Origin: Pyropia yezoensis
Lineage: Eukaryota > Rhodophyta > Bangiophyceae > Bangiales > Bangiaceae
Direction: 5' to 3'
NCBI GenBank assembly: GCA_009829735.1
Contig: CM020619.1
Span: 29,972,063-30,036,062 of the forward strand
DNA length: 64,000 nt
The position numbers and the translations under genes are program-made. The notes under the pieces were generated by a model. The model did not search any database. It was not told the DNA's origin and saw only the letters and a list, made by a program, of their open reading frames with translations. Positions 1 to 64,000 of this stretch are shown here, piece after piece; positions within the stretch are counted from its first letter, which is position 1; each line of letters opens with the position of its first letter.

Positions 1-427
1 AGTGCACAAGGGCTGCCTCCCGTGTCGGGGGAACCGTAAGAAGTGCTAGTCGAAAACCCACTGTCTCTTTTTTGGGGCCATCCCCCTACCAGTGAACAAG
101 AAGATCTTGTGTGGGCCAACAGTTTCTTGGTCGGGACGGGGAAGCGAGGCCAAGCCCAGCTGTCCGTTCCCTTTTCCCGCCAGGGTCTTCCCAGAATCTC
201 GCCACTCAGAATCTTCCACCCAAGCGCCTGCCTACCGGGCCACACGAAAATTCAAAACGATAAAATGCAGAAAACCCTCAAATACATGTTGAATTTACTA
301 TCAAGCAAAGTATCTCCGACTTAGGGAAATTCGGGATCACAAGCCAAGGGAGGAACGGGTCAGACCGGTTGTCCCCCGTCCGAGTATAGCGCGCTTTGCC
401 CCGCTGCGAGGCGCCAGTTCTGCCACA
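1..427 (-). mobile_element. Decayed LTR relic of family A, cut by the window start
   Basis: The plus strand here reads as a diverged reverse complement of the element A LTR (18574-19041). Long stretches align, for example the segment around 130-150 containing agtttcttggtcgggacggg, and the blocks at 190-330. The relic ends at 421-427 with TGCCACA, the terminal heptamer of that LTR. Many substitutions and small indels show that it is old. Its other end lies outside the window, so solo LTR and element remnant cannot be told apart. It shows that this flanking region and the retroelement cluster belong to the same genome. Confidence 0.82.
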
Positions 428-2165
428 GGCCGTTGCACCCCAATTGAATTTATCGTCGGCAGCAGGTCTCTCCGCGCTCGGATCACTGTCCACATCCCAC
501 ATCCCTCTTCCGTGCTTCCCCCTTGGAGCACCGCCACCGCTGAAAGCCCAATCCACCGTGAGGGAACGCCAACGCCCCCGAACCTTTTTCAGTCTTCCAG
601 CGCCCTCTGTCGGCGCTGCCGCCCCTCGACGCCCTGACTCATCGTGCCTCGCGAAGGCCGCTGACGACGGATTGGAAGGCACCCATTGTTCACCGCGGCA
701 CAGCCCCTGCAGTCGGCTTCGAATGCCGCTCGGTCTGACTGTACTCACTGAGGTCTTTGGGCTAAAACAGACAGGCAGGCCAGATTGTGGAAGGCACGTT
801 TGTGTGCGGAGTGTCTCGTTGGAACCTGGAAGTGTTGGCATTACGGGGCAAGCGACGGTAAGGGGGGTGGGTACCTTATTATTCTGTACAGATGACGCCA
901 TCAGGTGGCCAGTTCTCAACGTGTATCCAGAAAACATAGAATGGCACAGAGCCCAGGCTGTGGGGAGCACAACAGTGCGTCGCTTGTTGCGCGGAGGCGC
1001 TGATTGCTGGTCAGTGGGGTATTAATGGACACGACGGGGGGGCGCGCACGTGGGAAGCCGAGATACGATTTGCGAGTCGGCGCGCACGACTCCACACAAA
1101 AGCGATTTCTCATCAACGCCTCCTTCTTCCGTGTCCCTGGCAGTACCCGCGACTGAGAGAGACTTGAGACGCAGTTGGAGGCGACAGGTAACGAGAGCGC
1201 CGCGCACGTTGCCTACCCTGCAGGGCGAGCTACGTGTGTAGCTCATGGACGCTGCCAGAGGCGAAAGCAGTGGGGGCAGGCGGCCGGCGCCGGCCACGGG
1301 GGGGGTTGATGTCAGGTCGGCGTCGGCTTGAGCCATTTCCATGGTGGAAGACGCGCGCGCGGTGAGCATTCAACGGTGGCAGATGCTCTCGGGGCCGCCG
1401 GGGGACGGTCAGCTCCCAGCATAACAGGGGCAGAGCAGATGCGGCCAGCCGGCGGCGCTCCTAGTTGCGGAGGGTGCTGCTTCGTGAGCGACGCAGAAAG
1501 AGTGTAGGGGCGCAGCGGAGAGAGGGCTTCTGGCACCTGAAAGCGGGGTACCAAGGTCCCTCCGTGTGCAGCTGGCGGGTGGGAGAAGACTGAGCGCTGC
1601 CGAGGGCGTCACAGCATAGGGGTTGACGGTCGGTCCTTCTCACATGGCACGCCCACTGGCTATCCCAAGTGCCCGCGACCTGTACCCGGGGCACGTGGCG
1701 TACTGCACACGCTGTTTACTGTCAGCCTCACCGGTCCCAACTCCTTCCTCACTCGCTTCGCACGCCAATGAGTTACGCTCTTAGTCCGAATTGTAGGGCT
1801 CCGAACTCAAGCCAGATTGTGCCATGCACACCTATACCGGTTCCTCGGCGCCACGCGTACCCGGGAGAGAGCGAGAGCAAACATTGACCATAAGCACGAA
1901 ATCAGTGACAGGCTCAGCTCTATTGTGCCTCGAGTGCGAATTCTCTCAGTGGGCACAATATTGCGGTTTTCCCAATTCTGTCCCAGGCGAACAAGAGCAA
2001 GCACAGACTGCATCTGACCAATGATTTGCCGCGAATGGTGCCTCTTGGGCTAATGACTGCTTTGGGTGGGGGCACGTCGCCGCGGGCGACCACCTCAAGA
2101 GCATGCCTCTCAAACGGCGTTGGCCAGTCCAAGAACTGTGTTTATTGTAATTCGGCAAGTGATCG

Positions 2166-2210
2166 TGGGGTGGTCGTGGAGTGGTCGTCGGGTGGTCGTC
2201 GGGTGGTGCC
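2166..2210 (+). repeat. Short GTGGTCGTCGG tandem repeat
   Basis: About four imperfect copies of an 11-bp unit of the type GGTGGTCGTCG lie in a row. This is a minor low-complexity feature with no evident function. Confidence 0.6.
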
Positions 2211-3016
2211 AATCCCATCTGCTTCGCGCTGTGGGGCCAAAAGCCTGTTCCTTGCAGATTGTGATTTGGCGTGCACTGGACGTGTTTCTCCGCACGGGCC
2301 CGGCCATGCGGCCCCAGGGACCTTATGAGGGCCGCTTTCCCTGGTCGCGCCCTACACTTCGCTTGCTAAAGCGACGCCCTCAAAAGGGGAAACGGCGGCC
2401 ACGATCGTCGCATCTTGAGGGTCTGTTGTTATACAAACAGTGTGATCCGGAAATGTTTCGGAATTTCTGACCTCTTCGAAGGGAGATCACGCACAGGCTG
2501 CGCAATTCACACGGCTCTTGACAGAGGCGACCTGAGCTGGAGCGAGGACCGGCGACATCAGACGAAAAAGAAAGAGTGTGCTTACAAACCAGCGTTCGTT
2601 GCGAGGTCTTTGGTGGCTGTGGTCAATGATCAGGTTCTCGGGACAGGCTTGCTGAAGCACGCCATTGGGAGCTCTCTGCTGCGAGCGTGCAATTGGCCCT
2701 TGCTCTTCAACACTTGAGGCGGAATACTATAGAGCTCTCGTTCTACTTGAGGTCAGCCAACCGGAGATACAGGCGTCTGAACATGGTGTCTTCTTGGACT
2801 CGACGCCCGAAGTAGCCGCCCTCAGCAATTTTCCGCTAGTGCTCCTTGGACAGCTTGCTCTCGGGAGCGCCTCACCATTCGCTCGGAGGCGCCAAACAGG
2901 TGCGAATCAAGACAGATCTCAGGGCTCAGGTTGCCTCTTTCCCAGAGTAAATTGACGATTTGCGATGGTCCGTTAGAAGATGCGCGGCATACTCACAGAA
3001 AGAAAAAGCCGTGCAC

Positions 3017-3370
3017 CACAGAGGCCAGCGAAGAAGAGAGAAAACAAAAAGCATGATAAGACAGAGCTTGACGAGCTGCATCGAGTACTGCACTCAAAAG
3101 TCAAAATTCATGTGCGTCAAGAAATGAGCAGTCTGAAATAAAACGACACACTTGCTCTTGCTCTCGTCACCATCGGACGAAGTTCGGAAATCTGCAGTAG
3201 ATACTTCGAAAAAAAGCGGCCAAAGAGCCCTGATCCCCTCCCAGACGTCGGGTACATTCGAGAAGCCTCGCCTCGTCGGCCATCGCTGCTGCTGATTTCA
3301 TTCACTTGTCCTGCGGGACCGAGACTGCGTTTTTCAGATGGACTCTCAGCCAATCAGATCAGGGCTGTTA
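3017..3370 (+). repeat. Dispersed repeat R2, copy 1
   Basis: This stretch is diverged but collinear with 8137-8330. Shared landmarks are an aaagcat(g/a)a block followed by a gacgagct-like block, a stretch around acgacacact / acgatacact, and a ggaccgag...tttcagatgg block followed by cagtcagata / caatcagatc. Copy 1 contains extra sequence relative to copy 2. The type of the repeat is unknown. Confidence 0.6.
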
Positions 3371-4339
3371 CGGGGTTTAAAAAACTCATTTTATTCTTTT
3401 TTAATGTGTCAATGAACTAATTCATTCATAATAGGTTCCCAGAGCCCCACCATTTATTGATTGTGTACTTGTGTGACCACTTCTAGGGAAAACCGTGGAC
3501 GATTAACACTTCAGTCGTAGTTGCTTCGGCAGGCCCTCCGCGCGCTTGCCATGCCCGCGGCTGCGCCAGTCCCTCTCCCCGTTCATTGCCATTTCGGAGA
3601 GCCCTTCCGTCGAGACTGCGAGAGGGCCCTGCGAAGAGGCTGAGCCGGCGCTCCCCCCCCCGTCCTTCAAGGGCGCCGCGACACTTGCCGCAGTTCGAAA
3701 TAAGATTTGAAATCCGATACCTGCTCAGCTAGTCGTCCTTCTCCAGCTTGTTCGAAAGGCAACTAAGGCCGAGAGTCCAGGCAGCAAGATTGAGTTCCAT
3801 TATCGTGTCACTTGCCCTGCGGCCCGAGCCAGTGTTGGAGCGCGAGGTCTGGAGCTCTGAGCCTCCATCACCATCATCCGCTGACTGTCTGACTTACGCC
3901 GTACATTCTACTCCAGCCACAGACCTCGCGGACGTGTCGATCTAACCGCTACCCCCAGACTCGCCCGAAGCTCGTGCGCCGGCTCCGACCTCAGCAGCTG
4001 TGCGAGAGTCCATCACACGTCGCTAAACGAAGAAATGCGCAGGAACAATGGCGAAGGAGACCGTCTGGGGCTTTCTCGGAAAAGGGCGGGCCGGGTCACA
4101 ACCTGCTCCTGAGGTACGAGGCCGACGTCACCCTCAAGGTGCATCAGAGCATGCTCGACCACGCCGTGAGCAACAGTCAACAGCAGAATGACATTCCTCA
4201 ACTCGACTGGCAATGTGCAGTCACTTACACTAATAAAATGAATTACCAATGAAACAATGAAAAAACGAAGGCAATGAATGAACGCTGCAATGAACGCCGC
4301 GACTAGTAAGGAATCAATTTTAACAACCGTGAATGAGAC

Positions 4340-4565
4340 ACATTTCTCGGACCGACGCCTGAGCCGATGTGGCCCAACATGCTCGGATCGCCACGATTTT
4401 AATTCACATCTTCGGAGAAACAAGTCATGCTGCCCAGAACTCCCGGCAAAGAGCTTCCGACAGTGAAAGTAATAAAGCTTCGTGGAAGAGTTGGTGAGAG
4501 ACAGTCGCGGCGTTTTCTGGTCCGGCATGCGACTATATGATAAGGTGGTCAAGCATGTGATAGTC
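4340..4565 (+). repeat. Dispersed repeat R3, copy 1
   Basis: This aligns with 8310-8535. Both contain cacatct(t/c)cggagaaacaag, then a related stretch ending in tggtccggcatgcgac / tggcccggcatatgac. In the second locus R2 and R3 are directly adjacent, whereas here they are about 1 kb apart. They may be parts of one larger old element. Confidence 0.65.
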
Positions 4566-5594
4566 CTGTGCCGTTGCCGAAGACCTAGTTGGCAGCAATG
4601 CCCTCCAGTGGAGGCAACAAGGTACGGACCTGGCGACCCTAACACGTGTGGCGCAGATCCATCCATGCGATGAAGAGAGCACGATTGCAACATGAGAAGA
4701 AATATTGTCGTTCGCCCATAAAGAGGATCCGGAAAGGCGTGATGCATCCATCAAAACTTCTATCTGAGCCATCCAGACGCCCATTGTTATGCCCTAAATG
4801 GATGCTTCCGGGTCTACTCTTCTGAACAGCACGGTAACCTTCGCCTCGTACGATCGACTAGATCAAGAATTTTTTGCAAGCGCGAGAGCCTGCCAAACTG
4901 AAGAGTTTAATGAGCTTTTCTGAGAGCGGATGTGTATGTTACTAGGAGCCTTTCGAATGTGGATATGACTTTTAGACTTTCTGCAAAAGTAGGCCGGATT
5001 TTGTGCACCAGATGAAAGGTTGCACTAGAGCGCCTGCACTTTTCGCACCTGCTTTGCAATACACTGCGCAGCTCGATCAGGAGAGCTCTAGCCTGCTTTA
5101 TTGAAAACTCTTTGGCGAAGCTCGACCGTAACTCTCCATAGCACGTTAAAAATCTGTCATGGACTGGTATGCAATGAGGGAAGACCTGCTGCGTCCATCA
5201 ATAAAATCGCCTGTCTACACCTACACATCGCTGATCCACGACCTTCGTCCTGCAGGACACGGATTGTGACTGCACTTGTAATACGCATACTCATTTTAAC
5301 CTGTACCCGCTGTGTTCCACTTTACTCCGAATATCTAGCCACTAGTGGAGCCCCCATTTCAGGCCTGAGACGGCCCTCAACCGCGAAGGCATAGGTGCTT
5401 GGGCGCAGATCCGTTTGTGAGGCTGTCAAGTCGGGATATGACTGCCTCTGACCGATTCCATCACTCGGCGATTTGGGCCCACCCTCCTATTTACCTGTTC
5501 CTGAATGGGTGACGCTGTGTATCTGTAGGCTCTGAGCGAGCAGGGCCTCGACGGTGGTCCGAAGCGGCTCTCTCATTGGTCAAGAAAACCCCGG

Positions 5595-5812
5595 TCCATG
5601 CGCTGACCCAGTCCTTCGAGACCAGACTGGGTTTTCAGCAGGAGATCAAGTCGGACGCTCGAGCGGCGATCACTGTCACATCCGTTTCAACGCAAATGCC
5701 GATTGTGCCGGGTGCTGTAGGTTCCAGCAGGGCTGCTTCCCACGGCAATGGTTGAAGTCATGGTCCTGGCGTGCGCGCCATGCGCTCTGTCACATTGCTT
5801 TATGAGGATACT
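5595..5812 (+). repeat. Repeat R1, first of two direct copies
   Basis: About 210 bp are repeated almost exactly at 5918-6130. The shared stretch runs from the gctgacccagt block through a block containing gatcaagtcggacgctcgag to gctctgtcacattgctt. A further internal motif (gtttcaacg.aaatgccga) recurs at about 5881. The copy ends two bases before the outer end of the large inverted repeat. Confidence 0.85.
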
Positions 5813-5917
5813 GTGTTCTCCACCTCTTTTTCTTTGCAGTCTCACACTGCCTTTTAAATGCAGAATAATTAGTCACGTGCGTTTCAACGTAAATGCCGAA
5901 TGTGCCGGGTGCTGTGC

Positions 5918-6130
5918 GCTGACCCAGTTTTTCGAGACCAGACTAGGTTTTCCGCAGGAGATCAAGTCGGACGCTCGAGCGGCGATCACTGTCACATCCG
6001 TTTCAACGCAAATGCCGAATGTGCCGGGTGCTGTAGGTTCCAGCAGGGCTGCTTCCCACGGCAATGGTTGAAGTCATGGTCCTGGCGTGCGCGCCATGCG
6101 CTCTGTCACATTGCTTCATAAGGATACTAC
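5918..6130 (+). repeat. Repeat R1, second direct copy, inside the left arm
   Basis: This is nearly identical to 5595-5812, with a few substitutions such as cagtttttcgagaccagact against cagtccttcgagaccagact. Because it lies in the inverted-repeat arm, it recurs in reverse at 7829-8041. Confidence 0.85.
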
Positions 6131-6319
6131 TGCCTTGCTCGGCTCAGCTCTCAATGTTGGCCGGTGAGCAACCTCTTCTGGAAGTGCTGCTTTCAGCAGA
6201 AGCGGTCGACAAAGGCCTCATATACGGAATGAATCGAGTCAAAAGGTTCTCTATCCCACATCGATGTAAAGCGCTGTTCGGCACACACATAACAGTCTCG
6301 GTCATGTAGACTGCACCAG

Positions 6320-6390
6320 GGGCGTGCCGCGAATTGAACGCGGGACCTCTCGCACCCTAAGCGAGAATCATACCACTAGACCACACGCCC
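6320..6390 (-). tRNA. tRNA-Pro (anticodon AGG), minus-strand copy
   Basis: A 71-nt cloverleaf is readable on the minus strand. The acceptor stem GGGCGTG pairs with CACGCCC. The anticodon arm is CTCGC-TTAGGGT-GCGAG with anticodon AGG (proline), and the T-arm is CCGCG-TTCAATT-CGCGG. The A-box (TGGTCTAGTGG) and B-box-like (GCGTTCAATTC) internal promoter elements are present, as expected for RNA polymerase III transcription. CCA is not encoded, as is usual for eukaryotic nuclear tRNA genes. It is identical to the copy at 7569-7639, and the two genes point away from each other. Confidence 0.95.
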
Positions 6391-6896
6391 GATCTTCCTT
6401 GCAATGCGCGCCCGCCGTCAGTATAATATTACAACACGGCTATGACATTCACTCGAGCTAAAACACACACACATAACAAAATTTAGTGCCGATTCTATCT
6501 TACCAACGGTATTAAATGAGTTGATGAAGAGGACCGGTTGAGGGCATCCAGAAAATGCGATTCTCACCCTTTTGAGAATGATAATCTAAGAATATGTGGG
6601 ATGCGACTCTTCCATAGCGCTTCACGGCTACAGACACCAAAGATGAAGGGGCCTCCCACAACAAAAGGATGGTGTACACGATTGAAAGGGCGACCGCATC
6701 GGGACCACTTCCCAAGCCGATGGTGCAGTCGCCTCCGGCTCACCCGGCGCCGCGACCTCCTCAACAAATCAATATAGCTTGGACACCACCAGCCCCGTGC
6801 TCCTTACATACCGCGCCGATGGGTGTCCATCACGCTGGATCACAGGCAGGAAGGGTGCGGTTGGCTATGTGGCAGAGCTCACCGCCAGCTGCTGGC

Positions 6897-7062
6897 ATTG
6901 CAGCAGAAAGTTGTGCTGACCAATCCGTAAAAAAGCATGGTCGCGAACGCCACAGCAAAAAGACGCAACGCACGCTGCAGCATGTCTTGATCCGGCTCTC
7001 TGAATTCTCCCTCGCCGTGAAAGTGGATGAAGCTCAGGACTCAACTTTACCTGCGTTGCAAC
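6897..7062. other. Central spacer of the inverted repeat
   Basis: These 166 bp separate the two arms. Only scattered bases next to the arm ends remain palindromic. No gene or RNA was recognised in it. Open frames that cross it simply read out of the arms. Confidence 0.8.
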
Positions 7063-8144
7063 GCCAGCAGCTGGCGGTGAGCTCTGCCACATAGCCAACC
7101 GCACCCTTCCTGCCTGTGATCCAGCGTGATGGACACCCATCGGCGCGGTATGTAAGGAGCACGGGGCTGGTGGTGTCCAAGCTATATTGATTTGTTGAGG
7201 AGGTCGCGGCGCCGGGTGAGCCGGAGGCGACTGCACCATCGGCTTGGGAAGTGGTCCCGATGCGGTCGCCCTTTCAATCGTGTACACCATCCTTTTGTTG
7301 TGGGAGGCCCCTTCATCTTTGGTGTCTGTAGCCGTGAAGCGCTATGGAAGAGTCGCATCCCACATATTCTTAGATTATCATTCTCAAAAGGGTGAGAATC
7401 GCATTTTCTGGATGCCCTCAACCGGTCCTCTTCATCAACTCATTTAATACCGTTGGTAAGATAGAATCGGCACTAAATTTTGTTATGTGTGTGTGTTTTA
7501 GCTCGAGTGAATGTCATAGCCGTGTTGTAATATTATACTGACGGCGGGCGCGCATTGCAAGGAAGATCGGGCGTGTGGTCTAGTGGTATGATTCTCGCTT
7601 AGGGTGCGAGAGGTCCCGCGTTCAATTCGCGGCACGCCCCTGGTGCAGTCTACATGACCGAGACTGTTATGTGTGTGCCGAACAGCGTTTTACATCGATG
7701 TGGGATAGAGAACCTTTTGACTCGATTCATTCCGTATATGAGGCCTTTGTCGACCGCTTCTGCTGAAAGCAACACTTCCAGAAGAGGTTGCTCACCGGCC
7801 AACATTGAGAGCTGAGCCGAGCAAGGCAGTAGTATCCTTATGAAGCAATGTGACAGAGCGCATGGCGCGCACGCCAGGACCATGACTTCAACCATTGCCG
7901 TGGGAAGCAGCCCTGCTGGAACCTACAGCACCCGGCACATTCGGCATTTGCGTTGAAACGGATGTGACAGTGATCGCCGCTCGAGCGTCCGACTTGATCT
8001 CCTGCGGAAAACCTAGTCTGGTCTCGAAAAACTGGGTCAGCGCACAGCACCCGGCACATTCGGCATTTACGTTGAAACGCACGTGACTAATTATTCTGCA
8101 TTTAAAAGGCAGTGTGAGACTGCAAAGAAAAAGAGGTGGAGAAC
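7063..8144 (-). repeat. Right arm of the 1082-bp inverted repeat
   Basis: This is the reverse complement of 5815-6896. The similarity stops abruptly at 8144/5815: gaac remains paired, and the flanks beyond are unrelated. The arm carries the plus-strand tRNA-Pro gene and the inverted copy of repeat R1. Confidence 0.95.
7569..7639 (+). tRNA. tRNA-Pro (anticodon AGG), plus-strand copy
   Basis: The 71-nt sequence is identical to the minus-strand gene at 6320-6390, with the same cloverleaf and internal promoter boxes. Downstream, the single base that differs between the arms (7688) gives a TTTT run at 7688-7691 only on this side. TTTT is the minimal RNA polymerase III terminator, although it lies about 48 bp past the gene. 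The base after the acceptor stem is C, followed by TGG, so CCA is not encoded. Confidence 0.95.
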
Positions 8145-8330
8145 GAAAAGCATAATTAAAATGAGCTCGTCAAGCGGCATGGACTGTTATTGAAAAAAAC
8201 GATACACTTATTTGCGTTTGAAATTGAGCCTATTGCAGAATTGTTTTTTACGAAATTTCGTCTTCATGGACCGAGTCTGACTCTTTCAGATGGGAGCTTA
8301 GTCAGTCAGATAAGGTGCTGGGACCGACTC
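8137..8330 (+). repeat. Dispersed repeat R2, copy 2
   Basis: This is a diverged counterpart of 3017-3370, starting inside the end of the inverted-repeat arm and running directly into R3. The best-kept block is ggaccgagtctgactctttcagatgg. Confidence 0.6.
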
Positions 8331-8535
8331 CCAGGCTGACGTGCCCCCACAGGCTGAAATCGCATCTACGTTTGTTCACATCTCCGGAGAAACAAGTGGC
8401 TCTGCCAAAACCTCCTAGTAAAGCGCTCTTGACTGTAGAATGCCTCAAGGTTCTGAGAACACGTAGTGAGAAAGAGCTGAGGCCTTTTTTGGCCCGGCAT
8501 ATGACCGCCTGATTGTGTTGTGAAGCAGCTGACAG
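8310..8535 (+). repeat. Dispersed repeat R3, copy 2
   Basis: This is a diverged counterpart of 4340-4565, sharing the cacatctccggagaaacaag block and the ggcccggcatatgaccg block. No coding potential is evident in either copy. Confidence 0.65.
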
Positions 8536-8774
8536 AGCTGTTCAGCCAATGTGATGCACAAAAGTTTCAATATTTACTCTTGGCCTCCGTCTCGGGCCAT
8601 CAGGACAGAACTCAGCCAGCAGCAACACACCGCCATGTTCGTGGCGGTTTACTGTGGAAGGTTTATTTTTGACGCAACCAAGGTCCTCGTTTTCTTGTAA
8701 CAACGATACAGCCTCTTGATGAGGTCCGCGTCCCGAGGAAAAACAACTCATTTACACGTGTGGCCGCTGACTAT

Positions 8775-9065
8775 GCAAGACTGATCCTTTCCAGAGGCCC
8801 GACCAGAGATACGGGCCCTAGAGGAATGCAAGCCCTTTTGTACTCTGGAACAGCGTAGCTTCCATCAGGATCGAAACGATCACCGCTTGTGAAGCGATCT
8901 GGTCTCTCTGGGGAAGATAGACTCCATCGCTGGACAGAAAAATACAGTACTGGGACCCGCACCTGGCTTCTAAAATTGTAGGCTGACGCGCATTGCGCGC
9001 ACGCCAGTACCATGAATTCAACCATTGCTCTGGGAATGAGCCCTGCTAGACCCTATAGCGTTCGA
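8775..9065 (-). repeat. Diverged copy of repeat R1, minus strand
   Basis: Read on the minus strand, this stretch matches 12725-13000 along most of its length and the 3' part of R1 at 5700-5800. The best-kept block includes ggcaatggttgaa / agcaatggttgaattcatgg, followed by a tggcgtgcgcgc block. Confidence 0.7.
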
Positions 9066-11600
9066 CATTTTCATCAAGTCAGATGCAAGGTATTCCTTGG
9101 CGGGAGATTGCCAGATTTCTATTGAATCTTGGCGTTGAGATTCCACGTCACTTGACTTACCCCATCCTGGAAGCCTATCTGTCAACATCGCGGAAACCCT
9201 TTCAGGTGCTCTGCAGGCCACATCTTCGGCCCACAGATTAGCGAACGCGGATAACCCGTGTGCAGAACGTACTACTTTCTGATGATGGGTGGGGCCACCG
9301 ATGTGTTCGCCGCGTCGCCATACGAAATGGTGCACGAAATGGTGCTGCCTTTCTGTCGTGAAGCGGATGTTCATGTCTCATGCGCGGTGGTAAGACCGGC
9401 TCGGGACACTGGCGGCACTGGGTACCCACGAGAAAGCAGGGCTACTTCGTTACACCCAAATCACTCCACAGCTCAGCGAATACGGCGTAGTTCGGGCTTC
9501 TGAAACGGAACGCGGTTCCGAAAGACTCACAAACCAACTCATAAGTGTGCCAAGGTTTTATGGACAAAAACTCACTTAGAGCAAGGAGACGGAAGCTCTC
9601 CACTGCCGCTGTAGTGTACAAATCTGGTTCGGGCGCTCTCAAGAGAGAGGGGTGGCGCTGTCTGCTGAGGTTCGGAGCGAATGCAAATGTGAACAGAGGT
9701 CACCGGTTGCCGACGCGCGACGTTGCCCCTCGATGACTGACCCGCTGCACCATAGCGTGTCCAGCGCTCGTTGACCGTCCGCCTCGGAGAGGTCCTCGAA
9801 GCAGTCGTCCAGTACATGTGCTGCTGCCTCCTTGCTTCGGATGCATGGTCTCCCCTCCTTCCACCCAAGTCCCACCAGCGCGCTTCCCCGCGCGGAGCAA
9901 GATGCTTGTCTCCTGCCCTGTGCGCGCACACTTCAGCACCCATTGCATCACCAAGTCGAGTGACCATGCCGTTTCAGTCGAGTACTCTCCCACGTGGCGA
10001 AGAGGCTGCCACGTGCATTCATTGCATGTGTCGCTCGGGTGGAAGTCTTTCTGAGTTCAGGCGAATCTACCTCGTTCGCGATCCCGAGCCCAAACCGAGT
10101 CGACCCCTCCCGAGCCCAGCCAGACAACATCGAAAGCACCATGATCGGACGCAAGCATTGCACGCACCCACCAATGTTGGCACGCAACAAATATGAGGTT
10201 CAATTCAATTAAGAACATGATTTTATATTTTATATTAATAATCAAGCCGAAGAAAGCACCCCACATTAACGTGCGACGTCATGCGCTGCACAGCCTGTGA
10301 CACGTTCTTGTAAGCCAGTGCATACGTTGTGGACAAAGACAAAGCAGATGACAAGATTCCTCGTCAATTGAGCTGCTGACTACCGACACGGCAGGACCAG
10401 ATCGGTCCGTAAGTCATCGCACAGCGGCAGCCCTCTCCTTCCCATAATATATCTCTCGAAAGCTTTCTTCGCTCACCAACGGCTCGGAAACAGAAGCCCC
10501 GGGCAGTCGCGTGCCGCTTCTGTTCTGAATCGAGGTATTGGGATCGGCAAGCAATCATTGGCCTCATCTTTTTGTCTGTTTCGGGCGTACCCACCAACGT
10601 GACTATCCGACAATGGACTGTAATGTAGCGTTACGGAGCGACATCGCGTATCTTTGCGACGAAGCGACAGCAAGCCAAATGAAGCCGAGAGAGATCTCCG
10701 TTGGTCCGTTGACTATCGGGGTGAACAAAGCAGCGATTTTCAGACACACCGATGGTCAACTGACTATCGAGCGCGTCGTGATACTCGTGTATGATTGACT
10801 GAAATGAATCTCAAGTTGTGACGACAGGTACGTAGGAGTTGCATCCCGAAAACAAATAGATGGGCTCTATTTAGTCTCCTAGTTTGTTCACATGGATGAG
10901 TACGCCCATCATGCATCGTCGCGCAGACGTTCTTCTTCCCTACCTTCCATTGTTCTTCTCACCCGCACAGCAGGCAGTACACGAGCGGAGAGTGCAGCGT
11001 TCACCCTCCAACGGGCGCACTCTTCTCTATTTCTCTGTCGCACAGTGATAGCCACCAACATGACTCGTGTACACGAAGAAAGAACTGGAAAGAGGGGAGG
11101 GAGAACAGCCGGATGCTGACATTGAGAATGTAGCGTATGTTTGGCACGACGTGGGTGTGCGCGGCAGTCTGTAGGGGTGACATTGAGAAGTGCGGTGGGC
11201 ACTCCTGTTCTGCGGCAGCAGCGCGGCTCCGTTACAACGCTGTGCCAGTGCGTGGAACGGTCCACGGCAGACGGATCGATCACATTCAAAGGGGGTACAG
11301 ACGTAGGCGACCTGTGAAAGACGACTGCACTGATCCAAACGGAGCAGTAAACGCGGACCGTTGGCTGGAGTGTAATTCCAAGCCTGTGGGCTGGAAGCTG
11401 GAGCACACGGCGCAAGGGGGTACGGTCCCTCCGAACCTGGGAGAATATTTTAAAACGGTTATTGCGTGCAATTATAGAGTAAAAGTCAGGGAGCTCGAGA
11501 GGCGCACGCAGGGTAGGCACTTGACGGAGCACTCAATAGATTCTATGGCGCATGAGTGTCTCACAATCGCGCAATTGACTGTCACAGTAACACATGCGGC
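9066..11600. other. No recognisable gene
   Basis: Open frames are short and mutually overlapping, with no recognisable protein motif. A small AT-rich patch lies near 10200-10240. Nothing else can be supported. Confidence 0.55.
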
Positions 11601-11825
11601 GGCTGACTATACAATCCTCATTTTTTTGAGCACAGTCGAATGGAGATAGCGCGCTTTAAAGATTGTGCAGCTTCTGAAGTCACCAAAGAAGCGTCCTGGA
11701 AGGGCCCTGAGAGCGCGTTTTCCAAAGTCACCGCAATGTTGACAAAAACGTTTACGTCATAAGTCAGCTGCAACAGGCCGGATGGAGTCGAGTCCAACGG
11801 CATCGGAGAGATATCGTTCTCCTCG
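11601..11825 (+). repeat. Direct repeat R4, copy 1
   Basis: This is collinear with 12413-12620. Shared blocks are atcctcatt followed by ttgagcaca.tcgaa, then tggaagggccctgagagcgcg, then cataagtcagctgca.caggccggatggagtcga-like sequence. Divergence is moderate. Confidence 0.75.
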
Positions 11826-12412
11826 TCACGATGGTATGTCTAAATCAAAACGAAAAGTGCAAAAGAAAATGAGGCTTCTATGGTAGGCAGCCACAAGAAA
11901 GAGGTGCAAGGACCATCACATACGCCTGAAGTATTGCAGTCGTTCCAGTTTTTGCACTCTGCACGCAGACAAGAGTCCAGCAATGGTGGACCAATGGTGT
12001 GCATCAAATATTAATACTGCCACCAACGGCGGCCTCGTGTCGGGGTCTGTTGTGCACAAAGGGCGGTCGTCTACTTCCGACTGACTACTGAGCCGATCCG
12101 CCCGGGAACCGAGAGCGGCTGGGGCTCTTCCCAACTGATCCTGCTCAGGAATCGCCTTATATTGAGAATGTGAAAGAATAGGGGAGATCGGCGGAAGGAA
12201 CAACAGTGTTCTGAATCATAAGCTCTCTCATAGGTGAAGCGCCCGGACCTGCGCCCAATTGGGTTGTGCCGAGCTCCAAGATTACTGCGCCGTTCTCGTG
12301 GTCTTCTCAAACGTCATGGGCTGAAGTGCTTTCAGCCACCTGTTGTTGTGCAGTTGTACGCATGCGTAACCAACGACATTGAGACTACCCGAATACATAA
12401 CATGTCGCGGGT

Positions 12413-12660
12413 GACGATAGAATCCTCATTCACTTGAGCACATTCGAACGGAGAAAGCGGGCTTAAAAGATTGAGCAATTTGTAAAGTCACTCCAGAGGC
12501 GGCCTGGAAGGGCCCTGAGAGCGCGTTCTCTTGAGTCTCCGCAGTATTGAACATTCTTCTTTACGGCATAAGTCAGCTGCATCAGGTCGGATGGAGTCGA
12601 ATCTAACGTCACTGGAGAGATCCTCTATCTCTCCGATGACGTTAGACTCGACTCACTGTA
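12413..12660 (+). repeat. Direct repeat R4, copy 2, ending in a hairpin
   Basis: This is the second copy of the 11601-11825 unit, about 0.8 kb downstream in the same orientation. Its end continues into an inverted duplication (12594-12654) that copy 1 lacks. Confidence 0.75.
12594..12654. repeat. Imperfect palindrome, 28-bp arms
   Basis: The arms 12594-12621 and 12627-12654 are complementary at 25 of 28 positions around a 5-bp loop. They begin gagtcga and end tcgactc. The left arm is the end of repeat R4, so the right arm is an inverted copy of the repeat end. Confidence 0.85.
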
Positions 12661-12724
12661 TGCTGTTCCTGTGGAGAAAAAAGTGTCACGTAGTGTATTT
12701 TCTCACGGACATGAGGAAAGTGTC

Positions 12725-13000
12725 GAGTTCCGTAGGGTTCAAGAGGGCTACTTCCAAGGGCAGTGGTTGAATTCACGGTACTGGCGTGCGCGCCATGGGC
12801 ATCAGTCGACAAACTTGCACGCCACCTGGGGCCACGGGTCTTTTGATTGGACGCCTTGGATTGTGCCGTTCCCAGAACTGGAGTTTTCAGTCGAGCGAGT
12901 GTGTCTAAATTCCCCAGTCAGACCAGATCGCATCGCAAGCGTTATTCGTTTCGCTTCTGATGCTACTCTGTTATCAAGCATTCACTATACCTTAAGCTGA
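12725..13000 (+). repeat. Diverged copy of repeat R1, plus strand
   Basis: This matches the minus strand of 8775-9065 and, more weakly, 5700-5800. The best-kept block is the one with gggcagtggttgaattcacgg followed by tactggcgtgcgcgccatg. Confidence 0.7.
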
Positions 13001-16000
13001 CAATAGAAATTATCAGCAACGTCCTGTCTCATCGATGATTCTCGCATCTGACTCGTTCAATTGGCAGGGTCGTAGCGCGCGTAATATGACCACAAATGTG
13101 TCTTTCAGCAACAACAATTCTCCTACGATCTAACTTCTGACTGCGCAAGCGCACGGTCTCCCAAGGCCCAATCGGCTTCGACAGAGTGCGTTCTTCACTC
13201 GAGGCCGGTATAGGCTTTCTTCATAGATCTATCTACTGCTATACTTTGTTTTTAGATCTGATAATCTCCCAGGGCCCGTATCTCTGGTGAAGCTTCTGGA
13301 AGAGAAAGCGTCTTCTTGGTATTTACAGAAATCCGCCACAAATACGATCAAAAAATAGCGAGATTCTTTGTAAGAAGGGCCCATCTATGGTGGCCGCCGT
13401 GATTAATGTGAAAACGAGAATTCCGGTGGCCCCCCCCGAAGGAGGGCGCACTTTTTTTGGTCCACAACCAGCCATCGCCTGCAGAATCGGAGAAGACGGC
13501 TGCGCTCTTCAGGTGCAACCGAGGCCACTGAAATGTTTTTTCGAGAAAAAGCAACCTAGCGGTTTTCCCGCATCCGTGCGTTGTGAAAGCCTCGTGTCAG
13601 AAAAGTACTCGTCGAGACCCGCCGTCGGCATCCCCTTGGGCGGGGGAGGGGGGCAGGTGCTCTCACGTGTCGTCTACTGAAACCTTAACATTAGTTCACC
13701 CGGGCAGCAACGCCGGGGGGACACGGAGGAGGGAGAACATGAAAGTGAGCTGGCGCGCGGCGGGAGACGGTGGGGGGGGGGTCGGAAGTGTTGAATGGCT
13801 AGCAACAGGCACGGTCAATCAGAATGGACACAAATATACTGTCGAGCACAAATAGACTCTGAACCCACTAGATTGCACGTATATTCGTGCACCGTGCTTA
13901 TCAGAGAAAGAGTTTCTCCTATCAAAAAAATCATGACGGTGAAAAGTGCCCCGTATTGGCGGGCCGCTAGGCGCTTCTGTTGGAAAGCGCCCAAATCGCG
14001 CCTTGATTCAGCCCCCAACGAAGCCGTCGCGCCTTCAAGCGCCCCTTGTAGCCCCCGTATCATTTACGTAATCGACCTAGTTGCATCGTCGAACTCACTC
14101 AGTTGTTGGACTTTCGGCGCCTGCATGCCGAGTTCCGTCGCTCTTTTCATGCATCTGCACGCAGATACTCCACCTGGGAGGGTTTGTCGACCATAGCGGG
14201 GGAAGAGACGCTGCGGTTGAAAGCGGAGACAGTAGGAGCGCTGGAGCCACTGAGGGGCAGTGGGCCGGTCGAAAACGTTATTATGAACAGGACATTGAGC
14301 TCCTCCGCAGACAGATGATTGGGCTCTGCTCCCCCACCTGACTCCCCATCCTCATTCGTCTGCGCCAGAGCATGTGCATCTGCCGCCGCTCCTGCCTTAC
14401 CTCCTTATACGCTGATAGCTACGTTTTATTTTCTCTTCCTCTAGCTAGTTCGTCCCGCTTGCAATGGGGGATGGTGTCTCTCGTGTCCGCGGAAGCGACA
14501 CGCACGTCGCAGGGGGCACCCTTCCCGACGGCTACTGAGAAGCACGGTAGATTAATTGTTTCTAACCGCAATTTTCGCAAGCGGCACCTTCTACTGTAGA
14601 CGAAACGAGGTGGTGACCGCACGGCTCGTCGTGTCCGGGGCAGGTGACGCAGCAGCCGTCGTCAGTGCGGTGGGCGGCCCAAGCCGGTCAATGCTTTCCC
14701 CCAAAAGGTGCCGAATGTGAAAAAGTATTGCTATTTTAGGCCGGCTCAGAGTGCACTATTCATTGATCGCGCTGAAATCGCGCCCATGGACGCGAGGGCG
14801 CGATGCCATGCACTATTGAGAAAAAGTCTGTTCAGAACTATTGATGGCCAACTGTTCGTTAACAGAAGATAACGAAGAATTTAAGGAATGATTCTGTCGA
14901 CCTTACGGCCTCCATGCAGAATAACGTTATCCAAAAGATAATCAGCAAGAGTTTCAGAAGGGCAAAAGAGCAACGTGTTCAAGATTCTTGACCCGTTCGT
15001 TGAACCTTTCGGCTGTTGCCCCAGCAATCTGCTGACATCAATTGCCTGAATAATGCCTCGAAACGATTCTAAGAGTAGTTCTCCGAAGAGTTCTCAGAAC
15101 CGATCCGAGAATTTGATGCGTCTCGACTTTGGAAAACTTCTGAAGGTACTCGCGCCAATTCGATGTCAGAAAGACCAATCTGAACGGATGTATAACCTTA
15201 AAGAAAATATCATGCGGGTACTGTATAGAGAATCTTGCCGCAACATAAGCCTTGCTGTCAAGAAGGTTTAAAAAATGTAAAGAACAGTCACATCGCTACT
15301 TGCCATCGACGTTCTGTGAACAGCTTCTTCGTGGCCCAGCAGACAGTGGTGTGCGTGACTATTCCAAAATTGAATTGCAGAACGGTTCAATTCCTAAAGG
15401 TAAGGAAGCGTACTCGAGGTCAAGCATTCAGCAAAACGGTGACAGTGCCTGAAATACAATTTCAAGAACATCCCTGAAGCTTCTGCTAAGAAATAGACTT
15501 ATGTCCATTCACCAATTGCTGAACCGTTATGCGAACTGTTCGAGAGTCACGAGGAAGCATGTTGACAAGAAATATCGGCGCACAATGTCGGAGTCGTTCG
15601 GAGAACCGTGCAGGAACTTTGAACGATGAAATAAGGGAGAGTGATAACGGGAAGGTGCTAGGGACTTCTTGAAAGTCTGCGACTCGCAGTTTCTTAAGGC
15701 GTGGAGGTACGGCTGACTGACAATCTCGAGAAAAGGAATGTCTGCGATCTGAGCTCGACAAGAATGTCTGCATGCTTTGAAGAAGATGTGGACGACCTAT
15801 TGAAGGTGCGCCCTGGTTGGCTGCAAGGGTGATATATGCGTGAGTTGTAAATGTTTGTGCACACAAGGTATCAACGCGCGCAAATTCTGACGTGGTGCGC
15901 CCGTTCGCAACCGGGGCGTCTGGGTTTGCATGTGAGATCTGTAAGCATGAAGGTGCTTTAACGACTAGTCTGGGTGATATAGATTTATTAGAATTCATGC

Positions 16001-17516
16001 CCACAGCGAAACTGTGGTGTACATATAAGACGTCACAATTTGGTACGCATATGGAGGCAATCGCTCTGCAACATGCGCCGTAGGCGTTCAGGCGTGAATG
16101 TGCCGAGCCGAAAGAGTTTTGCCAGACGCGACTCCTATGTTTTCGAAAAGCGAGAGGACTAGCAGGCGGGGGCGGCTGGTGGTGTCAAACAGCTTAGGCG
16201 GTGGCTGCCGGAGTCGCTACAGCCACCGCTCATACTTCGGCAGTGGCTGGCCACGGTTGCGGGCACCCCTTTCCCCTTTTCTCAGGGCCATTTGGTGCAC
16301 GATAGCCTTAGGTTGCACACGACATGCCCGACGGCGCCTGGTATCCGCCGCGGGCGTAAAGCGCTTCGACCAAAGATATCCGAAGACAACAAGTGCACGC
16401 CAAAAAGTTTTTCTTTGTGCCATACGAAAGAGCATTCTTATTTGGAGTCTGAATATTGTCGCACAATTATGATGCCGGATCAAGTCGACTGCTCACGGTT
16501 CATCGATGGGATCCGGATACAGCCATTGGGGAACGTGCCGCCCTGTGGCAGACTCCGTGTAGCCGGTTGTGAACATTCTGAAATGGCTGACATTGCTTAT
16601 TCGTCTTTCGCGCATTACAAAGAGCTCACTCACTCACACTCAGTGCCAAGGGCTTTCTTGCCGCCATCGCGCTCCCTCCCCGCTAGGGCAGGGTAAAGCA
16701 CAGACGAAAGAAAAAAAAGAGCATGAAGTGGGGAAGCTTAGAGCGCTGATGCGGTTTTATGCGCGATTTCCCGCCGTCAGTCCCACCTAAGACGCCTGTT
16801 TGCCAGTCTCTTCCGCTCCTTCCCTCGCTCCGAGGGGCCTTCAACAAGCCCACTCTTCTTTGGGAGTGCCGGAGATGGGTGGAGAGCTGCTTCGCCGTAC
16901 ACGCGTTCCCCATTTCTCGATGAGTGGGCTGCCAAGCCGTAGAACCAGCCGGTTTGGTATGCCTACTCCTGTGCCGCAGCCGCACGAGCAACGCGAGTTG
17001 GCCGTTAAAGCAGTGGGAGGGGCAAAGTACTCGATAACTACAATCAGGGGGGGGATGCAGAGGCTTCTTTTTCGATCTGACTCGCTTGCACTGTTGCAGT
17101 TGTTGTCTGCGCCCGGCGGGGTTGAAATCGTGGGCGCCTCCTCGTCGTCAGTCACAATCCTATGCGGCAATAATAGGGGTCGCGGCTTCTTCCGCAGTGG
17201 CCAAGAACAGCATAATTGGGGTCGCGACCCAGTTAGTCGTTTACGTCCTCTGTGAGAAGGGATCGCCTGTTTCGACCACTCATATGCTAGCACGTTGCAT
17301 CGAAACCCGTGATGTGATGCTTAGGCCAGCTCAGACCAAGAAGAACTGGCTTTACTCGGCGTGGAGCAGGGTGCTTCTTGTATTAGGCATGCCACGTTGC
17401 GTGATTAGAGGCCGATTCGCGAGGCAATGTTTGGATCTCGCAACACGAGATGCGTCCCGCCGACGCGCCCACGCGGTCATTGGCCGGCTCAGAGGATGTT
17501 TGACTGCCGCAGTGTC
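13001..17516. other. No recognisable gene, flank of element F
   Basis: Open frames on both strands are short to moderate (up to about 170 codons) and mutually overlapping, with no recognisable domain. A few homopolymer-rich patches occur, such as near 13430-13460 and 13770. The stretch ends at the target site of element F. Confidence 0.55.
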
Positions 17517-17521
17517 CGGCG
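17517..17521. repeat. Left target-site duplication of element F (CGGCG)
   Basis: CGGCG directly precedes the 5' LTR and recurs directly after the 3' LTR at 53388-53392, more than 35 kb away. Confidence 0.88.
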
Positions 17522-18211
17522 TGCAGAAACCCTAAGGGCCCTCCACGTGGGGGGACCTCGTAGAGATCGCGTGGTACCCCTGCGCCCACCTTCCTAATGA
17601 GGAGGACGGGGCCGACTTGGCCCCCCGGGATTTTACTGGCTTCCGATTGGTCCCCTCCTATGGAGGCGGGACCGGGGCGCCATTGATTCTGGGGCCCATT
17701 TTGGGATTCCCAGTGTATGGGATTTTCCCCTGACTGGAATTGGCCTCTGGTCAATAATCCGGGATGGGATGCATTTGGGGTTTGGATTGTGATTGTGTAT
17801 TTTGCGTGATTGTGAGATTGGGGTGATCTTGAGTGTTGGCACTGATGTCCGGCGGGGCTCCTCTTCCCCGTATCTTGGAGATTCCTGCCCCGCTGGCAGG
17901 GATGATCCGTGGGGGAGGGGGCCCTCCGGACATGTTGGAGGGTTTTGATTGGCCCGCACGTGGCCCGGTGTGGAGGGTTGGTAGGTGCGGGTGAGAGAGG
18001 GTAAGAGTGTGCGTGGGGGTGCGCGTTGCTTCCCCCTTCGAAAAAAACAGACTTGCGTGTGCTTGAACACTGTCGTCCTGGTCGCGGATCCCCGCGTGAA
18101 CAAGCCAGGCGGTCGGCGGTTCAGTATCTCTCCGGTCTCCCCGCGTTCTTGGTGGGTTGATTCTCTGTGTGTTCTGGGTGCTAGGCGCCTAAGGTACGTA
18201 TTACCACTACA
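17522..18211 (+). repeat. Element F 5' LTR
   Basis: The 690 bp match 52698-53387 with about 3% differences by eye. The LTR starts TGCAG (TGTAG in the other copy) and ends CTACA. A primer-binding site follows two bases later, which marks this copy as the 5' LTR. Confidence 0.92.
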
Positions 18212-18213
18212 TT

Positions 18214-18231
18214 TGGTGGATCAGCGGGGGA
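18214..18231 (+). other. Element F primer-binding site
   Basis: TGGTGGATCAGCGGGGGA lies two bases after the LTR. It differs at two positions from the site shared by A, C and D (TGGTGGAGCAGCAGGGGA). The TGG start fits pairing with the CCA end of a tRNA. The tRNA species was not identified. Confidence 0.75.
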
Positions 18232-18327
18232 GGGGAGTAAGTTCCTTCTGGCTAAAGGGTTCTTCCCCTTCTTCGTACTCTTTCTGTGGTTAAGCTCTGT
18301 CTTCCTTAAGGGAACGCGGTTGTTGTG

Positions 18328-18573
18328 ATGTCTGATAACGAGCAGAATCCCCCTCGGGGGGAGACGGGAGTCTTGGAGGGCGGTTCGTCCGTGACGAGGG
18401 AGAGCGCGACGGGAGTTGCTCTTCCAACTCACGCCCTCGGGGCTGGAGTGGATGACCTGGCCACCCGTAGGGTGACCACCCGTCTACCCTCGCTGGAAAT
18501 TGGTTCGAAGGGCCCTTCGGGCGAACCTTTCTCCCCGCCGCGGACGGGACGCGAGGGGGGGCATTCAACCGGC
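18328..18573 (+). pseudogene. gag: Element F gag, 5' part, cut by element A
   Basis: The first 82 codons of the F gag gene start at ATG 18328; a GTG lies just upstream but is not needed. The peptide is polar and low-complexity, as in the N-terminal part of the element A Gag. The open frame stops being gag at 18573, exactly where element A begins. The 3' part resumes at 36137 in the same phase once one copy of CCGGC is removed. The complete Gag would be about 573 residues, close to the 568 of element D. Confidence 0.85.
18569..18573. repeat. Left target-site duplication of element A (CCGGC)
   Basis: CCGGC precedes the A 5' LTR and recurs at 36132-36136 directly after the last A LTR. Confidence 0.9.
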
Positions 18574-19041
18574 TGTGGCAGTATTGACCCCCAGGTAGGG
18601 GGCAACACGTGCCATGCAAGGGGCGGCAGGCCACTAGCCTGATCCGTTCCTCCCCCTGCATTTGGGTCCATATTCCCTAAGTTCGGGATAGTTAGCTTAG
18701 TAGTAAATCCAACTTGGATTTGAGGGTTTTCTGCACTTATCGTCTTGAATTTTCGTGTGGCCCGGTGGGCAGGTGCTGGGGTGGGAGATTCTGAGTGGCG
18801 AGATTCTGAGTGGACCCTGGGGGGATAAGGGGAGGGACAGCGGGGCTTGGCCCTGCGTCCCCGTCCCGACCAAGAAACTGTTGGACCACACACCATCTTC
18901 TTGTTTGTCCGTGGGGGGATTGCCCCACAACAGGGATAGAGTGTGTGCGACTTGCACTTCTTCCGGTTCCCCCGACACGGGAGGCAGCCCTCGCACACCG
19001 CCCCAACTTGGGTACTGTGTGTGCGAGTGGTTTTTGCCACA
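18574..19041 (+). repeat. Element A 5' LTR
   Basis: 468 bp, starting TGTGGCA and ending TGCCACA. I found no difference from 35664-36131 by eye, implying a very recent insertion. The outer part is repeated at 27497-27582 before the gap. Confidence 0.95.
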
Positions 19042-19043
19042 TT

Positions 19044-19061
19044 TGGTGGAGCAGCAGGGGA
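19044..19061 (+). other. Element A primer-binding site
   Basis: TGGTGGAGCAGCAGGGGA lies two bases after the LTR. The same 18-mer is found next to the 5' LTRs of elements C and D on the minus strand. It would pair with a tRNA whose 3' end is ...CTGCTCCACCA. It does not match the proline tRNA in this window. Confidence 0.85.
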
Positions 19062-19160
19062 CCGAGGTAAACTTTACCTCCGGGTGCACCCGGGTGTAGG
19101 GGGCCCTCTGTCTCAGAGGAACGGTGGACTTGGACCGTGTCATACGGATCGTTAGCCAAC

Positions 19161-21107
19161 ATGGCTAGCTCGGACCCCCCGTCGTCCGGGGAGTACACGG
19201 GTGACGCACGTACTTCAGTGCCTTTGAATACTGGTGAGACACAGGTGGGTTTACCTGGGGTCGCAGAGGGACTAGAGGTCCCTCAAGCCAGCAGGACTGG
19301 AAGTGCGGGCGGGCAACAGGCCACCCCGACTCAGTCGGGAGTTCACTCGGGTGACACTTCTGACGTGGGTGGGCCGAAGTCTGGCCACCGCGTGGTATAC
19401 TCAACGGGAACGTCCCAAGGGGTGAGGACTGTCCCCGCGAGTTCCACTCGGGTTGGAGCCAACTTTGGCATGGAGCCATCGCCAACTAGGCTTTCGGAGG
19501 ACGGCGGACCTCCGTTGGTCGGCGATGGGCTCGCGCCCATGCCCCCGGTTGAGACCCCTGAGGAACGTGGTTACCCCTCAGGTGGACTCCCGGAGGCGGA
19601 CCGAGACTCAACTGGAGTCGTCAATCCACTCCTCGCGGAAACTGTCCGTCGGGAGGCGACCAATGTGTTGCGGCAGACTTTGCCGGACCTGGTGGTCACG
19701 ATGACGAATACTATTCTGAATCAGATTGTAGCGAGTTTGCCAGATGGCCTGAATGTCCAGACCGGATTGGGGCTTTCGAGCCCACAGGCGCAGGGGGAAT
19801 CCCTCCCCACGCCTATCTCGGGTCGCCCCGAACTGGGGGCGACACCTGTGACTCCCAACGAGGGAGCCACACCATACGCGGTGGGGCGTACGCCCTTCAC
19901 GGGGGAGTTCCCCTCGGAAACGCCGGCGGCTACACCAAGCTCGCCGTACCAGACTACAGGCACTGAGGGTGGACTTACCCCAGTGCCACAGCGGCTGTTC
20001 CCTCAACGTGAGGTGCCGCCCAAGATCCAGGTAGCCAACCCGGTCTACCAGAGGATCTTTGACTGTGAGACCTACGCCCTCCACAACAAGTCGGTGGCGT
20101 ATGGTCCTGACCAGGCCCGAGCCATGGGCCGTGCCAAGAAGAATGCACTTCATTCTTTTGGGCACAGAGCGGAGTGGGATGGAACTCCCCCCCTCCGTGT
20201 CTTTGAGTTCCTACGTCGTTTCACAAAAGCCTGTGACGACAATGCCATAAGTGAAGGCATGGCTTTTTACATGCTACAGGAGTTTACGAAGGGAGACCTG
20301 CGGACAGAACTTATGTCCGTCATGCCCAGCTCCTCAAGTGGAGGCGCTGGGGAGGTGACGTCCTATTTGGAGCTCGTCAACTGGTTGTTGAGGGCCATGG
20401 TTGATGAAGCGGCGTTGGCTTCTCAAGTCGAGGAGTTTACGCAAGCCCATCAAAAAGAGGCGGAGGACGAGTTGTCCTTTGCGGAGCGGGTCCGTAAGCT
20501 CAACAATCTTTGTGGGTTTCTTCATCCACAAGCTGTGGTGAAGAGTCGGTTTGTGGAAGGACTCCACTGGTCAGTCCGGATGGAGACCCGGGAGCATAAC
20601 ACTGCCCGGGCGACCCTGGCCGAGTTGGCTAGGTTCGCCTACCGCCGAGGCGAGGCCTACCGCAAGTTGCGGGAGGAACAACGCCAGGAGCGTCAGGCCG
20701 AGTTGGCCAAGGAACGGGAAGAGGCGCGCCAGGCCAGAGAGTTGCGAGAGGCACGCCGAATCCGCAAGGAGAGGGTGGTAGCTGCCGTGGGAACTTCCCA
20801 AGGTACCTCGTCGTCTTCCCCAGTTGGGAAGACCCCTCTGGGAACTGATCATCGGTGTTGGAACTGCAACTCCGATGGTCACTGGGCATATGATTGCCCC
20901 AAGTTGAGTAAACGCATCCAACAGCTTGTTAGGAATGCGAGTAAGAAGTCGGCTACGAACGAAGTGCGTTCACGCCGCGAGGGTGGGTCTCGACCAGTGG
21001 TGGCGGTCGCCACACCCTCGACGGAGGGGGCGGACACGTCGTCCTCGGACCCGTCGTCGTCCCCTTCGCCCTCAGATTCGGACGCCAAGTCGGCGGGAAA
21101 CGAATGA
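19161..21107 (+). CDS. gag: Gag polyprotein of element A
   Basis: 648 residues from ATG 19161, which sits in good context (AACATGG); an upstream GTG in frame is unlikely to be used. The first 250 or so residues are Pro/Ser/Thr/Gly-rich and probably disordered. A capsid-like region follows, with a motif near residue 300 (FDCETYALHNK) that recurs in recognisable form in the F and D Gags. A charged Arg/Glu-rich helix lies near residues 500-540. A CCHC zinc knuckle (CWNCNSDGHWAYDC, CX2CX4HX4C) at residues 566-579 would bind the RNA genome. Gag forms the cytoplasmic particle. The gene ends in TGA, overlapping the pol start by ATGA and preceded by a slippery heptamer. Confidence 0.93.
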   Translation: MASSDPPSSGEYTGDARTSVPLNTGETQVGLPGVAEGLEVPQASRTGSAGGQQATPTQSGVHSGDTSDVGGPKSGHRVVYSTGTSQGVRTVPASSTRVGANFGMEPSPTRLSEDGGPPLVGDGLAPMPPVETPEERGYPSGGLPEADRDSTGVVNPLLAETVRREATNVLRQTLPDLVVTMTNTILNQIVASLPDGLNVQTGLGLSSPQAQGESLPTPISGRPELGATPVTPNEGATPYAVGRTPFTGEFPSETPAATPSSPYQTTGTEGGLTPVPQRLFPQREVPPKIQVANPVYQRIFDCETYALHNKSVAYGPDQARAMGRAKKNALHSFGHRAEWDGTPPLRVFEFLRRFTKACDDNAISEGMAFYMLQEFTKGDLRTELMSVMPSSSSGGAGEVTSYLELVNWLLRAMVDEAALASQVEEFTQAHQKEAEDELSFAERVRKLNNLCGFLHPQAVVKSRFVEGLHWSVRMETREHNTARATLAELARFAYRRGEAYRKLREEQRQERQAELAKEREEARQARELREARRIRKERVVAAVGTSQGTSSSSPVGKTPLGTDHRCWNCNSDGHWAYDCPKLSKRIQQLVRNASKKSATNEVRSRREGGSRPVVAVATPSTEGADTSSSDPSSSPSPSDSDAKSAGNE

Positions 21108-21138
21108 CCGTTGGAGCTGGTCGTCCGAAGCTCACAAC
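21095..21138 (+). promoter_or_regulatory. Programmed -1 ribosomal frameshift signal of element A
   Basis: The heptamer GGGAAAC (21095-21101) is in the G GGA AAC phase relative to gag, two codons before the stop. After an 8-nt spacer a hairpin can form: gttggagct (21110-21118) pairs with agctcacaac (21129-21138) with one bulged A and a 10-nt loop. Slippery heptamer, 5-9-nt spacer and stem is the standard retroviral -1 signal, and pol is in the -1 frame. Function is inferred; the sequence elements are visible. Confidence 0.82.
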
Positions 21139-24100
21139 GGCAGCCTCGGCCAAGTGGGCCAAGAGGACGAACCAACCGTGTCGGATACTGCGGCGACCTA
21201 AGGGAGTCCGCCCACCTCGGGTGGGACTTCCCAAGAACGTAAACCCACGTCGGGTCATCGCGGTGCTGACGGGTGAGAACTTCCAGGTGGCTGGACGGGT
21301 GCAACTTGCCCCCGGCCGCGCCTGTTGTGCCCGTATCGTACTTGATACCGGGTCAGGAGCCTCCTTGATACGCAAGTCGCTATTACCAAAGGGGATGAGG
21401 CTCCAACGCTGGAAGTCTAAAGCTGACCATCTGATCGATATCAATGGTGGGGTACTTCCCATCGTTGGTGCCGTGACCCTACCAACTCGGTTGGGGACCC
21501 ATGAGGTCGACGTGACCTATGGTGTAGTTGAGAATATATCGGTACCCCTGCTTCTGGGTACCCCTTATGTCGTAACACAAGTGCCTTTGATTTGTGGCCC
21601 TGAGTACTGGGTCAAGTTGATGAATGGGGAGACTATCCCCATCCTTGGTAAGGGAAAGTCTGTGGCTCCTGTGACAGTTTCACAGTCGAAGCCTGTTTGT
21701 TCTGTGAGGGAAGGGTTTACTGCTACTCTGCGTTTAGCCCGTAAAGTCATGTTGCCCCCCAACTCGGTGGCGCACGTGGATGTTGTAACTGATTATGCGG
21801 GGAACGGGTTGGTGCACCCTAACCCCCGTCTTGCTCGCAAGCACCAAGTGCATGTTGCCCTTGGCACGATGGACTCCAAAGCCGGAGTCCCGTGGAGGAT
21901 CCAGGTGATGAACCTGAGCTCGTCGCCCAAGTTCTTCAAGTCGGGGGCCAAGTTCGGCTATATCGACCAACACGAGGGACCGGTAGTAGCGGTCACCCTC
22001 AGCGCGGGCGCAAGTAGCGACCCGAAGTCCGGAAAGGAGAAGCATCAAGCCAAGTCGGCCGCCTCTCCTCGGCCCCAGGTAAACATGGAGGGTGTTCCAC
22101 CCAGGTTGAGGGTTCAAGTTGAACGCCTCTTGGACCAATATCACAAGTTGTGGGATGGTCAATTGGGACTCATGAGAGCTACCCAACACCGGATCGAGTT
22201 GAAACCCGGTGCGCCCCCTATACGCCAACAACCGTATAGGGGGGGACCCCGTTCAAGGGCCCTCGTTAAGGAGCAAGTTGCTCGCATGGAGGCCCTCGAT
22301 GTGATCGAGGCCAGCAACGCCGAGTGGGCGAGTCCGGTGGTGATCGTCCCCAAAGTTGATGGGACCCCCCGGTTCTGTATCGACTACCGTAAGCTCAACG
22401 AGAGCACGGTGAAGGATAGTTATCCCCTACCTCGGATGGATGACTGTCTGGACTCTCTGGGGGAGGCAAACGTGTTCTCTACCCTGGACTGTAACGCGGG
22501 GTACTGGCAAATTCCCATTGCCCCGGAGGACAGGCATAAAACTACCTTTACCTGTCACTGTGGTACCTACCAGTGCAAGCGCCTACCGTTTGGCCTGTGT
22601 AACGCGCCGGCAACTTTCCAGCGCGCTATGGACATGATTCTGGCCGGAGTACGGTGGCAGATCTGTCTCGTGTACCTAGACGATATCATTGTGTTCTCCC
22701 GAAGTCCGGAGGAACACATTGGCCATCTTGGCCAGGTGTTCAAGCTACTTGCTGACGCCGGAGTGTCACTGAAGGCGAGTAAGTGCCACCTCTTCACTCA
22801 AGAGGTGGAGTACTTGGGACATGTTGTCCGTCCGGGGCGTCTCAGTGTCAACGAGAAAAACTTGAGGGCCATCCGCAAGGCTCAGTACCCCCGGACCCAG
22901 ACCCAGATGAGGAGCTTCCTCGGGATGTGTAACGTGTACCGACGTTTCACTAAGGGCTTCGCCAAAGTGGCGAAGCCGTTGAATGAGTTAGTGAGCTCAA
23001 CGCTACCGAAGAACCTGCCTCCCCCAAGTCGGGTGGAGCAGGAATCCTTTGAGACTCTTCGGGACCTTCTGCTGAAGCCCCCTATCCTGGCTATTCCCAG
23101 GTTGGGAGGCCACTACATCCTGGATGTGGACGCTAGCTACGACCAACTTGGTTGTGTGTTGCTTCAGCAACAGCCGGACAAGGAGTACTTGCCGGTGGGA
23201 TACTTCAGCAAGGGGCTAAACTCGGCCGAGAAGAACTACGGAGTCACCGAGTTGGAAGGACTCGCCGTGGTATGGGCGGTGACGTCACTTCGTCACTACC
23301 TAGAGGGTGAGAAGTTCCTCATCCGCTGTGACCACCGCGCGTTGCAGTTCATCTTCAAGACGGACTGTACGAACACTCGTCTCAACCGGTGGAGGGTGCG
23401 ACTTGCACCCTTCAACTTTGATATTGAGTACCGACCTGGCAGGCAACATGCCCTTGCCGACGGCCTCTCTCGGGTACCGACCGAGGGACTGGACACCACC
23501 CCAGTCGATGAGGACATCCCCATCGTGGGGGTAGTCACGCGCTCGGGTCAGGCGTTGAATCCCGAGGCGCCAGGGAACAAGAAGTACTTGCCCCTGTCCC
23601 TGGACGAAGTAGTGAAGGCCCAGGCCGAGGATCCCTTCTGCAAGTCGCAGAGGGATACCCTGGATACAGTGGCGGAGACGCGGTTCTTCCTGGGAGACGA
23701 TGGCCTCCTCATGAGGAGGGGGGTATTCCAGGGGACCGAACAACTTGTCGTCCCCGCATCCCTCAAGGACAGTATCCTTGAGAGGGAGCATAACGCTCCC
23801 ACGGGTGGACACCTGGGGTCTAGTAAACTGTACCAGACCCTGAGGACCAGGTACTACTGGCCGTCCATGGTGGTGGACATCTACAGTTGGGTGGCTGCCT
23901 GCACAAGTTGTGCACAGAACCGTCTGATGGAACGGCGGCCTACTACGGCTATGCTATTGTTCCCGGCCAAGGAGCCCTTCGCCGCGTTGGCGATGGACAT
24001 CCTTGGGCCACTGCCAGTGACCGAGGAGGGCAACCAGTACCTCCTGGTCATCTGTGACCGCTTCACGAAACTTACGCGAGCGATCCCACTGGCAGAGATC

Positions 24101-25087
24101 ACGGCCATGTCGGTCGTGTCAGCCTTCCTAGATCACTGGGTTGCCGCGTATGGCATTCCGGATAGTACACTATCAGACAATGGACCGCAATTTGCGTCTG
24201 TACTGTTTCAAGGAGTGCTGGATATGTTGGGGGTTAAGGCAAACTATGCCACCCCCTACCACCCACAAACTAATGGGCAGGTGGAGCGCTTCAACAAAAC
24301 TATTGTTAGGCAGCTGCGCCATTATGTGAGTGAGCACGTGAAGACGTGGGACCAATACATTTCTATTCTGACCACTGCCTACAATTCGCAGGTTCACTCA
24401 TCTACCGGGGAAGTACCCCTCGCTTTTGTGACCCCCCGTCGCGTGCGGTCTATTGCCGTGCGGCGGCCGCTCCCAACTAGGGAGGATGGTGGCAGTACGC
24501 CCACTCCTACTGAGAGTAAGGCGGAGTTCGCTGCTAGGCTTGAAAACCTCATCCCTAAAGTCAGGGCTGAGATGGACAAAGCACAAAAGCGCTACAAGCG
24601 TACCTTTGACAAAAAGGTGCGCAACGCCAAGCATGTCCCCGAGCAGGGTGACTGGGTATTGGTCCACTCACACACCCCAACTGGGGGTAAGTTGGTGTTC
24701 CAGACGAAGGGGCCGTACCAGGTCCTTCGTACTGATGGGCGGCGCTTCACCATCGAAAGTGACGATGGGGTCCGCACAGTGAACGGACAGGACGTGGTCA
24801 AAGTTGCACCACCGCCTGCAGGCGACCCAGCTTGGGCGCGTGCTTTGAAAACGTGGCGCCTGCCCTCGCTGCCTGCAGCCAAACAGGGCCCGCAGGAGTA
24901 CGTGTTCGACAAGTTCATCGACCACGGCTGGGATGAGGATACTGACCGCCTCATGTTGAGGGTGCATTGGTTTGGCTACAAAGCCAAGGATGATACGTGG
25001 GAGTATGTGGAGGACCTTCCTGCTGAGAAGGTCCGGGCGTACTGTGCCCGGAACGAGATAGACCCTAACAGCCCTCCCTCAACGTGA
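21104..25087 (+). CDS. pol: Pol polyprotein of element A (protease, RT, RNase H, integrase, chromodomain)
   Basis: 1327 residues in the -1 frame relative to gag, probably made as Gag-Pol. Aspartic protease: DTGSGAS at 81-87. Reverse transcriptase about 395-560: RFCIDYRKLN near 422 and the catalytic YLDD at 524-527. RNase H about 665-780: DVDAS, the Glu of TELEGLAVVWA, and RCDH. Integrase: zinc-binding His near 896 and Cys 933/936, then a DD35E triad D965, D1025, E1061 (HPQTNGQVERFNK). A GPY/F-type module (TKGPYQVL) and a C-terminal chromodomain near 1265-1312 (YVFDKFIDHGW, VHWFGYKAKDDTWE) make this a chromovirus. Every catalytic residue checked is present and the frame is uninterrupted, so it may be functional. 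The chromodomain probably guides insertion into particular chromatin. Confidence 0.96.
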   Translation: MTVGAGRPKLTTAASAKWAKRTNQPCRILRRPKGVRPPRVGLPKNVNPRRVIAVLTGENFQVAGRVQLAPGRACCARIVLDTGSGASLIRKSLLPKGMRLQRWKSKADHLIDINGGVLPIVGAVTLPTRLGTHEVDVTYGVVENISVPLLLGTPYVVTQVPLICGPEYWVKLMNGETIPILGKGKSVAPVTVSQSKPVCSVREGFTATLRLARKVMLPPNSVAHVDVVTDYAGNGLVHPNPRLARKHQVHVALGTMDSKAGVPWRIQVMNLSSSPKFFKSGAKFGYIDQHEGPVVAVTLSAGASSDPKSGKEKHQAKSAASPRPQVNMEGVPPRLRVQVERLLDQYHKLWDGQLGLMRATQHRIELKPGAPPIRQQPYRGGPRSRALVKEQVARMEALDVIEASNAEWASPVVIVPKVDGTPRFCIDYRKLNESTVKDSYPLPRMDDCLDSLGEANVFSTLDCNAGYWQIPIAPEDRHKTTFTCHCGTYQCKRLPFGLCNAPATFQRAMDMILAGVRWQICLVYLDDIIVFSRSPEEHIGHLGQVFKLLADAGVSLKASKCHLFTQEVEYLGHVVRPGRLSVNEKNLRAIRKAQYPRTQTQMRSFLGMCNVYRRFTKGFAKVAKPLNELVSSTLPKNLPPPSRVEQESFETLRDLLLKPPILAIPRLGGHYILDVDASYDQLGCVLLQQQPDKEYLPVGYFSKGLNSAEKNYGVTELEGLAVVWAVTSLRHYLEGEKFLIRCDHRALQFIFKTDCTNTRLNRWRVRLAPFNFDIEYRPGRQHALADGLSRVPTEGLDTTPVDEDIPIVGVVTRSGQALNPEAPGNKKYLPLSLDEVVKAQAEDPFCKSQRDTLDTVAETRFFLGDDGLLMRRGVFQGTEQLVVPASLKDSILEREHNAPTGGHLGSSKLYQTLRTRYYWPSMVVDIYSWVAACTSCAQNRLMERRPTTAMLLFPAKEPFAALAMDILGPLPVTEEGNQYLLVICDRFTKLTRAIPLAEITAMSVVSAFLDHWVAAYGIPDSTLSDNGPQFASVLFQGVLDMLGVKANYATPYHPQTNGQVERFNKTIVRQLRHYVSEHVKTWDQYISILTTAYNSQVHSSTGEVPLAFVTPRRVRSIAVRRPLPTREDGGSTPTPTESKAEFAARLENLIPKVRAEMDKAQKRYKRTFDKKVRNAKHVPEQGDWVLVHSHTPTGGKLVFQTKGPYQVLRTDGRRFTIESDDGVRTVNGQDVVKVAPPPAGDPAWARALKTWRLPSLPAAKQGPQEYVFDKFIDHGWDEDTDRLMLRVHWFGYKAKDDTWEYVEDLPAEKVRAYCARNEIDPNSPPST

Positions 25088-25198
25088 GGGAAGGCCGAGC
25101 AACAGTGCCAAGAGAGTGCTTCAAGTCGAAGTGGTACGCAGAGTGGCTTTAAACTACAGCCCTAACCCTCACACTCTCACAACAAAGGCAGCTGCCAA

Positions 25199-27153
25199 CT
25201 AGGCACGCATGCTAGACTCTCCCACTCCACGGCCCTCGCCCTCACGTGGAGGCGAGCGGCGAGACCCACGCCGATAACGGTCTCCACTCGTTGGAAGGGG
25301 CGGCGGCTCCAAGTCGGAACCGTCGCGCCCCTCACGGTCGCGCAAGTGGCGCCGACCGTGGCTACTCTTCTGCCTGGTCTTGCGCGCAAGTTTGCGACGC
25401 AGACGCTGGACAGACTCCGTCTCCGATGGGGTAGAGGACTCCGAGACGGAGTAAGACAACTCGTCTTCCGACACGGAGGGAGAGCGCCGCGAGTGACGGC
25501 GACGACGGCGAGGAGGCGAGTATGCCCGGCTCGCACGACGCTTGCCACGCCCAAGTGGGGTTGGCTGGGGCATAATAGCCCCAATGCGAGCCAACTCGGC
25601 CGTCATAAACTCCGCCACCGACTCGCAACTCGCGGTCGCCACTGCAGTACGAACGCGCTCCTCAAGTTGAGGGAGTCTCGGAACTTTGGAGGGTTGCGGT
25701 CGACGCGGCCAACCAGGAAATGGTGCGCACCAACGTGGTGATCATCATCTCTGAGGTTAGAGGCGTGGGCGGTAACACCAACTTGGGGTATACCGTCAGG
25801 AGGGTGGCCCCCAAGTTGGGAGACACCGGTGTGGATGACTCCACGGCCACGCTGATCGGGATGTTCCCGTGAGGCTGGAAAGGAACAGGAGGAAGCGGAG
25901 GGGCACGCCGAGGTGGCGGTACCCGGGTGTAACTGCGACCCCGACTTGGGGCCCCCGCAGTAGGTTGAGTCATATGGTCATCATATGAGGGCACAGCCAT
26001 AACTATGGGCTTGTCCGGGGGGTGGCGCAGTGTGACGATCCACCCCCGGGGGCATACGGGTAGTCCCCCGATGCCCAACCCCTCTCGTAGGACCACACGG
26101 CCGTCGTGAAGTTCACGAGCGACCCATACGAACTGGCGAAGTGCGCCATCGTCCTTGGGCCCCCGAGTGGGGCGGCGCAACTTGTGCTCCAATGCTCTCC
26201 CACTCGATAAACTTGTGGAGGCGGAGCATCTCCTCAAGTAGAGTGAGTTGTCCTGACGAGCACCCCTCAGCAACTAGCTGAGGGGTGAGCTGTTCCAAAC
26301 CCTGGATGAGCCGGAGGGGGAGATGCCAGAGCATCCCCCGCCGCTGAACACATGACACCCAGGTCGACATGACCTCGAGGAGCCACTGGGTGGCCAACAT
26401 GGCCCACACCAGATGATCAGGGCCAGCCGTCAACATGACGGAGCCGAAGTGGTCAAGCAACCGAGGCAACAATGCCGGGAACCCGTAGGGGACCTCAACT
26501 TGAGGGCCACCACTCGGGCTTCTTCGGGTAGTATTGCTCCTTACTGGCAGCAGACTGCTGAGGAAACTCAAGTTGAGCCGAGGTCACCAAGTAGGGACCT
26601 CGCCGGAAGTCCTTCTCCATCCGCACATCAAAGTGATGAGTGTGCGGATCGGCCTCGTGAAGGTACGGGGGGCGAAGTTGCCCACCCGCGTCCCAAGTGA
26701 AGGTCGGCAAGTCGCCGGGACCCGGGATAGTTCCCCCGCGCGTCCACCATGGCCTTGGCCCGCTGCACGTCCTCGACCTCCTCGTCGTCCAGGAAGGCAA
26801 AACTGGTCCGTCCTGAAGCCGGCAGGGAAACCCGACCCTACGGGGATACTTCTCCCGTAGGCGGTCCCATACCCGACCCATCGCTGCGCCGAGTCGGCCA
26901 CAGCGAAGAACAGTCAACCCCTCCTCATACAGAGGCCAAGCGGGGTAAAACCACCGCCCCAAGGCCTCACGCGGGACAACTTGTCCCGCCTCCGGGGAGA
27001 TCCTGCCGTCAACCCAAAGCCGGGTGACGCGGGAGTCCCACCCCCCGGAGCGATCGCGGAGCCCCCGCCGGAAGTCCCGGCAGGCGCTGCACCGTAGGAG
27101 GTGTCCTCCATACGCTCATCGAGAGAGTCCGTCTCCACTCCCGGAGTCGCCAT
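25199..27153 (-). pseudogene. Antisense gene of element A, first copy, frame broken near the gap
   Basis: This corresponds to the intact reading frame at 33379-35322, from the same ATG context (27151-27153, gccATGGcg). It is interrupted by several single-base insertions, for example near 25670, 26038-26052, 26516, 26686-26745 and 26807. Most are in homopolymers and all lie in the last 1.9 kb before the N gap. Consensus errors at a contig end explain this better than real mutation, because pol just upstream is unchanged between copies. Confidence 0.8.
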
Positions 27154-27483
27154 GGCTCTCCCCAAGTTGGGGAGAGACGTCCTGGCTATCGCGCGCACGA
27201 GACCCGCCTCGAGTTGAGGGGGACTCGGATCGTGGGGTAAACGGGTGGCCTCCCCAGCGTGGGGTGGCCCCGTGTAAGGTGAAGGAGAAGTGGTGGTGGT
27301 GGTGAGGTGTGAACCGAGGAGAGCAAGCTGCCAAGTGGGCAAGCTTGAGGAGAGGGGCGGCCAACGTGACCGCCTCCACATCCGCGTTACGTACTCAAGG
27401 GGGGACAGCAAGTCGCGTCCCCCCCAACGCCGAGACGTGCGTTTACGCACCCCCTCACAGGGCCGACCGGGTCGGTCGGAACT

Positions 27484-27496
27484 GAGGAGAGGGGAG
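27484..27496 (+). other. Polypurine tract of element A, first copy
   Basis: GAGGAGAGGGGAG directly precedes the LTR start, the usual primer site for plus-strand DNA synthesis. Confidence 0.8.
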
Positions 27497-27582
27497 TGTG
27501 GCAGTATTGACCCCCAGGTAGGGGCAACACGTGCCATGCAAGGGGCGGCAGGCCACTAGCCTGATCCGTTCCTCCCCCTGCA
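27497..27582 (+). repeat. Element A LTR fragment cut by the gap
   Basis: The first 86 bases of the LTR (TGTGGCAGTATTG...) are present with one missing G relative to 18574-18660. The sequence then stops at the run of Ns. Confidence 0.92.
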
Positions 27583-28082
27583 NNNNNNNNNNNNNNNNNN
27601 NNNNNNNNNNNNNNNNNNNNNNNNNNNNNNNNNNNNNNNNNNNNNNNNNNNNNNNNNNNNNNNNNNNNNNNNNNNNNNNNNNNNNNNNNNNNNNNNNNNN
27701 NNNNNNNNNNNNNNNNNNNNNNNNNNNNNNNNNNNNNNNNNNNNNNNNNNNNNNNNNNNNNNNNNNNNNNNNNNNNNNNNNNNNNNNNNNNNNNNNNNNN
27801 NNNNNNNNNNNNNNNNNNNNNNNNNNNNNNNNNNNNNNNNNNNNNNNNNNNNNNNNNNNNNNNNNNNNNNNNNNNNNNNNNNNNNNNNNNNNNNNNNNNN
27901 NNNNNNNNNNNNNNNNNNNNNNNNNNNNNNNNNNNNNNNNNNNNNNNNNNNNNNNNNNNNNNNNNNNNNNNNNNNNNNNNNNNNNNNNNNNNNNNNNNNN
28001 NNNNNNNNNNNNNNNNNNNNNNNNNNNNNNNNNNNNNNNNNNNNNNNNNNNNNNNNNNNNNNNNNNNNNNNNNNNNNNNNNN
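27583..28082. other. Assembly gap, 500 Ns
   Basis: Exactly 500 N bases. If A were a true tandem with a shared LTR, about 1.24 kb would be missing here (the equivalent of 18661-19899). If it is one element assembled twice, nothing is missing and the flanks overlap. Confidence 0.99.
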
Positions 28083-29288
28083 CGGGGGAGTTCCCCTCGG
28101 AAAACGCCGGCGGCTACACCAAGCTCGCCGTACCAGACTACAGGCACTGAGGGTGGACTTACCCCAGTGCCACAGCGGCTGTTCCCTCAACGTGAGGTGC
28201 CGCCCAAGATCCAGGTAGCCAACCCGGTCTACCAGAGGATCTTTGACTGTGAGACCTACGCCCTCCACAACAAGTCGGTGGCGTATGGTCCTGACCAGGC
28301 CCGAGCCATGGCCGTGCCAAGAAGAATGCACTTCATTCTTTTGGGCACAGAGCGGAGTGGGATGGAACTCCCCCCCTCCGTGTCTTTGAGTTCCTACGTC
28401 GTTTCACAAAAGCCTGTGACGACAATGCCATAAGTGAAGGCATGGCTTTTTACATGCTACAGGAGTTTACGAAGGGAGACCTGCGGACAGAACTTATGTC
28501 CGTCATGCCCAGCTCCTCAAGTGGAGGCGCTGGGGAGGTGACGTCCTATTTGGAGCTCGTCAACTGGTTGTTGAGGGCCATGGTTGATGAAGCGGCGTTG
28601 GCTTCTCAAGTCGAGGAGTTTACGCAAGCCCATCAAAAAGAGGCGGAGGACGAGTTGTCCTTTGCGGAGCGGGTCCGTAAGCTCAACAATCTTTGTGGTT
28701 TCTTCATCCACAAGCTGTGGTGAAGAGTCGGTTTGTGGAAGGACTCCACTGGTCAGTCCGGATGGAGACCCGGGAGCATAACACTGCCCGGGCGACCCTG
28801 GCCGAGTTGGCTAGGTTCGCCTACCGCCGAGGCGAGGCCTACCGCAAGTTGCGGGAGGAACAACGCCAGGAGCGTCAGGCCGAGTTGGCCAAGGAACGGG
28901 AAGAGGCGCGCCAGGCCAGAGAGTTGCGAGAGGCACGCCGAATCCGCAAGGAGAGGGTGGTAGCTGCCGTGGGAACTTCCCAAGGTACCTCGTCGTCTTC
29001 CCCAGTTGGGAAGACCCCTCTGGGAACTGATCATCGGTGTTGGAACTGCAACTCCGATGGTCACTGGGCATATGATTGCCCCAAGTTGAGTAAACGCATC
29101 CAACAGCTTGTTAGGAATGCGAGTAAGAAGTCGGCTACGAACGAAGTGCGTTCACGCCGCGAGGGTGGGTCTCGACCAGTGGTGGCGGTCGCCACACCCT
29201 CGACGGAGGGGGCGGACACGTCGTCCTCGGACCGTCGTCGTCCCCTTCGCCCTCAGATTCGGACGCCAAGTCGGCGGGAAACGAATGA
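28083..29288 (+). pseudogene. gag: Gag of element A, second partial copy, frame broken
   Basis: This equals 19900-21107 except for single-base indels, for example ggaaaacg (28100), catggccg (28309), gtggtttc (28697), gaccgtcg (29231). These split the frame. The zinc knuckle and the slippery heptamer are retained. The errors are confined to the first 1.4 kb after the gap, so they are probably consensus errors at a contig start. Confidence 0.85.
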
Positions 29289-32200
29289 CCGTTGGAGCTG
29301 GTCGTCCGAAGCTCACAACGGCAGCCTCGGCCAAGTGGGCCAAGAGGACGAACCAACCGTGTCGGATACTGCGGCGACCTAAGGGAGTCCGCCCACCTCG
29401 GGTGGGACTTCCCAAGAACGTAAACCCACGTCGGGTCATCGCGGTGCTGACGGTGAGAACTTCCAGGTGGCTGGACGGGTGCAACTTGCCCCCGGCCGCG
29501 CCTGTTGTGCCCGTATCGTACTTGATACCGGGTCAGGAGCCTCCTTGATACGCAAGTCGCTATTACCAAAGGGGATGAGGCTCCAACGCTGGAAGTCTAA
29601 AGCTGACCATCTGATCGATATCAATGGTGGGGTACTTCCCATCGTTGGTGCCGTGACCCTACCAACTCGGTTGGGGACCCATGAGGTCGACGTGACCTAT
29701 GGTGTAGTTGAGAATATATCGGTACCCCTGCTTCTGGGTACCCCTTATGTCGTAACACAAGTGCCTTTGATTTGTGGCCCTGAGTACTGGGTCAAGTTGA
29801 TGAATGGGGAGACTATCCCCATCCTTGGTAAGGGAAAGTCTGTGGCTCCTGTGACAGTTTCACAGTCGAAGCCTGTTTGTTCTGTGAGGGAAGGGTTTAC
29901 TGCTACTCTGCGTTTAGCCCGTAAAGTCATGTTGCCCCCCAACTCGGTGGCGCACGTGGATGTTGTAACTGATTATGCGGGGAACGGGTTGGTGCACCCT
30001 AACCCCCGTCTTGCTCGCAAGCACCAAGTGCATGTTGCCCTTGGCACGATGGACTCCAAAGCCGGAGTCCCGTGGAGGATCCAGGTGATGAACCTGAGCT
30101 CGTCGCCCAAGTTCTTCAAGTCGGGGGCCAAGTTCGGCTATATCGACCAACACGAGGGACCGGTAGTAGCGGTCACCCTCAGCGCGGGCGCAAGTAGCGA
30201 CCCGAAGTCCGGAAAGGAGAAGCATCAAGCCAAGTCGGCCGCCTCTCCTCGGCCCCAGGTAAACATGGAGGGTGTTCCACCCAGGTTGAGGGTTCAAGTT
30301 GAACGCCTCTTGGACCAATATCACAAGTTGTGGGATGGTCAATTGGGACTCATGAGAGCTACCCAACACCGGATCGAGTTGAAACCCGGTGCGCCCCCTA
30401 TACGCCAACAACCGTATAGGGGGGGACCCCGTTCAAGGGCCCTCGTTAAGGAGCAAGTTGCTCGCATGGAGGCCCTCGATGTGATCGAGGCCAGCAACGC
30501 CGAGTGGGCGAGTCCGGTGGTGATCGTCCCCAAAGTTGATGGGACCCCCCGGTTCTGTATCGACTACCGTAAGCTCAACGAGAGCACGGTGAAGGATAGT
30601 TATCCCCTACCTCGGATGGATGACTGTCTGGACTCTCTGGGGGAGGCAAACGTGTTCTCTACCCTGGACTGTAACGCGGGGTACTGGCAAATTCCCATTG
30701 CCCCGGAGGACAGGCATAAAACTACCTTTACCTGTCACTGTGGTACCTACCAGTGCAAGCGCCTACCGTTTGGCCTGTGTAACGCGCCGGCAACTTTCCA
30801 GCGCGCTATGGACATGATTCTGGCCGGAGTACGGTGGCAGATCTGTCTCGTGTACCTAGACGATATCATTGTGTTCTCCCGAAGTCCGGAGGAACACATT
30901 GGCCATCTTGGCCAGGTGTTCAAGCTACTTGCTGACGCCGGAGTGTCACTGAAGGCGAGTAAGTGCCACCTCTTCACTCAAGAGGTGGAGTACTTGGGAC
31001 ATGTTGTCCGTCCGGGGCGTCTCAGTGTCAACGAGAAAAACTTGAGGGCCATCCGCAAGGCTCAGTACCCCCGGACCCAGACCCAGATGAGGAGCTTCCT
31101 CGGGATGTGTAACGTGTACCGACGTTTCACTAAGGGCTTCGCCAAAGTGGCGAAGCCGTTGAATGAGTTAGTGAGCTCAACGCTACCGAAGAACCTGCCT
31201 CCCCCAAGTCGGGTGGAGCAGGAATCCTTTGAGACTCTTCGGGACCTTCTGCTGAAGCCCCCTATCCTGGCTATTCCCAGGTTGGGAGGCCACTACATCC
31301 TGGATGTGGACGCTAGCTACGACCAACTTGGTTGTGTGTTGCTTCAGCAACAGCCGGACAAGGAGTACTTGCCGGTGGGATACTTCAGCAAGGGGCTAAA
31401 CTCGGCCGAGAAGAACTACGGAGTCACCGAGTTGGAAGGACTCGCCGTGGTATGGGCGGTGACGTCACTTCGTCACTACCTAGAGGGTGAGAAGTTCCTC
31501 ATCCGCTGTGACCACCGCGCGTTGCAGTTCATCTTCAAGACGGACTGTACGAACACTCGTCTCAACCGGTGGAGGGTGCGACTTGCACCCTTCAACTTTG
31601 ATATTGAGTACCGACCTGGCAGGCAACATGCCCTTGCCGACGGCCTCTCTCGGGTACCGACCGAGGGACTGGACACCACCCCAGTCGATGAGGACATCCC
31701 CATCGTGGGGGTAGTCACGCGCTCGGGTCAGGCGTTGAATCCCGAGGCGCCAGGGAACAAGAAGTACTTGCCCCTGTCCCTGGACGAAGTAGTGAAGGCC
31801 CAGGCCGAGGATCCCTTCTGCAAGTCGCAGAGGGATACCCTGGATACAGTGGCGGAGACGCGGTTCTTCCTGGGAGACGATGGCCTCCTCATGAGGAGGG
31901 GGGTATTCCAGGGGACCGAACAACTTGTCGTCCCCGCATCCCTCAAGGACAGTATCCTTGAGAGGGAGCATAACGCTCCCACGGGTGGACACCTGGGGTC
32001 TAGTAAACTGTACCAGACCCTGAGGACCAGGTACTACTGGCCGTCCATGGTGGTGGACATCTACAGTTGGGTGGCTGCCTGCACAAGTTGTGCACAGAAC
32101 CGTCTGATGGAACGGCGGCCTACTACGGCTATGCTATTGTTCCCGGCCAAGGAGCCCTTCGCCGCGTTGGCGATGGACATCCTTGGGCCACTGCCAGTGA

Positions 32201-33267
32201 CCGAGGAGGGCAACCAGTACCTCCTGGTCATCTGTGACCGCTTCACGAAACTTACGCGAGCGATCCCACTGGCAGAGATCACGGCCATGTCGGTCGTGTC
32301 AGCCTTCCTAGATCACTGGGTTGCCGCGTATGGCATTCCGGATAGTACACTATCAGACAATGGACCGCAATTTGCGTCTGTACTGTTTCAAGGAGTGCTG
32401 GATATGTTGGGGGTTAAGGCAAACTATGCCACCCCCTACCACCCACAAACTAATGGGCAGGTGGAGCGCTTCAACAAAACTATTGTTAGGCAGCTGCGCC
32501 ATTATGTGAGTGAGCACGTGAAGACGTGGGACCAATACATTTCTATTCTGACCACTGCCTACAATTCGCAGGTTCACTCATCTACCGGGGAAGTACCCCT
32601 CGCTTTTGTGACCCCCCGTCGCGTGCGGTCTATTGCCGTGCGGCGGCCGCTCCCAACTAGGGAGGATGGTGGCAGTACGCCCACTCCTACTGAGAGTAAG
32701 GCGGAGTTCGCTGCTAGGCTTGAAAACCTCATCCCTAAAGTCAGGGCTGAGATGGACAAAGCACAAAAGCGCTACAAGCGTACCTTTGACAAAAAGGTGC
32801 GCAACGCCAAGCATGTCCCCGAGCAGGGTGACTGGGTATTGGTCCACTCACACACCCCAACTGGGGGTAAGTTGGTGTTCCAGACGAAGGGGCCGTACCA
32901 GGTCCTTCGTACTGATGGGCGGCGCTTCACCATCGAAAGTGACGATGGGGTCCGCACAGTGAACGGACAGGACGTGGTCAAAGTTGCACCACCGCCTGCA
33001 GGCGACCCAGCTTGGGCGCGTGCTTTGAAAACGTGGCGCCTGCCCTCGCTGCCTGCAGCCAAACAGGGCCCGCAGGAGTACGTGTTCGACAAGTTCATCG
33101 ACCACGGCTGGGATGAGGATACTGACCGCCTCATGTTGAGGGTGCATTGGTTTGGCTACAAAGCCAAGGATGATACGTGGGAGTATGTGGAGGACCTTCC
33201 TGCTGAGAAGGTCCGGGCGTACTGTGCCCGGAACGAGATAGACCCTAACAGCCCTCCCTCAACGTGA
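29285..33267 (+). CDS. pol: Pol of element A, second (probably duplicate) copy
   Basis: This matches 21104-25087 in every part compared, from about 29467 to the stop, with a constant offset of 8180. A single missing G near 29452 (gacggtga against gacgggtga) shifts the first 56 codons, so the open frame is read from 29467. Protease, RT (YLDD), RNase H, integrase and chromodomain are as described for the first copy. See the gap entry for why this is probably the same gene assembled twice. Confidence 0.88.
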
Positions 33268-33378
33268 GGGAAGGCCGAGCAACAGTGCCAAGAGAGTGCT
33301 TCAAGTCGAAGTGGTACGCAGAGTGGCTTTAAACTACAGCCCTAACCCTCACACTCTCACAACAAAGGCAGCTGCCAA

Positions 33379-35322
33379 CTAGGCACGCATGCTAGACTCT
33401 CCCACTCCACGGCCCTCGCCCTCACGTGGAGGCGAGCGGCGAGACCCACGCCGATAACGGTCTCCACTCGTTGGAAGGGGCGGCGGCTCCAAGTCGGAAC
33501 CGTCGCGCCCCTCACGGTCGCGCAAGTGGCGCCGACCGTGGCTACTCTTCTGCCTGGTCTTGCGCGCAAGTTTGCGACGCAGACGCTGGACAGACTCCGT
33601 CTCCGATGGGGTAGAGGACTCCGAGACGGAGTAAGACAACTCGTCTTCCGACACGGAGGGAGAGCGCCGCGAGTGACGGCGACGACGGCGAGGAGGCGAG
33701 TATGCCCGGCTCGCACGACGCTTGCCACGCCCAAGTGGGGTTGGCTGGGGCATAATAGCCCCAATGCGAGCCAACTCGGCCGTCATAAACTCCGCCACCG
33801 ACTCGCAACTCGCGGTCGCCACTGCAGTACGAACGCGCTCCTCAAGTTGAGGAGTCTCGGAACTTTGGAGGGTTGCGGTCGACGCGGCCAACCAGGAAAT
33901 GGTGCGCACCAACGTGGTGATCATCATCTCTGAGGTTAGAGGCGTGGGCGGTAACACCAACTTGGGGTATACCGTCAGGAGGGTGGCCCCCAAGTTGGGA
34001 GACACCGGTGTGGATGACTCCACGGCCACGCTGATCGGGATGTTCCCGTGAGGCTGGAAAGGAACAGGAGGAAGCGGAGGGGCACGCCGAGGTGGCGGTA
34101 CCCGGGTGTAACTGCGACCCCGACTTGGGGCCCCCGCAGTAGGTTGAGTCATATGGTCATCATATGAGGGCACAGCCATAACTATGGGCTTGTCCGGGGG
34201 TGGCGCAGTGTGACGATCCACCCCCGGGGCATACGGGTAGTCCCCGATGCCCAACCCCTCTCGTAGGACCACACGGCCGTCGTGAAGTTCACGAGCGACC
34301 CATACGAACTGGCGAAGTGCGCCATCGTCCTTGGGCCCCCGAGTGGGGCGGCGCAACTTGTGCTCAATGCTCTCCCACTCGATAAACTTGTGGAGGCGGA
34401 GCATCTCCTCAAGTAGAGTGAGTTGTCCTGACGAGCACCCCTCAGCAACTAGCTGAGGGGTGAGCTGTTCCAAACCCTGGATGAGCCGGAGGGGGAGATG
34501 CCAGAGCATCCCCCGCCGCTGAACACATGACACCCAGGTCGACATGACCTCGAGGAGCCACTGGGTGGCCAACATGGCCCACACCAGATGATCAGGGCCA
34601 GCCGTCAACATGACGGAGCCGAAGTGGTCAAGCAACCGAGGCAACAATGCCGGGAACCCGTAGGGGACCTCAACTTGAGGCCACCACTCGGGCTTCTTCG
34701 GGTAGTATTGCTCCTTACTGGCAGCAGACTGCTGAGGAAACTCAAGTTGAGCCGAGGTCACCAAGTAGGGACCTCGCCGGAAGTCCTTCTCCATCCGCAC
34801 ATCAAAGTGATGAGTGTGCGGATCGGCCTCGTGAAGGTACGGGGGGCGAGTTGCCACCGCGTCCCAAGTGAAGGTCGGCAAGTCGCCGGGACCCGGGATA
34901 GTTCCCCCGCGGTCCACCATGGCCTTGGCCCGCTGCACGTCCTCGACCTCCTCGTCGTCCAGGAAGGCAAACTGGTCCGTCCTGAAGCCGGCAGGGAACC
35001 CGACCCTACGGGGATACTTCTCCCGTAGGCGGTCCCATACCCGACCCATCGCTGCGCCGAGTCGGCCACAGCGAAGAACAGTCAACCCCTCCTCATACAG
35101 AGGCCAAGCGGGGTAAAACCACCGCCCCAAGGCCTCACGCGGGACAACTTGTCCCGCCTCCGGGGGAGATCCTGCCGTCAACCCAAAGCCGGGTGACGCG
35201 GGAGTCCCACCCCCCGGAGCGATCGCGGAGCCCCCGCCGGAAGTCCCGGCAGGCGCTGCACCGTAGGAGGTGTCCTCCATACGCTCATCGAGAGAGTCCG
35301 TCTCCACTCCCGGAGTCGCCAT
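33379..35322 (-). CDS. Antisense accessory protein of element A (family not recognised)
   Basis: 647 residues on the strand opposite to pol, lying between the pol stop (111 bp away) and the 3' LTR. The start is ATG 35322 in strong context (agagccATGGcg); an open frame without ATG extends further upstream. Residues 1-60 are Gly/Ser/Pro-rich. A globular region spans about 60-340. Its core near 212-300 (VEVPYGFPALLP, HFGSV, QRRGMLWHLP) is shared with the antisense genes of C and D. The C-terminal 100 residues are Arg/Ser-rich (SPPRRRRRHSRRSP), suggesting nucleic-acid or nuclear association; this is inference. No zinc finger, membrane segment or known enzyme motif was seen. Antisense genes at this place are known in plant Tat-lineage elements such as Grande, but I see no evidence of relatedness. 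Confidence 0.85.
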   Translation of the reverse strand: MATPGVETDSLDERMEDTSYGAAPAGTSGGGSAIAPGGGTPASPGFGLTAGSPPEAGQVVPREALGRWFYPAWPLYEEGLTVLRCGRLGAAMGRVWDRLREKYPRRVGFPAGFRTDQFAFLDDEEVEDVQRAKAMVDRGGTIPGPGDLPTFTWDAVATRPPYLHEADPHTHHFDVRMEKDFRRGPYLVTSAQLEFPQQSAASKEQYYPKKPEWWPQVEVPYGFPALLPRLLDHFGSVMLTAGPDHLVWAMLATQWLLEVMSTWVSCVQRRGMLWHLPLRLIQGLEQLTPQLVAEGCSSGQLTLLEEMLRLHKFIEWESIEHKLRRPTRGPKDDGALRQFVWVARELHDGRVVLREGLGIGDYPYAPGVDRHTAPPPDKPIVMAVPSYDDHMTQPTAGAPSRGRSYTRVPPPRRAPPLPPVPFQPHGNIPISVAVESSTPVSPNLGATLLTVYPKLVLPPTPLTSEMMITTLVRTISWLAASTATLQSSETPQLEERVRTAVATASCESVAEFMTAELARIGAIMPQPTPLGRGKRRASRAYSPPRRRRRHSRRSPSVSEDELSYSVSESSTPSETESVQRLRRKLARKTRQKSSHGRRHLRDREGRDGSDLEPPPLPTSGDRYRRGSRRSPPREGEGRGVGESSMRA

Positions 35323-35650
35323 GGCTCTCCCCAAGTTGGGGAGAGACGTCCTGGCTATCGCGGCACGAGACCCGCCTCGAGTTGAGGGGGACTCGGATCG
35401 TGGGTAAACGGGTGGCCTCCCCAGCGTGGGGTGGCCCCGTGTAAGGTGAAGGAGAAGTGGTGGTGGTGGTGAGGTGTGAACCGAGGAGAGCAAGCTGCCA
35501 AGTGGGCAAGCTTGAGGAGAGGGGCGGCCAACGTGACCGCCTCCACATCCGCGTTACGTACTCAAGGGGGGACAGCAAGTCGCGTCCCCCCCTACGCCGA
35601 GACGTGCGTTTACGCACCCCCTCACAGGGCCGACCGGGTCGGTCGGAACT

Positions 35651-35663
35651 GAGGAGAGGGGAG
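35651..35663 (+). other. Polypurine tract of element A
   Basis: GAGGAGAGGGGAG directly precedes the 3' LTR. Confidence 0.82.
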
Positions 35664-36131
35664 TGTGGCAGTATTGACCCCCAGGTAGGGGGCAACACGT
35701 GCCATGCAAGGGGCGGCAGGCCACTAGCCTGATCCGTTCCTCCCCCTGCATTTGGGTCCATATTCCCTAAGTTCGGGATAGTTAGCTTAGTAGTAAATCC
35801 AACTTGGATTTGAGGGTTTTCTGCACTTATCGTCTTGAATTTTCGTGTGGCCCGGTGGGCAGGTGCTGGGGTGGGAGATTCTGAGTGGCGAGATTCTGAG
35901 TGGACCCTGGGGGGATAAGGGGAGGGACAGCGGGGCTTGGCCCTGCGTCCCCGTCCCGACCAAGAAACTGTTGGACCACACACCATCTTCTTGTTTGTCC
36001 GTGGGGGGATTGCCCCACAACAGGGATAGAGTGTGTGCGACTTGCACTTCTTCCGGTTCCCCCGACACGGGAGGCAGCCCTCGCACACCGCCCCAACTTG
36101 GGTACTGTGTGTGCGAGTGGTTTTTGCCACA
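35664..36131 (+). repeat. Element A 3' LTR
   Basis: 468 bp, apparently identical to 18574-19041, with the same TGTGGCA...TGCCACA ends. CCGGC follows and then F gag resumes. Confidence 0.95.
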
Positions 36132-36136
36132 CCGGC
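36132..36136. repeat. Right target-site duplication of element A (CCGGC)
   Basis: This matches 18569-18573. Confidence 0.9.
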
Positions 36137-37612
36137 CTCGGCGACCTCCCTGGGGTCCATCCCGTGGCGGGGATGGGTTCTGAGGGAACGCCCACCCCTC
36201 CTGTTCCCCTGATAGGGGCCTCGTCTCCTAAGGAGACACCTCGAGCGTTCGTAGCCCCCGGTTCGGATACTCCTACGGAGGATTGGAAGAAAGCAATGGT
36301 GGATGCCGTTAGCGGCCTCCTGACTCCACTTAACCAACGGTTGAGTTTTGTTGAGCGAAGTGTGCAGAAACGGGAGCGCCTGCGTGGCCGGCATCCCAGT
36401 TCGTCATCTGAATCGACTTCGGATTATTCCGGAGGGGAGGCTTCGCCTCCCGAGCGCCGTCGGCGCCCGCGACCTGTAGTCCGAGCGGTCTCCGCTCAGG
36501 CTGGACCGGGGAGAGTCCCCCTACGGGAGATCCCTCCCAAGATTATTCCGGCTGACGACCGCTATGCGAGTCTTCTGGATTGTGAGACACATGCGCTCAA
36601 GAACAAGGACAACCGAGTATCGGGAGCCGAGGCCAGAGGCCTGGGTAAGAAGCGGAAGGACCTGACCAGTATATTTGGTCGCGATTGTGAATGGGGGGGA
36701 GACCCTCCTCTGGGAGTCTTCGAATTCCTCAACCGCTTTGTGAAGGCGGCGAATGATAACGGCCTCTCAGAGGGGCGAGCTTTGCTCTTCCTCCCGGAAT
36801 TTACTAAGGATCCCTTGAAGAGGGACCTTTATCGAATTCGCCCGTCCGTCGATGACAGTCGCCGCACCGGGGAGGTGACCTCCTATTTGGAACTTGTGAA
36901 TTGGCTTCTGCGCGCGTACGCAGATGAGCATCTCCTGAATGAACAGGAGGCCATTTTCAATGGTGCCTCCCAAGAGGAGGATGAAACGGAGACGGCGTTT
37001 CACCGCCGCCTCATGGAGCTCCACGCTAAGTGTGGATATCTACAAACCTCGGGCCAGGTCCGAGCCCGCTTTATGCAAGGCACATTGTGGGAGATTCGGC
37101 ACGAAGTGCGGAACTACGTTGCTGACCACCCCCATGCTCCTATCGAGCTAGTGGTGCAATATGCCCAACGGGCAGGGGATTTTCGACGGCGGATTCAGGC
37201 CGCCGCCGCAGAGCTTAAGGCTAAGGAGGACGCAGAGCGCCACGCCCGGCGTTTGGCGCGTCGCGCTCTGGCAGCTGTTACGTCGTCCCACCTGGAGGTG
37301 GGGGAGGCGTCTGGTTCGGTCTACAAGGAGTCACAACCTTCTGGGGGGTCACGGGGGACGGACAGGAAACGAGAGCCCTACCCCTGCCATATCTGCAATA
37401 GTACGTCACACTGGATGGCAGATTGCCCTCACCTCCCGGAGGAGGCTCGGAATCGGATGACCAAGGCTCGCGCCGAGCGCGAAGCGGCTCGAGCCGCTGC
37501 TCGTGCGAGTGGGGCGGTCGCTGCAGTCGTGCTCTCCCCGACGGGAAAGGAAGATCGAGTGAGTTCTCCTAAGGGGAGCTCATCTGAGTTATCATCTTCG
37601 GGAAACGCCTGA
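36137..37612 (+). pseudogene. gag: Element F gag, 3' part after element A
   Basis: 491 codons continue the F gag frame from 18573 in phase. Upstream codons in the open frame belong to the A LTR and are not gag. A capsid-like segment (LLDCETHALKNK) resembles those of A and D. A basic/acidic helix lies near the end, and a CCHC knuckle (CHICNSTSHWMADC) fits CX2CX4HX4C. The stop TGA (37610-37612) comes two codons after an in-phase GGGAAAC. Apart from the A insertion the frame is undamaged. Confidence 0.9.
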
Positions 37613-37626
37613 GGGGCGGTTCCCCT
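37600..37626 (+). promoter_or_regulatory. Programmed -1 frameshift signal of element F
   Basis: GGGAAAC (37600-37606) is in the G GGA AAC phase. After 5 nt, AGGGG-CGGTT-CCCCT (37612-37626) can form a hairpin. The -1 frame after it reads RILRRP, matching the N-terminal part of the element A Pol, before a later frame error. Confidence 0.75.
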
Positions 37627-40600
37627 AGGGCCTCCCCCAATGCGTCCAATGATGGGGGGGGGCCGAAGAGGATATTGCGCCGCCCTCGAAAAGCCTGCAT
37701 TATTGGCACTCCCTAAGGGGGTGAAACGGGAAAACGTCATTTGCGCGGTCATGCCTTCATCCAGCTATCAGCTGGCTGTACAACTGTTTGCTACTGAAGG
37801 GTTAGAACATGCATTGCATGCTGTCTTGGACACCGGAAGCGGGCCTTCTCTGATTCGAAGTTCCTTGCTCCCTAAGGGATTGAGGCTCCAGCCCCTAGGG
37901 GAGCTGGAGAATATACTGTACTTCGACTTGAATGGGGGGTGGCTTCCCATTCGAGGAACTGTGCGCTTAGGCGTACAAGTGGGAGACCAAGTTTCCTACG
38001 TTTGCTTTGGGGTAATCGATAATATGGCGGTGCCCGTCATATTAGGTAACTCCTTCGGAGATACCGAAGTGAATACCATCTCCTGTGAGGACCAGACGGT
38101 CACCCTCAAGACAGGGATGGTCGTCCCCATCCTTCGGGATATGGAGGACGTGGAACCGGGTCCCACTAAGTGGAGCCCCGTATGCGCTTGTCCTAAGGTC
38201 AAGACCGCCAAGCTCAGTTTGTGCCACAAGCTGAAGCTCAAGCCTGAGGTTATCTCCCATGTGAAAGTGAGAGGGCAGTTCCAGGGCCACGGGATTATTT
38301 CCGGCCAGCCCCGTCTCGCCCACAAGTACGGTGTTCACGTGGCTAAGGGCCCCGCGGAACTTAACCGTGATGCCCCATACACCATACAAGTGATGAATCC
38401 CACCCCACGCATGGTCCGCCTCCCCGTGGGGGCGGTGGCGGCTTCTATTTCTGCTTACGAAGGACCGGTGATGAGCGTTTCCCAAGAGGAGATGCAGAAG
38501 TTGAGTGAAGGCCCTACGGGTCGGATGGGTGATACCCACTCTGAGGTGGACCTCGGAGAGGTTCCTAACGCCCTGCGCCGTCGGCTCTTGGAGCTGGTGG
38601 AGAAATACAAATCCCTAAGGGATGGTACCCTTGGGCTTATCAAGAATACCGTGCACCGCATACGCCTAAAACCCGGGGCAACCCCGGTACGGCAACACCC
38701 CTATAAGGCGGGGCACAAGAACCGCCAGCTGGAAGGGGAGCAGGTGGAACGGATGAAGAAGCTGAATGTAATAGAACCCGCCGAAGGCGAGTGGGCTAGT
38801 CCTATTGTGATCGTGCCGAAACCGGATGGCACGCCCCGGTTCTGCATTGACTACCGGCGGTTGAACCTGGTAACGGTGAAGGACGCGTATCCTATCCCAA
38901 GGATGGATGAATGCTTGGACTCCCTAGGAAAGGCTAGGGTCTTAAGCACCCTAGACTGTAACGCTGGATCTTGGCAAATTCCCATTGCCCCAGAGGATAG
39001 GCACCTTACTGTCTTCACGTGCCATAAAGGCACGTGGCGATGTACGCGGTTGCCCTTTGGGCTCTGCAATGCTCCAGCGACGTTTCAACGGGCCATGGAT
39101 ATTATCCTGGCCGGTGTGAAGTGGCAGACGTGCCTCGTATACCTAGACGATGTTATCGTCTTCTCTCGCTCGGATGAGGAGCATCTGCACCACCTGGAGC
39201 ACGTGTTGGGCCTTCTCAAGGAGAATGGCGTGTCGCTGAAGGCGTCCAAGTGCCACCTTTCTCAGAGGGAGGTCGAATATCTGGGACACGTCATCCGCCC
39301 AGGGCAGGTGGCCGTGAATGAGAAGAATACCAAAGCCCTAAAGTGGCTGCATTACCCGCGTACGCAGACGCAGCTGAAGAGTTTTTTGGGCATGTGTGGG
39401 GTATACCGAAAGTTTGTCCCCAATTTCACCCGTATCGCTCGGCCGCTGAATATGCTGACTAGTACGCATCTGGCCAAGGAACTGCCTCCTCCTACGGAGG
39501 AGACTCAAGCGGCGTTCGAGGAGCTCCGCGACTGTCTTCTCAAGCCTCCCATTCTGGCCATCCCTCGGGAGGGAGCCCATTATATTGTGGAGGTGGACGC
39601 CAGCTATGAGCAGCTGGGTTGCGCCTTGCTGCAGCAGCAAGAGGATGGGGAGTATCTCCCCGTCGGTTATTTTAGTCGAGGTCTATCCCCGGCGGAACGG
39701 AACTATTGAGCTACAGAAATTGAGGCCCTAGGGGTCGTATGGTCTGTGACCTACCTGCGTTCCTTCTTGGAAGGGACCGAAATTTTGGTACGCTGTGACC
39801 ACTCCGCCCTCACTTCGGTGATGACGAGTAGTAGTCCCAATCGACGCCTTACGGGCTGGAGGCTCCGCTTGGCGGAGTTTTCGTACCAGATTAAGCACAA
39901 GCCGGGTAAGGACCACAAAGTGGCTGATGCCCTATCGCGCCTTCCAACGGATGGCTTGGACAAGACGCCTCTGAATGATCAAATCCCCGTTCTAGCGGTG
40001 ACAAGGTCAGCAAAGGCCCTTACGGACCGAAGCCATAAGGGCCTCGGCAAGATTACGCTCCGAGAGCTCATTGAAGCCCAGGATTCAGATGAGTTCTGCA
40101 AGCAGCGTCGGCTGGAGGGGCCTATGGTCTCCCCAAAGGATGCCCGTTGGCAACGCAAGGCCTTCTTCTTTGAAGATGACGATGGTGTTCTATGTCGCCA
40201 TTCCCTTCTCCGGGGGAACAACCAATGGGTCGTTCCAGAGTCGCTTCGAAAGCGTATTCTGGAAATGTACCATGACGCGCCTAGGGCGGGTCACCCGGGG
40301 TCTCGGAAGATGTATCGTACGATGCGGCAGTATTTTCACTGGCCCGCCCTAGTGGCGGACGTATACGGGTATGTCAATAACTGCCCACGATGCACCAAGA
40401 ACCGCATATCGGATAGGAGGCATAAGTCTCCTATGAAGCTTTTCCCCGCCCATGAGCCATTCCAATCGGTGGCCATTGATTTACTGGGTCCTCTTCCAAG
40501 GACGGAGAATGGGCACATCATGCTCCTGGTGATGTGCGACCGGTTCACCAAACTGGTGAGGGCGGTCCCACTATCGGACACGACTGCCCTTGGGGTAGCC

Positions 40601-41077
40601 TCTGCATTTATCGATTATTGGGTGGCTGCCTATGGCATCCCGGATTCTACGCTGACGGACAACGGACCTCAGTTTGCGGCCGTCTATTTCCAAGGAGTCA
40701 TGGGGCTCCTAGGGATCTCCACAAACTATACGACTCCGTATCACCCACAGACCAACGGTCAAGTGGAACGGTATAACAAGACAATCATGCGGCAGCTACG
40801 GACGTATTCGTCCGAGCACCCACGGGAATGGGATCGCTATGTGTCCCTCCTGACGACTGCATATAATATGCAGGTACATTCGAGCACTGGGGTAGCCCCA
40901 ATGACTTTTGTGAGCCCTCGGCGCAGGGTGACCCTAAGGGCCACCGGCACGGACGAGAGTACGCGATACTTGGGCGCAGAGGTGAAGCGTGACCATCGGT
41001 CACCCTTGTGGAGGTCCCTTCGTCACCTTGGGATATCTTTGTGGGAGCCTTCGGCCCCCATCCTTGCCTTGGCTTGA
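37607..41077 (+). pseudogene. pol: Element F pol, frameshifted, with nonsense mutation and truncation
   Basis: Pol begins in the -1 frame, matches A for a short stretch (RILRRP), then changes frame near 37690-37715; from there it is open as 37640-39709. Protease (DTGSGPS), RT (RFCIDYRRLN, YLDD) and the start of RNase H are clear. A TGA at 39707-39709 interrupts RNase H just after ERNY. The same frame continues with RNase H, the integrase zinc module, and the DDE residues (AIDLLGPLP, LTDNGPQF, HPQTNGQVERYNK). The similarity ends about 190 residues early, so the GPY/F module and chromodomain are missing. F cannot make a full Pol. Confidence 0.9.
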
Positions 41078-41305
41078 GCAACGCCCTTGCCTTGAGCCTC
41101 ATAATGGAACTGGTCACCACCCTTGGGATGCAGGTCACCCTTAGGGTGACGGGTAGTCGCGCCGAAGCGGCAGGGAAGAAGGACGGGGCCCGGCCCCCGT
41201 GAGTCCGCCGACGGCGGAACAGGTACCTCGGCCGGCGAAGCCGGACCGGCAACACCCCGGCCACTCCCGGCGTCGTCCATCGGGACGTCGCGGGAGAGGC
41301 GGGTG
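41078..41305. other. Element F 3' region, left part, no intact gene
   Basis: GC-rich low-complexity sequence follows the truncated pol, up to the insertion site of C. Elements A, C and D have the pol C-terminus and the antisense gene in this place. Here I can identify neither, so an internal deletion is likely. Confidence 0.6.
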
Positions 41306-41310
41306 GCAAC
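41306..41310. repeat. Left target-site duplication of element C (GCAAC)
   Basis: This recurs at 51946-51950 directly after the other LTR of C. Confidence 0.87.
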
Positions 41311-41671
41311 GGTAGCACAATAGGCATCCGTCGCACGTCCACTCTCAGGGAACACTCACCAGGGGGATCGGCACCAACGTCACCGGGAGGCCAAATTGCT
41401 GTCCTTGGAGCGCAAGCCACGGGACCAAGATGGGAGCCCAGATGGGAGGGGTTTGTTGTTCTACCTTGGCCGGCGGTGGATTCGCCGCCGGCCCCCTCGT
41501 TATAAACCCTCGGAGACACTACTAACTACCCTCCACCCCAAGATGCAAGTCCCTCTGGTCATACGTAACTTATAGATACCGTGACCAGTCCGGACTCTCA
41601 AATTGAAAGCCCAGGATTAGAAGTAGCCCCCCTAATATTAGGGTCACAATACAGACAACCACATTGCTACA
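41311..41671 (-). repeat. Element C 3' LTR (left end)
   Basis: 361 bp nearly identical to 51584-51945. A TATAAA box at 41501-41506 reads on the plus strand, that is, toward the antisense gene starting at 42268. Confidence 0.93.
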
Positions 41672-41685
41672 TATCCCCCCCTTAG
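41672..41685 (-). other. Polypurine tract of element C
   Basis: On the minus strand this reads CTAAGGGGGGGATA directly before the 3' LTR, a G-rich polypurine-type primer site. Confidence 0.72.
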
Positions 41686-42267
41686 ATTCGGCCCGTCCTC
41701 GGGTCGAGTTGCATTCGGGTTACCGAATGTAAGTGGGTCGCGTGACCGTTTACCAGTCGGGTGGGGCTTTGCGCCCCGTCGCGACAGACACCCCTTTTCG
41801 AGGTTGTCTGAGGGGGGTGCCCCCCTTTGTGTGGTACACACACGATCCGTTTTCCGGACCGTTAAATTCCCGATGCGGGTGTTTGTTCACGACCCCCCTT
41901 TCCGAGGGGTGGTGCAAGCGGATCCGCCACCAGATGTCTGGTGGTAGGGGGGGGGCCCCTCTCGCGTGGACGAATGAGTGGGTGGCGGGGGCTGCCCGCG
42001 TTGAGTGGGGGCGGTTGGGGGGTACCCCCCTTGATTGCCCTGTACGGGGGTGTGGCCCCGTCCCGCCCAGGTGCCTGGGTGGAGCGCGTTCGTAGCCCCG
42101 TGGGGCGCGGGTCGACCCGCGTGCCTGCGGCGCTTCTCGTGGCCGTTTGTTGTCATAAGCGCAGGTGCCCGCGCTTCCCTGGCTCGTCCTGCGCGAGCGT
42201 TCCTTGTACCGGGTCGAGCCGGCCTCATCTTTTCTGCACGGGGCGCCCCTGCTACCCCGGTTGCACC

Positions 42268-44637
42268 ATGGCGGACCCCCAGGTACCCGGGGGTGAGGAC
42301 GACCTCCTGCTTGAGGAGGAGGAGGAGGTGATGGTGGACGACGTTCCCGTCTTTGCCACCGCCGCCGAGTGCTTCGTGGCGAGCTCGTCGGAGGACGAGG
42401 ACGACCGGGTGACCGTTCGAGTGGCCTCGGAAGGCGCGCCGGGCGGGTTGTCGTCCGTGTGTAGCGGTACGACGGCTCCGTCGGGTGGCGGACAACCGCG
42501 TGCAGCAGTGGGCTCTACCTCTACTCCTCCGGCGGCCCGGATGGCTTCTGTAGCCGGTGCCGGCGCGGCTCTCCCTCAAGACGGTGTCGCCGGCGTGGCG
42601 GATGGTGGTGGCGGCACCCCGGCCAGTCCGGCGGGGCAAGACGGCGCGGGTGCCCGCCCGGTTGGTGTGTCCGCTGCGGTGGGTAGCGGGTCTACCCGTG
42701 CTTCCCCCGTGGTACCCACGTCGGGTCCGGGCGGCGGCAATGCTCTGCCCGCGGTGCCGCGGGCGCGTGATGGTCAAGAGGTATCTACCCCGATGGCAGT
42801 GGACTCCGGGAGTTACTCCTGGCGGGCGCCCGCCCTTCTTCTTCCTCCTCGGCCGCGCGCGCCTCCGGCGCCGGCCCCTCTGCCGGTGGGGCGTCCCCCG
42901 GCGCCCCCGATTTTTCCTGGTCCTGCCCGGGTTGCCCCGTTGGGTGGCGGCGTCGCCGTGGCGGCGGGTCAACCCGCCATGTCGATGTCCGACTTGGTGG
43001 CTCGGGTTCGGGGCCTGTCTGTGCAAGAGTCAATGGAGTCCGATGGGCGGATGCGGGTGGACTTCCACCTGCCCCATCCCCGTGGAGAGTCCTCCCGGCG
43101 GGTCAAGGTGGACCCGAGTTGGGAGCGGGAGTTGGTGCGGCTGGTCAACCAGCCGAACGCGATGCGAGTGGAACACCATTGGATCCTGAGTCAGCCGGAC
43201 GACCGGCATGCGCAGCTCTGGCGCACTCGGGTGGGACGGGGTGAGGTCTACCTCGACCCCAACTTCGGGGTATGCGACCTGATTGCCCCCGCGTTGCCGC
43301 GGGAGGTTGACTACCCGGCTAGTGCTCGGGAGATTGCGGCGGCGGCGGCGCCGGTTGCGTTCGGGGAGACGGTGGGCGATACCGGTCGGTATCCCGACTT
43401 CGCTTATTACCCGGGGGTATCCCCGTATCTGTCGTTGACTGCTCCCTACCCGCCTATGGCGGGTTTGAAGTCGGCGTCGAGCTGGCGACGTAACAATGGT
43501 GTCATGGCGGATGCGTTCCGCACCGATATAGCGTGTGCGTTGCAGACCGGCAACGGTCGTGCGCCTGTATACACTCCTGCGCGCCCGCCTCTGTGGCAGG
43601 AGGGGTGGGAACCCGCCCCTGCTTTCCGGTTTGACACCGGCCCTTGTCTCCGATACTTCGGGAGTGTGTTGGCCTCCCGACCGGTCCACCCGTTGCAGGG
43701 TACCTTTACTCTTGAGGTTACCCTCGTGCAGGCTTCTGCCTTCTTGCTGTCCGTCCGCCGGCAGGGGCGCCTGTTTCATCTTCCGACGGGTGTCCGTCGG
43801 CACATCGCGCAGTTGGGCGTGGACCTGATGGCTGCCAAGACCGGGTTGGCCCCGGAGTTCGAGGCCCTGCTGGCTGTTCACGATGCCTTTAACTGGGCTG
43901 GGGTGTTGTCCCTTCCCCCGTACCGGGACCCGCAGGCTGGGCCTTCCCCCTTGCCTCGTCACTCGTTGCGTATCCGGCGTACTCAGCCGGGTGAGCCCAG
44001 TTGCCATGGGTGGGCGTCCACCGAGGCTGTTGCTGACCTGGGTATTCCCATGGTTATCCATGACCCTTTTCAGGTCCTTGCCCCGTGGTTCGGTAACCCG
44101 ATACCGGTGGCGGTTGGCCGTCGTCCGCGAGAGTGGGGCTCTGCGGGTGGGGAGCGAGAGGTGTCCCGTCGTCGGGCGGAGCCCCTCCGGGGTTACGGTG
44201 GAGCCCCTTCGGTAGGGTCCTACAAGGCCTCGTATCAGGTGCCACCGGCTCCGGTGGTAGCCGTGTCGGCTCCTGTGGCTCCTCTGGCTGCGCCAGTGTC
44301 ACCTCCCGCCCCTGTCGTGCATGACGGGGGTCCCCGTCTCTGGTATGAGGGCGTTGACGCCCTTGTTACCCGCGCAATGCGGGAGGGTCTCTCTGTTAGC
44401 TGGGGGGATATCCCCCCAGGTGCTGCGCTGGTTGGGTCAGCGCGTTGCTTCGGTGGCGTGCTTGACCGCCTCCAGAAAGCTCTGGAGGACGTGGAGGCTG
44501 GCCGCAGTTCCCTCGTCCAGCTGTGCACCGAGGTAACTCGGGTGATTGACCGTCGTGACATTGCCGACCGGTGGAGCACGGATGTATACGCGCTTACGCG
44601 TGAGTGGCCTCCCTCGGGCAGTGGGTCTACCCACTGA
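42268..44637 (+). CDS. Antisense accessory protein of element C (family not recognised)
   Basis: 789 residues on the strand opposite to C gag-pol, between the 3' LTR and the end of pol. The ATG at 42268 has strong context (ttgcaccATGGcg); the open frame upstream has no ATG of comparable quality. The N-terminus is acidic (EEEEEVMVDD near 17-26), followed by an Ala/Gly/Pro-rich stretch to about residue 230. A globular region then contains the core shared with A and D near 455-520 (RYFGSV, RRQGRLFHLP). The C-terminal third is Pro/Val/Ala-rich, ending in a more helical segment. The frame has no stop although gag-pol of the same element is broken several times; high GC also favours long open frames. 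Function unknown. Confidence 0.8.
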   Translation: MADPQVPGGEDDLLLEEEEEVMVDDVPVFATAAECFVASSSEDEDDRVTVRVASEGAPGGLSSVCSGTTAPSGGGQPRAAVGSTSTPPAARMASVAGAGAALPQDGVAGVADGGGGTPASPAGQDGAGARPVGVSAAVGSGSTRASPVVPTSGPGGGNALPAVPRARDGQEVSTPMAVDSGSYSWRAPALLLPPRPRAPPAPAPLPVGRPPAPPIFPGPARVAPLGGGVAVAAGQPAMSMSDLVARVRGLSVQESMESDGRMRVDFHLPHPRGESSRRVKVDPSWERELVRLVNQPNAMRVEHHWILSQPDDRHAQLWRTRVGRGEVYLDPNFGVCDLIAPALPREVDYPASAREIAAAAAPVAFGETVGDTGRYPDFAYYPGVSPYLSLTAPYPPMAGLKSASSWRRNNGVMADAFRTDIACALQTGNGRAPVYTPARPPLWQEGWEPAPAFRFDTGPCLRYFGSVLASRPVHPLQGTFTLEVTLVQASAFLLSVRRQGRLFHLPTGVRRHIAQLGVDLMAAKTGLAPEFEALLAVHDAFNWAGVLSLPPYRDPQAGPSPLPRHSLRIRRTQPGEPSCHGWASTEAVADLGIPMVIHDPFQVLAPWFGNPIPVAVGRRPREWGSAGGEREVSRRRAEPLRGYGGAPSVGSYKASYQVPPAPVVAVSAPVAPLAAPVSPPAPVVHDGGPRLWYEGVDALVTRAMREGLSVSWGDIPPGAALVGSARCFGGVLDRLQKALEDVEAGRSSLVQLCTEVTRVIDRRDIADRWSTDVYALTREWPPSGSGSTH

Positions 44638-45115
44638 GGAGTGTTATTGTTTGTACTGGAGAGGGACCCGGTGGCCCTTATGGTGTCCGGGTAGTAGTGA
44701 GTATAAACTCATCCCCGTTGGGGGCATTGCTTGCCTCTGCTTGCTGCCCTGGGGAGTACCCCTTCTGGCTCAGTGGTGCCTTGCCTCCCGTCCAACTTCT
44801 TCCGGTTGGTTCATGCTTGAGGAGGTCATCCTCCCTCCCTATGTGTCTTGGCTTGGGGAGGTCATCCTCCCTTGTAAGCTCCCTAGTTACTTCGATATTA
44901 TCGGAGTTAGCCTTTACCTTTAAGTTAACTTATTAAGGTTCAGGTTTTACTTAGTTACTTAAGCTTGGCTCTACTTAGTTACCTAAGCTTGGTTCGACTT
45001 AGAAACCTAAGTCTGATTTGACTTAGAAACCTAAGTCTGCCGTAACCATGTCACACCCTACTTAGTATGTATAAGCCTCACCCCCCAACAGCCGAAGTCG
45101 GTGTCGGTCGGGTTG
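44638..45115. other. Space between the convergent antisense gene and pol of element C
   Basis: No gene. The stretch holds the four-unit hairpin repeat at 44949-45044. It is more AT-rich than the surrounding element sequence and may hold transcript ends for both convergent genes, although I see no clear AATAAA. Confidence 0.6.
44949..45044. repeat. Four tandem 24-bp units, each a small hairpin
   Basis: Units at 44949-44972, 44973-44996, 44997-45020 and 45021-45044 all begin ACTTAG and have an inverted core (CTTAG, four bases, then CTAAG or TTAAG). The spacing is exactly 24 bp. The array lies between the ends of two convergent genes. A terminator or RNA-structure role is conjecture. Confidence 0.9.
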
Positions 45116-48100
45116 TTACAGTAGGCGTCGTCGCCTCATGTAAGGCATGAGGAGTTGGCGGGGTATATTTGCCGCCTGGTCCCAGGTGGGTGAGTCGTAT
45201 CCGACCCACATAACCTTGACGTACCAGGGTCCTGGTAGGTCCGGGTCGGTGTGTCCGACCACGCTCTCTACTTGGTATGGAATCCCATCCGGTCCCACCG
45301 GGTCATCTGACCGGTGGGTTGTAAGAGCTTCATGTAGCAACCCAGCCGGTACCGGCTGAGGCTGTTCCGGCTTCGGAGCAGGTGTGACATCATACACACT
45401 GATGCGTTGGATCTCTGTATCGGAGTGTTAGATAACAGAGTGGTCATCTCTGTGGAGAATCTGGTACGGTCCCTTGACCGGTTGCATGAGCTTATTGCCC
45501 CGGAACTTCTGGTGTCTGATGTAAACCCAGTCACCTGTCATCAGGGTAGCGTTGCGCACCCGTGGTCGGGCGTCGAAGTTCTTCTTGTATCGAAGTTGCG
45601 TTCTGTCAAGGGCACCCTTGAGCTTAGGAATCATCCACGATAGCTTGGCCAACCAAGCTAGGTGGATGCGTTCGGCCGGTCGGCCTTTCGGTGTATCATA
45701 CCGAGTGCACCTGCCTGGCGGCAGCGTCAGGTTACCGACGCCTAGTGGCGTGACCCACTCCAGCGGAGCGATGTTCGTGCTCCGATGTGGCCTGGCATTG
45801 TATGCCAGGGTGAGTACGGACAGAAGCCTGTCCCAAGTGTTCGTGTGCTCGGCCACGTAGCACTGTAGCATCTTCACGATGGTGCGGTTGAACCGCTCCA
45901 CCTGTCCGTTGGTTTGCGGGTGGTAGTCGGATGCCCGACGTGGTTCGATGCCGAACATGCCCAGGACCTTAGTTCAGAATGCCGACGTAAGGTTTGCTCC
46001 GTTGTCGGAGAGGAGTTGCTTCATGACTCCGTATGCACTGATCCAGTGGTCAACCACTGCGTTCATGATGGTGTATGCCGTATCATTCGGGATGGCTGCC
46101 GCTCGTGACAGCTTGGTGAAGCGGTCCGACATGACCAGGATGTACCTGTTCCCTTCTTCCGTTACCGGAAGTGGCCCGAGTATGTCGATGGCGACCTGCT
46201 CGTTGGGCCCATCAGGTGGGAAAAGCTTCATGGCAGACGCCTGCCTATGTAGACTCATGCGGTTACGTGCACAGGGGTGGCATCCCCTTACGTGGTCGAC
46301 CACGTCGACGGCCATTGCTGGCCAGTAGAAGATCCTTCGCATTGCTGCGAACATACGTGAACCCCCCGGGTGTCCGGCTGTAGGGTTCTCATGTTCTCGT
46401 TCCATGACGGCTTGCCGTAGGGACACGGGAACCACGACTTGGTGTCGTCCATCGGCGGGTGCCCGCCGGTATATGAGTCCGTCTTCGTTCTCGGAGAAGA
46501 TGCCGGCCGTACCGGCTAGGAGGTTAGCACGATGACGTCTACAGTCATCGTCATCGGCCTGTGCCTCGCGGAAGTCCGCGAGGGTCAGTGGGCACGCAAG
46601 GTGTGCCATGGTATGGTCAACCATACCCTGGGTAGCGTTACCCACCATGCAGACCGGTACCACCGGGATGTCCTCGTCCACCTGGCGGGTATCCCCGCTC
46701 GGGGTGTCGAGTCGAGACAGCGCGTCTCCGAGGTGGTGGGTTGACCCAGCCTTATACATGGTACGGTAGTCGTGCTCGGCCATCTTCAGCCTCCATCGGG
46801 CTAGCCTCCCGTGGCTATCGGAATCCTTGTCACCAAGGTTGAGGAGCCATCGTAGGGGTTCGTGGTCGGACCTCACGATGAACCTGGAGCCCTCCAGGTA
46901 TGGACGGAGCAGTTGCACTGCCCATGTAACTCCGAGGCATTCACGCTCGGTGGCACTATAGTTACGCTCAGCCGGGTTGAGTGTCCGGCTGAAGTACCCC
47001 ACCGGACGTAGGTCCGGGATAACGTTATCGGAACCGATCAACGTCTCTCCCTGTAACAGGGTGCATCCCACTTGTGTATCACACGCATGGACATCGATGA
47101 CGAAGGTACCCCGTCTATGCGGTAACGCAAGGACGGGTGGGGATAGTAGGGCTCGCTTCATCGACTCGAATGCCTCCTCTTCGCTAGGCGAAGGGGGATG
47201 GAATACCTTGGGTAAGGTACTGCTCGTAAGAACCGTTAACGGTTTAGCTATCCGAGCAAAGTCCTTGACGAACCGTCGGTATACATTGCACACTCCCAGG
47301 AAGCTCTTGAGCTGCGTCTGGGTGTTAGGGAACCGAGCATCCCGGAGTGCCCGGGTATTGGCTTCGAGTACCCCTAGTTTACCAGGGGTTATCCGGTGGC
47401 CCAGATACTCGACCGTCTGTTGGAAGAAGGCGCACTTCTTCAGACGCAGGGTTACCTCGGCGTTCCTCAAGAGGGTGAGTACCTCGTCAACATGTTGCAC
47501 ATGGTCATCCATGTTACGCGAGAAGACGATGACGTCATCGAGGTACACTAGGCAGTTACGCCACTTCACCCCCGACAGTATAATGTCGATAGCCCGCTGG
47601 AATGTAGCGGGGGCGTTGGACAATCCGAAGGGCATCCTTAGGAACTCGTACACTCCACTGTGACAGACGAATGCCGTCTTGGGGATATCCTCATCCGCCA
47701 CCGGGATCTGCCAGTATCCGGCATTGCAGTCGATGGTGGTAAACACCGTAGCTTCCCCCAGGGAGTCGATGCATTCATCCATCCTTGGTAAAGGGTATGA
47801 GTCCTTCTTGGTTACCAAGCTGAGGCGTCGATAATCGATGCAAAACCGAGGGGTTTGATCCTTCTTCGGTACGATAACGACTGGGGCACCCCACTCCGAC
47901 ATCGAAGGTCGGATCACCTTAGCTGCACTCATCCTCTTCACTTCTCCATCAACGATCTCTCGTTGCATAGGTCCCGCTCGGTGCGGTTGTGACCGGGCGG
48001 GTCGTGCGCCTGGTACCAGGTCTATACGATGTTGTGTTGCCCCAATGGTACCTAAGGCCCCGCCTGTCCACATGACGTCATGCTTTCTAAGCATCCGTCG

Positions 48101-49187
48101 TACCCCTTCGGCTACCCAAGGGGGAAGGTGGTCGAGGTCAGCCTCGGCCAGGGCCTTCAGTGCTTCTTGGTGCTTTGGCGGCATGTCCGCCGGATCCGCC
48201 GATGGGTTAGGCTTCCCGTCATCGGGTTGCTGTCGCTCGGTGGTCTCGGCGACCGCCAGCACCTCAAGTGGTTCCACTTGACCTTCCTTGTCCGGGGTAA
48301 GGATATCTCCTTCGTAGAGCTCGGCAATCCCGAGGATAGTTCCCATCGGGAGGGTGACTGCCTTACGGCGATAGTTCGCCATCACTAGGAGGGACGACCG
48401 TCTCCGACAACGGCTCAAAGCGAGTTCGCTTGGCCAACCGAAGTGTCTTCGGCTCGACGCTTGCGTACACCTCAGCCACGTTAACGTGGCTCCCTTCTAG
48501 CGTCAGGTCCCTGACGATAGCCGTATGTCCTCGCTTCGTCCCGTCGGCTTCTTGAAGCTCGACGGTCCTCCGGCCTGGCCGGATTGCATCAACGTGGACG
48601 TTGATGAAGGTGCACCCCAGTATGCAGGGCACCGATAGCGTCTCACATACCAGGAAGTCAACTTCCGTAGTAAGTTCCCCGATGGTAACCCGCAGCGACA
48701 TCGCTGCGGTCGTACGAACGAGGCGACCATTCGCGTCCTTGATGGTGGGTCCCCGAGTCACTCTGACTCGCGGAAGCCACTTGTCCGGGAGGGTATCCTT
48801 CCGGATAAGGTTGGGTCCGGCCCCTGTATCCAGTACAGGGTAGTACGATCGTGTCGACTGGGGGTCAACCCCCAGTGTAGCTGATACCTTGAAGTTCTCC
48901 AAGGTGAACAGTACGTGACCTACACCGATATCCGGTGTGGCTCGGGCATCCTGGACAGGGCCCTTGTCTGGTTCAACGTGACGGGGCATCCCGTCCTCTT
49001 CTCCCAACCTTGGTGGTTGGTCATCAATCCCCTGACGCCGTGTCGTCGGGGCCGGAAGGTGTACCCGGGGGTTGATGCGGCATCGGCTCAACCGCGCTCT
49101 CCGTGGGGCTTTCCCCGCGGTACTCCGGGGTGGCTTGCTTGGGTTACCCCAGCGCCCCCCGGTCATCCTTCCTCTTACTCGTTTCCC
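45116..49187 (-). pseudogene. pol: Element C pol, broken
   Basis: Pol runs in the -1 frame from the slippery site at 49181-49187. The protease (VLDTGAGPNLIRKD) is in the first segment (to 48363). A frameshift, probably with a small deletion, lies near 48385-48400. The next segment holds RT (RFCIDYRRLS, intact YLDD), RNase H and integrase. A TGA at 45974-45976 interrupts integrase just after the second catalytic Asp (SDNGANLTSAF). The third segment holds the integrase Glu (HPQTNGQVERFNR) and GPYQIL. A TAA at 45428-45430 follows. The chromodomain (WYVKVMWVGYDSPTWD) ends at 45116. All three segments after the frameshift share one frame, so the stops are simple nonsense changes. Confidence 0.92.
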
Positions 49188-51358
49188 ATGCTCGGCCGGG
49201 TACTGTCCGCCGGGCCATCCGGCTGAGGAGGTGCCTCCTCGACGGCCAGTACTCCACCTGGAGCTGGCTGCCTACCCGGTGCGGGTCCGTGTGCTCTGGC
49301 GGGATACCCCCCGGTGGATGCCTTGCGTTGCGCCGCTGCCCGCTGAGACTCCTCGGGGATGAGTGGGCAGGAAGACACCCAGTGCTGGGGATCCCCACAC
49401 AACATACACCCGGACGTGCCGGTCCTCCCTTGAGTTCGCATCGGGGTAGCCCCGTAGCTACGGTTGCCTCCCTCGGGCGCCCGAGTGCCTGCTCCCTGGT
49501 AGGCCTTGGGTCCTTGGGTCAACCGGAACATGGACTCCCCCAACCGGTTGGGTCGGCCCGCAATCTGCGGAGGTGCCTCCGTGCGCACCGCCCATGTTGG
49601 CAAGGGTTGGTGAGGGTTACCCGTCACCGGGGATTACCCCGTAGTCCGTACGTACGGGACGCGACGTCCCGCTCCTTCGTTGACCTGGAACTGGGTTCCA
49701 GCCGGGGAGATGTACGCTACCGTACCATGCTCATCAATCACCGGCGTCGCCGGTAGCAACAGGTGGCCCTGTTGGTCGACTAGAGGTTCATCTTCACCGG
49801 TAGGGGCATGTTCGGTTGCCACCAGTACTGGTGCGGCCTTACGTTCCACCTTCTCTTGCCTCGGTACAGGGGTAAGACTGGGCTTGCCTCCCTCACCCTT
49901 GGGCTTCGGGGCCAAGGCACATTCCGGGTGTAGCACCCGGTAGGCGTCCCCTAGGGACTTGCACATATGCATCAGTCGACTGCAGTTCGTCCGGGCCGTA
50001 TTGGCTCCCCGTGCGGATATCCGCACGTAGTTGGGTACTCCTGCGAACAGGATGGCCCGTAGTTCCCCTTCACCGAGGAGTTTCCCCAGCTCGTAGTCGA
50101 GCTCTTGGATCCGGCGTCCAAACATCTCCTCATCCTCCCAGAACTGGGCGGTGGCAGTGCGAAGGGCCCGATAGTGGTCCTCGCACTTGTCCTCACTGAG
50201 GTAGCTGCTCAGCAGCTCCTTGAGAATCCCACGGTAATCCATGGGGGTGGCCGCGACCCTCATTCCCGGCATCGGGGATGCCTGGCGAAGAATGCCTCGC
50301 ACCCGTTCATCAACAAAGAACGGGAGGATCTCCAGGGCCAGCCCCTCGTTGACGAGCGCCTTGTCCGCGGCTGCCTTGAAGCTAGTCAAGAAGCCAATGA
50401 CTGCCAACGGACGTCCGTTGGGGCCCCCGAACATAGGGATTCCCTTCATAAGGGTCTGCATAGAGCGGATCGCCCGATGCGACGTATTTCGCATCGATTC
50501 CGATACGGTGGTAGAGCGGTCCTCCAAATGATAACGTTCCGGAGTAAGAACCGACCGGAAGACCTCGTTGACGATCTCCGTGTCAGCGTCCTGGATATCC
50601 AGTCGCTTAGCCAGTTGATGAGCAAGCTCATCGGACTCCATCCGCTTCAGTAGGCTCGCAGTTACCTGCGCGGTCATAGCCTTCACCACTGAGGATGGTA
50701 CTTCCGGCGTCGGCACCTCGGGAACCCGAGTTGCCTGGCCTGCTTCGTCGTGGGGATACTGTGAGAGGGTACCCCCTCCCCCAATGACCGACTCTCCACC
50801 GGCGTAAGTATCCGCCGGGTCGTGTCCGCGGAGTCCGCTTCGGGTGCTCCGAGCGTATCGCTCCGTGTGACTCCGTTCCAACTCTGCCGACGAGTCGGAT
50901 CCATACCCCATTGTGTCCGGGGGTCGTCCAGGAGTAGCAACACCGGGGTTGACCCTGGTGGACTCCGAAAGTAGTCCGGCCGGTTCAAACCGTACCGGTG
51001 TGGGAGGAACACGACGGGGTCCCGTCGTGTGGCGTGTTGACATCAACACTGCCATTGCGTCCTCCGTCCGCTCCTGGCGAGCGTCGAGTCCGGAAAACCG
51101 GGCCTCGATGCGGGCCAATGATGCCATCAGGGAATCCCCTGGTGAAGGAGGCGGCGGAGTGAGGTCGGTCGACGACAGTTGAGGCGGGCCCCCGCCTCCT
51201 GCCGTCCGAGCCGTGCCGAACGTCGATCCGGCACCGGAAAGCATTGGCGTCTCAATGTTGTCGATCGGGTTCCCGATCCCGGTTCCCGTAGTCACCTCCG
51301 GGGTCGGCGTCGACGCCGATCCGTCATCTTGAACGTTCCCCGTCTCTTGGGTAGACAT
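49175..51358 (-). pseudogene. gag: Element C gag with one in-frame stop
   Basis: About 727 codons from ATG 51358 to TAA 49175-49177, with a single internal TAA at 49634-49636 in the same frame. The N-terminal third is Thr/Pro/Gly-rich. A helical capsid-like middle follows. The C-terminal part after the internal stop has a CCHC knuckle (CMLCGDPQHWVSSC). The internal stop would remove the knuckle and prevent frameshifting into pol. GGGAAAC precedes the final stop by two codons. Confidence 0.88.
49181..49187 (-). promoter_or_regulatory. Slippery heptamer GGGAAAC of element C
   Basis: On the minus strand the phase is G GGA AAC relative to gag, followed by GAG and TAA. Pol continues in the -1 frame with no start codon needed. 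A downstream stem is possible from the CCGGGG...CCCCGG complementarity, but it begins about 18 nt away. Confidence 0.75.
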
Positions 51359-51564
51359 AGTCACAATCAGTCAACCGACGTAACAATCACCACGAATAAG
51401 AGAGCGAGGGGGTAGATTGGGGAGAGTAACAGTAGATCACAGTCACAGGTAAAAGCTCAACACAATCGATCAGGTCGCAACACCACGAGTACAAGAAAAG
51501 GACCGGATCCCAATCCGTGTGCCAGGGCCGAAGACGGCGTCACCACGAGGTTGACGGAAGCCCG

Positions 51565-51582
51565 TCCCCTGCTGCTCCACCA
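51565..51582 (-). other. Element C primer-binding site
   Basis: The minus strand reads TGGTGGAGCAGCAGGGGA one base after the 5' LTR, identical to A and D. Confidence 0.85.
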
Positions 51583-51583
51583 A

Positions 51584-51945
51584 TGTAGCACAATAGGCAT
51601 CCGTCGCACGTCCACTCTCAGGGAACACTCACCAGGGGGATCGGCACCAACGTCACCGGGAGGCCAAGGTTGCTGTCCTTGGAGCGCAAGCCACGGGACC
51701 AAGATGGGAGCCCAGATGGGAGGGGTTTGTTGTTCTACCTTGGCCGGCGGTGGATTCGCCGCCGGCCCCCTCGTTATAAACCCTCGGAGACACTACTAAC
51801 TACCCTCCACCCCAAGATGCAAGTCCCTCTGGTCATACGTAACTTATAGATACCGTGACCAGTCCGGACTCTCAAATTGAAAGCCCAGGATTAGAAGTAG
51901 CCCCCCTAATATTAGGGTCACACTACAGACAACCACATTGCTACA
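51584..51945 (-). repeat. Element C 5' LTR (right end)
   Basis: 362 bp with ends TGTAGCA and TGCTACA as read on the plus strand. The primer-binding site on its left side identifies it as the 5' LTR of the minus-strand element. Confidence 0.94.
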
Positions 51946-51950
51946 GCAAC
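51946..51950. repeat. Right target-site duplication of element C (GCAAC)
   Basis: This matches 41306-41310; element F sequence resumes after it. Confidence 0.87.
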
Positions 51951-52697
51951 CTTGTGTCCGAAGGGCCACGGGGGGGGGAAGGAGTTGGAGGGGAAGCGGA
52001 CCGGCTACCCTCACCGATGGGAGCGGGGTTGCCCAACTGCCCCGACGGGGTAGCCATGACTGACCGCTCTCCAATGGGGACGGGGGGGGGGAAGAGTGTG
52101 GATACCACCCCCACCCTTAAAGTGAGGGCGAGGGAGACGCACGCAGACCGGTGGCAGCGAGGATGAGTAGCGGGAGTGGTGGGGACGGAGGCCGTCCTCG
52201 CAGCGAGCACCCGTTGCCACCCCCCTCGCTACGATCCACCCCTCTCGGGTGGACAGGCGGCCCTCTTCTACCCCTCAGCCCCCCGACAAGGGGCCGAGGG
52301 GGGGGGTGCACCAGAGGCCCCCAAACCCCTCGCTCCCGGCTACGCCAGGAGAGCCAGTCCCCTCACGGCCCCACCCTGTGCGGGCAGGGCCGTGGGAGGC
52401 GACAGGCCCTATCCTTGCTGCGTCCCCCACCCCTCAGGTGGTGATTTTGAGGGGGGTGTCTCCACATATCCCTCCCCCTGTCGTTCAACGGGGGCGGACA
52501 CGATTGTCTCCCCAGGGGAGAAAACCATGGGACCGAGCTGACCCAGTGTCATCCACCCCCCCCGTGGGGATGGGTACACTCGGCGGTGGGGACGGCATGC
52601 TGCCAAGTGGCATTGCCTCCACCGCCCGTTTGGCGCTGGGGGGGAGTGTCCCTCAGTGTCTGGGTCGCGGGTCGCAACCCTATGGAGGTGTGGGAAG
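51951..52697. other. Element F 3' region, right part, no intact gene
   Basis: A GC-rich stretch with runs of G and C and only small overlapping frames. A purine-rich patch (52684-52697, with ggaggtgtgggaag) directly before the LTR can serve as the polypurine tract. The conserved core of the antisense gene was not found here. Confidence 0.6.
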
Positions 52698-53387
52698 TGT
52701 AGGGACCCTATGGGCCCTCCACGTGGGGGGACCTCGTAGAGATCGCGTGGTACCCCTGCGTCCACCTTCCTAATGAGGAGGACGGGGCCGACTTGGCCCC
52801 CCGGGATTTTACTGGCTTCCGATTGGTCCCCTCCTATGGAGGCGGGACCGGGGCGCTATTGATTCTGGGGCCCATTTCGGGATTCCCAGTGTATGGGATT
52901 TTCCCCTGGCCGGAATTGGCCTCTGGTCAATAATCCGGGATGGGATGCATTTGGGGTTTGGATTGTGATTGCGTATTTTGCGTGATTGTGAGATTGGGGA
53001 GATCTTGAGTTCTGGCACTGATGTCCGGCGGGGCTCCTCTTCCCCGTATCTTGGAGATTCCTGCCCCGCTGGCAGGGATGATCCGTGGGGGAGGGGGCCC
53101 TCCGGACATGTTGGAGGGTTTTGATTGGCCCGCACGTGGCCCGGTGTGGAGGGTTGGTAGGTGCGGGTGAGAGAGGGTAAGAGTGTGCGTGGGGGTGCGC
53201 GTTGCTTCCCCCTTCGAAAAAAACAGACTTGCGTGTGCTTGAACACTGTCGTCCTGGTCGCGGATCCCCGCGTGAACAAGCCAGGCGGTCGGCGGCTCAG
53301 AATCTCTCCGGTCTCCCCGCGTTCTTGGTGGGTTGTTTCTCTGTGTGTTCTGGGTGCTAGGCGCCTAAGGTACGTAAAACCACTATA
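52698..53387 (+). repeat. Element F 3' LTR
   Basis: 690 bp matching 17522-18211. It starts TGTAGGG and ends CTATA where the 5' copy ends CTACA. CGGCG follows. Confidence 0.92.
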
Positions 53388-53392
53388 CGGCG
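53388..53392. repeat. Right target-site duplication of element F (CGGCG)
   Basis: This matches 17517-17521. Confidence 0.88.
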
Positions 53393-54172
53393 ATTGCCGC
53401 CCGGGGCGCACGAGCGCGGGCAGGAGGCACATATCGGGGGTTTGCGCATGTGGTCCGTCGCCGTCGACGACCCCGGAGGTGGAATCGCGCACCGGAAGGT
53501 AGGCCCGGCTGTGATGGGGGAGCATCTTTGTGTCTGGGTCCGCAGCGGGTGTCGCGCGTTCTTTTGGCCCATCTCGCGTTGTGAGTATCGGCGAGGATGT
53601 GGAGAAAAAATGCAGTATACCCCACGAGACAGACACGGGCGGCCCGACACCCCAACAAGGAATGGCGAGTTCCAATGTCAAGGCTGCCGGCCCAAGGGCG
53701 CCCGGCACTCATGTACATGGCCGGGTGCTCTTATACCCTCCCCCGCCGCACGCGTGTACGCAGCACGCTGCAGCGGGCGCACTCGGCACGCCCACAGACG
53801 CAAATCAAGCCCCCCTCCCCCCCACTACCGCAGGCCCACAGATGTGGAAGGTAACCCGCCAATCGCCCCCTTTCACACAAGCAACAACAATGCATAATCC
53901 CGACTAATCACCGTCTAGTGAAACACGCAATCGAACCAATCTGGTCCGACACAATCAATAAAACAAGTCGACCACCGCCGAGAATTGCTCCAACATTGTC
54001 GACGTTTGGCCCCACCCCGTCGAAGGCAAACCAATCCCAAACGTCACAACCTCCACAAGTTTGATAGGGTCAGGTCCAACGTCCAATCCCGGATCGCTTG
54101 TCGGGTTCCCCGTCTCGCCCCGTCACGTGGCACGAGGGTGCGGCTCAGTAGGTGCCCCCCCCCTGCCAGCGT
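53393..54172. other. Flanking sequence between elements F and D, no gene
   Basis: Presumably the continuation of the sequence left of 17517. Open frames are short and overlapping with no recognisable domain. The last five bases (54168-54172, AGCGT) should be the target duplication of D; the partner lies outside the window. Confidence 0.6.
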
Positions 54173-55078
54173 TGTAGCGTAATTGAGCCCAGATTCCCGA
54201 AACCACAAACCACAAACACTCACACAAAGACCACAGTCCGGAGTCCAGGAAGGAACAGGTAAGAGCCCTTGCTGATCCACTCGCCCGCCACGATACGAGG
54301 CAAAGGTAAACAGGACAAAAGCCCGAGGGAGAAGGAACCCAAAGCACTGTTCATTTTACAAGATGGCCCCGGGGAGAACCCCGGAGCACCTCTCAAGAAC
54401 CTCCCCCCCTGGCCCCTCCAGGGGCCCAGAGCGAGGCCCCCAGAGGGCGCCCCCAGCGGGCCAAGTGCCAGCAAGGCACCGGCCGCTCACCGGGCCAACA
54501 CACAAAAAGCAAGCGAAATCCCCCCACACACAAATGTCAATCCCCAAAAAAAACCCAGTGGGAAAAAGGGGAAAGACACGAAATCACGCAAGGAAAATAA
54601 ATGTGAAAAATCAAACAAATAACCCGAAGGTCAGTATGCCCCCAACCGGGCAAGTCCTCCACTCCGGGGGACCAATCAGGGCACTGGGCGTGTCGCCACT
54701 GCCCCGGGCCACCGATGCAGGGATCCCAAGCCAGCGCGTGCTTCCACGTAACGCTGCCAGCCGGGTCCCAAGTCAGCCTCCCGGGTCCCAACGGTACCTG
54801 AGGGCCACAACGCCACATGGCCCCCTCACTAGGGCCGAGCGTCCCGCCGGCCAACAGGGAAACCGGGGAGAGGGACTGGAAAGGGTCCGACAGGGTTACA
54901 CCAGGGTCACAACGAACGGGACGTGGGGCCAGTGTCTGCAAACAGGGTCCCCCCCGACAGGTGTCTCGAGGCAGAGGGTCCCGGGCAGACTGAACAGGGC
55001 GGTACGGGAGGGACCGAGGGCCACGCACAGGGTAACTAGGGGAGGTGTGGCGCAGCCCGCGCCGGCCGCCCGCCTGCA
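54173..55078 (-). repeat. Element D 3' LTR (left end)
   Basis: The left boundary is exact from comparison with 63652. The right boundary is inferred: CTGCA at 55074-55078 is followed directly by a long polypyrimidine run, giving a 906-bp LTR that starts TGCAGG on the minus strand and ends CGCTACA. Only the first 349 bp can be compared with the other LTR here. Confidence 0.75.
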
Positions 55079-55101
55079 TTCCTCCTCTCCTCGCCCTCCC
55101 C
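55079..55101 (-). other. Polypurine tract of element D
   Basis: The minus strand is almost entirely A and G over 23 bases (including GGGGAGGGCGAGGAGAGG), directly before the proposed 3' LTR start. Confidence 0.75.
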
Positions 55102-55388
55102 ATGTGGCGCTCGGCCCGTGGGGTGAGTGAGGAGGCGTAGGGATGCGGACGGGGGCCGGCGGCACACGGGCGCAGCCTGGGTTCCGTCGGAGTGGGGGCC
55201 CAGGGATAAGAGGGCCCTCACGGGCTCCCTCGTCCCCGCGACCGGGACCCCAACGCACCATCTTCCCCGCTACGCTTCCCCGTGGGCTCCTCAATCGTTC
55301 CCTCTACCCGTTCCCCTTCCCAACGTTCCCACGCACCCGTTCCCCCTGGTACCCCACTTTCCCACACCGTGCCCCGTTTCCCCGTCCC

Positions 55389-57014
55389 ATGGAGCCCGGC
55401 CGCGCCGCGACGAGCGCGTCGGCTGGCAAGGGCTCGACGGTACCTGGGGCCCGAGGCGGTCCCATCGTACAAGGCGCAGCGGGTCAAGGGGCTCCTGATG
55501 GTCAAGGCGTACCGGTTGCGGGGCCAGGTGGGAACAACATGGAACAAGAGGAGCGTGGTGCGGGTCAAGCGTACGTCACGGTCCATGGCACGGTTCCCGA
55601 GGACTTTGGTCCCGAGACGGTCACCGCTTGGCGCCGGGAAGAGGCCCGCGGTTGGGTCACCGGTACCCCGGCCCATAAGGTCCTTCGAGTCGTGGACGGG
55701 TCCTGTCCCGGGAACGCGTTCCGGAAGCAGATGACCGCGATGGTCCAAGCGCGGATCCCGGTTAGGGCCGATCGGTCCCAGTCGATAACGGTGGTCCGGC
55801 ACGCGGGAGAGGTTGGGTACGTGGAGCGGTTCAAGAGCATCCGGGACGAGGTCACCAAGGGGACCCTGCCTGCGGGCCCAGGTCCCGAGTACATCGTGCT
55901 CCCGTCTCCCTACTTGGACCCTTCTTCCTTCAAGCCGTCCCATGGGGACCTTTTGGTCAGTCGGCTCCATCGGGACAAGAATGGGATCCTGGTCGGCTGG
56001 CACCAGCAAGAGTTCCCGAGTTGTCCAGCTACCCTTCGTGGGCTCCACTACCTCCGGGTACCCCACTGGTTCGGTCACGTTGAGGTTCCTTTTGGGGCCC
56101 TGGTGGAACTGCCCCCGGTCCAGTGCTACTTCGGGGAACTCCTTCGTGCCTCGGACCCCTTTGCCTGGTTCGTGTTCCGGACCGAGTGGGCCATGAACTG
56201 TGCCCTGTATACCCTGGAGCGGGCCCGTCGTTCCGGCGAGATGTGTCTCCTTCCCCGTCTCCTTCGGACCTGGATCGACCGTGTCGGGGTCCCTGACATC
56301 TGCAAGGGTCCCGGTGGCGTGGACGAGGGAGCGGCGCGGGACCTCAAGGCACTCATGGTCCTCAGCGACCGGGTGGTCGGGGCCCCTGGGCTTCGTTCCC
56401 GTTTGGGCCAGGCGGCTTCCAACCGCAAGGACCGTGCTTCCTACGTCTTGGTACGGTTCGAGACCCGGGACGGGACCTGGGCAGCGCTCGTGGACGAGGA
56501 CCTGGCTCCCGTGGACCTTCCTTACTCGACGGACATCTTGGACGCGCGGGAGTTTGTCGGGCCCAAGGACGGGAACGTGGGCCAGTCGGACGAGATTGTA
56601 CCTGGAAGTGGGTCCGGTGGTCCTGGTGCCCCTGGTATCCCTGGTGCCCTGTCGTCGGGCTCCCTTGTTCAACGTGACCCTGCGCTGGGAAGTCGTACCG
56701 TCTTCGTGGCCAACTTGTTGGCCCATGGCGAGGTTCCTGATGAGGAACTTCGGAACCTTGAGGGCAACCTGGCTACCTCAACCGTTCTGGGGCTCCGTAG
56801 TTTCTTTGGTGGGTCCGCGGACGTCCTGGCCCATGCTCACGTGGGGCCCTTGCTTTCGGCTTCCCTCCATACTACCGTCAACATTGGGTCCCGTGTAGCT
56901 GAATGGACCCGGGTCCAGGCGGGTTCCACGACGCCGGACTACAAGGGCCTGTTGGCGATCATGGACCGTAATGGTATCCGTGGGGACCTGGGGTCAGAGT
57001 TGGCCACGGCCTAG
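55389..57014 (+). CDS. Antisense accessory protein of element D (family not recognised)
   Basis: 541 residues from ATG 55389, chosen for its strong context (cgtcccATGGag), matching the A and C starts. An in-frame ATG at 55143 would add 82 Pro/Arg-rich residues. The gene lies between the 3' LTR and the pol end, on the opposite strand to pol. The core near 228-300 (VEVPFGALVELPP, YFGELL, RRSGEMCLLP) aligns with the A protein at about the same distance from the start (VEVPYGFPALLP, HFGSVM, QRRGMLWHLP). Residues 1-60 are low-complexity. The frame is open although pol of the same element is damaged. An AATAAA lies about 390 bp downstream. Function unknown. Confidence 0.82.
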   Translation: MEPGRAATSASAGKGSTVPGARGGPIVQGAAGQGAPDGQGVPVAGPGGNNMEQEERGAGQAYVTVHGTVPEDFGPETVTAWRREEARGWVTGTPAHKVLRVVDGSCPGNAFRKQMTAMVQARIPVRADRSQSITVVRHAGEVGYVERFKSIRDEVTKGTLPAGPGPEYIVLPSPYLDPSSFKPSHGDLLVSRLHRDKNGILVGWHQQEFPSCPATLRGLHYLRVPHWFGHVEVPFGALVELPPVQCYFGELLRASDPFAWFVFRTEWAMNCALYTLERARRSGEMCLLPRLLRTWIDRVGVPDICKGPGGVDEGAARDLKALMVLSDRVVGAPGLRSRLGQAASNRKDRASYVLVRFETRDGTWAALVDEDLAPVDLPYSTDILDAREFVGPKDGNVGQSDEIVPGSGSGGPGAPGIPGALSSGSLVQRDPALGSRTVFVANLLAHGEVPDEELRNLEGNLATSTVLGLRSFFGGSADVLAHAHVGPLLSASLHTTVNIGSRVAEWTRVQAGSTTPDYKGLLAIMDRNGIRGDLGSELATA

Positions 57015-57553
57015 GAGGAGGCCCGTAAGGGTTGGCATGGGGTTCGTGAGGGCTCCCGGGTCCGAGGTTGGGACGATATGGACCAAGACACTGACCCTCG
57101 TGCCGAGAGCCGGGCCCGTTACCAGTGAGTCACACAGAGGGGAGGGATCCGAGGGACCATGGGTTGCTCTTGCATATGATGTTGATCCAAGGAGCCATAA
57201 AGTCTCTTTGTTTGCCAGCTTCCTTGGGACCCGTCCTTCAGTGTTGACCGTAGGAACCCCCTTCCGACTTAGCCGCATAGCTGGTTCAAAGGGACCCATA
57301 CCAGCCCAAACTGGGAAGTGGGGAGCTAAAGGGAACGGGGGGGGAAACGGGGGAGTTCATATTCAAGGGGAACGAAGTAAATCTCCATTCCAAAAAATCA
57401 TTATCAATAAAACCCCTCCCGTGGGTTAGATTTCTTCCCCCCCCCTACCCGAGTTGAACCGCTGACCTCTTCGTTGCCCCCCTCCCGATGACTTCCCCTT
57501 AACTCGTTCCATTGACGGACCATCATGCCTGCCCTTGTGCTTCCCTTTCAGGG
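57015..57553. other. Space between the convergent antisense gene and pol of element D
   Basis: No gene. It contains G-rich runs near 57330-57350 and an AATAAA at 57406-57411 on the plus strand, which could end the antisense transcript. Confidence 0.6.
57406..57411 (+). terminator. Possible polyadenylation signal for the antisense gene of element D
   Basis: AATAAA lies in an AT-richer patch (57380-57415) about 390 bp after the stop codon. The hexamer alone is weak evidence. Confidence 0.4.
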
Positions 57554-60500
57554 TCAATATCGGGGCCACAGATCCGCACCCGGTTCAAGGTTCCAGGGCC
57601 ACGCAGCATAGATAGCCTTTAAGAGTTCCAGTAGTGCCACGGCCTCTTCCTCCCGCAGTGGGGGCTCGGTACCAACACGTTCACAGTACTGAACAACCTT
57701 AGCCCTGTCGAACTTATGACACGGTTCCCATGTGTCCTCGGACTCGGCGTACCCCCACCAGCGGACCAGGAGCCATAGGTTCCCATCACTGTCCCGGTCG
57801 TGGCCCACAAAACGTTCCCAGACAAAAGGGGTGCCTGAGTCTTCGTGGTCCATAGGTACCACCGGGTCTTGTGGCCCGTGTAGACGGGACGTGGAGTCAG
57901 TGTGTCCAGCAGGTGTGGGTGCCCGGGCAACATGGTCACTGCTTACCTTGTCACGGATCCCCTCGACCAGAACCGTGAATGTGTGCCCGTCCCGGTCCAC
58001 GATACGATAGGGACCCTTGACCTTCTGGTCCAACTTCTGCCGGCTATCATCATTGGTATCCACGTAGACCCAGTCCCCGATACGTAGGGCCTCGTTGACC
58101 GGAGTGACCCGCTTGTCGTACCCTCTCTTGTACCGTTACTGTGCCAGGTCCAGGTTCTTACGGACCGTAAAGGCCAAGTTCCTTAGATGGGCCCGTCTCG
58201 CCTCTCGGACCTGTCGCGCGGCACCAGTGAACTCCTTAGGGTACGGGGAACCAGGGAGCTTGTCCAGGGCAAAGGTGCGGACCCGGTCAGGGATCACAAA
58301 CTCAAACGGAGCCACACCGGTACTCTGTTGGGGCCTCGTGTTATAGGCAACCGTGAGCACGGAAACCAACTCGTCCCAATGGTCCTGGTGGTCCTCAACG
58401 TACGTGCGGAGCTGGGCCACTATGGTACGATTAAACCGTTCCACTTGTCCTTGGGTCTGGGGATGGTACGTGGTGGAGGTAACATGCTTGATCCCAAGGA
58501 GCCCGCAAACGCCACGGAAGTATGTGGACGCTAACTGGGGCCCATTGTCCGTTAGTAGGGTCTCCGGGGGACCATAGGAAGCCACCCACGTATCCAAAAA
58601 AGCCGAAGCCACCACTGCCGCGTCCTGGCTGCCAAGGGGAACCACTCGGGTCAGCTTAGTAAACCGGTCCACAATAACAAGAAGGTACCGGTTCCTGCTG
58701 ATGGTCCAGGGTAAGGGGCCCAAGAGGTCAAGGCACACGTCCTTGAAGGGCTCCGTTGCGGGGAACAGCTTGAGCGGGTTGGTCCGCCGCCTCCCTTGGA
58801 CCCTGCCCTTGGAACACGAGGAACAGTTGGAAACAAAGGCGTGCACATCTGCCACCATAGACTCCCAATAAAATACCCGCCTCATAGAGGTGTACATCTT
58901 GTTCATGCCTGGGTGCCCTGCGTGTCCCGGTTCATGTTCCAAGCTCAGGACCTCTTGTTGTAGTGCCTTGGGGACCACGATCTGGACCGCTCGGTCAAGA
59001 GGAGCCAATCGTACCAGTAACCCTTCCGGTGTTTCCCCGTACCTTGAGTTCACGTTCTGGTCCATCACTTTCCGTAGTTCCTGGCAACGCTGGTCCTGAC
59101 CTTGGGCCTTGAGGATCCTGTCCACTGTCAGAGGAGGGTACCGTGTGCCTGTCTTAAAGTTCGGACGGGTCCAACCAGTGACAAAGTTAGCCAAGGTCAA
59201 AAGCCAGGGTATCTCGTCAGGTATAGGGCCCCTGTCGTGTCCCGTGGTATCCAAGCGTGACATAAAGTCCGCTGCGTGATGATGTTGCCCGGGACGGGAC
59301 TCAACGGTATACTGGAACTCGGCCAGCCGGAGGCGCCAGAGGGCCAAACGTCCATGGGCCCCGTCCAGATGTAACATCCACTTCAGGGCCGTATGGTCCG
59401 TTCGTACTACAAAGCGTGTCCCTTCAAGGTACGGTCGTAACAGAAACAGAGCCCAAACAACGGCAATACACTCACGTTCCGTGGTACTGTAGTTACACTC
59501 AGCCGGAGTCAGCACACGGCTCCAGAAACCCACGGGCTTGTCGGCCCCGTCCCCTTGGTCCTGTAGCAAAACGCACCCAATCTGGGTAGCGCTAGCATCC
59601 GTATCCACGATGTACTGACCCGTGCGTCTCGGAAGAGCCAGAATAGGAGTATGGGTCAGACGGTACTTGAGCTCCTCAAAAGCGTCCGTCTGGGCCGGGG
59701 TAAACGGTGGTAACGGGTCTGGGACCTTGGTACTAGTCATGGCCAGTAGGGGTCGGGCTACCTTGGCGTAGTCCTTGACAAAGCGCCGGTACACATTGCA
59801 CATCCCTAGGAAACTGCGAAGGTCCTTCTTGGTCCTTGGGGTCTTAGCTTCCCGGAGCCCAACCAGGTTCTTCTCGTTCACACGGAGTTGACCCTTACCA
59901 ACAATGTGTCCGAGGTACTCAACCTCATCCTGGAACAAAAAGCACTTGGTAGCCTTGAGGGAAACACCGGCCCTAGTCAGTAACCCGAAAATCTCTTCCA
60001 GATGGGCCAGGTGTTCCTTATGGTCCTTGGAAAACACGATAATGTCATACAGGTGCACAAGGCACGTCTTGCACTTAACCCCAGACAGGATCATATCGAT
60101 GGCCCTCTGGAACGTAGCCGGGGCGTTGGTAAGACCAAATGGGAGCCGGATGTATCTGTAGGTTCCTTCGTGACAAGTAAACGTAGTCTTGTCTTGGTCC
60201 TCAGGAGCCACAGGGATCTGCCAGTAGCCACAGTTGGCGTCCAGCATGGAAAACACGGTAGCCTCTCCCAGGAAATCGATACAATCGTCCATGCGCGGTA
60301 ACGGGTAGGTATCCTTAACCGTGACCTCGTTCAAGCGCCGGTAATCCACACAGAACCTAGGGGTACCATCGGCCTTCGGGACCAACACAACCGGAAAGGA
60401 CCACTCAGCCTGGGACGGTTCAATAACCCCGAGCCGGGTCTGCTTCTCCACTTGTTCCTTGATAAGGTCCCGATGATGGAGCCCGGTGCGGTACGGTTGG

Positions 60501-61816
60501 GACCGAATGGGCTTGGCCCCATCCTTGAGAGTAATCCGGTGAGGGGACACATCAATGCGTCCCAGTTGTCCGTCTCATAGGTCCTTGTAACGGTCCAAAA
60601 GTTCGCGTACAGCCTGGTGTAGCTCAGGCGGGATCAAATCATACGCGACCTTGGGCATCTGGACCGGGGTACCGTCAGGCTTCTTGTCCGTCGTGTCCGG
60701 CTCAGGGACAGTGGTTCCGGCGGGTCCCTTGGGAGTCACGTCCTCCGGTGCCGACGCTTGGCTCAACGGGTTCCCTTGCTCTGGCCCCAGGGTGACAAGT
60801 GGTGCGGCCCCCTCACTAGGGGCCGACAAGTAGTCCGCAGGGACCTCGAGCACGGGACCATCGTACGGTATGGCCACGCCAACGGCAAAGTTCTTGGGCA
60901 GGTTGACAGCCCGGTCCGAGATGTTCATAACATGGATCCGAAAGTCCCGTCGGGTCCGTATCGTAGCCAGTGCGTTGTGTAAACGGAGCCCCTTCTTAGC
61001 CATCTTGTGGGGCCTCTCGTACAATAAACACTTCCCATTGGTACCGCACTTGACATAAACAGCTTGTAGGGACCGGGGAGCCAAAGTGACGCCCTTGGAC
61101 AGGTACAGGGCCGAGGGATCTTGACGGATAGGGGTGCCCTTGACAGGAAAAGCGCTCTGAGCCTTACCCTCCCAGGTCCGCTTGGCGTAGGACAGGAACC
61201 CAAGGTTCCAAAGGACCGACTTGGTCCCAGGGTAGATAGCCTTGACATGTTCCTTTTGGAAGTCCATCCCAAGGATCAATGGGACAGAAAGGGCCCTGAC
61301 GACAAGGAACTCAAACTCCATCGGCTTCCCGTTGACAATGACCGATAGTTCCAGGACTCCCCGGGCCTTGAGCAGTTGCCCGGACGCGTCACAAACATGG
61401 GTAGACTTAGGAGCCCTAGAAGCCAATCGTTGCCATCCACAGGGTAAGATGTCCTCGCGTACCACACTGGGTCCAGCACCTGTGTCCAAAATGGCCGTCG
61501 TTTCCTTGGGGTCCTTTTGGTCCAAACGTACAAAAGCATTCAAAGCAAAGTTCCTCTTACGCAGTACAAGCAAGGCGCCCTTGAACCCATATGGCTTCTT
61601 CATTCCCAATCGACGTCGGAGCCCAGACTTGGACCGCAGTGCCAAAGAGGGTAAACAGGAACAAGGGGTGGGCAAAACAATAGGAGACCCAGAACGAACA
61701 GGTACAATGGGGCCCTTGAAGATCTTCGAGAACCCCAGCTTGGTTGCAAACGAGCAGGTACTATCCCGACGATGGGGAGGGGACCTCTTGGATCCGCCCC
61801 CCGTTACTCTTTTCCC
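57554..61816 (-). pseudogene. pol: Element D pol with two nonsense mutations and an altered RT active site
   Basis: One continuous minus-strand frame from the slippery site to TAA near 57554, except for TGA at 60575-60577 (where A has Trp in LWDGQLG) and TAA at 58136-58138 (where A has Lys in AQKRYKR). Protease: ILDTGAGPSVVRED. The RT catalytic box, YLDD in the other three elements, reads HLYD here, so a catalytic Asp is lost. RNase H (DTDAS, RTDH), the integrase zinc module (HAGHPG, CSSC) and its D, D and E residues (CLDLLGPLP, LTDNGPQL, HPQTQGQVERFNR) are kept. GPYRIV and a chromodomain (LVRWWGYAESEDTWE) close the protein, with about 40 further residues after it. Confidence 0.93.
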
Positions 61817-63510
61817 GAGGGTCCCGGCTCCTGGGAACCGACGGTAACATGGCACACTTGGTCCGCCTCGTCATCTGACAAGTTGATCCCTTCGCACAGA
61901 GCCTGGACCATGGCAACACGTATCTGGCGATGGAACTGACGGTCCGCGTTGGGCTTGACCTCGGTGCTCTGGCTACGGCCCCAAGTAGCCGCAAGGAAGA
62001 AGTCCCGGGCCTGGATAACCGCTTTCCGTTGGGCCTCGGATAACATGGAACATTGATGGGCCATGTGGCCCGGTTCCCAGCAAAGGTAACAACGGTACGG
62101 GCGCTGGCTATCCATGGTACGTACCCCCACGAACTGGGGCGCGGACCCCTTGAACCCAAACACTTGGCCCGACCCGTTCTTCTCAGTTTCCTTGTCAAGG
62201 GGGCCCTTAAGGATCGTCGAGGGGCCCATAGGATTGACTGCCATTAACGGTGACGGGTCCGGGGTGGGCTTAGCCCGAAAATCAGTAGGCCTGCGGGCGG
62301 GAACAGAGGGACCAGCCTTACTCGAAGAGGACCCTTGGGCCATCTTAATAACGTCCGTGGCTGCCTTGTACTTGCCCGCAGTAAAAGTAACCAACTGCTG
62401 GTACGTACGGTCGGGAACATTGTAGACAAACGCGTCAGTGCGCAGGTACTCAGGGAGCCCTTGGATCAGCTGCTGTTTCATGGTGCCCTCGGTATGGATA
62501 TTCCCACACAGTTCCGTTAGGCCCCGGAGACGGACCGCGAAAGCCTCGATGCCCTCGTCTGGTTCCTTAGCGGCCCGACTGAACCTGTCCTGTGCCAGGG
62601 CCAGTGCATGGGGCTCTGCGTACGTCTCTAGGAACCAGTTAACGGCCTCTGGGTAACTTGTGATCGAGGAGCCACCAGACGCGCGGGAGGAATCCGGAAG
62701 GGCCCGTGTGTACCGTAGTTCCGCGTCACCAGAGAGGAAATGTGGGATCGCATAAAGGGCCATCCCCTCGGAGACCGCGTTGTCGTTACAAGCCTTTACC
62801 AGTCTGCGGAGCCACGTGAACACTTTCAGGGCCTCCTTACCAGAGAAATTAGGGTACCCAGCAAAAGAGTGTTTCATATTACGCGCGACCCGTCCCATCT
62901 TACGAGCCTCACGTGTCCCATAGGTAGCCTTCTTGTTCCTCAGACGGTACGTACGGTAATCTAGGACCCGAGCAAAGCGATCATCTGAACACTTGATGAC
63001 CTGGGGCTCGGTCCGTGGGTACTCAGGGGTCTCAAGGTCCTCCTCATCCAGGACAGAAGAAAACGTGGTACCCGAGGAAGAGGACGTACAGGAACCACTG
63101 GAATGGTGACGACGCCGACGACGGCGGGAACGGGAACGATTGGAACGACTGGTATCATGGGACCCACATTGGCCAGCAGGACTCTGGCTCAGGGCCTGGG
63201 ATACAGTAGCCAAAATCTCATCTCGAAACGTTTCCAGAGTAGTAACAATGTCTTGTGACCCAGCAACAGGAGCCAAAGGTGGAACTCGGGTCCCTGTCTC
63301 AGAACCCGTGTCCCGACGTAAATCCTGACCCATAGTAGCCCGAATCCCACCCGGGGGCTCTGTCCCCCGACGCGAAATCCCTGTCTGCCCGCCTTCGCCA
63401 CGGCCCAACGGACCCGAGGGACCGCCACGACCGCGACCAGCGGGAGTAACCATAGAAGTGTCCGACGGCGCACCACGGCCCCGACCTCCCGAGGGAACAG
63501 GGTCCGTCAT
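61804..63510 (-). CDS. gag: Gag polyprotein of element D
   Basis: 568 residues from ATG 63510 (an upstream TTG in frame is not needed). The N-terminus is Gly/Arg-rich with several GRGRG-type motifs, then Arg/Ser-rich (RSRSRRRRRRHHS near 135). A capsid-like segment (VLDYRTYRLRNKKATYG) matches A and F. A CCHC knuckle (CYLCWEPGHMAHQC) fits CX2CX4HX4C. The frame is intact. It ends GKE-stop with an in-phase GGGAAAA, so Gag-Pol would be made by a -1 shift. Unlike pol, this gene shows no damage. Confidence 0.9.
   Translation of the reverse strand: MTDPVPSGGRGRGAPSDTSMVTPAGRGRGGPSGPLGRGEGGQTGISRRGTEPPGGIRATMGQDLRRDTGSETGTRVPPLAPVAGSQDIVTTLETFRDEILATVSQALSQSPAGQCGSHDTSRSNRSRSRRRRRRHHSSGSCTSSSSGTTFSSVLDEEDLETPEYPRTEPQVIKCSDDRFARVLDYRTYRLRNKKATYGTREARKMGRVARNMKHSFAGYPNFSGKEALKVFTWLRRLVKACNDNAVSEGMALYAIPHFLSGDAELRYTRALPDSSRASGGSSITSYPEAVNWFLETYAEPHALALAQDRFSRAAKEPDEGIEAFAVRLRGLTELCGNIHTEGTMKQQLIQGLPEYLRTDAFVYNVPDRTYQQLVTFTAGKYKAATDVIKMAQGSSSSKAGPSVPARRPTDFRAKPTPDPSPLMAVNPMGPSTILKGPLDKETEKNGSGQVFGFKGSAPQFVGVRTMDSQRPYRCYLCWEPGHMAHQCSMLSEAQRKAVIQARDFFLAATWGRSQSTEVKPNADRQFHRQIRVAMVQALCEGINLSDDEADQVCHVTVGSQEPGPSGKE
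61810..61816 (-). promoter_or_regulatory. Slippery heptamer GGGAAAA of element D
   Basis: On the minus strand the phase is G GGA AAA relative to gag, followed by GAG TAA. Seven bases later a G-rich run can pair imperfectly with a C-rich run (GGGGGG with CCTCCCC). pol is in the -1 frame. Confidence 0.72.
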
Positions 63511-63629
63511 GTTGGCCGTGCGGTACTCGACCTGGACCAAAAGATCTCGTCACCAGAAACAGGAACCAAGGGACCAAACGCTACCGAGAAAGGAAAGGGC
63601 TGTCCCGATACGGGAGAGAAGTATAGCCC

Positions 63630-63647
63630 TCCCCTGCTGCTCCACCA
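63630..63647 (-). other. Element D primer-binding site
   Basis: The minus strand reads TGGTGGAGCAGCAGGGGA, four bases after the 5' LTR, identical to A and C. Confidence 0.85.
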
Positions 63648-63651
63648 CAAA

Positions 63652-64000
63652 TGTAGCGTAATGGAGCCCAGGTTCCCGAAACCACAAACCACAAACACTC
63701 ACACAGAGACCACAGTCCGAAGTCCAGGAAAGAACAGGTAAGAGCCCTTGCTGATCCACTCGCCCGCCACGATACGAGGCAAAGGTAAACAGGACAAAAG
63801 CCCGAGGGAGAAGGAACCCAAAGCACTGTTCATTTTACAAGATGGCCCCGGGGAGAACCCCGGAGCACCTCTCAAGAACCTCCCCCCCTGGCCCCTCCAG
63901 GGGCCCAGAGCGAGGCCCCCAGAGGGCGCCCCCAGCAGGCCAAGTGCCAGCAAGGCACCGGCCGCTCACCGGGCCAACACACAAAAAGCAAGCGAAATCC
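63652..64000 (-). repeat. Element D 5' LTR, cut by the window end
   Basis: The visible 349 bp match 54173-54521 with about six differences (for example taatggagcc against taattgagcc). The rest lies beyond the window. Confidence 0.93.

Follow-up and report, generated by a model that had tools for sequence, protein, structure and literature searches.

The window, a 64,000-nucleotide stretch of Pyropia yezoensis DNA (GCA_009829735.1, CM020619.1, positions 29,972,063–30,036,062, forward strand), contains three diverged Ty3/gypsy elements that carry an antisense gene, named A, C, and D, and a fourth element, B (Table 1). The domain order RT, RNase H, integrase, typical of Ty3/gypsy, is present. 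A chromodomain was matched in Pfam above the cut-off in D and in one further D-family locus (L035), and below the cut-off in A and in locus L012; C has no match. Element A is a tandem flanked by CCGGC on both sides, and the antisense frame of its first copy is disrupted. Element C is nested within element B. The LTR pair of C (41312–41671 and 51585–51945) is 99.2% identical, and the second LTR copy of D, with 98.3% identity, extends beyond the window end.

Table 1 Features of the retrotransposons in the window
Feature	Position	Strand	Description
A antisense gene	33379–35322	-	647 aa from ATG; frame open back to 35553
A core common to C and D	34351–34755	-	
A 5' LTR	18574–19041	+	100% identity to A 3' LTR
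A 3' LTR	35664–36131	+	341 bp from antisense ATG
A pol	29467–33267	+	RT, RNase H, integrase; chromodomain under Pfam cut-off
Antisense region, first A copy	25289–27253	-	several small indels break frame; near N run 27583–28082
C antisense gene	42268–44637	+	789 aa from ATG
C LTR, 3' side of element	41312–41671	-	antisense ATG 596 bp away
C pol	45116–48418	-	RT to integrase; single frame, two in-frame stops in window copy
D antisense gene	55389–57014	+	541 aa from ATG
D LTR, 3' side of element	54173–54817	-	antisense ATG 571 bp away
D pol	57554–60550	-	RT to chromodomain; one in-frame stop in window copy; chromodomain above Pfam cut-off
B pol	37640–41077	+	two open stretches; element without antisense gene
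B 3' LTR	52697–53385	+	97.4% identity to 17521–18209; about 985 bp from pol, nested C element excluded

In A, C, and D, the antisense frame is positioned between pol and the 3' LTR, on the strand opposite to gag-pol. The first-pass annotation had described long open frames in this common place, and their coordinates were confirmed, each frame starting with an ATG. The window copy of the D gene stops short of a C-terminal tail that is conserved in its relatives.

Searches of the P. yezoensis genome identified at least 77 D-type, at least 51 C-type, and at least 150 A-type matches. The searches start from the antisense gene and score the best candidates; copies without the gene are therefore invisible to them, and a host gene or more divergent relatives of A may rank below the best-scored candidates. 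Element-like copies come first among the matches listed. A further family member, P0008, has no more than 57% identity to the matches listed, a hint that it belongs to another species. All of the 63 scored A copies are without a stop over the query (62 span residues 1–704, and one spans residues 1–703), and several of the listed D-type and C-type copies carry in-frame stops. An LTR is positioned upstream of the gene in 29 of the 30 fetched D-family loci, and the C-terminus of pol is found downstream on the opposite strand, within a 1.5 kb flank, in 24 of them. The same gene order occurs in two further subfamilies.

Homology and sequence features of the antisense proteins

The antisense products of A, C, and D have a common core of approximately 170–250 residues. 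This kinship, initially proposed from the window sequence, is borne out by BLASTP comparisons of A with D (5e-13, 25% identity over 251 residues), A with C (4e-8, 25% over 203), and C with D (4e-4, 26% over 170). The three proteins are also linked by profile matches, the absence of which the first-pass annotation had named as a reason to abandon the claim. In hhalign, the D profile aligns to A at 5.7e-9 and A aligns to C at 9.3e-6, and the alignment of D to C is weak (0.0028, 11% probability). In scans of 740 six-frame open reading frames of the window, the D-family HMM identified A at 1.1e-12, the C+A HMM identified D at 1.2e-9, and the D+A HMM identified C at 4.2e-4; the best reversed decoy in the three scans scored 0.18, and the best unrelated forward frame 0.1. 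C was absent from the matches of the D-family HMM alone among the 740 frames, and a tblastn search of the window with the C protein listed D at only 0.040 and not the intact A copy. The C–D link is the weakest of the three and leans on A as a bridge. Despite the approximately 25% protein identity, no DNA-level match between the three antisense genes was listed.

The A protein has a basic, Arg/Ser-rich C-terminal tail (pI 11.7), and it is the only one with a long basic cluster resembling a nuclear localisation signal. The C and D proteins, counted from the ATG, are mildly acidic and without a basic tail. None of the four proteins examined contains a transmembrane-like segment (highest 19-residue hydropathy 0.98–1.41), and an env-like membrane protein was rejected on this ground. 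A duplicate of gag or pol was also rejected, as a tblastn search of the window with seven family proteins yielded no gag or pol match under 1e-3.

The initial impression that the protein belongs to no known family holds for Pfam, NCBIfam, PADLOC, and PDB sequences. The only Pfam match is DACNK at 0.27, in one of ten family members; eight family members have no match to Pfam models at E ≤ 10. The best E-value of the PDB sequence profile is 0.86, three scans of viral contigs contained no relatives, and no DNA- or RNA-binding domain is detectable in the protein. The TRP28 model of the plant antisense proteins (PF04195) has no match at E ≤ 10 in the whole genome or in Pfam scans of the eight and ten family members. 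Membership in TRP28 was therefore rejected and, at this sequence-profile sensitivity, the earlier view that kinship with the antisense genes of the plant Tat lineage lacks evidence still stands. Structure prediction, proposed for the A protein, was run on the D protein; the two AlphaFold models (eight and six alignment rows) are poor, with mean pLDDT values of 35.6 and 45.9, respectively, and a Foldseek search with the second model had no match at E ≤ 0.001.

Codon selection on the antisense frame

Codon substitution patterns, the other proposed test, reveal purifying selection on the antisense frame in the D and C families. The copies of A are nearly identical, and the codon results cover the D and C families only. 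The D analysis included 19 of the 30 fetched loci (L009–L038, where L009 is the window copy), which were hand-chosen for a long open frame. This choice favours constrained copies; the controls, both upstream and in other frames, were taken from these loci as well. The first D pairwise table comprises only pairs starting with L009, L021, L023, or L024. The C analysis included four of the at least 51 listed matches, one of them the window copy.

Downstream from the ATG, omega is 0.25–0.28 between D subfamilies, 0.16–0.56 within them, and 0.35–0.47 in C. Five D pairs and three C pairs were divided at the ATG. Between D subfamilies, omega is 0.25 (95% CI 0.19–0.33; dS 0.97, dN 0.25) from the ATG and 0.89 (0.56–1.38) upstream of it. 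For the window copy of C and locus L048, the values are 0.38 (0.26–0.56) from the ATG versus 1.59 (0.93–3.29) upstream; the upstream dS of L048–L049 is zero and gives no ratio. C shows the change at the ATG more clearly than D, because the upstream omega of some D pairs is just 0.49–0.57, with wide intervals.

Upstream of the ATG, and in most of the alternative frames, the sequence is less constrained or unconstrained. In eight hand-picked D pairs, omega is 0.22–0.51 in the antisense frame and at least 0.97 in the others except frame -1 (0.24–0.57), which has third positions in common with the antisense frame and contains 12–20 stops per sequence. Over the whole stretch of C, omega is 0.51–0.64 in the antisense frame and also in frame -1, which contains 19–24 stops per sequence, and 0.90–1.67 in the remaining frames. 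A shadow of a sense gene was rejected as the source of the antisense frame, since the open sense frames in C and D are frame -0, with omega of at least 0.97 in D and 1.04–1.40 in C. The coding status of the antisense frame is well supported, and it almost certainly represents a genuine element gene under selection.

At comparable dS, the antisense gene has a higher rate of protein change than pol (omega 0.25 versus approximately 0.1; eight antisense and seven pol pairs, two pol pairs with L037 being unusable). For the C-terminus of pol, three pairs gave dS of 0.76–0.86 and omega of 0.09–0.11. The N-terminal parts of the antisense protein change quickly, and omega is below 1 in the core.

Origin and possible function

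The similar synonymous depth of the antisense gene and pol indicates that the two travelled together. Exchange of the antisense cassette between elements was first suspected because the LTRs of D subfamilies are 91–99% alike, whereas their antisense genes agree in 53–81% of bases. However, the synonymous depth of pol is similar to that of the gene; the anomaly therefore lies in the high similarity of the LTRs rather than in a swap of the gene. In the RT tree, A and B are grouped at 98/99 with C and D outside; the tree comprises four elements, and the order of C, D, and A+B is not fixed in it. Its simplest reading is that the gene is ancestral, which suggests that B lost it, although the choice between loss and gain rests on these four elements. 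The gene is dispensable for some elements, as B persists without it.

The antisense genes form one homologous family with fixed place and orientation, under purifying selection in D and C from about the ATG. The best explanation, with a probability of roughly 45%, is that they are accessory genes of a red-algal, chromovirus-type Ty3/gypsy clade and encode a nuclear regulator. A separate antisense transcript would start in or near the 3' LTR, the edge of which is 341–596 bp upstream of the ATG, and would end before or within the end of pol. The protein may act in trans on the life cycle of its own element, most likely in the nucleus, where it could regulate transcription of the element, RNA handling, or integration. 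The conserved core would be the working part, surrounded by fast-evolving flanks. Nuclear regulation fits the basic tail of the A protein, although C and D are without such a tail.

A rather improbable alternative is that the antisense strand simply happens to express a structural or replication helper, for example a chaperone, a particle accessory, or a factor of the env-like or movement-like kind. Additional genes in retroelements frequently serve in assembly or transport, and the core is predicted, with low confidence, to be helix-rich. However, the lack of a transmembrane-like segment and of gag or pol matches in the window argues against a helper, and an antisense promoter would uncouple its dosage from that of gag, which would be odd for a particle protein.

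A role of the gene in overcoming host silencing or defence, or its capture from a host gene to this end, is unlikely. The faster evolution relative to pol, the quickly changing N-terminal parts, and the differences between elements in the presence of the gene are consistent with such a conflict. Nevertheless, no host relative was recognised among the genome matches listed, in which element-like copies come first, and omega in the core, averaged over sites, is below 1.

Descent from an ancient element in common with the plant Tat/Retand family, which would make the protein a distant TRP28 relative, is very unlikely: the place and orientation are as described for Retand (PMC11963269), but PF04195 matches neither the genome nor the family members, and Retand elements are classified in that account as non-chromoviruses. 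An effect of the antisense RNA alone, with the open frame arising merely from high G+C content (56–68% in 2 kb steps across the region; GC-rich DNA gives long shadow frames), is scarcely credible, as selection is frame-specific, the three genes retain protein identity without a listed DNA match, and the antisense frame has diverged at its synonymous sites (dS 0.97). The codon tests oppose RNA as the sole explanation; a dual action of RNA and protein is conceivable.

The at least 63 long open copies of the A family, with approximately 100% protein identity, and the identical outer LTRs indicate that this family was recently active. The gene may therefore be directly testable in a cultivated alga.

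Comparison with known antisense genes

Antisense genes in this slot are already known from plant and fungal elements; the protein described here is unmatched in the libraries searched. The plant LTR retrotransposons Grande, RIRE2, Retand, and PvRetro13 are described as carrying additional antisense ORFs (aORF-3R) that are kept in most copies and for which a regulatory role was suggested; the Grande product is reported to be nuclear and its gene to have its own promoter (PMC7264820, PMC11963269). The aORF-3R layout, in which a long gene lies between pol and the 3' LTR in reverse orientation to gag-pol, is found in A, C, and D. Conservation of the protein by selection is observed in the D and C families, and many copies carry the gene, in searches seeded from the gene itself. 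In Retand, TRP28 is reported to be encoded by 97% of clusters (PMC11963269). Unlike Retand, the elements studied here are red-algal and chromovirus-type, with TRP28 undetectable; the sequence comparison with the plant proteins covers TRP28.

Outside plants, an antisense ORF between pol and the 3' LTR is described for Boty of Botrytis cinerea and Sclerotinia sclerotiorum (PMC7264820), which is alike in layout, as judged by description rather than sequence. Human T-lymphotropic viruses have the antisense genes HBZ and APH-2, for which a regulatory role is given (PMC11963269), and an antisense promoter in the 3' LTR (PMC7264820). The similarity to these retroviral genes is in layout only, and a 3' LTR promoter in the algal elements is putative. 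It is conceivable, if doubtful, that red-algal chromoviruses have their own ancestral antisense regulator acting in trans, which arose apart from TRP28 and the genes of human T-lymphotropic viruses, and that elements such as B that lost it use the product of others. A selected antisense gene without detectable relation to TRP28 in apparent red-algal chromoviruses suggests that the slot between pol and the 3' LTR was filled more than once. Its repeated filling would point to a common need, for which self-regulation of element expression is the most plausible candidate.

Antisense genes of elements A, C and D

A long open frame opposing pol is found in each of the Ty3/gypsy elements A, C and D, between pol and the 3' LTR. 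The distance between the 3' LTR and the start codon is 341 bp in A, 596 bp in C and 571 bp in D; between the stop codon and the end of pol it is 111, 478 and 539 bp, respectively. The encoded proteins have a common core of approximately 170–250 residues. The first-pass annotation had proposed that the three frames encode one conserved protein, and the homology is borne out by BLASTP and hhalign, with C–D as the weakest pair. Pairwise and profile comparisons agree on the A–D and A–C relationships; C and D alone give a weak match (BLASTP 4e-4; hhalign E 0.0028, probability 11%), and their relationship, judged from these alignments, is one that rests on A as an intermediate. In tblastn comparisons of seven proteins of the family to the window, every match below 1e-3 was in the antisense region of A, C or D. 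With the C protein (P0002) as the query, D was matched at 0.040 only, and the intact A copy was not among the matches listed; a relative of the A protein (P0004) matched C at 2.8e-5.

Because scoring was confined to the best candidates, each genome copy count is a minimum. The A protein (P0001) has at least 63 matches at approximately 100% identity, all 63 free of stop codons, which span residues 1–704 in 62 cases and 1–703 in one. A 135-residue piece of A has at least 150 scored matches at 99–100% identity, 149 of the 150 stop-free within the piece and 114, by hand count, contained in the same 724-residue open frame. The D protein (P0003) has at least 77 matches with identities of 41 to 100% (fragments counted separately), and the C protein at least 51 at 86–100%, many with one or more stops within the matched stretch. 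The protein collection searched contains one relative of A (P0004, 97% identity), three of D (98, 49 and 53%) and one of C (83%). Protein P0008 is probably from another species, because its identity to the genome is at most 57% among the matches listed (51% for the best-scoring match).

Features of elements A–D in the window
Feature	Position	Strand	Remark
LTR fragment	9-435		reversed orientation, ~79–83% identity to A LTR
B LTRs	17521-18209 and 52697-53385		97.4% identity
A tandem	18574-36131
A outer LTRs	18574-19041 and 35664-36131		100% identical
First A copy, antisense region to N run	25289-28082		small-indel cluster in antisense region
A antisense gene	33379-35322	-
C	41312-51945
C antisense gene	42268-44637	+
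D	from 54173		continues beyond window end
D LTR	54173-54817
255-residue frame	54363-55130	antisense	just upstream of D antisense gene, partly overlapping LTR
D antisense gene	55389-57014	+
D antisense stop	57012-57014		precedes acidic, arginine-rich C-terminal tail conserved among D relatives

Frames placed similarly to the 255-residue frame are present at several D loci; it could be a leader exon or have arisen by chance.

Codon substitutions in the antisense frame

For loci picked for open frames, which introduces some bias toward constraint, dN/dS (omega) counted from the ATG was 0.25 (CI 0.19–0.33) and 0.28 (0.22–0.36) between the two main D subfamilies, 0.16–0.56 within subfamilies (seven pairs) and 0.35–0.47 in C (three pairs), in agreement with the earlier proposal that the frame is under selection. 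In the core of C, omega was 0.20–0.34 (six pairs). Upstream of the ATG, it was 0.49–1.46 in D, with wide intervals, and 0.65–1.59 in C (five pairs yielding a ratio); the whole D frame including the upstream part gave 0.22–0.60 among the pairs listed. The ATG is kept in all 18 D loci that have sequence at that point. Synonymous differences stay level along the D gene (0.50–0.58 in full 60-codon windows), and non-synonymous differences drop from 0.47 in the initial window to 0.12–0.15 in the best-kept windows.

In six-frame controls drawn with the same choice of loci, omega was at least 0.97 in D and at least 0.90 in C in every frame except the antisense frame and frame -1, which has its third positions in common with the antisense frame. 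The omega of frame -1 tracks that of the antisense frame in both families and equals it in C. Frame -1 is not the coding frame, because it contains 12–20 stops per sequence in D and 19–24 in C.

Arrangement and history of the elements

The genome holding the window comprises 107.5 Mb, with three large contigs of 43.6, 34.3 and 29.4 Mb; a paper on the red alga Pyropia yezoensis reports three scaffolds and a repeat content of 48%, in which LTR retrotransposons predominate (PMC7423979). Element A is inserted inside element B, and C is likewise nested in B, 234 bp downstream of the B pol. A has the organization LTR-internal-LTR-internal-LTR, with two internal regions and an N run interrupting the middle LTR. 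The identity of its outer LTRs indicates that the tandem is young, and a single pair of a five-base target-like repeat, CCGGC, flanks the whole of it. The indels in the first A copy are close to a 500-base N run and are likely an assembly error, because all 63 scored A copies are open. A primer-binding-like stretch follows the left B LTR, and a 15-base primer-binding core is identical among A, C and D. The inner DNA of D subfamilies is 45–85% identical, yet their LTRs are 91–99% identical (the window copy L009 and loci L012, L021, L026, L032, L035 and L037), which suggests LTR exchange or homogenisation among lineages.

Between D subfamilies, the antisense gene has a dS of 0.97 and an omega of 0.25, and the C-terminus of pol a dS of 0.76–0.86 and an omega of 0.09–0.11 (three usable pairs); the similar dS values indicate that the antisense gene is about as old as pol in D elements. 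With a dN of 0.25 versus 0.07–0.09, the antisense protein evolves roughly three times faster than pol.

A tree of the RT region, with eight more distant rows as the outgroup, joins A and B as sisters (98/99) and places C and D outside, with no settled order of branching among C, D and A+B. The gap between pol and the LTR in B is only approximately 985 bp, and family HMMs listed no open reading frame in it. No antisense match was found in the 4 kb downstream of the RT locus of an outgroup element (best E 1.3), where an A-type LTR (97.4%) is inserted. The simplest history would be one gain before the ancestor of A, B, C and D and one loss in B. A distant chromovirus elsewhere in the genome has an A-type LTR (L057:1063-1531, 97.4% to the A LTR) downstream of where its pol ends.

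Putative function of the antisense protein

Family libraries, a PDB sequence profile and a fold search provided no lead on function, and the predicted structure models were too poor for use. Membrane segments are absent from the antisense proteins examined, and a strongly basic tail is present in the A protein only. Among the papers listed by literature searches, which mostly did not cover subscription papers, none described antisense genes for red-algal elements; PMC12477816 concerns brown algae. The antisense protein would most likely be a nuclear regulator of the element, a reading to which we give a little under even odds, based on the layout, selection and age of the gene, the lack of membrane segments, the basic tail of A, and an analogy between the red-algal gene and plant antisense genes, for which a role in regulation is suggested in two papers (PMC7264820; PMC11963269).
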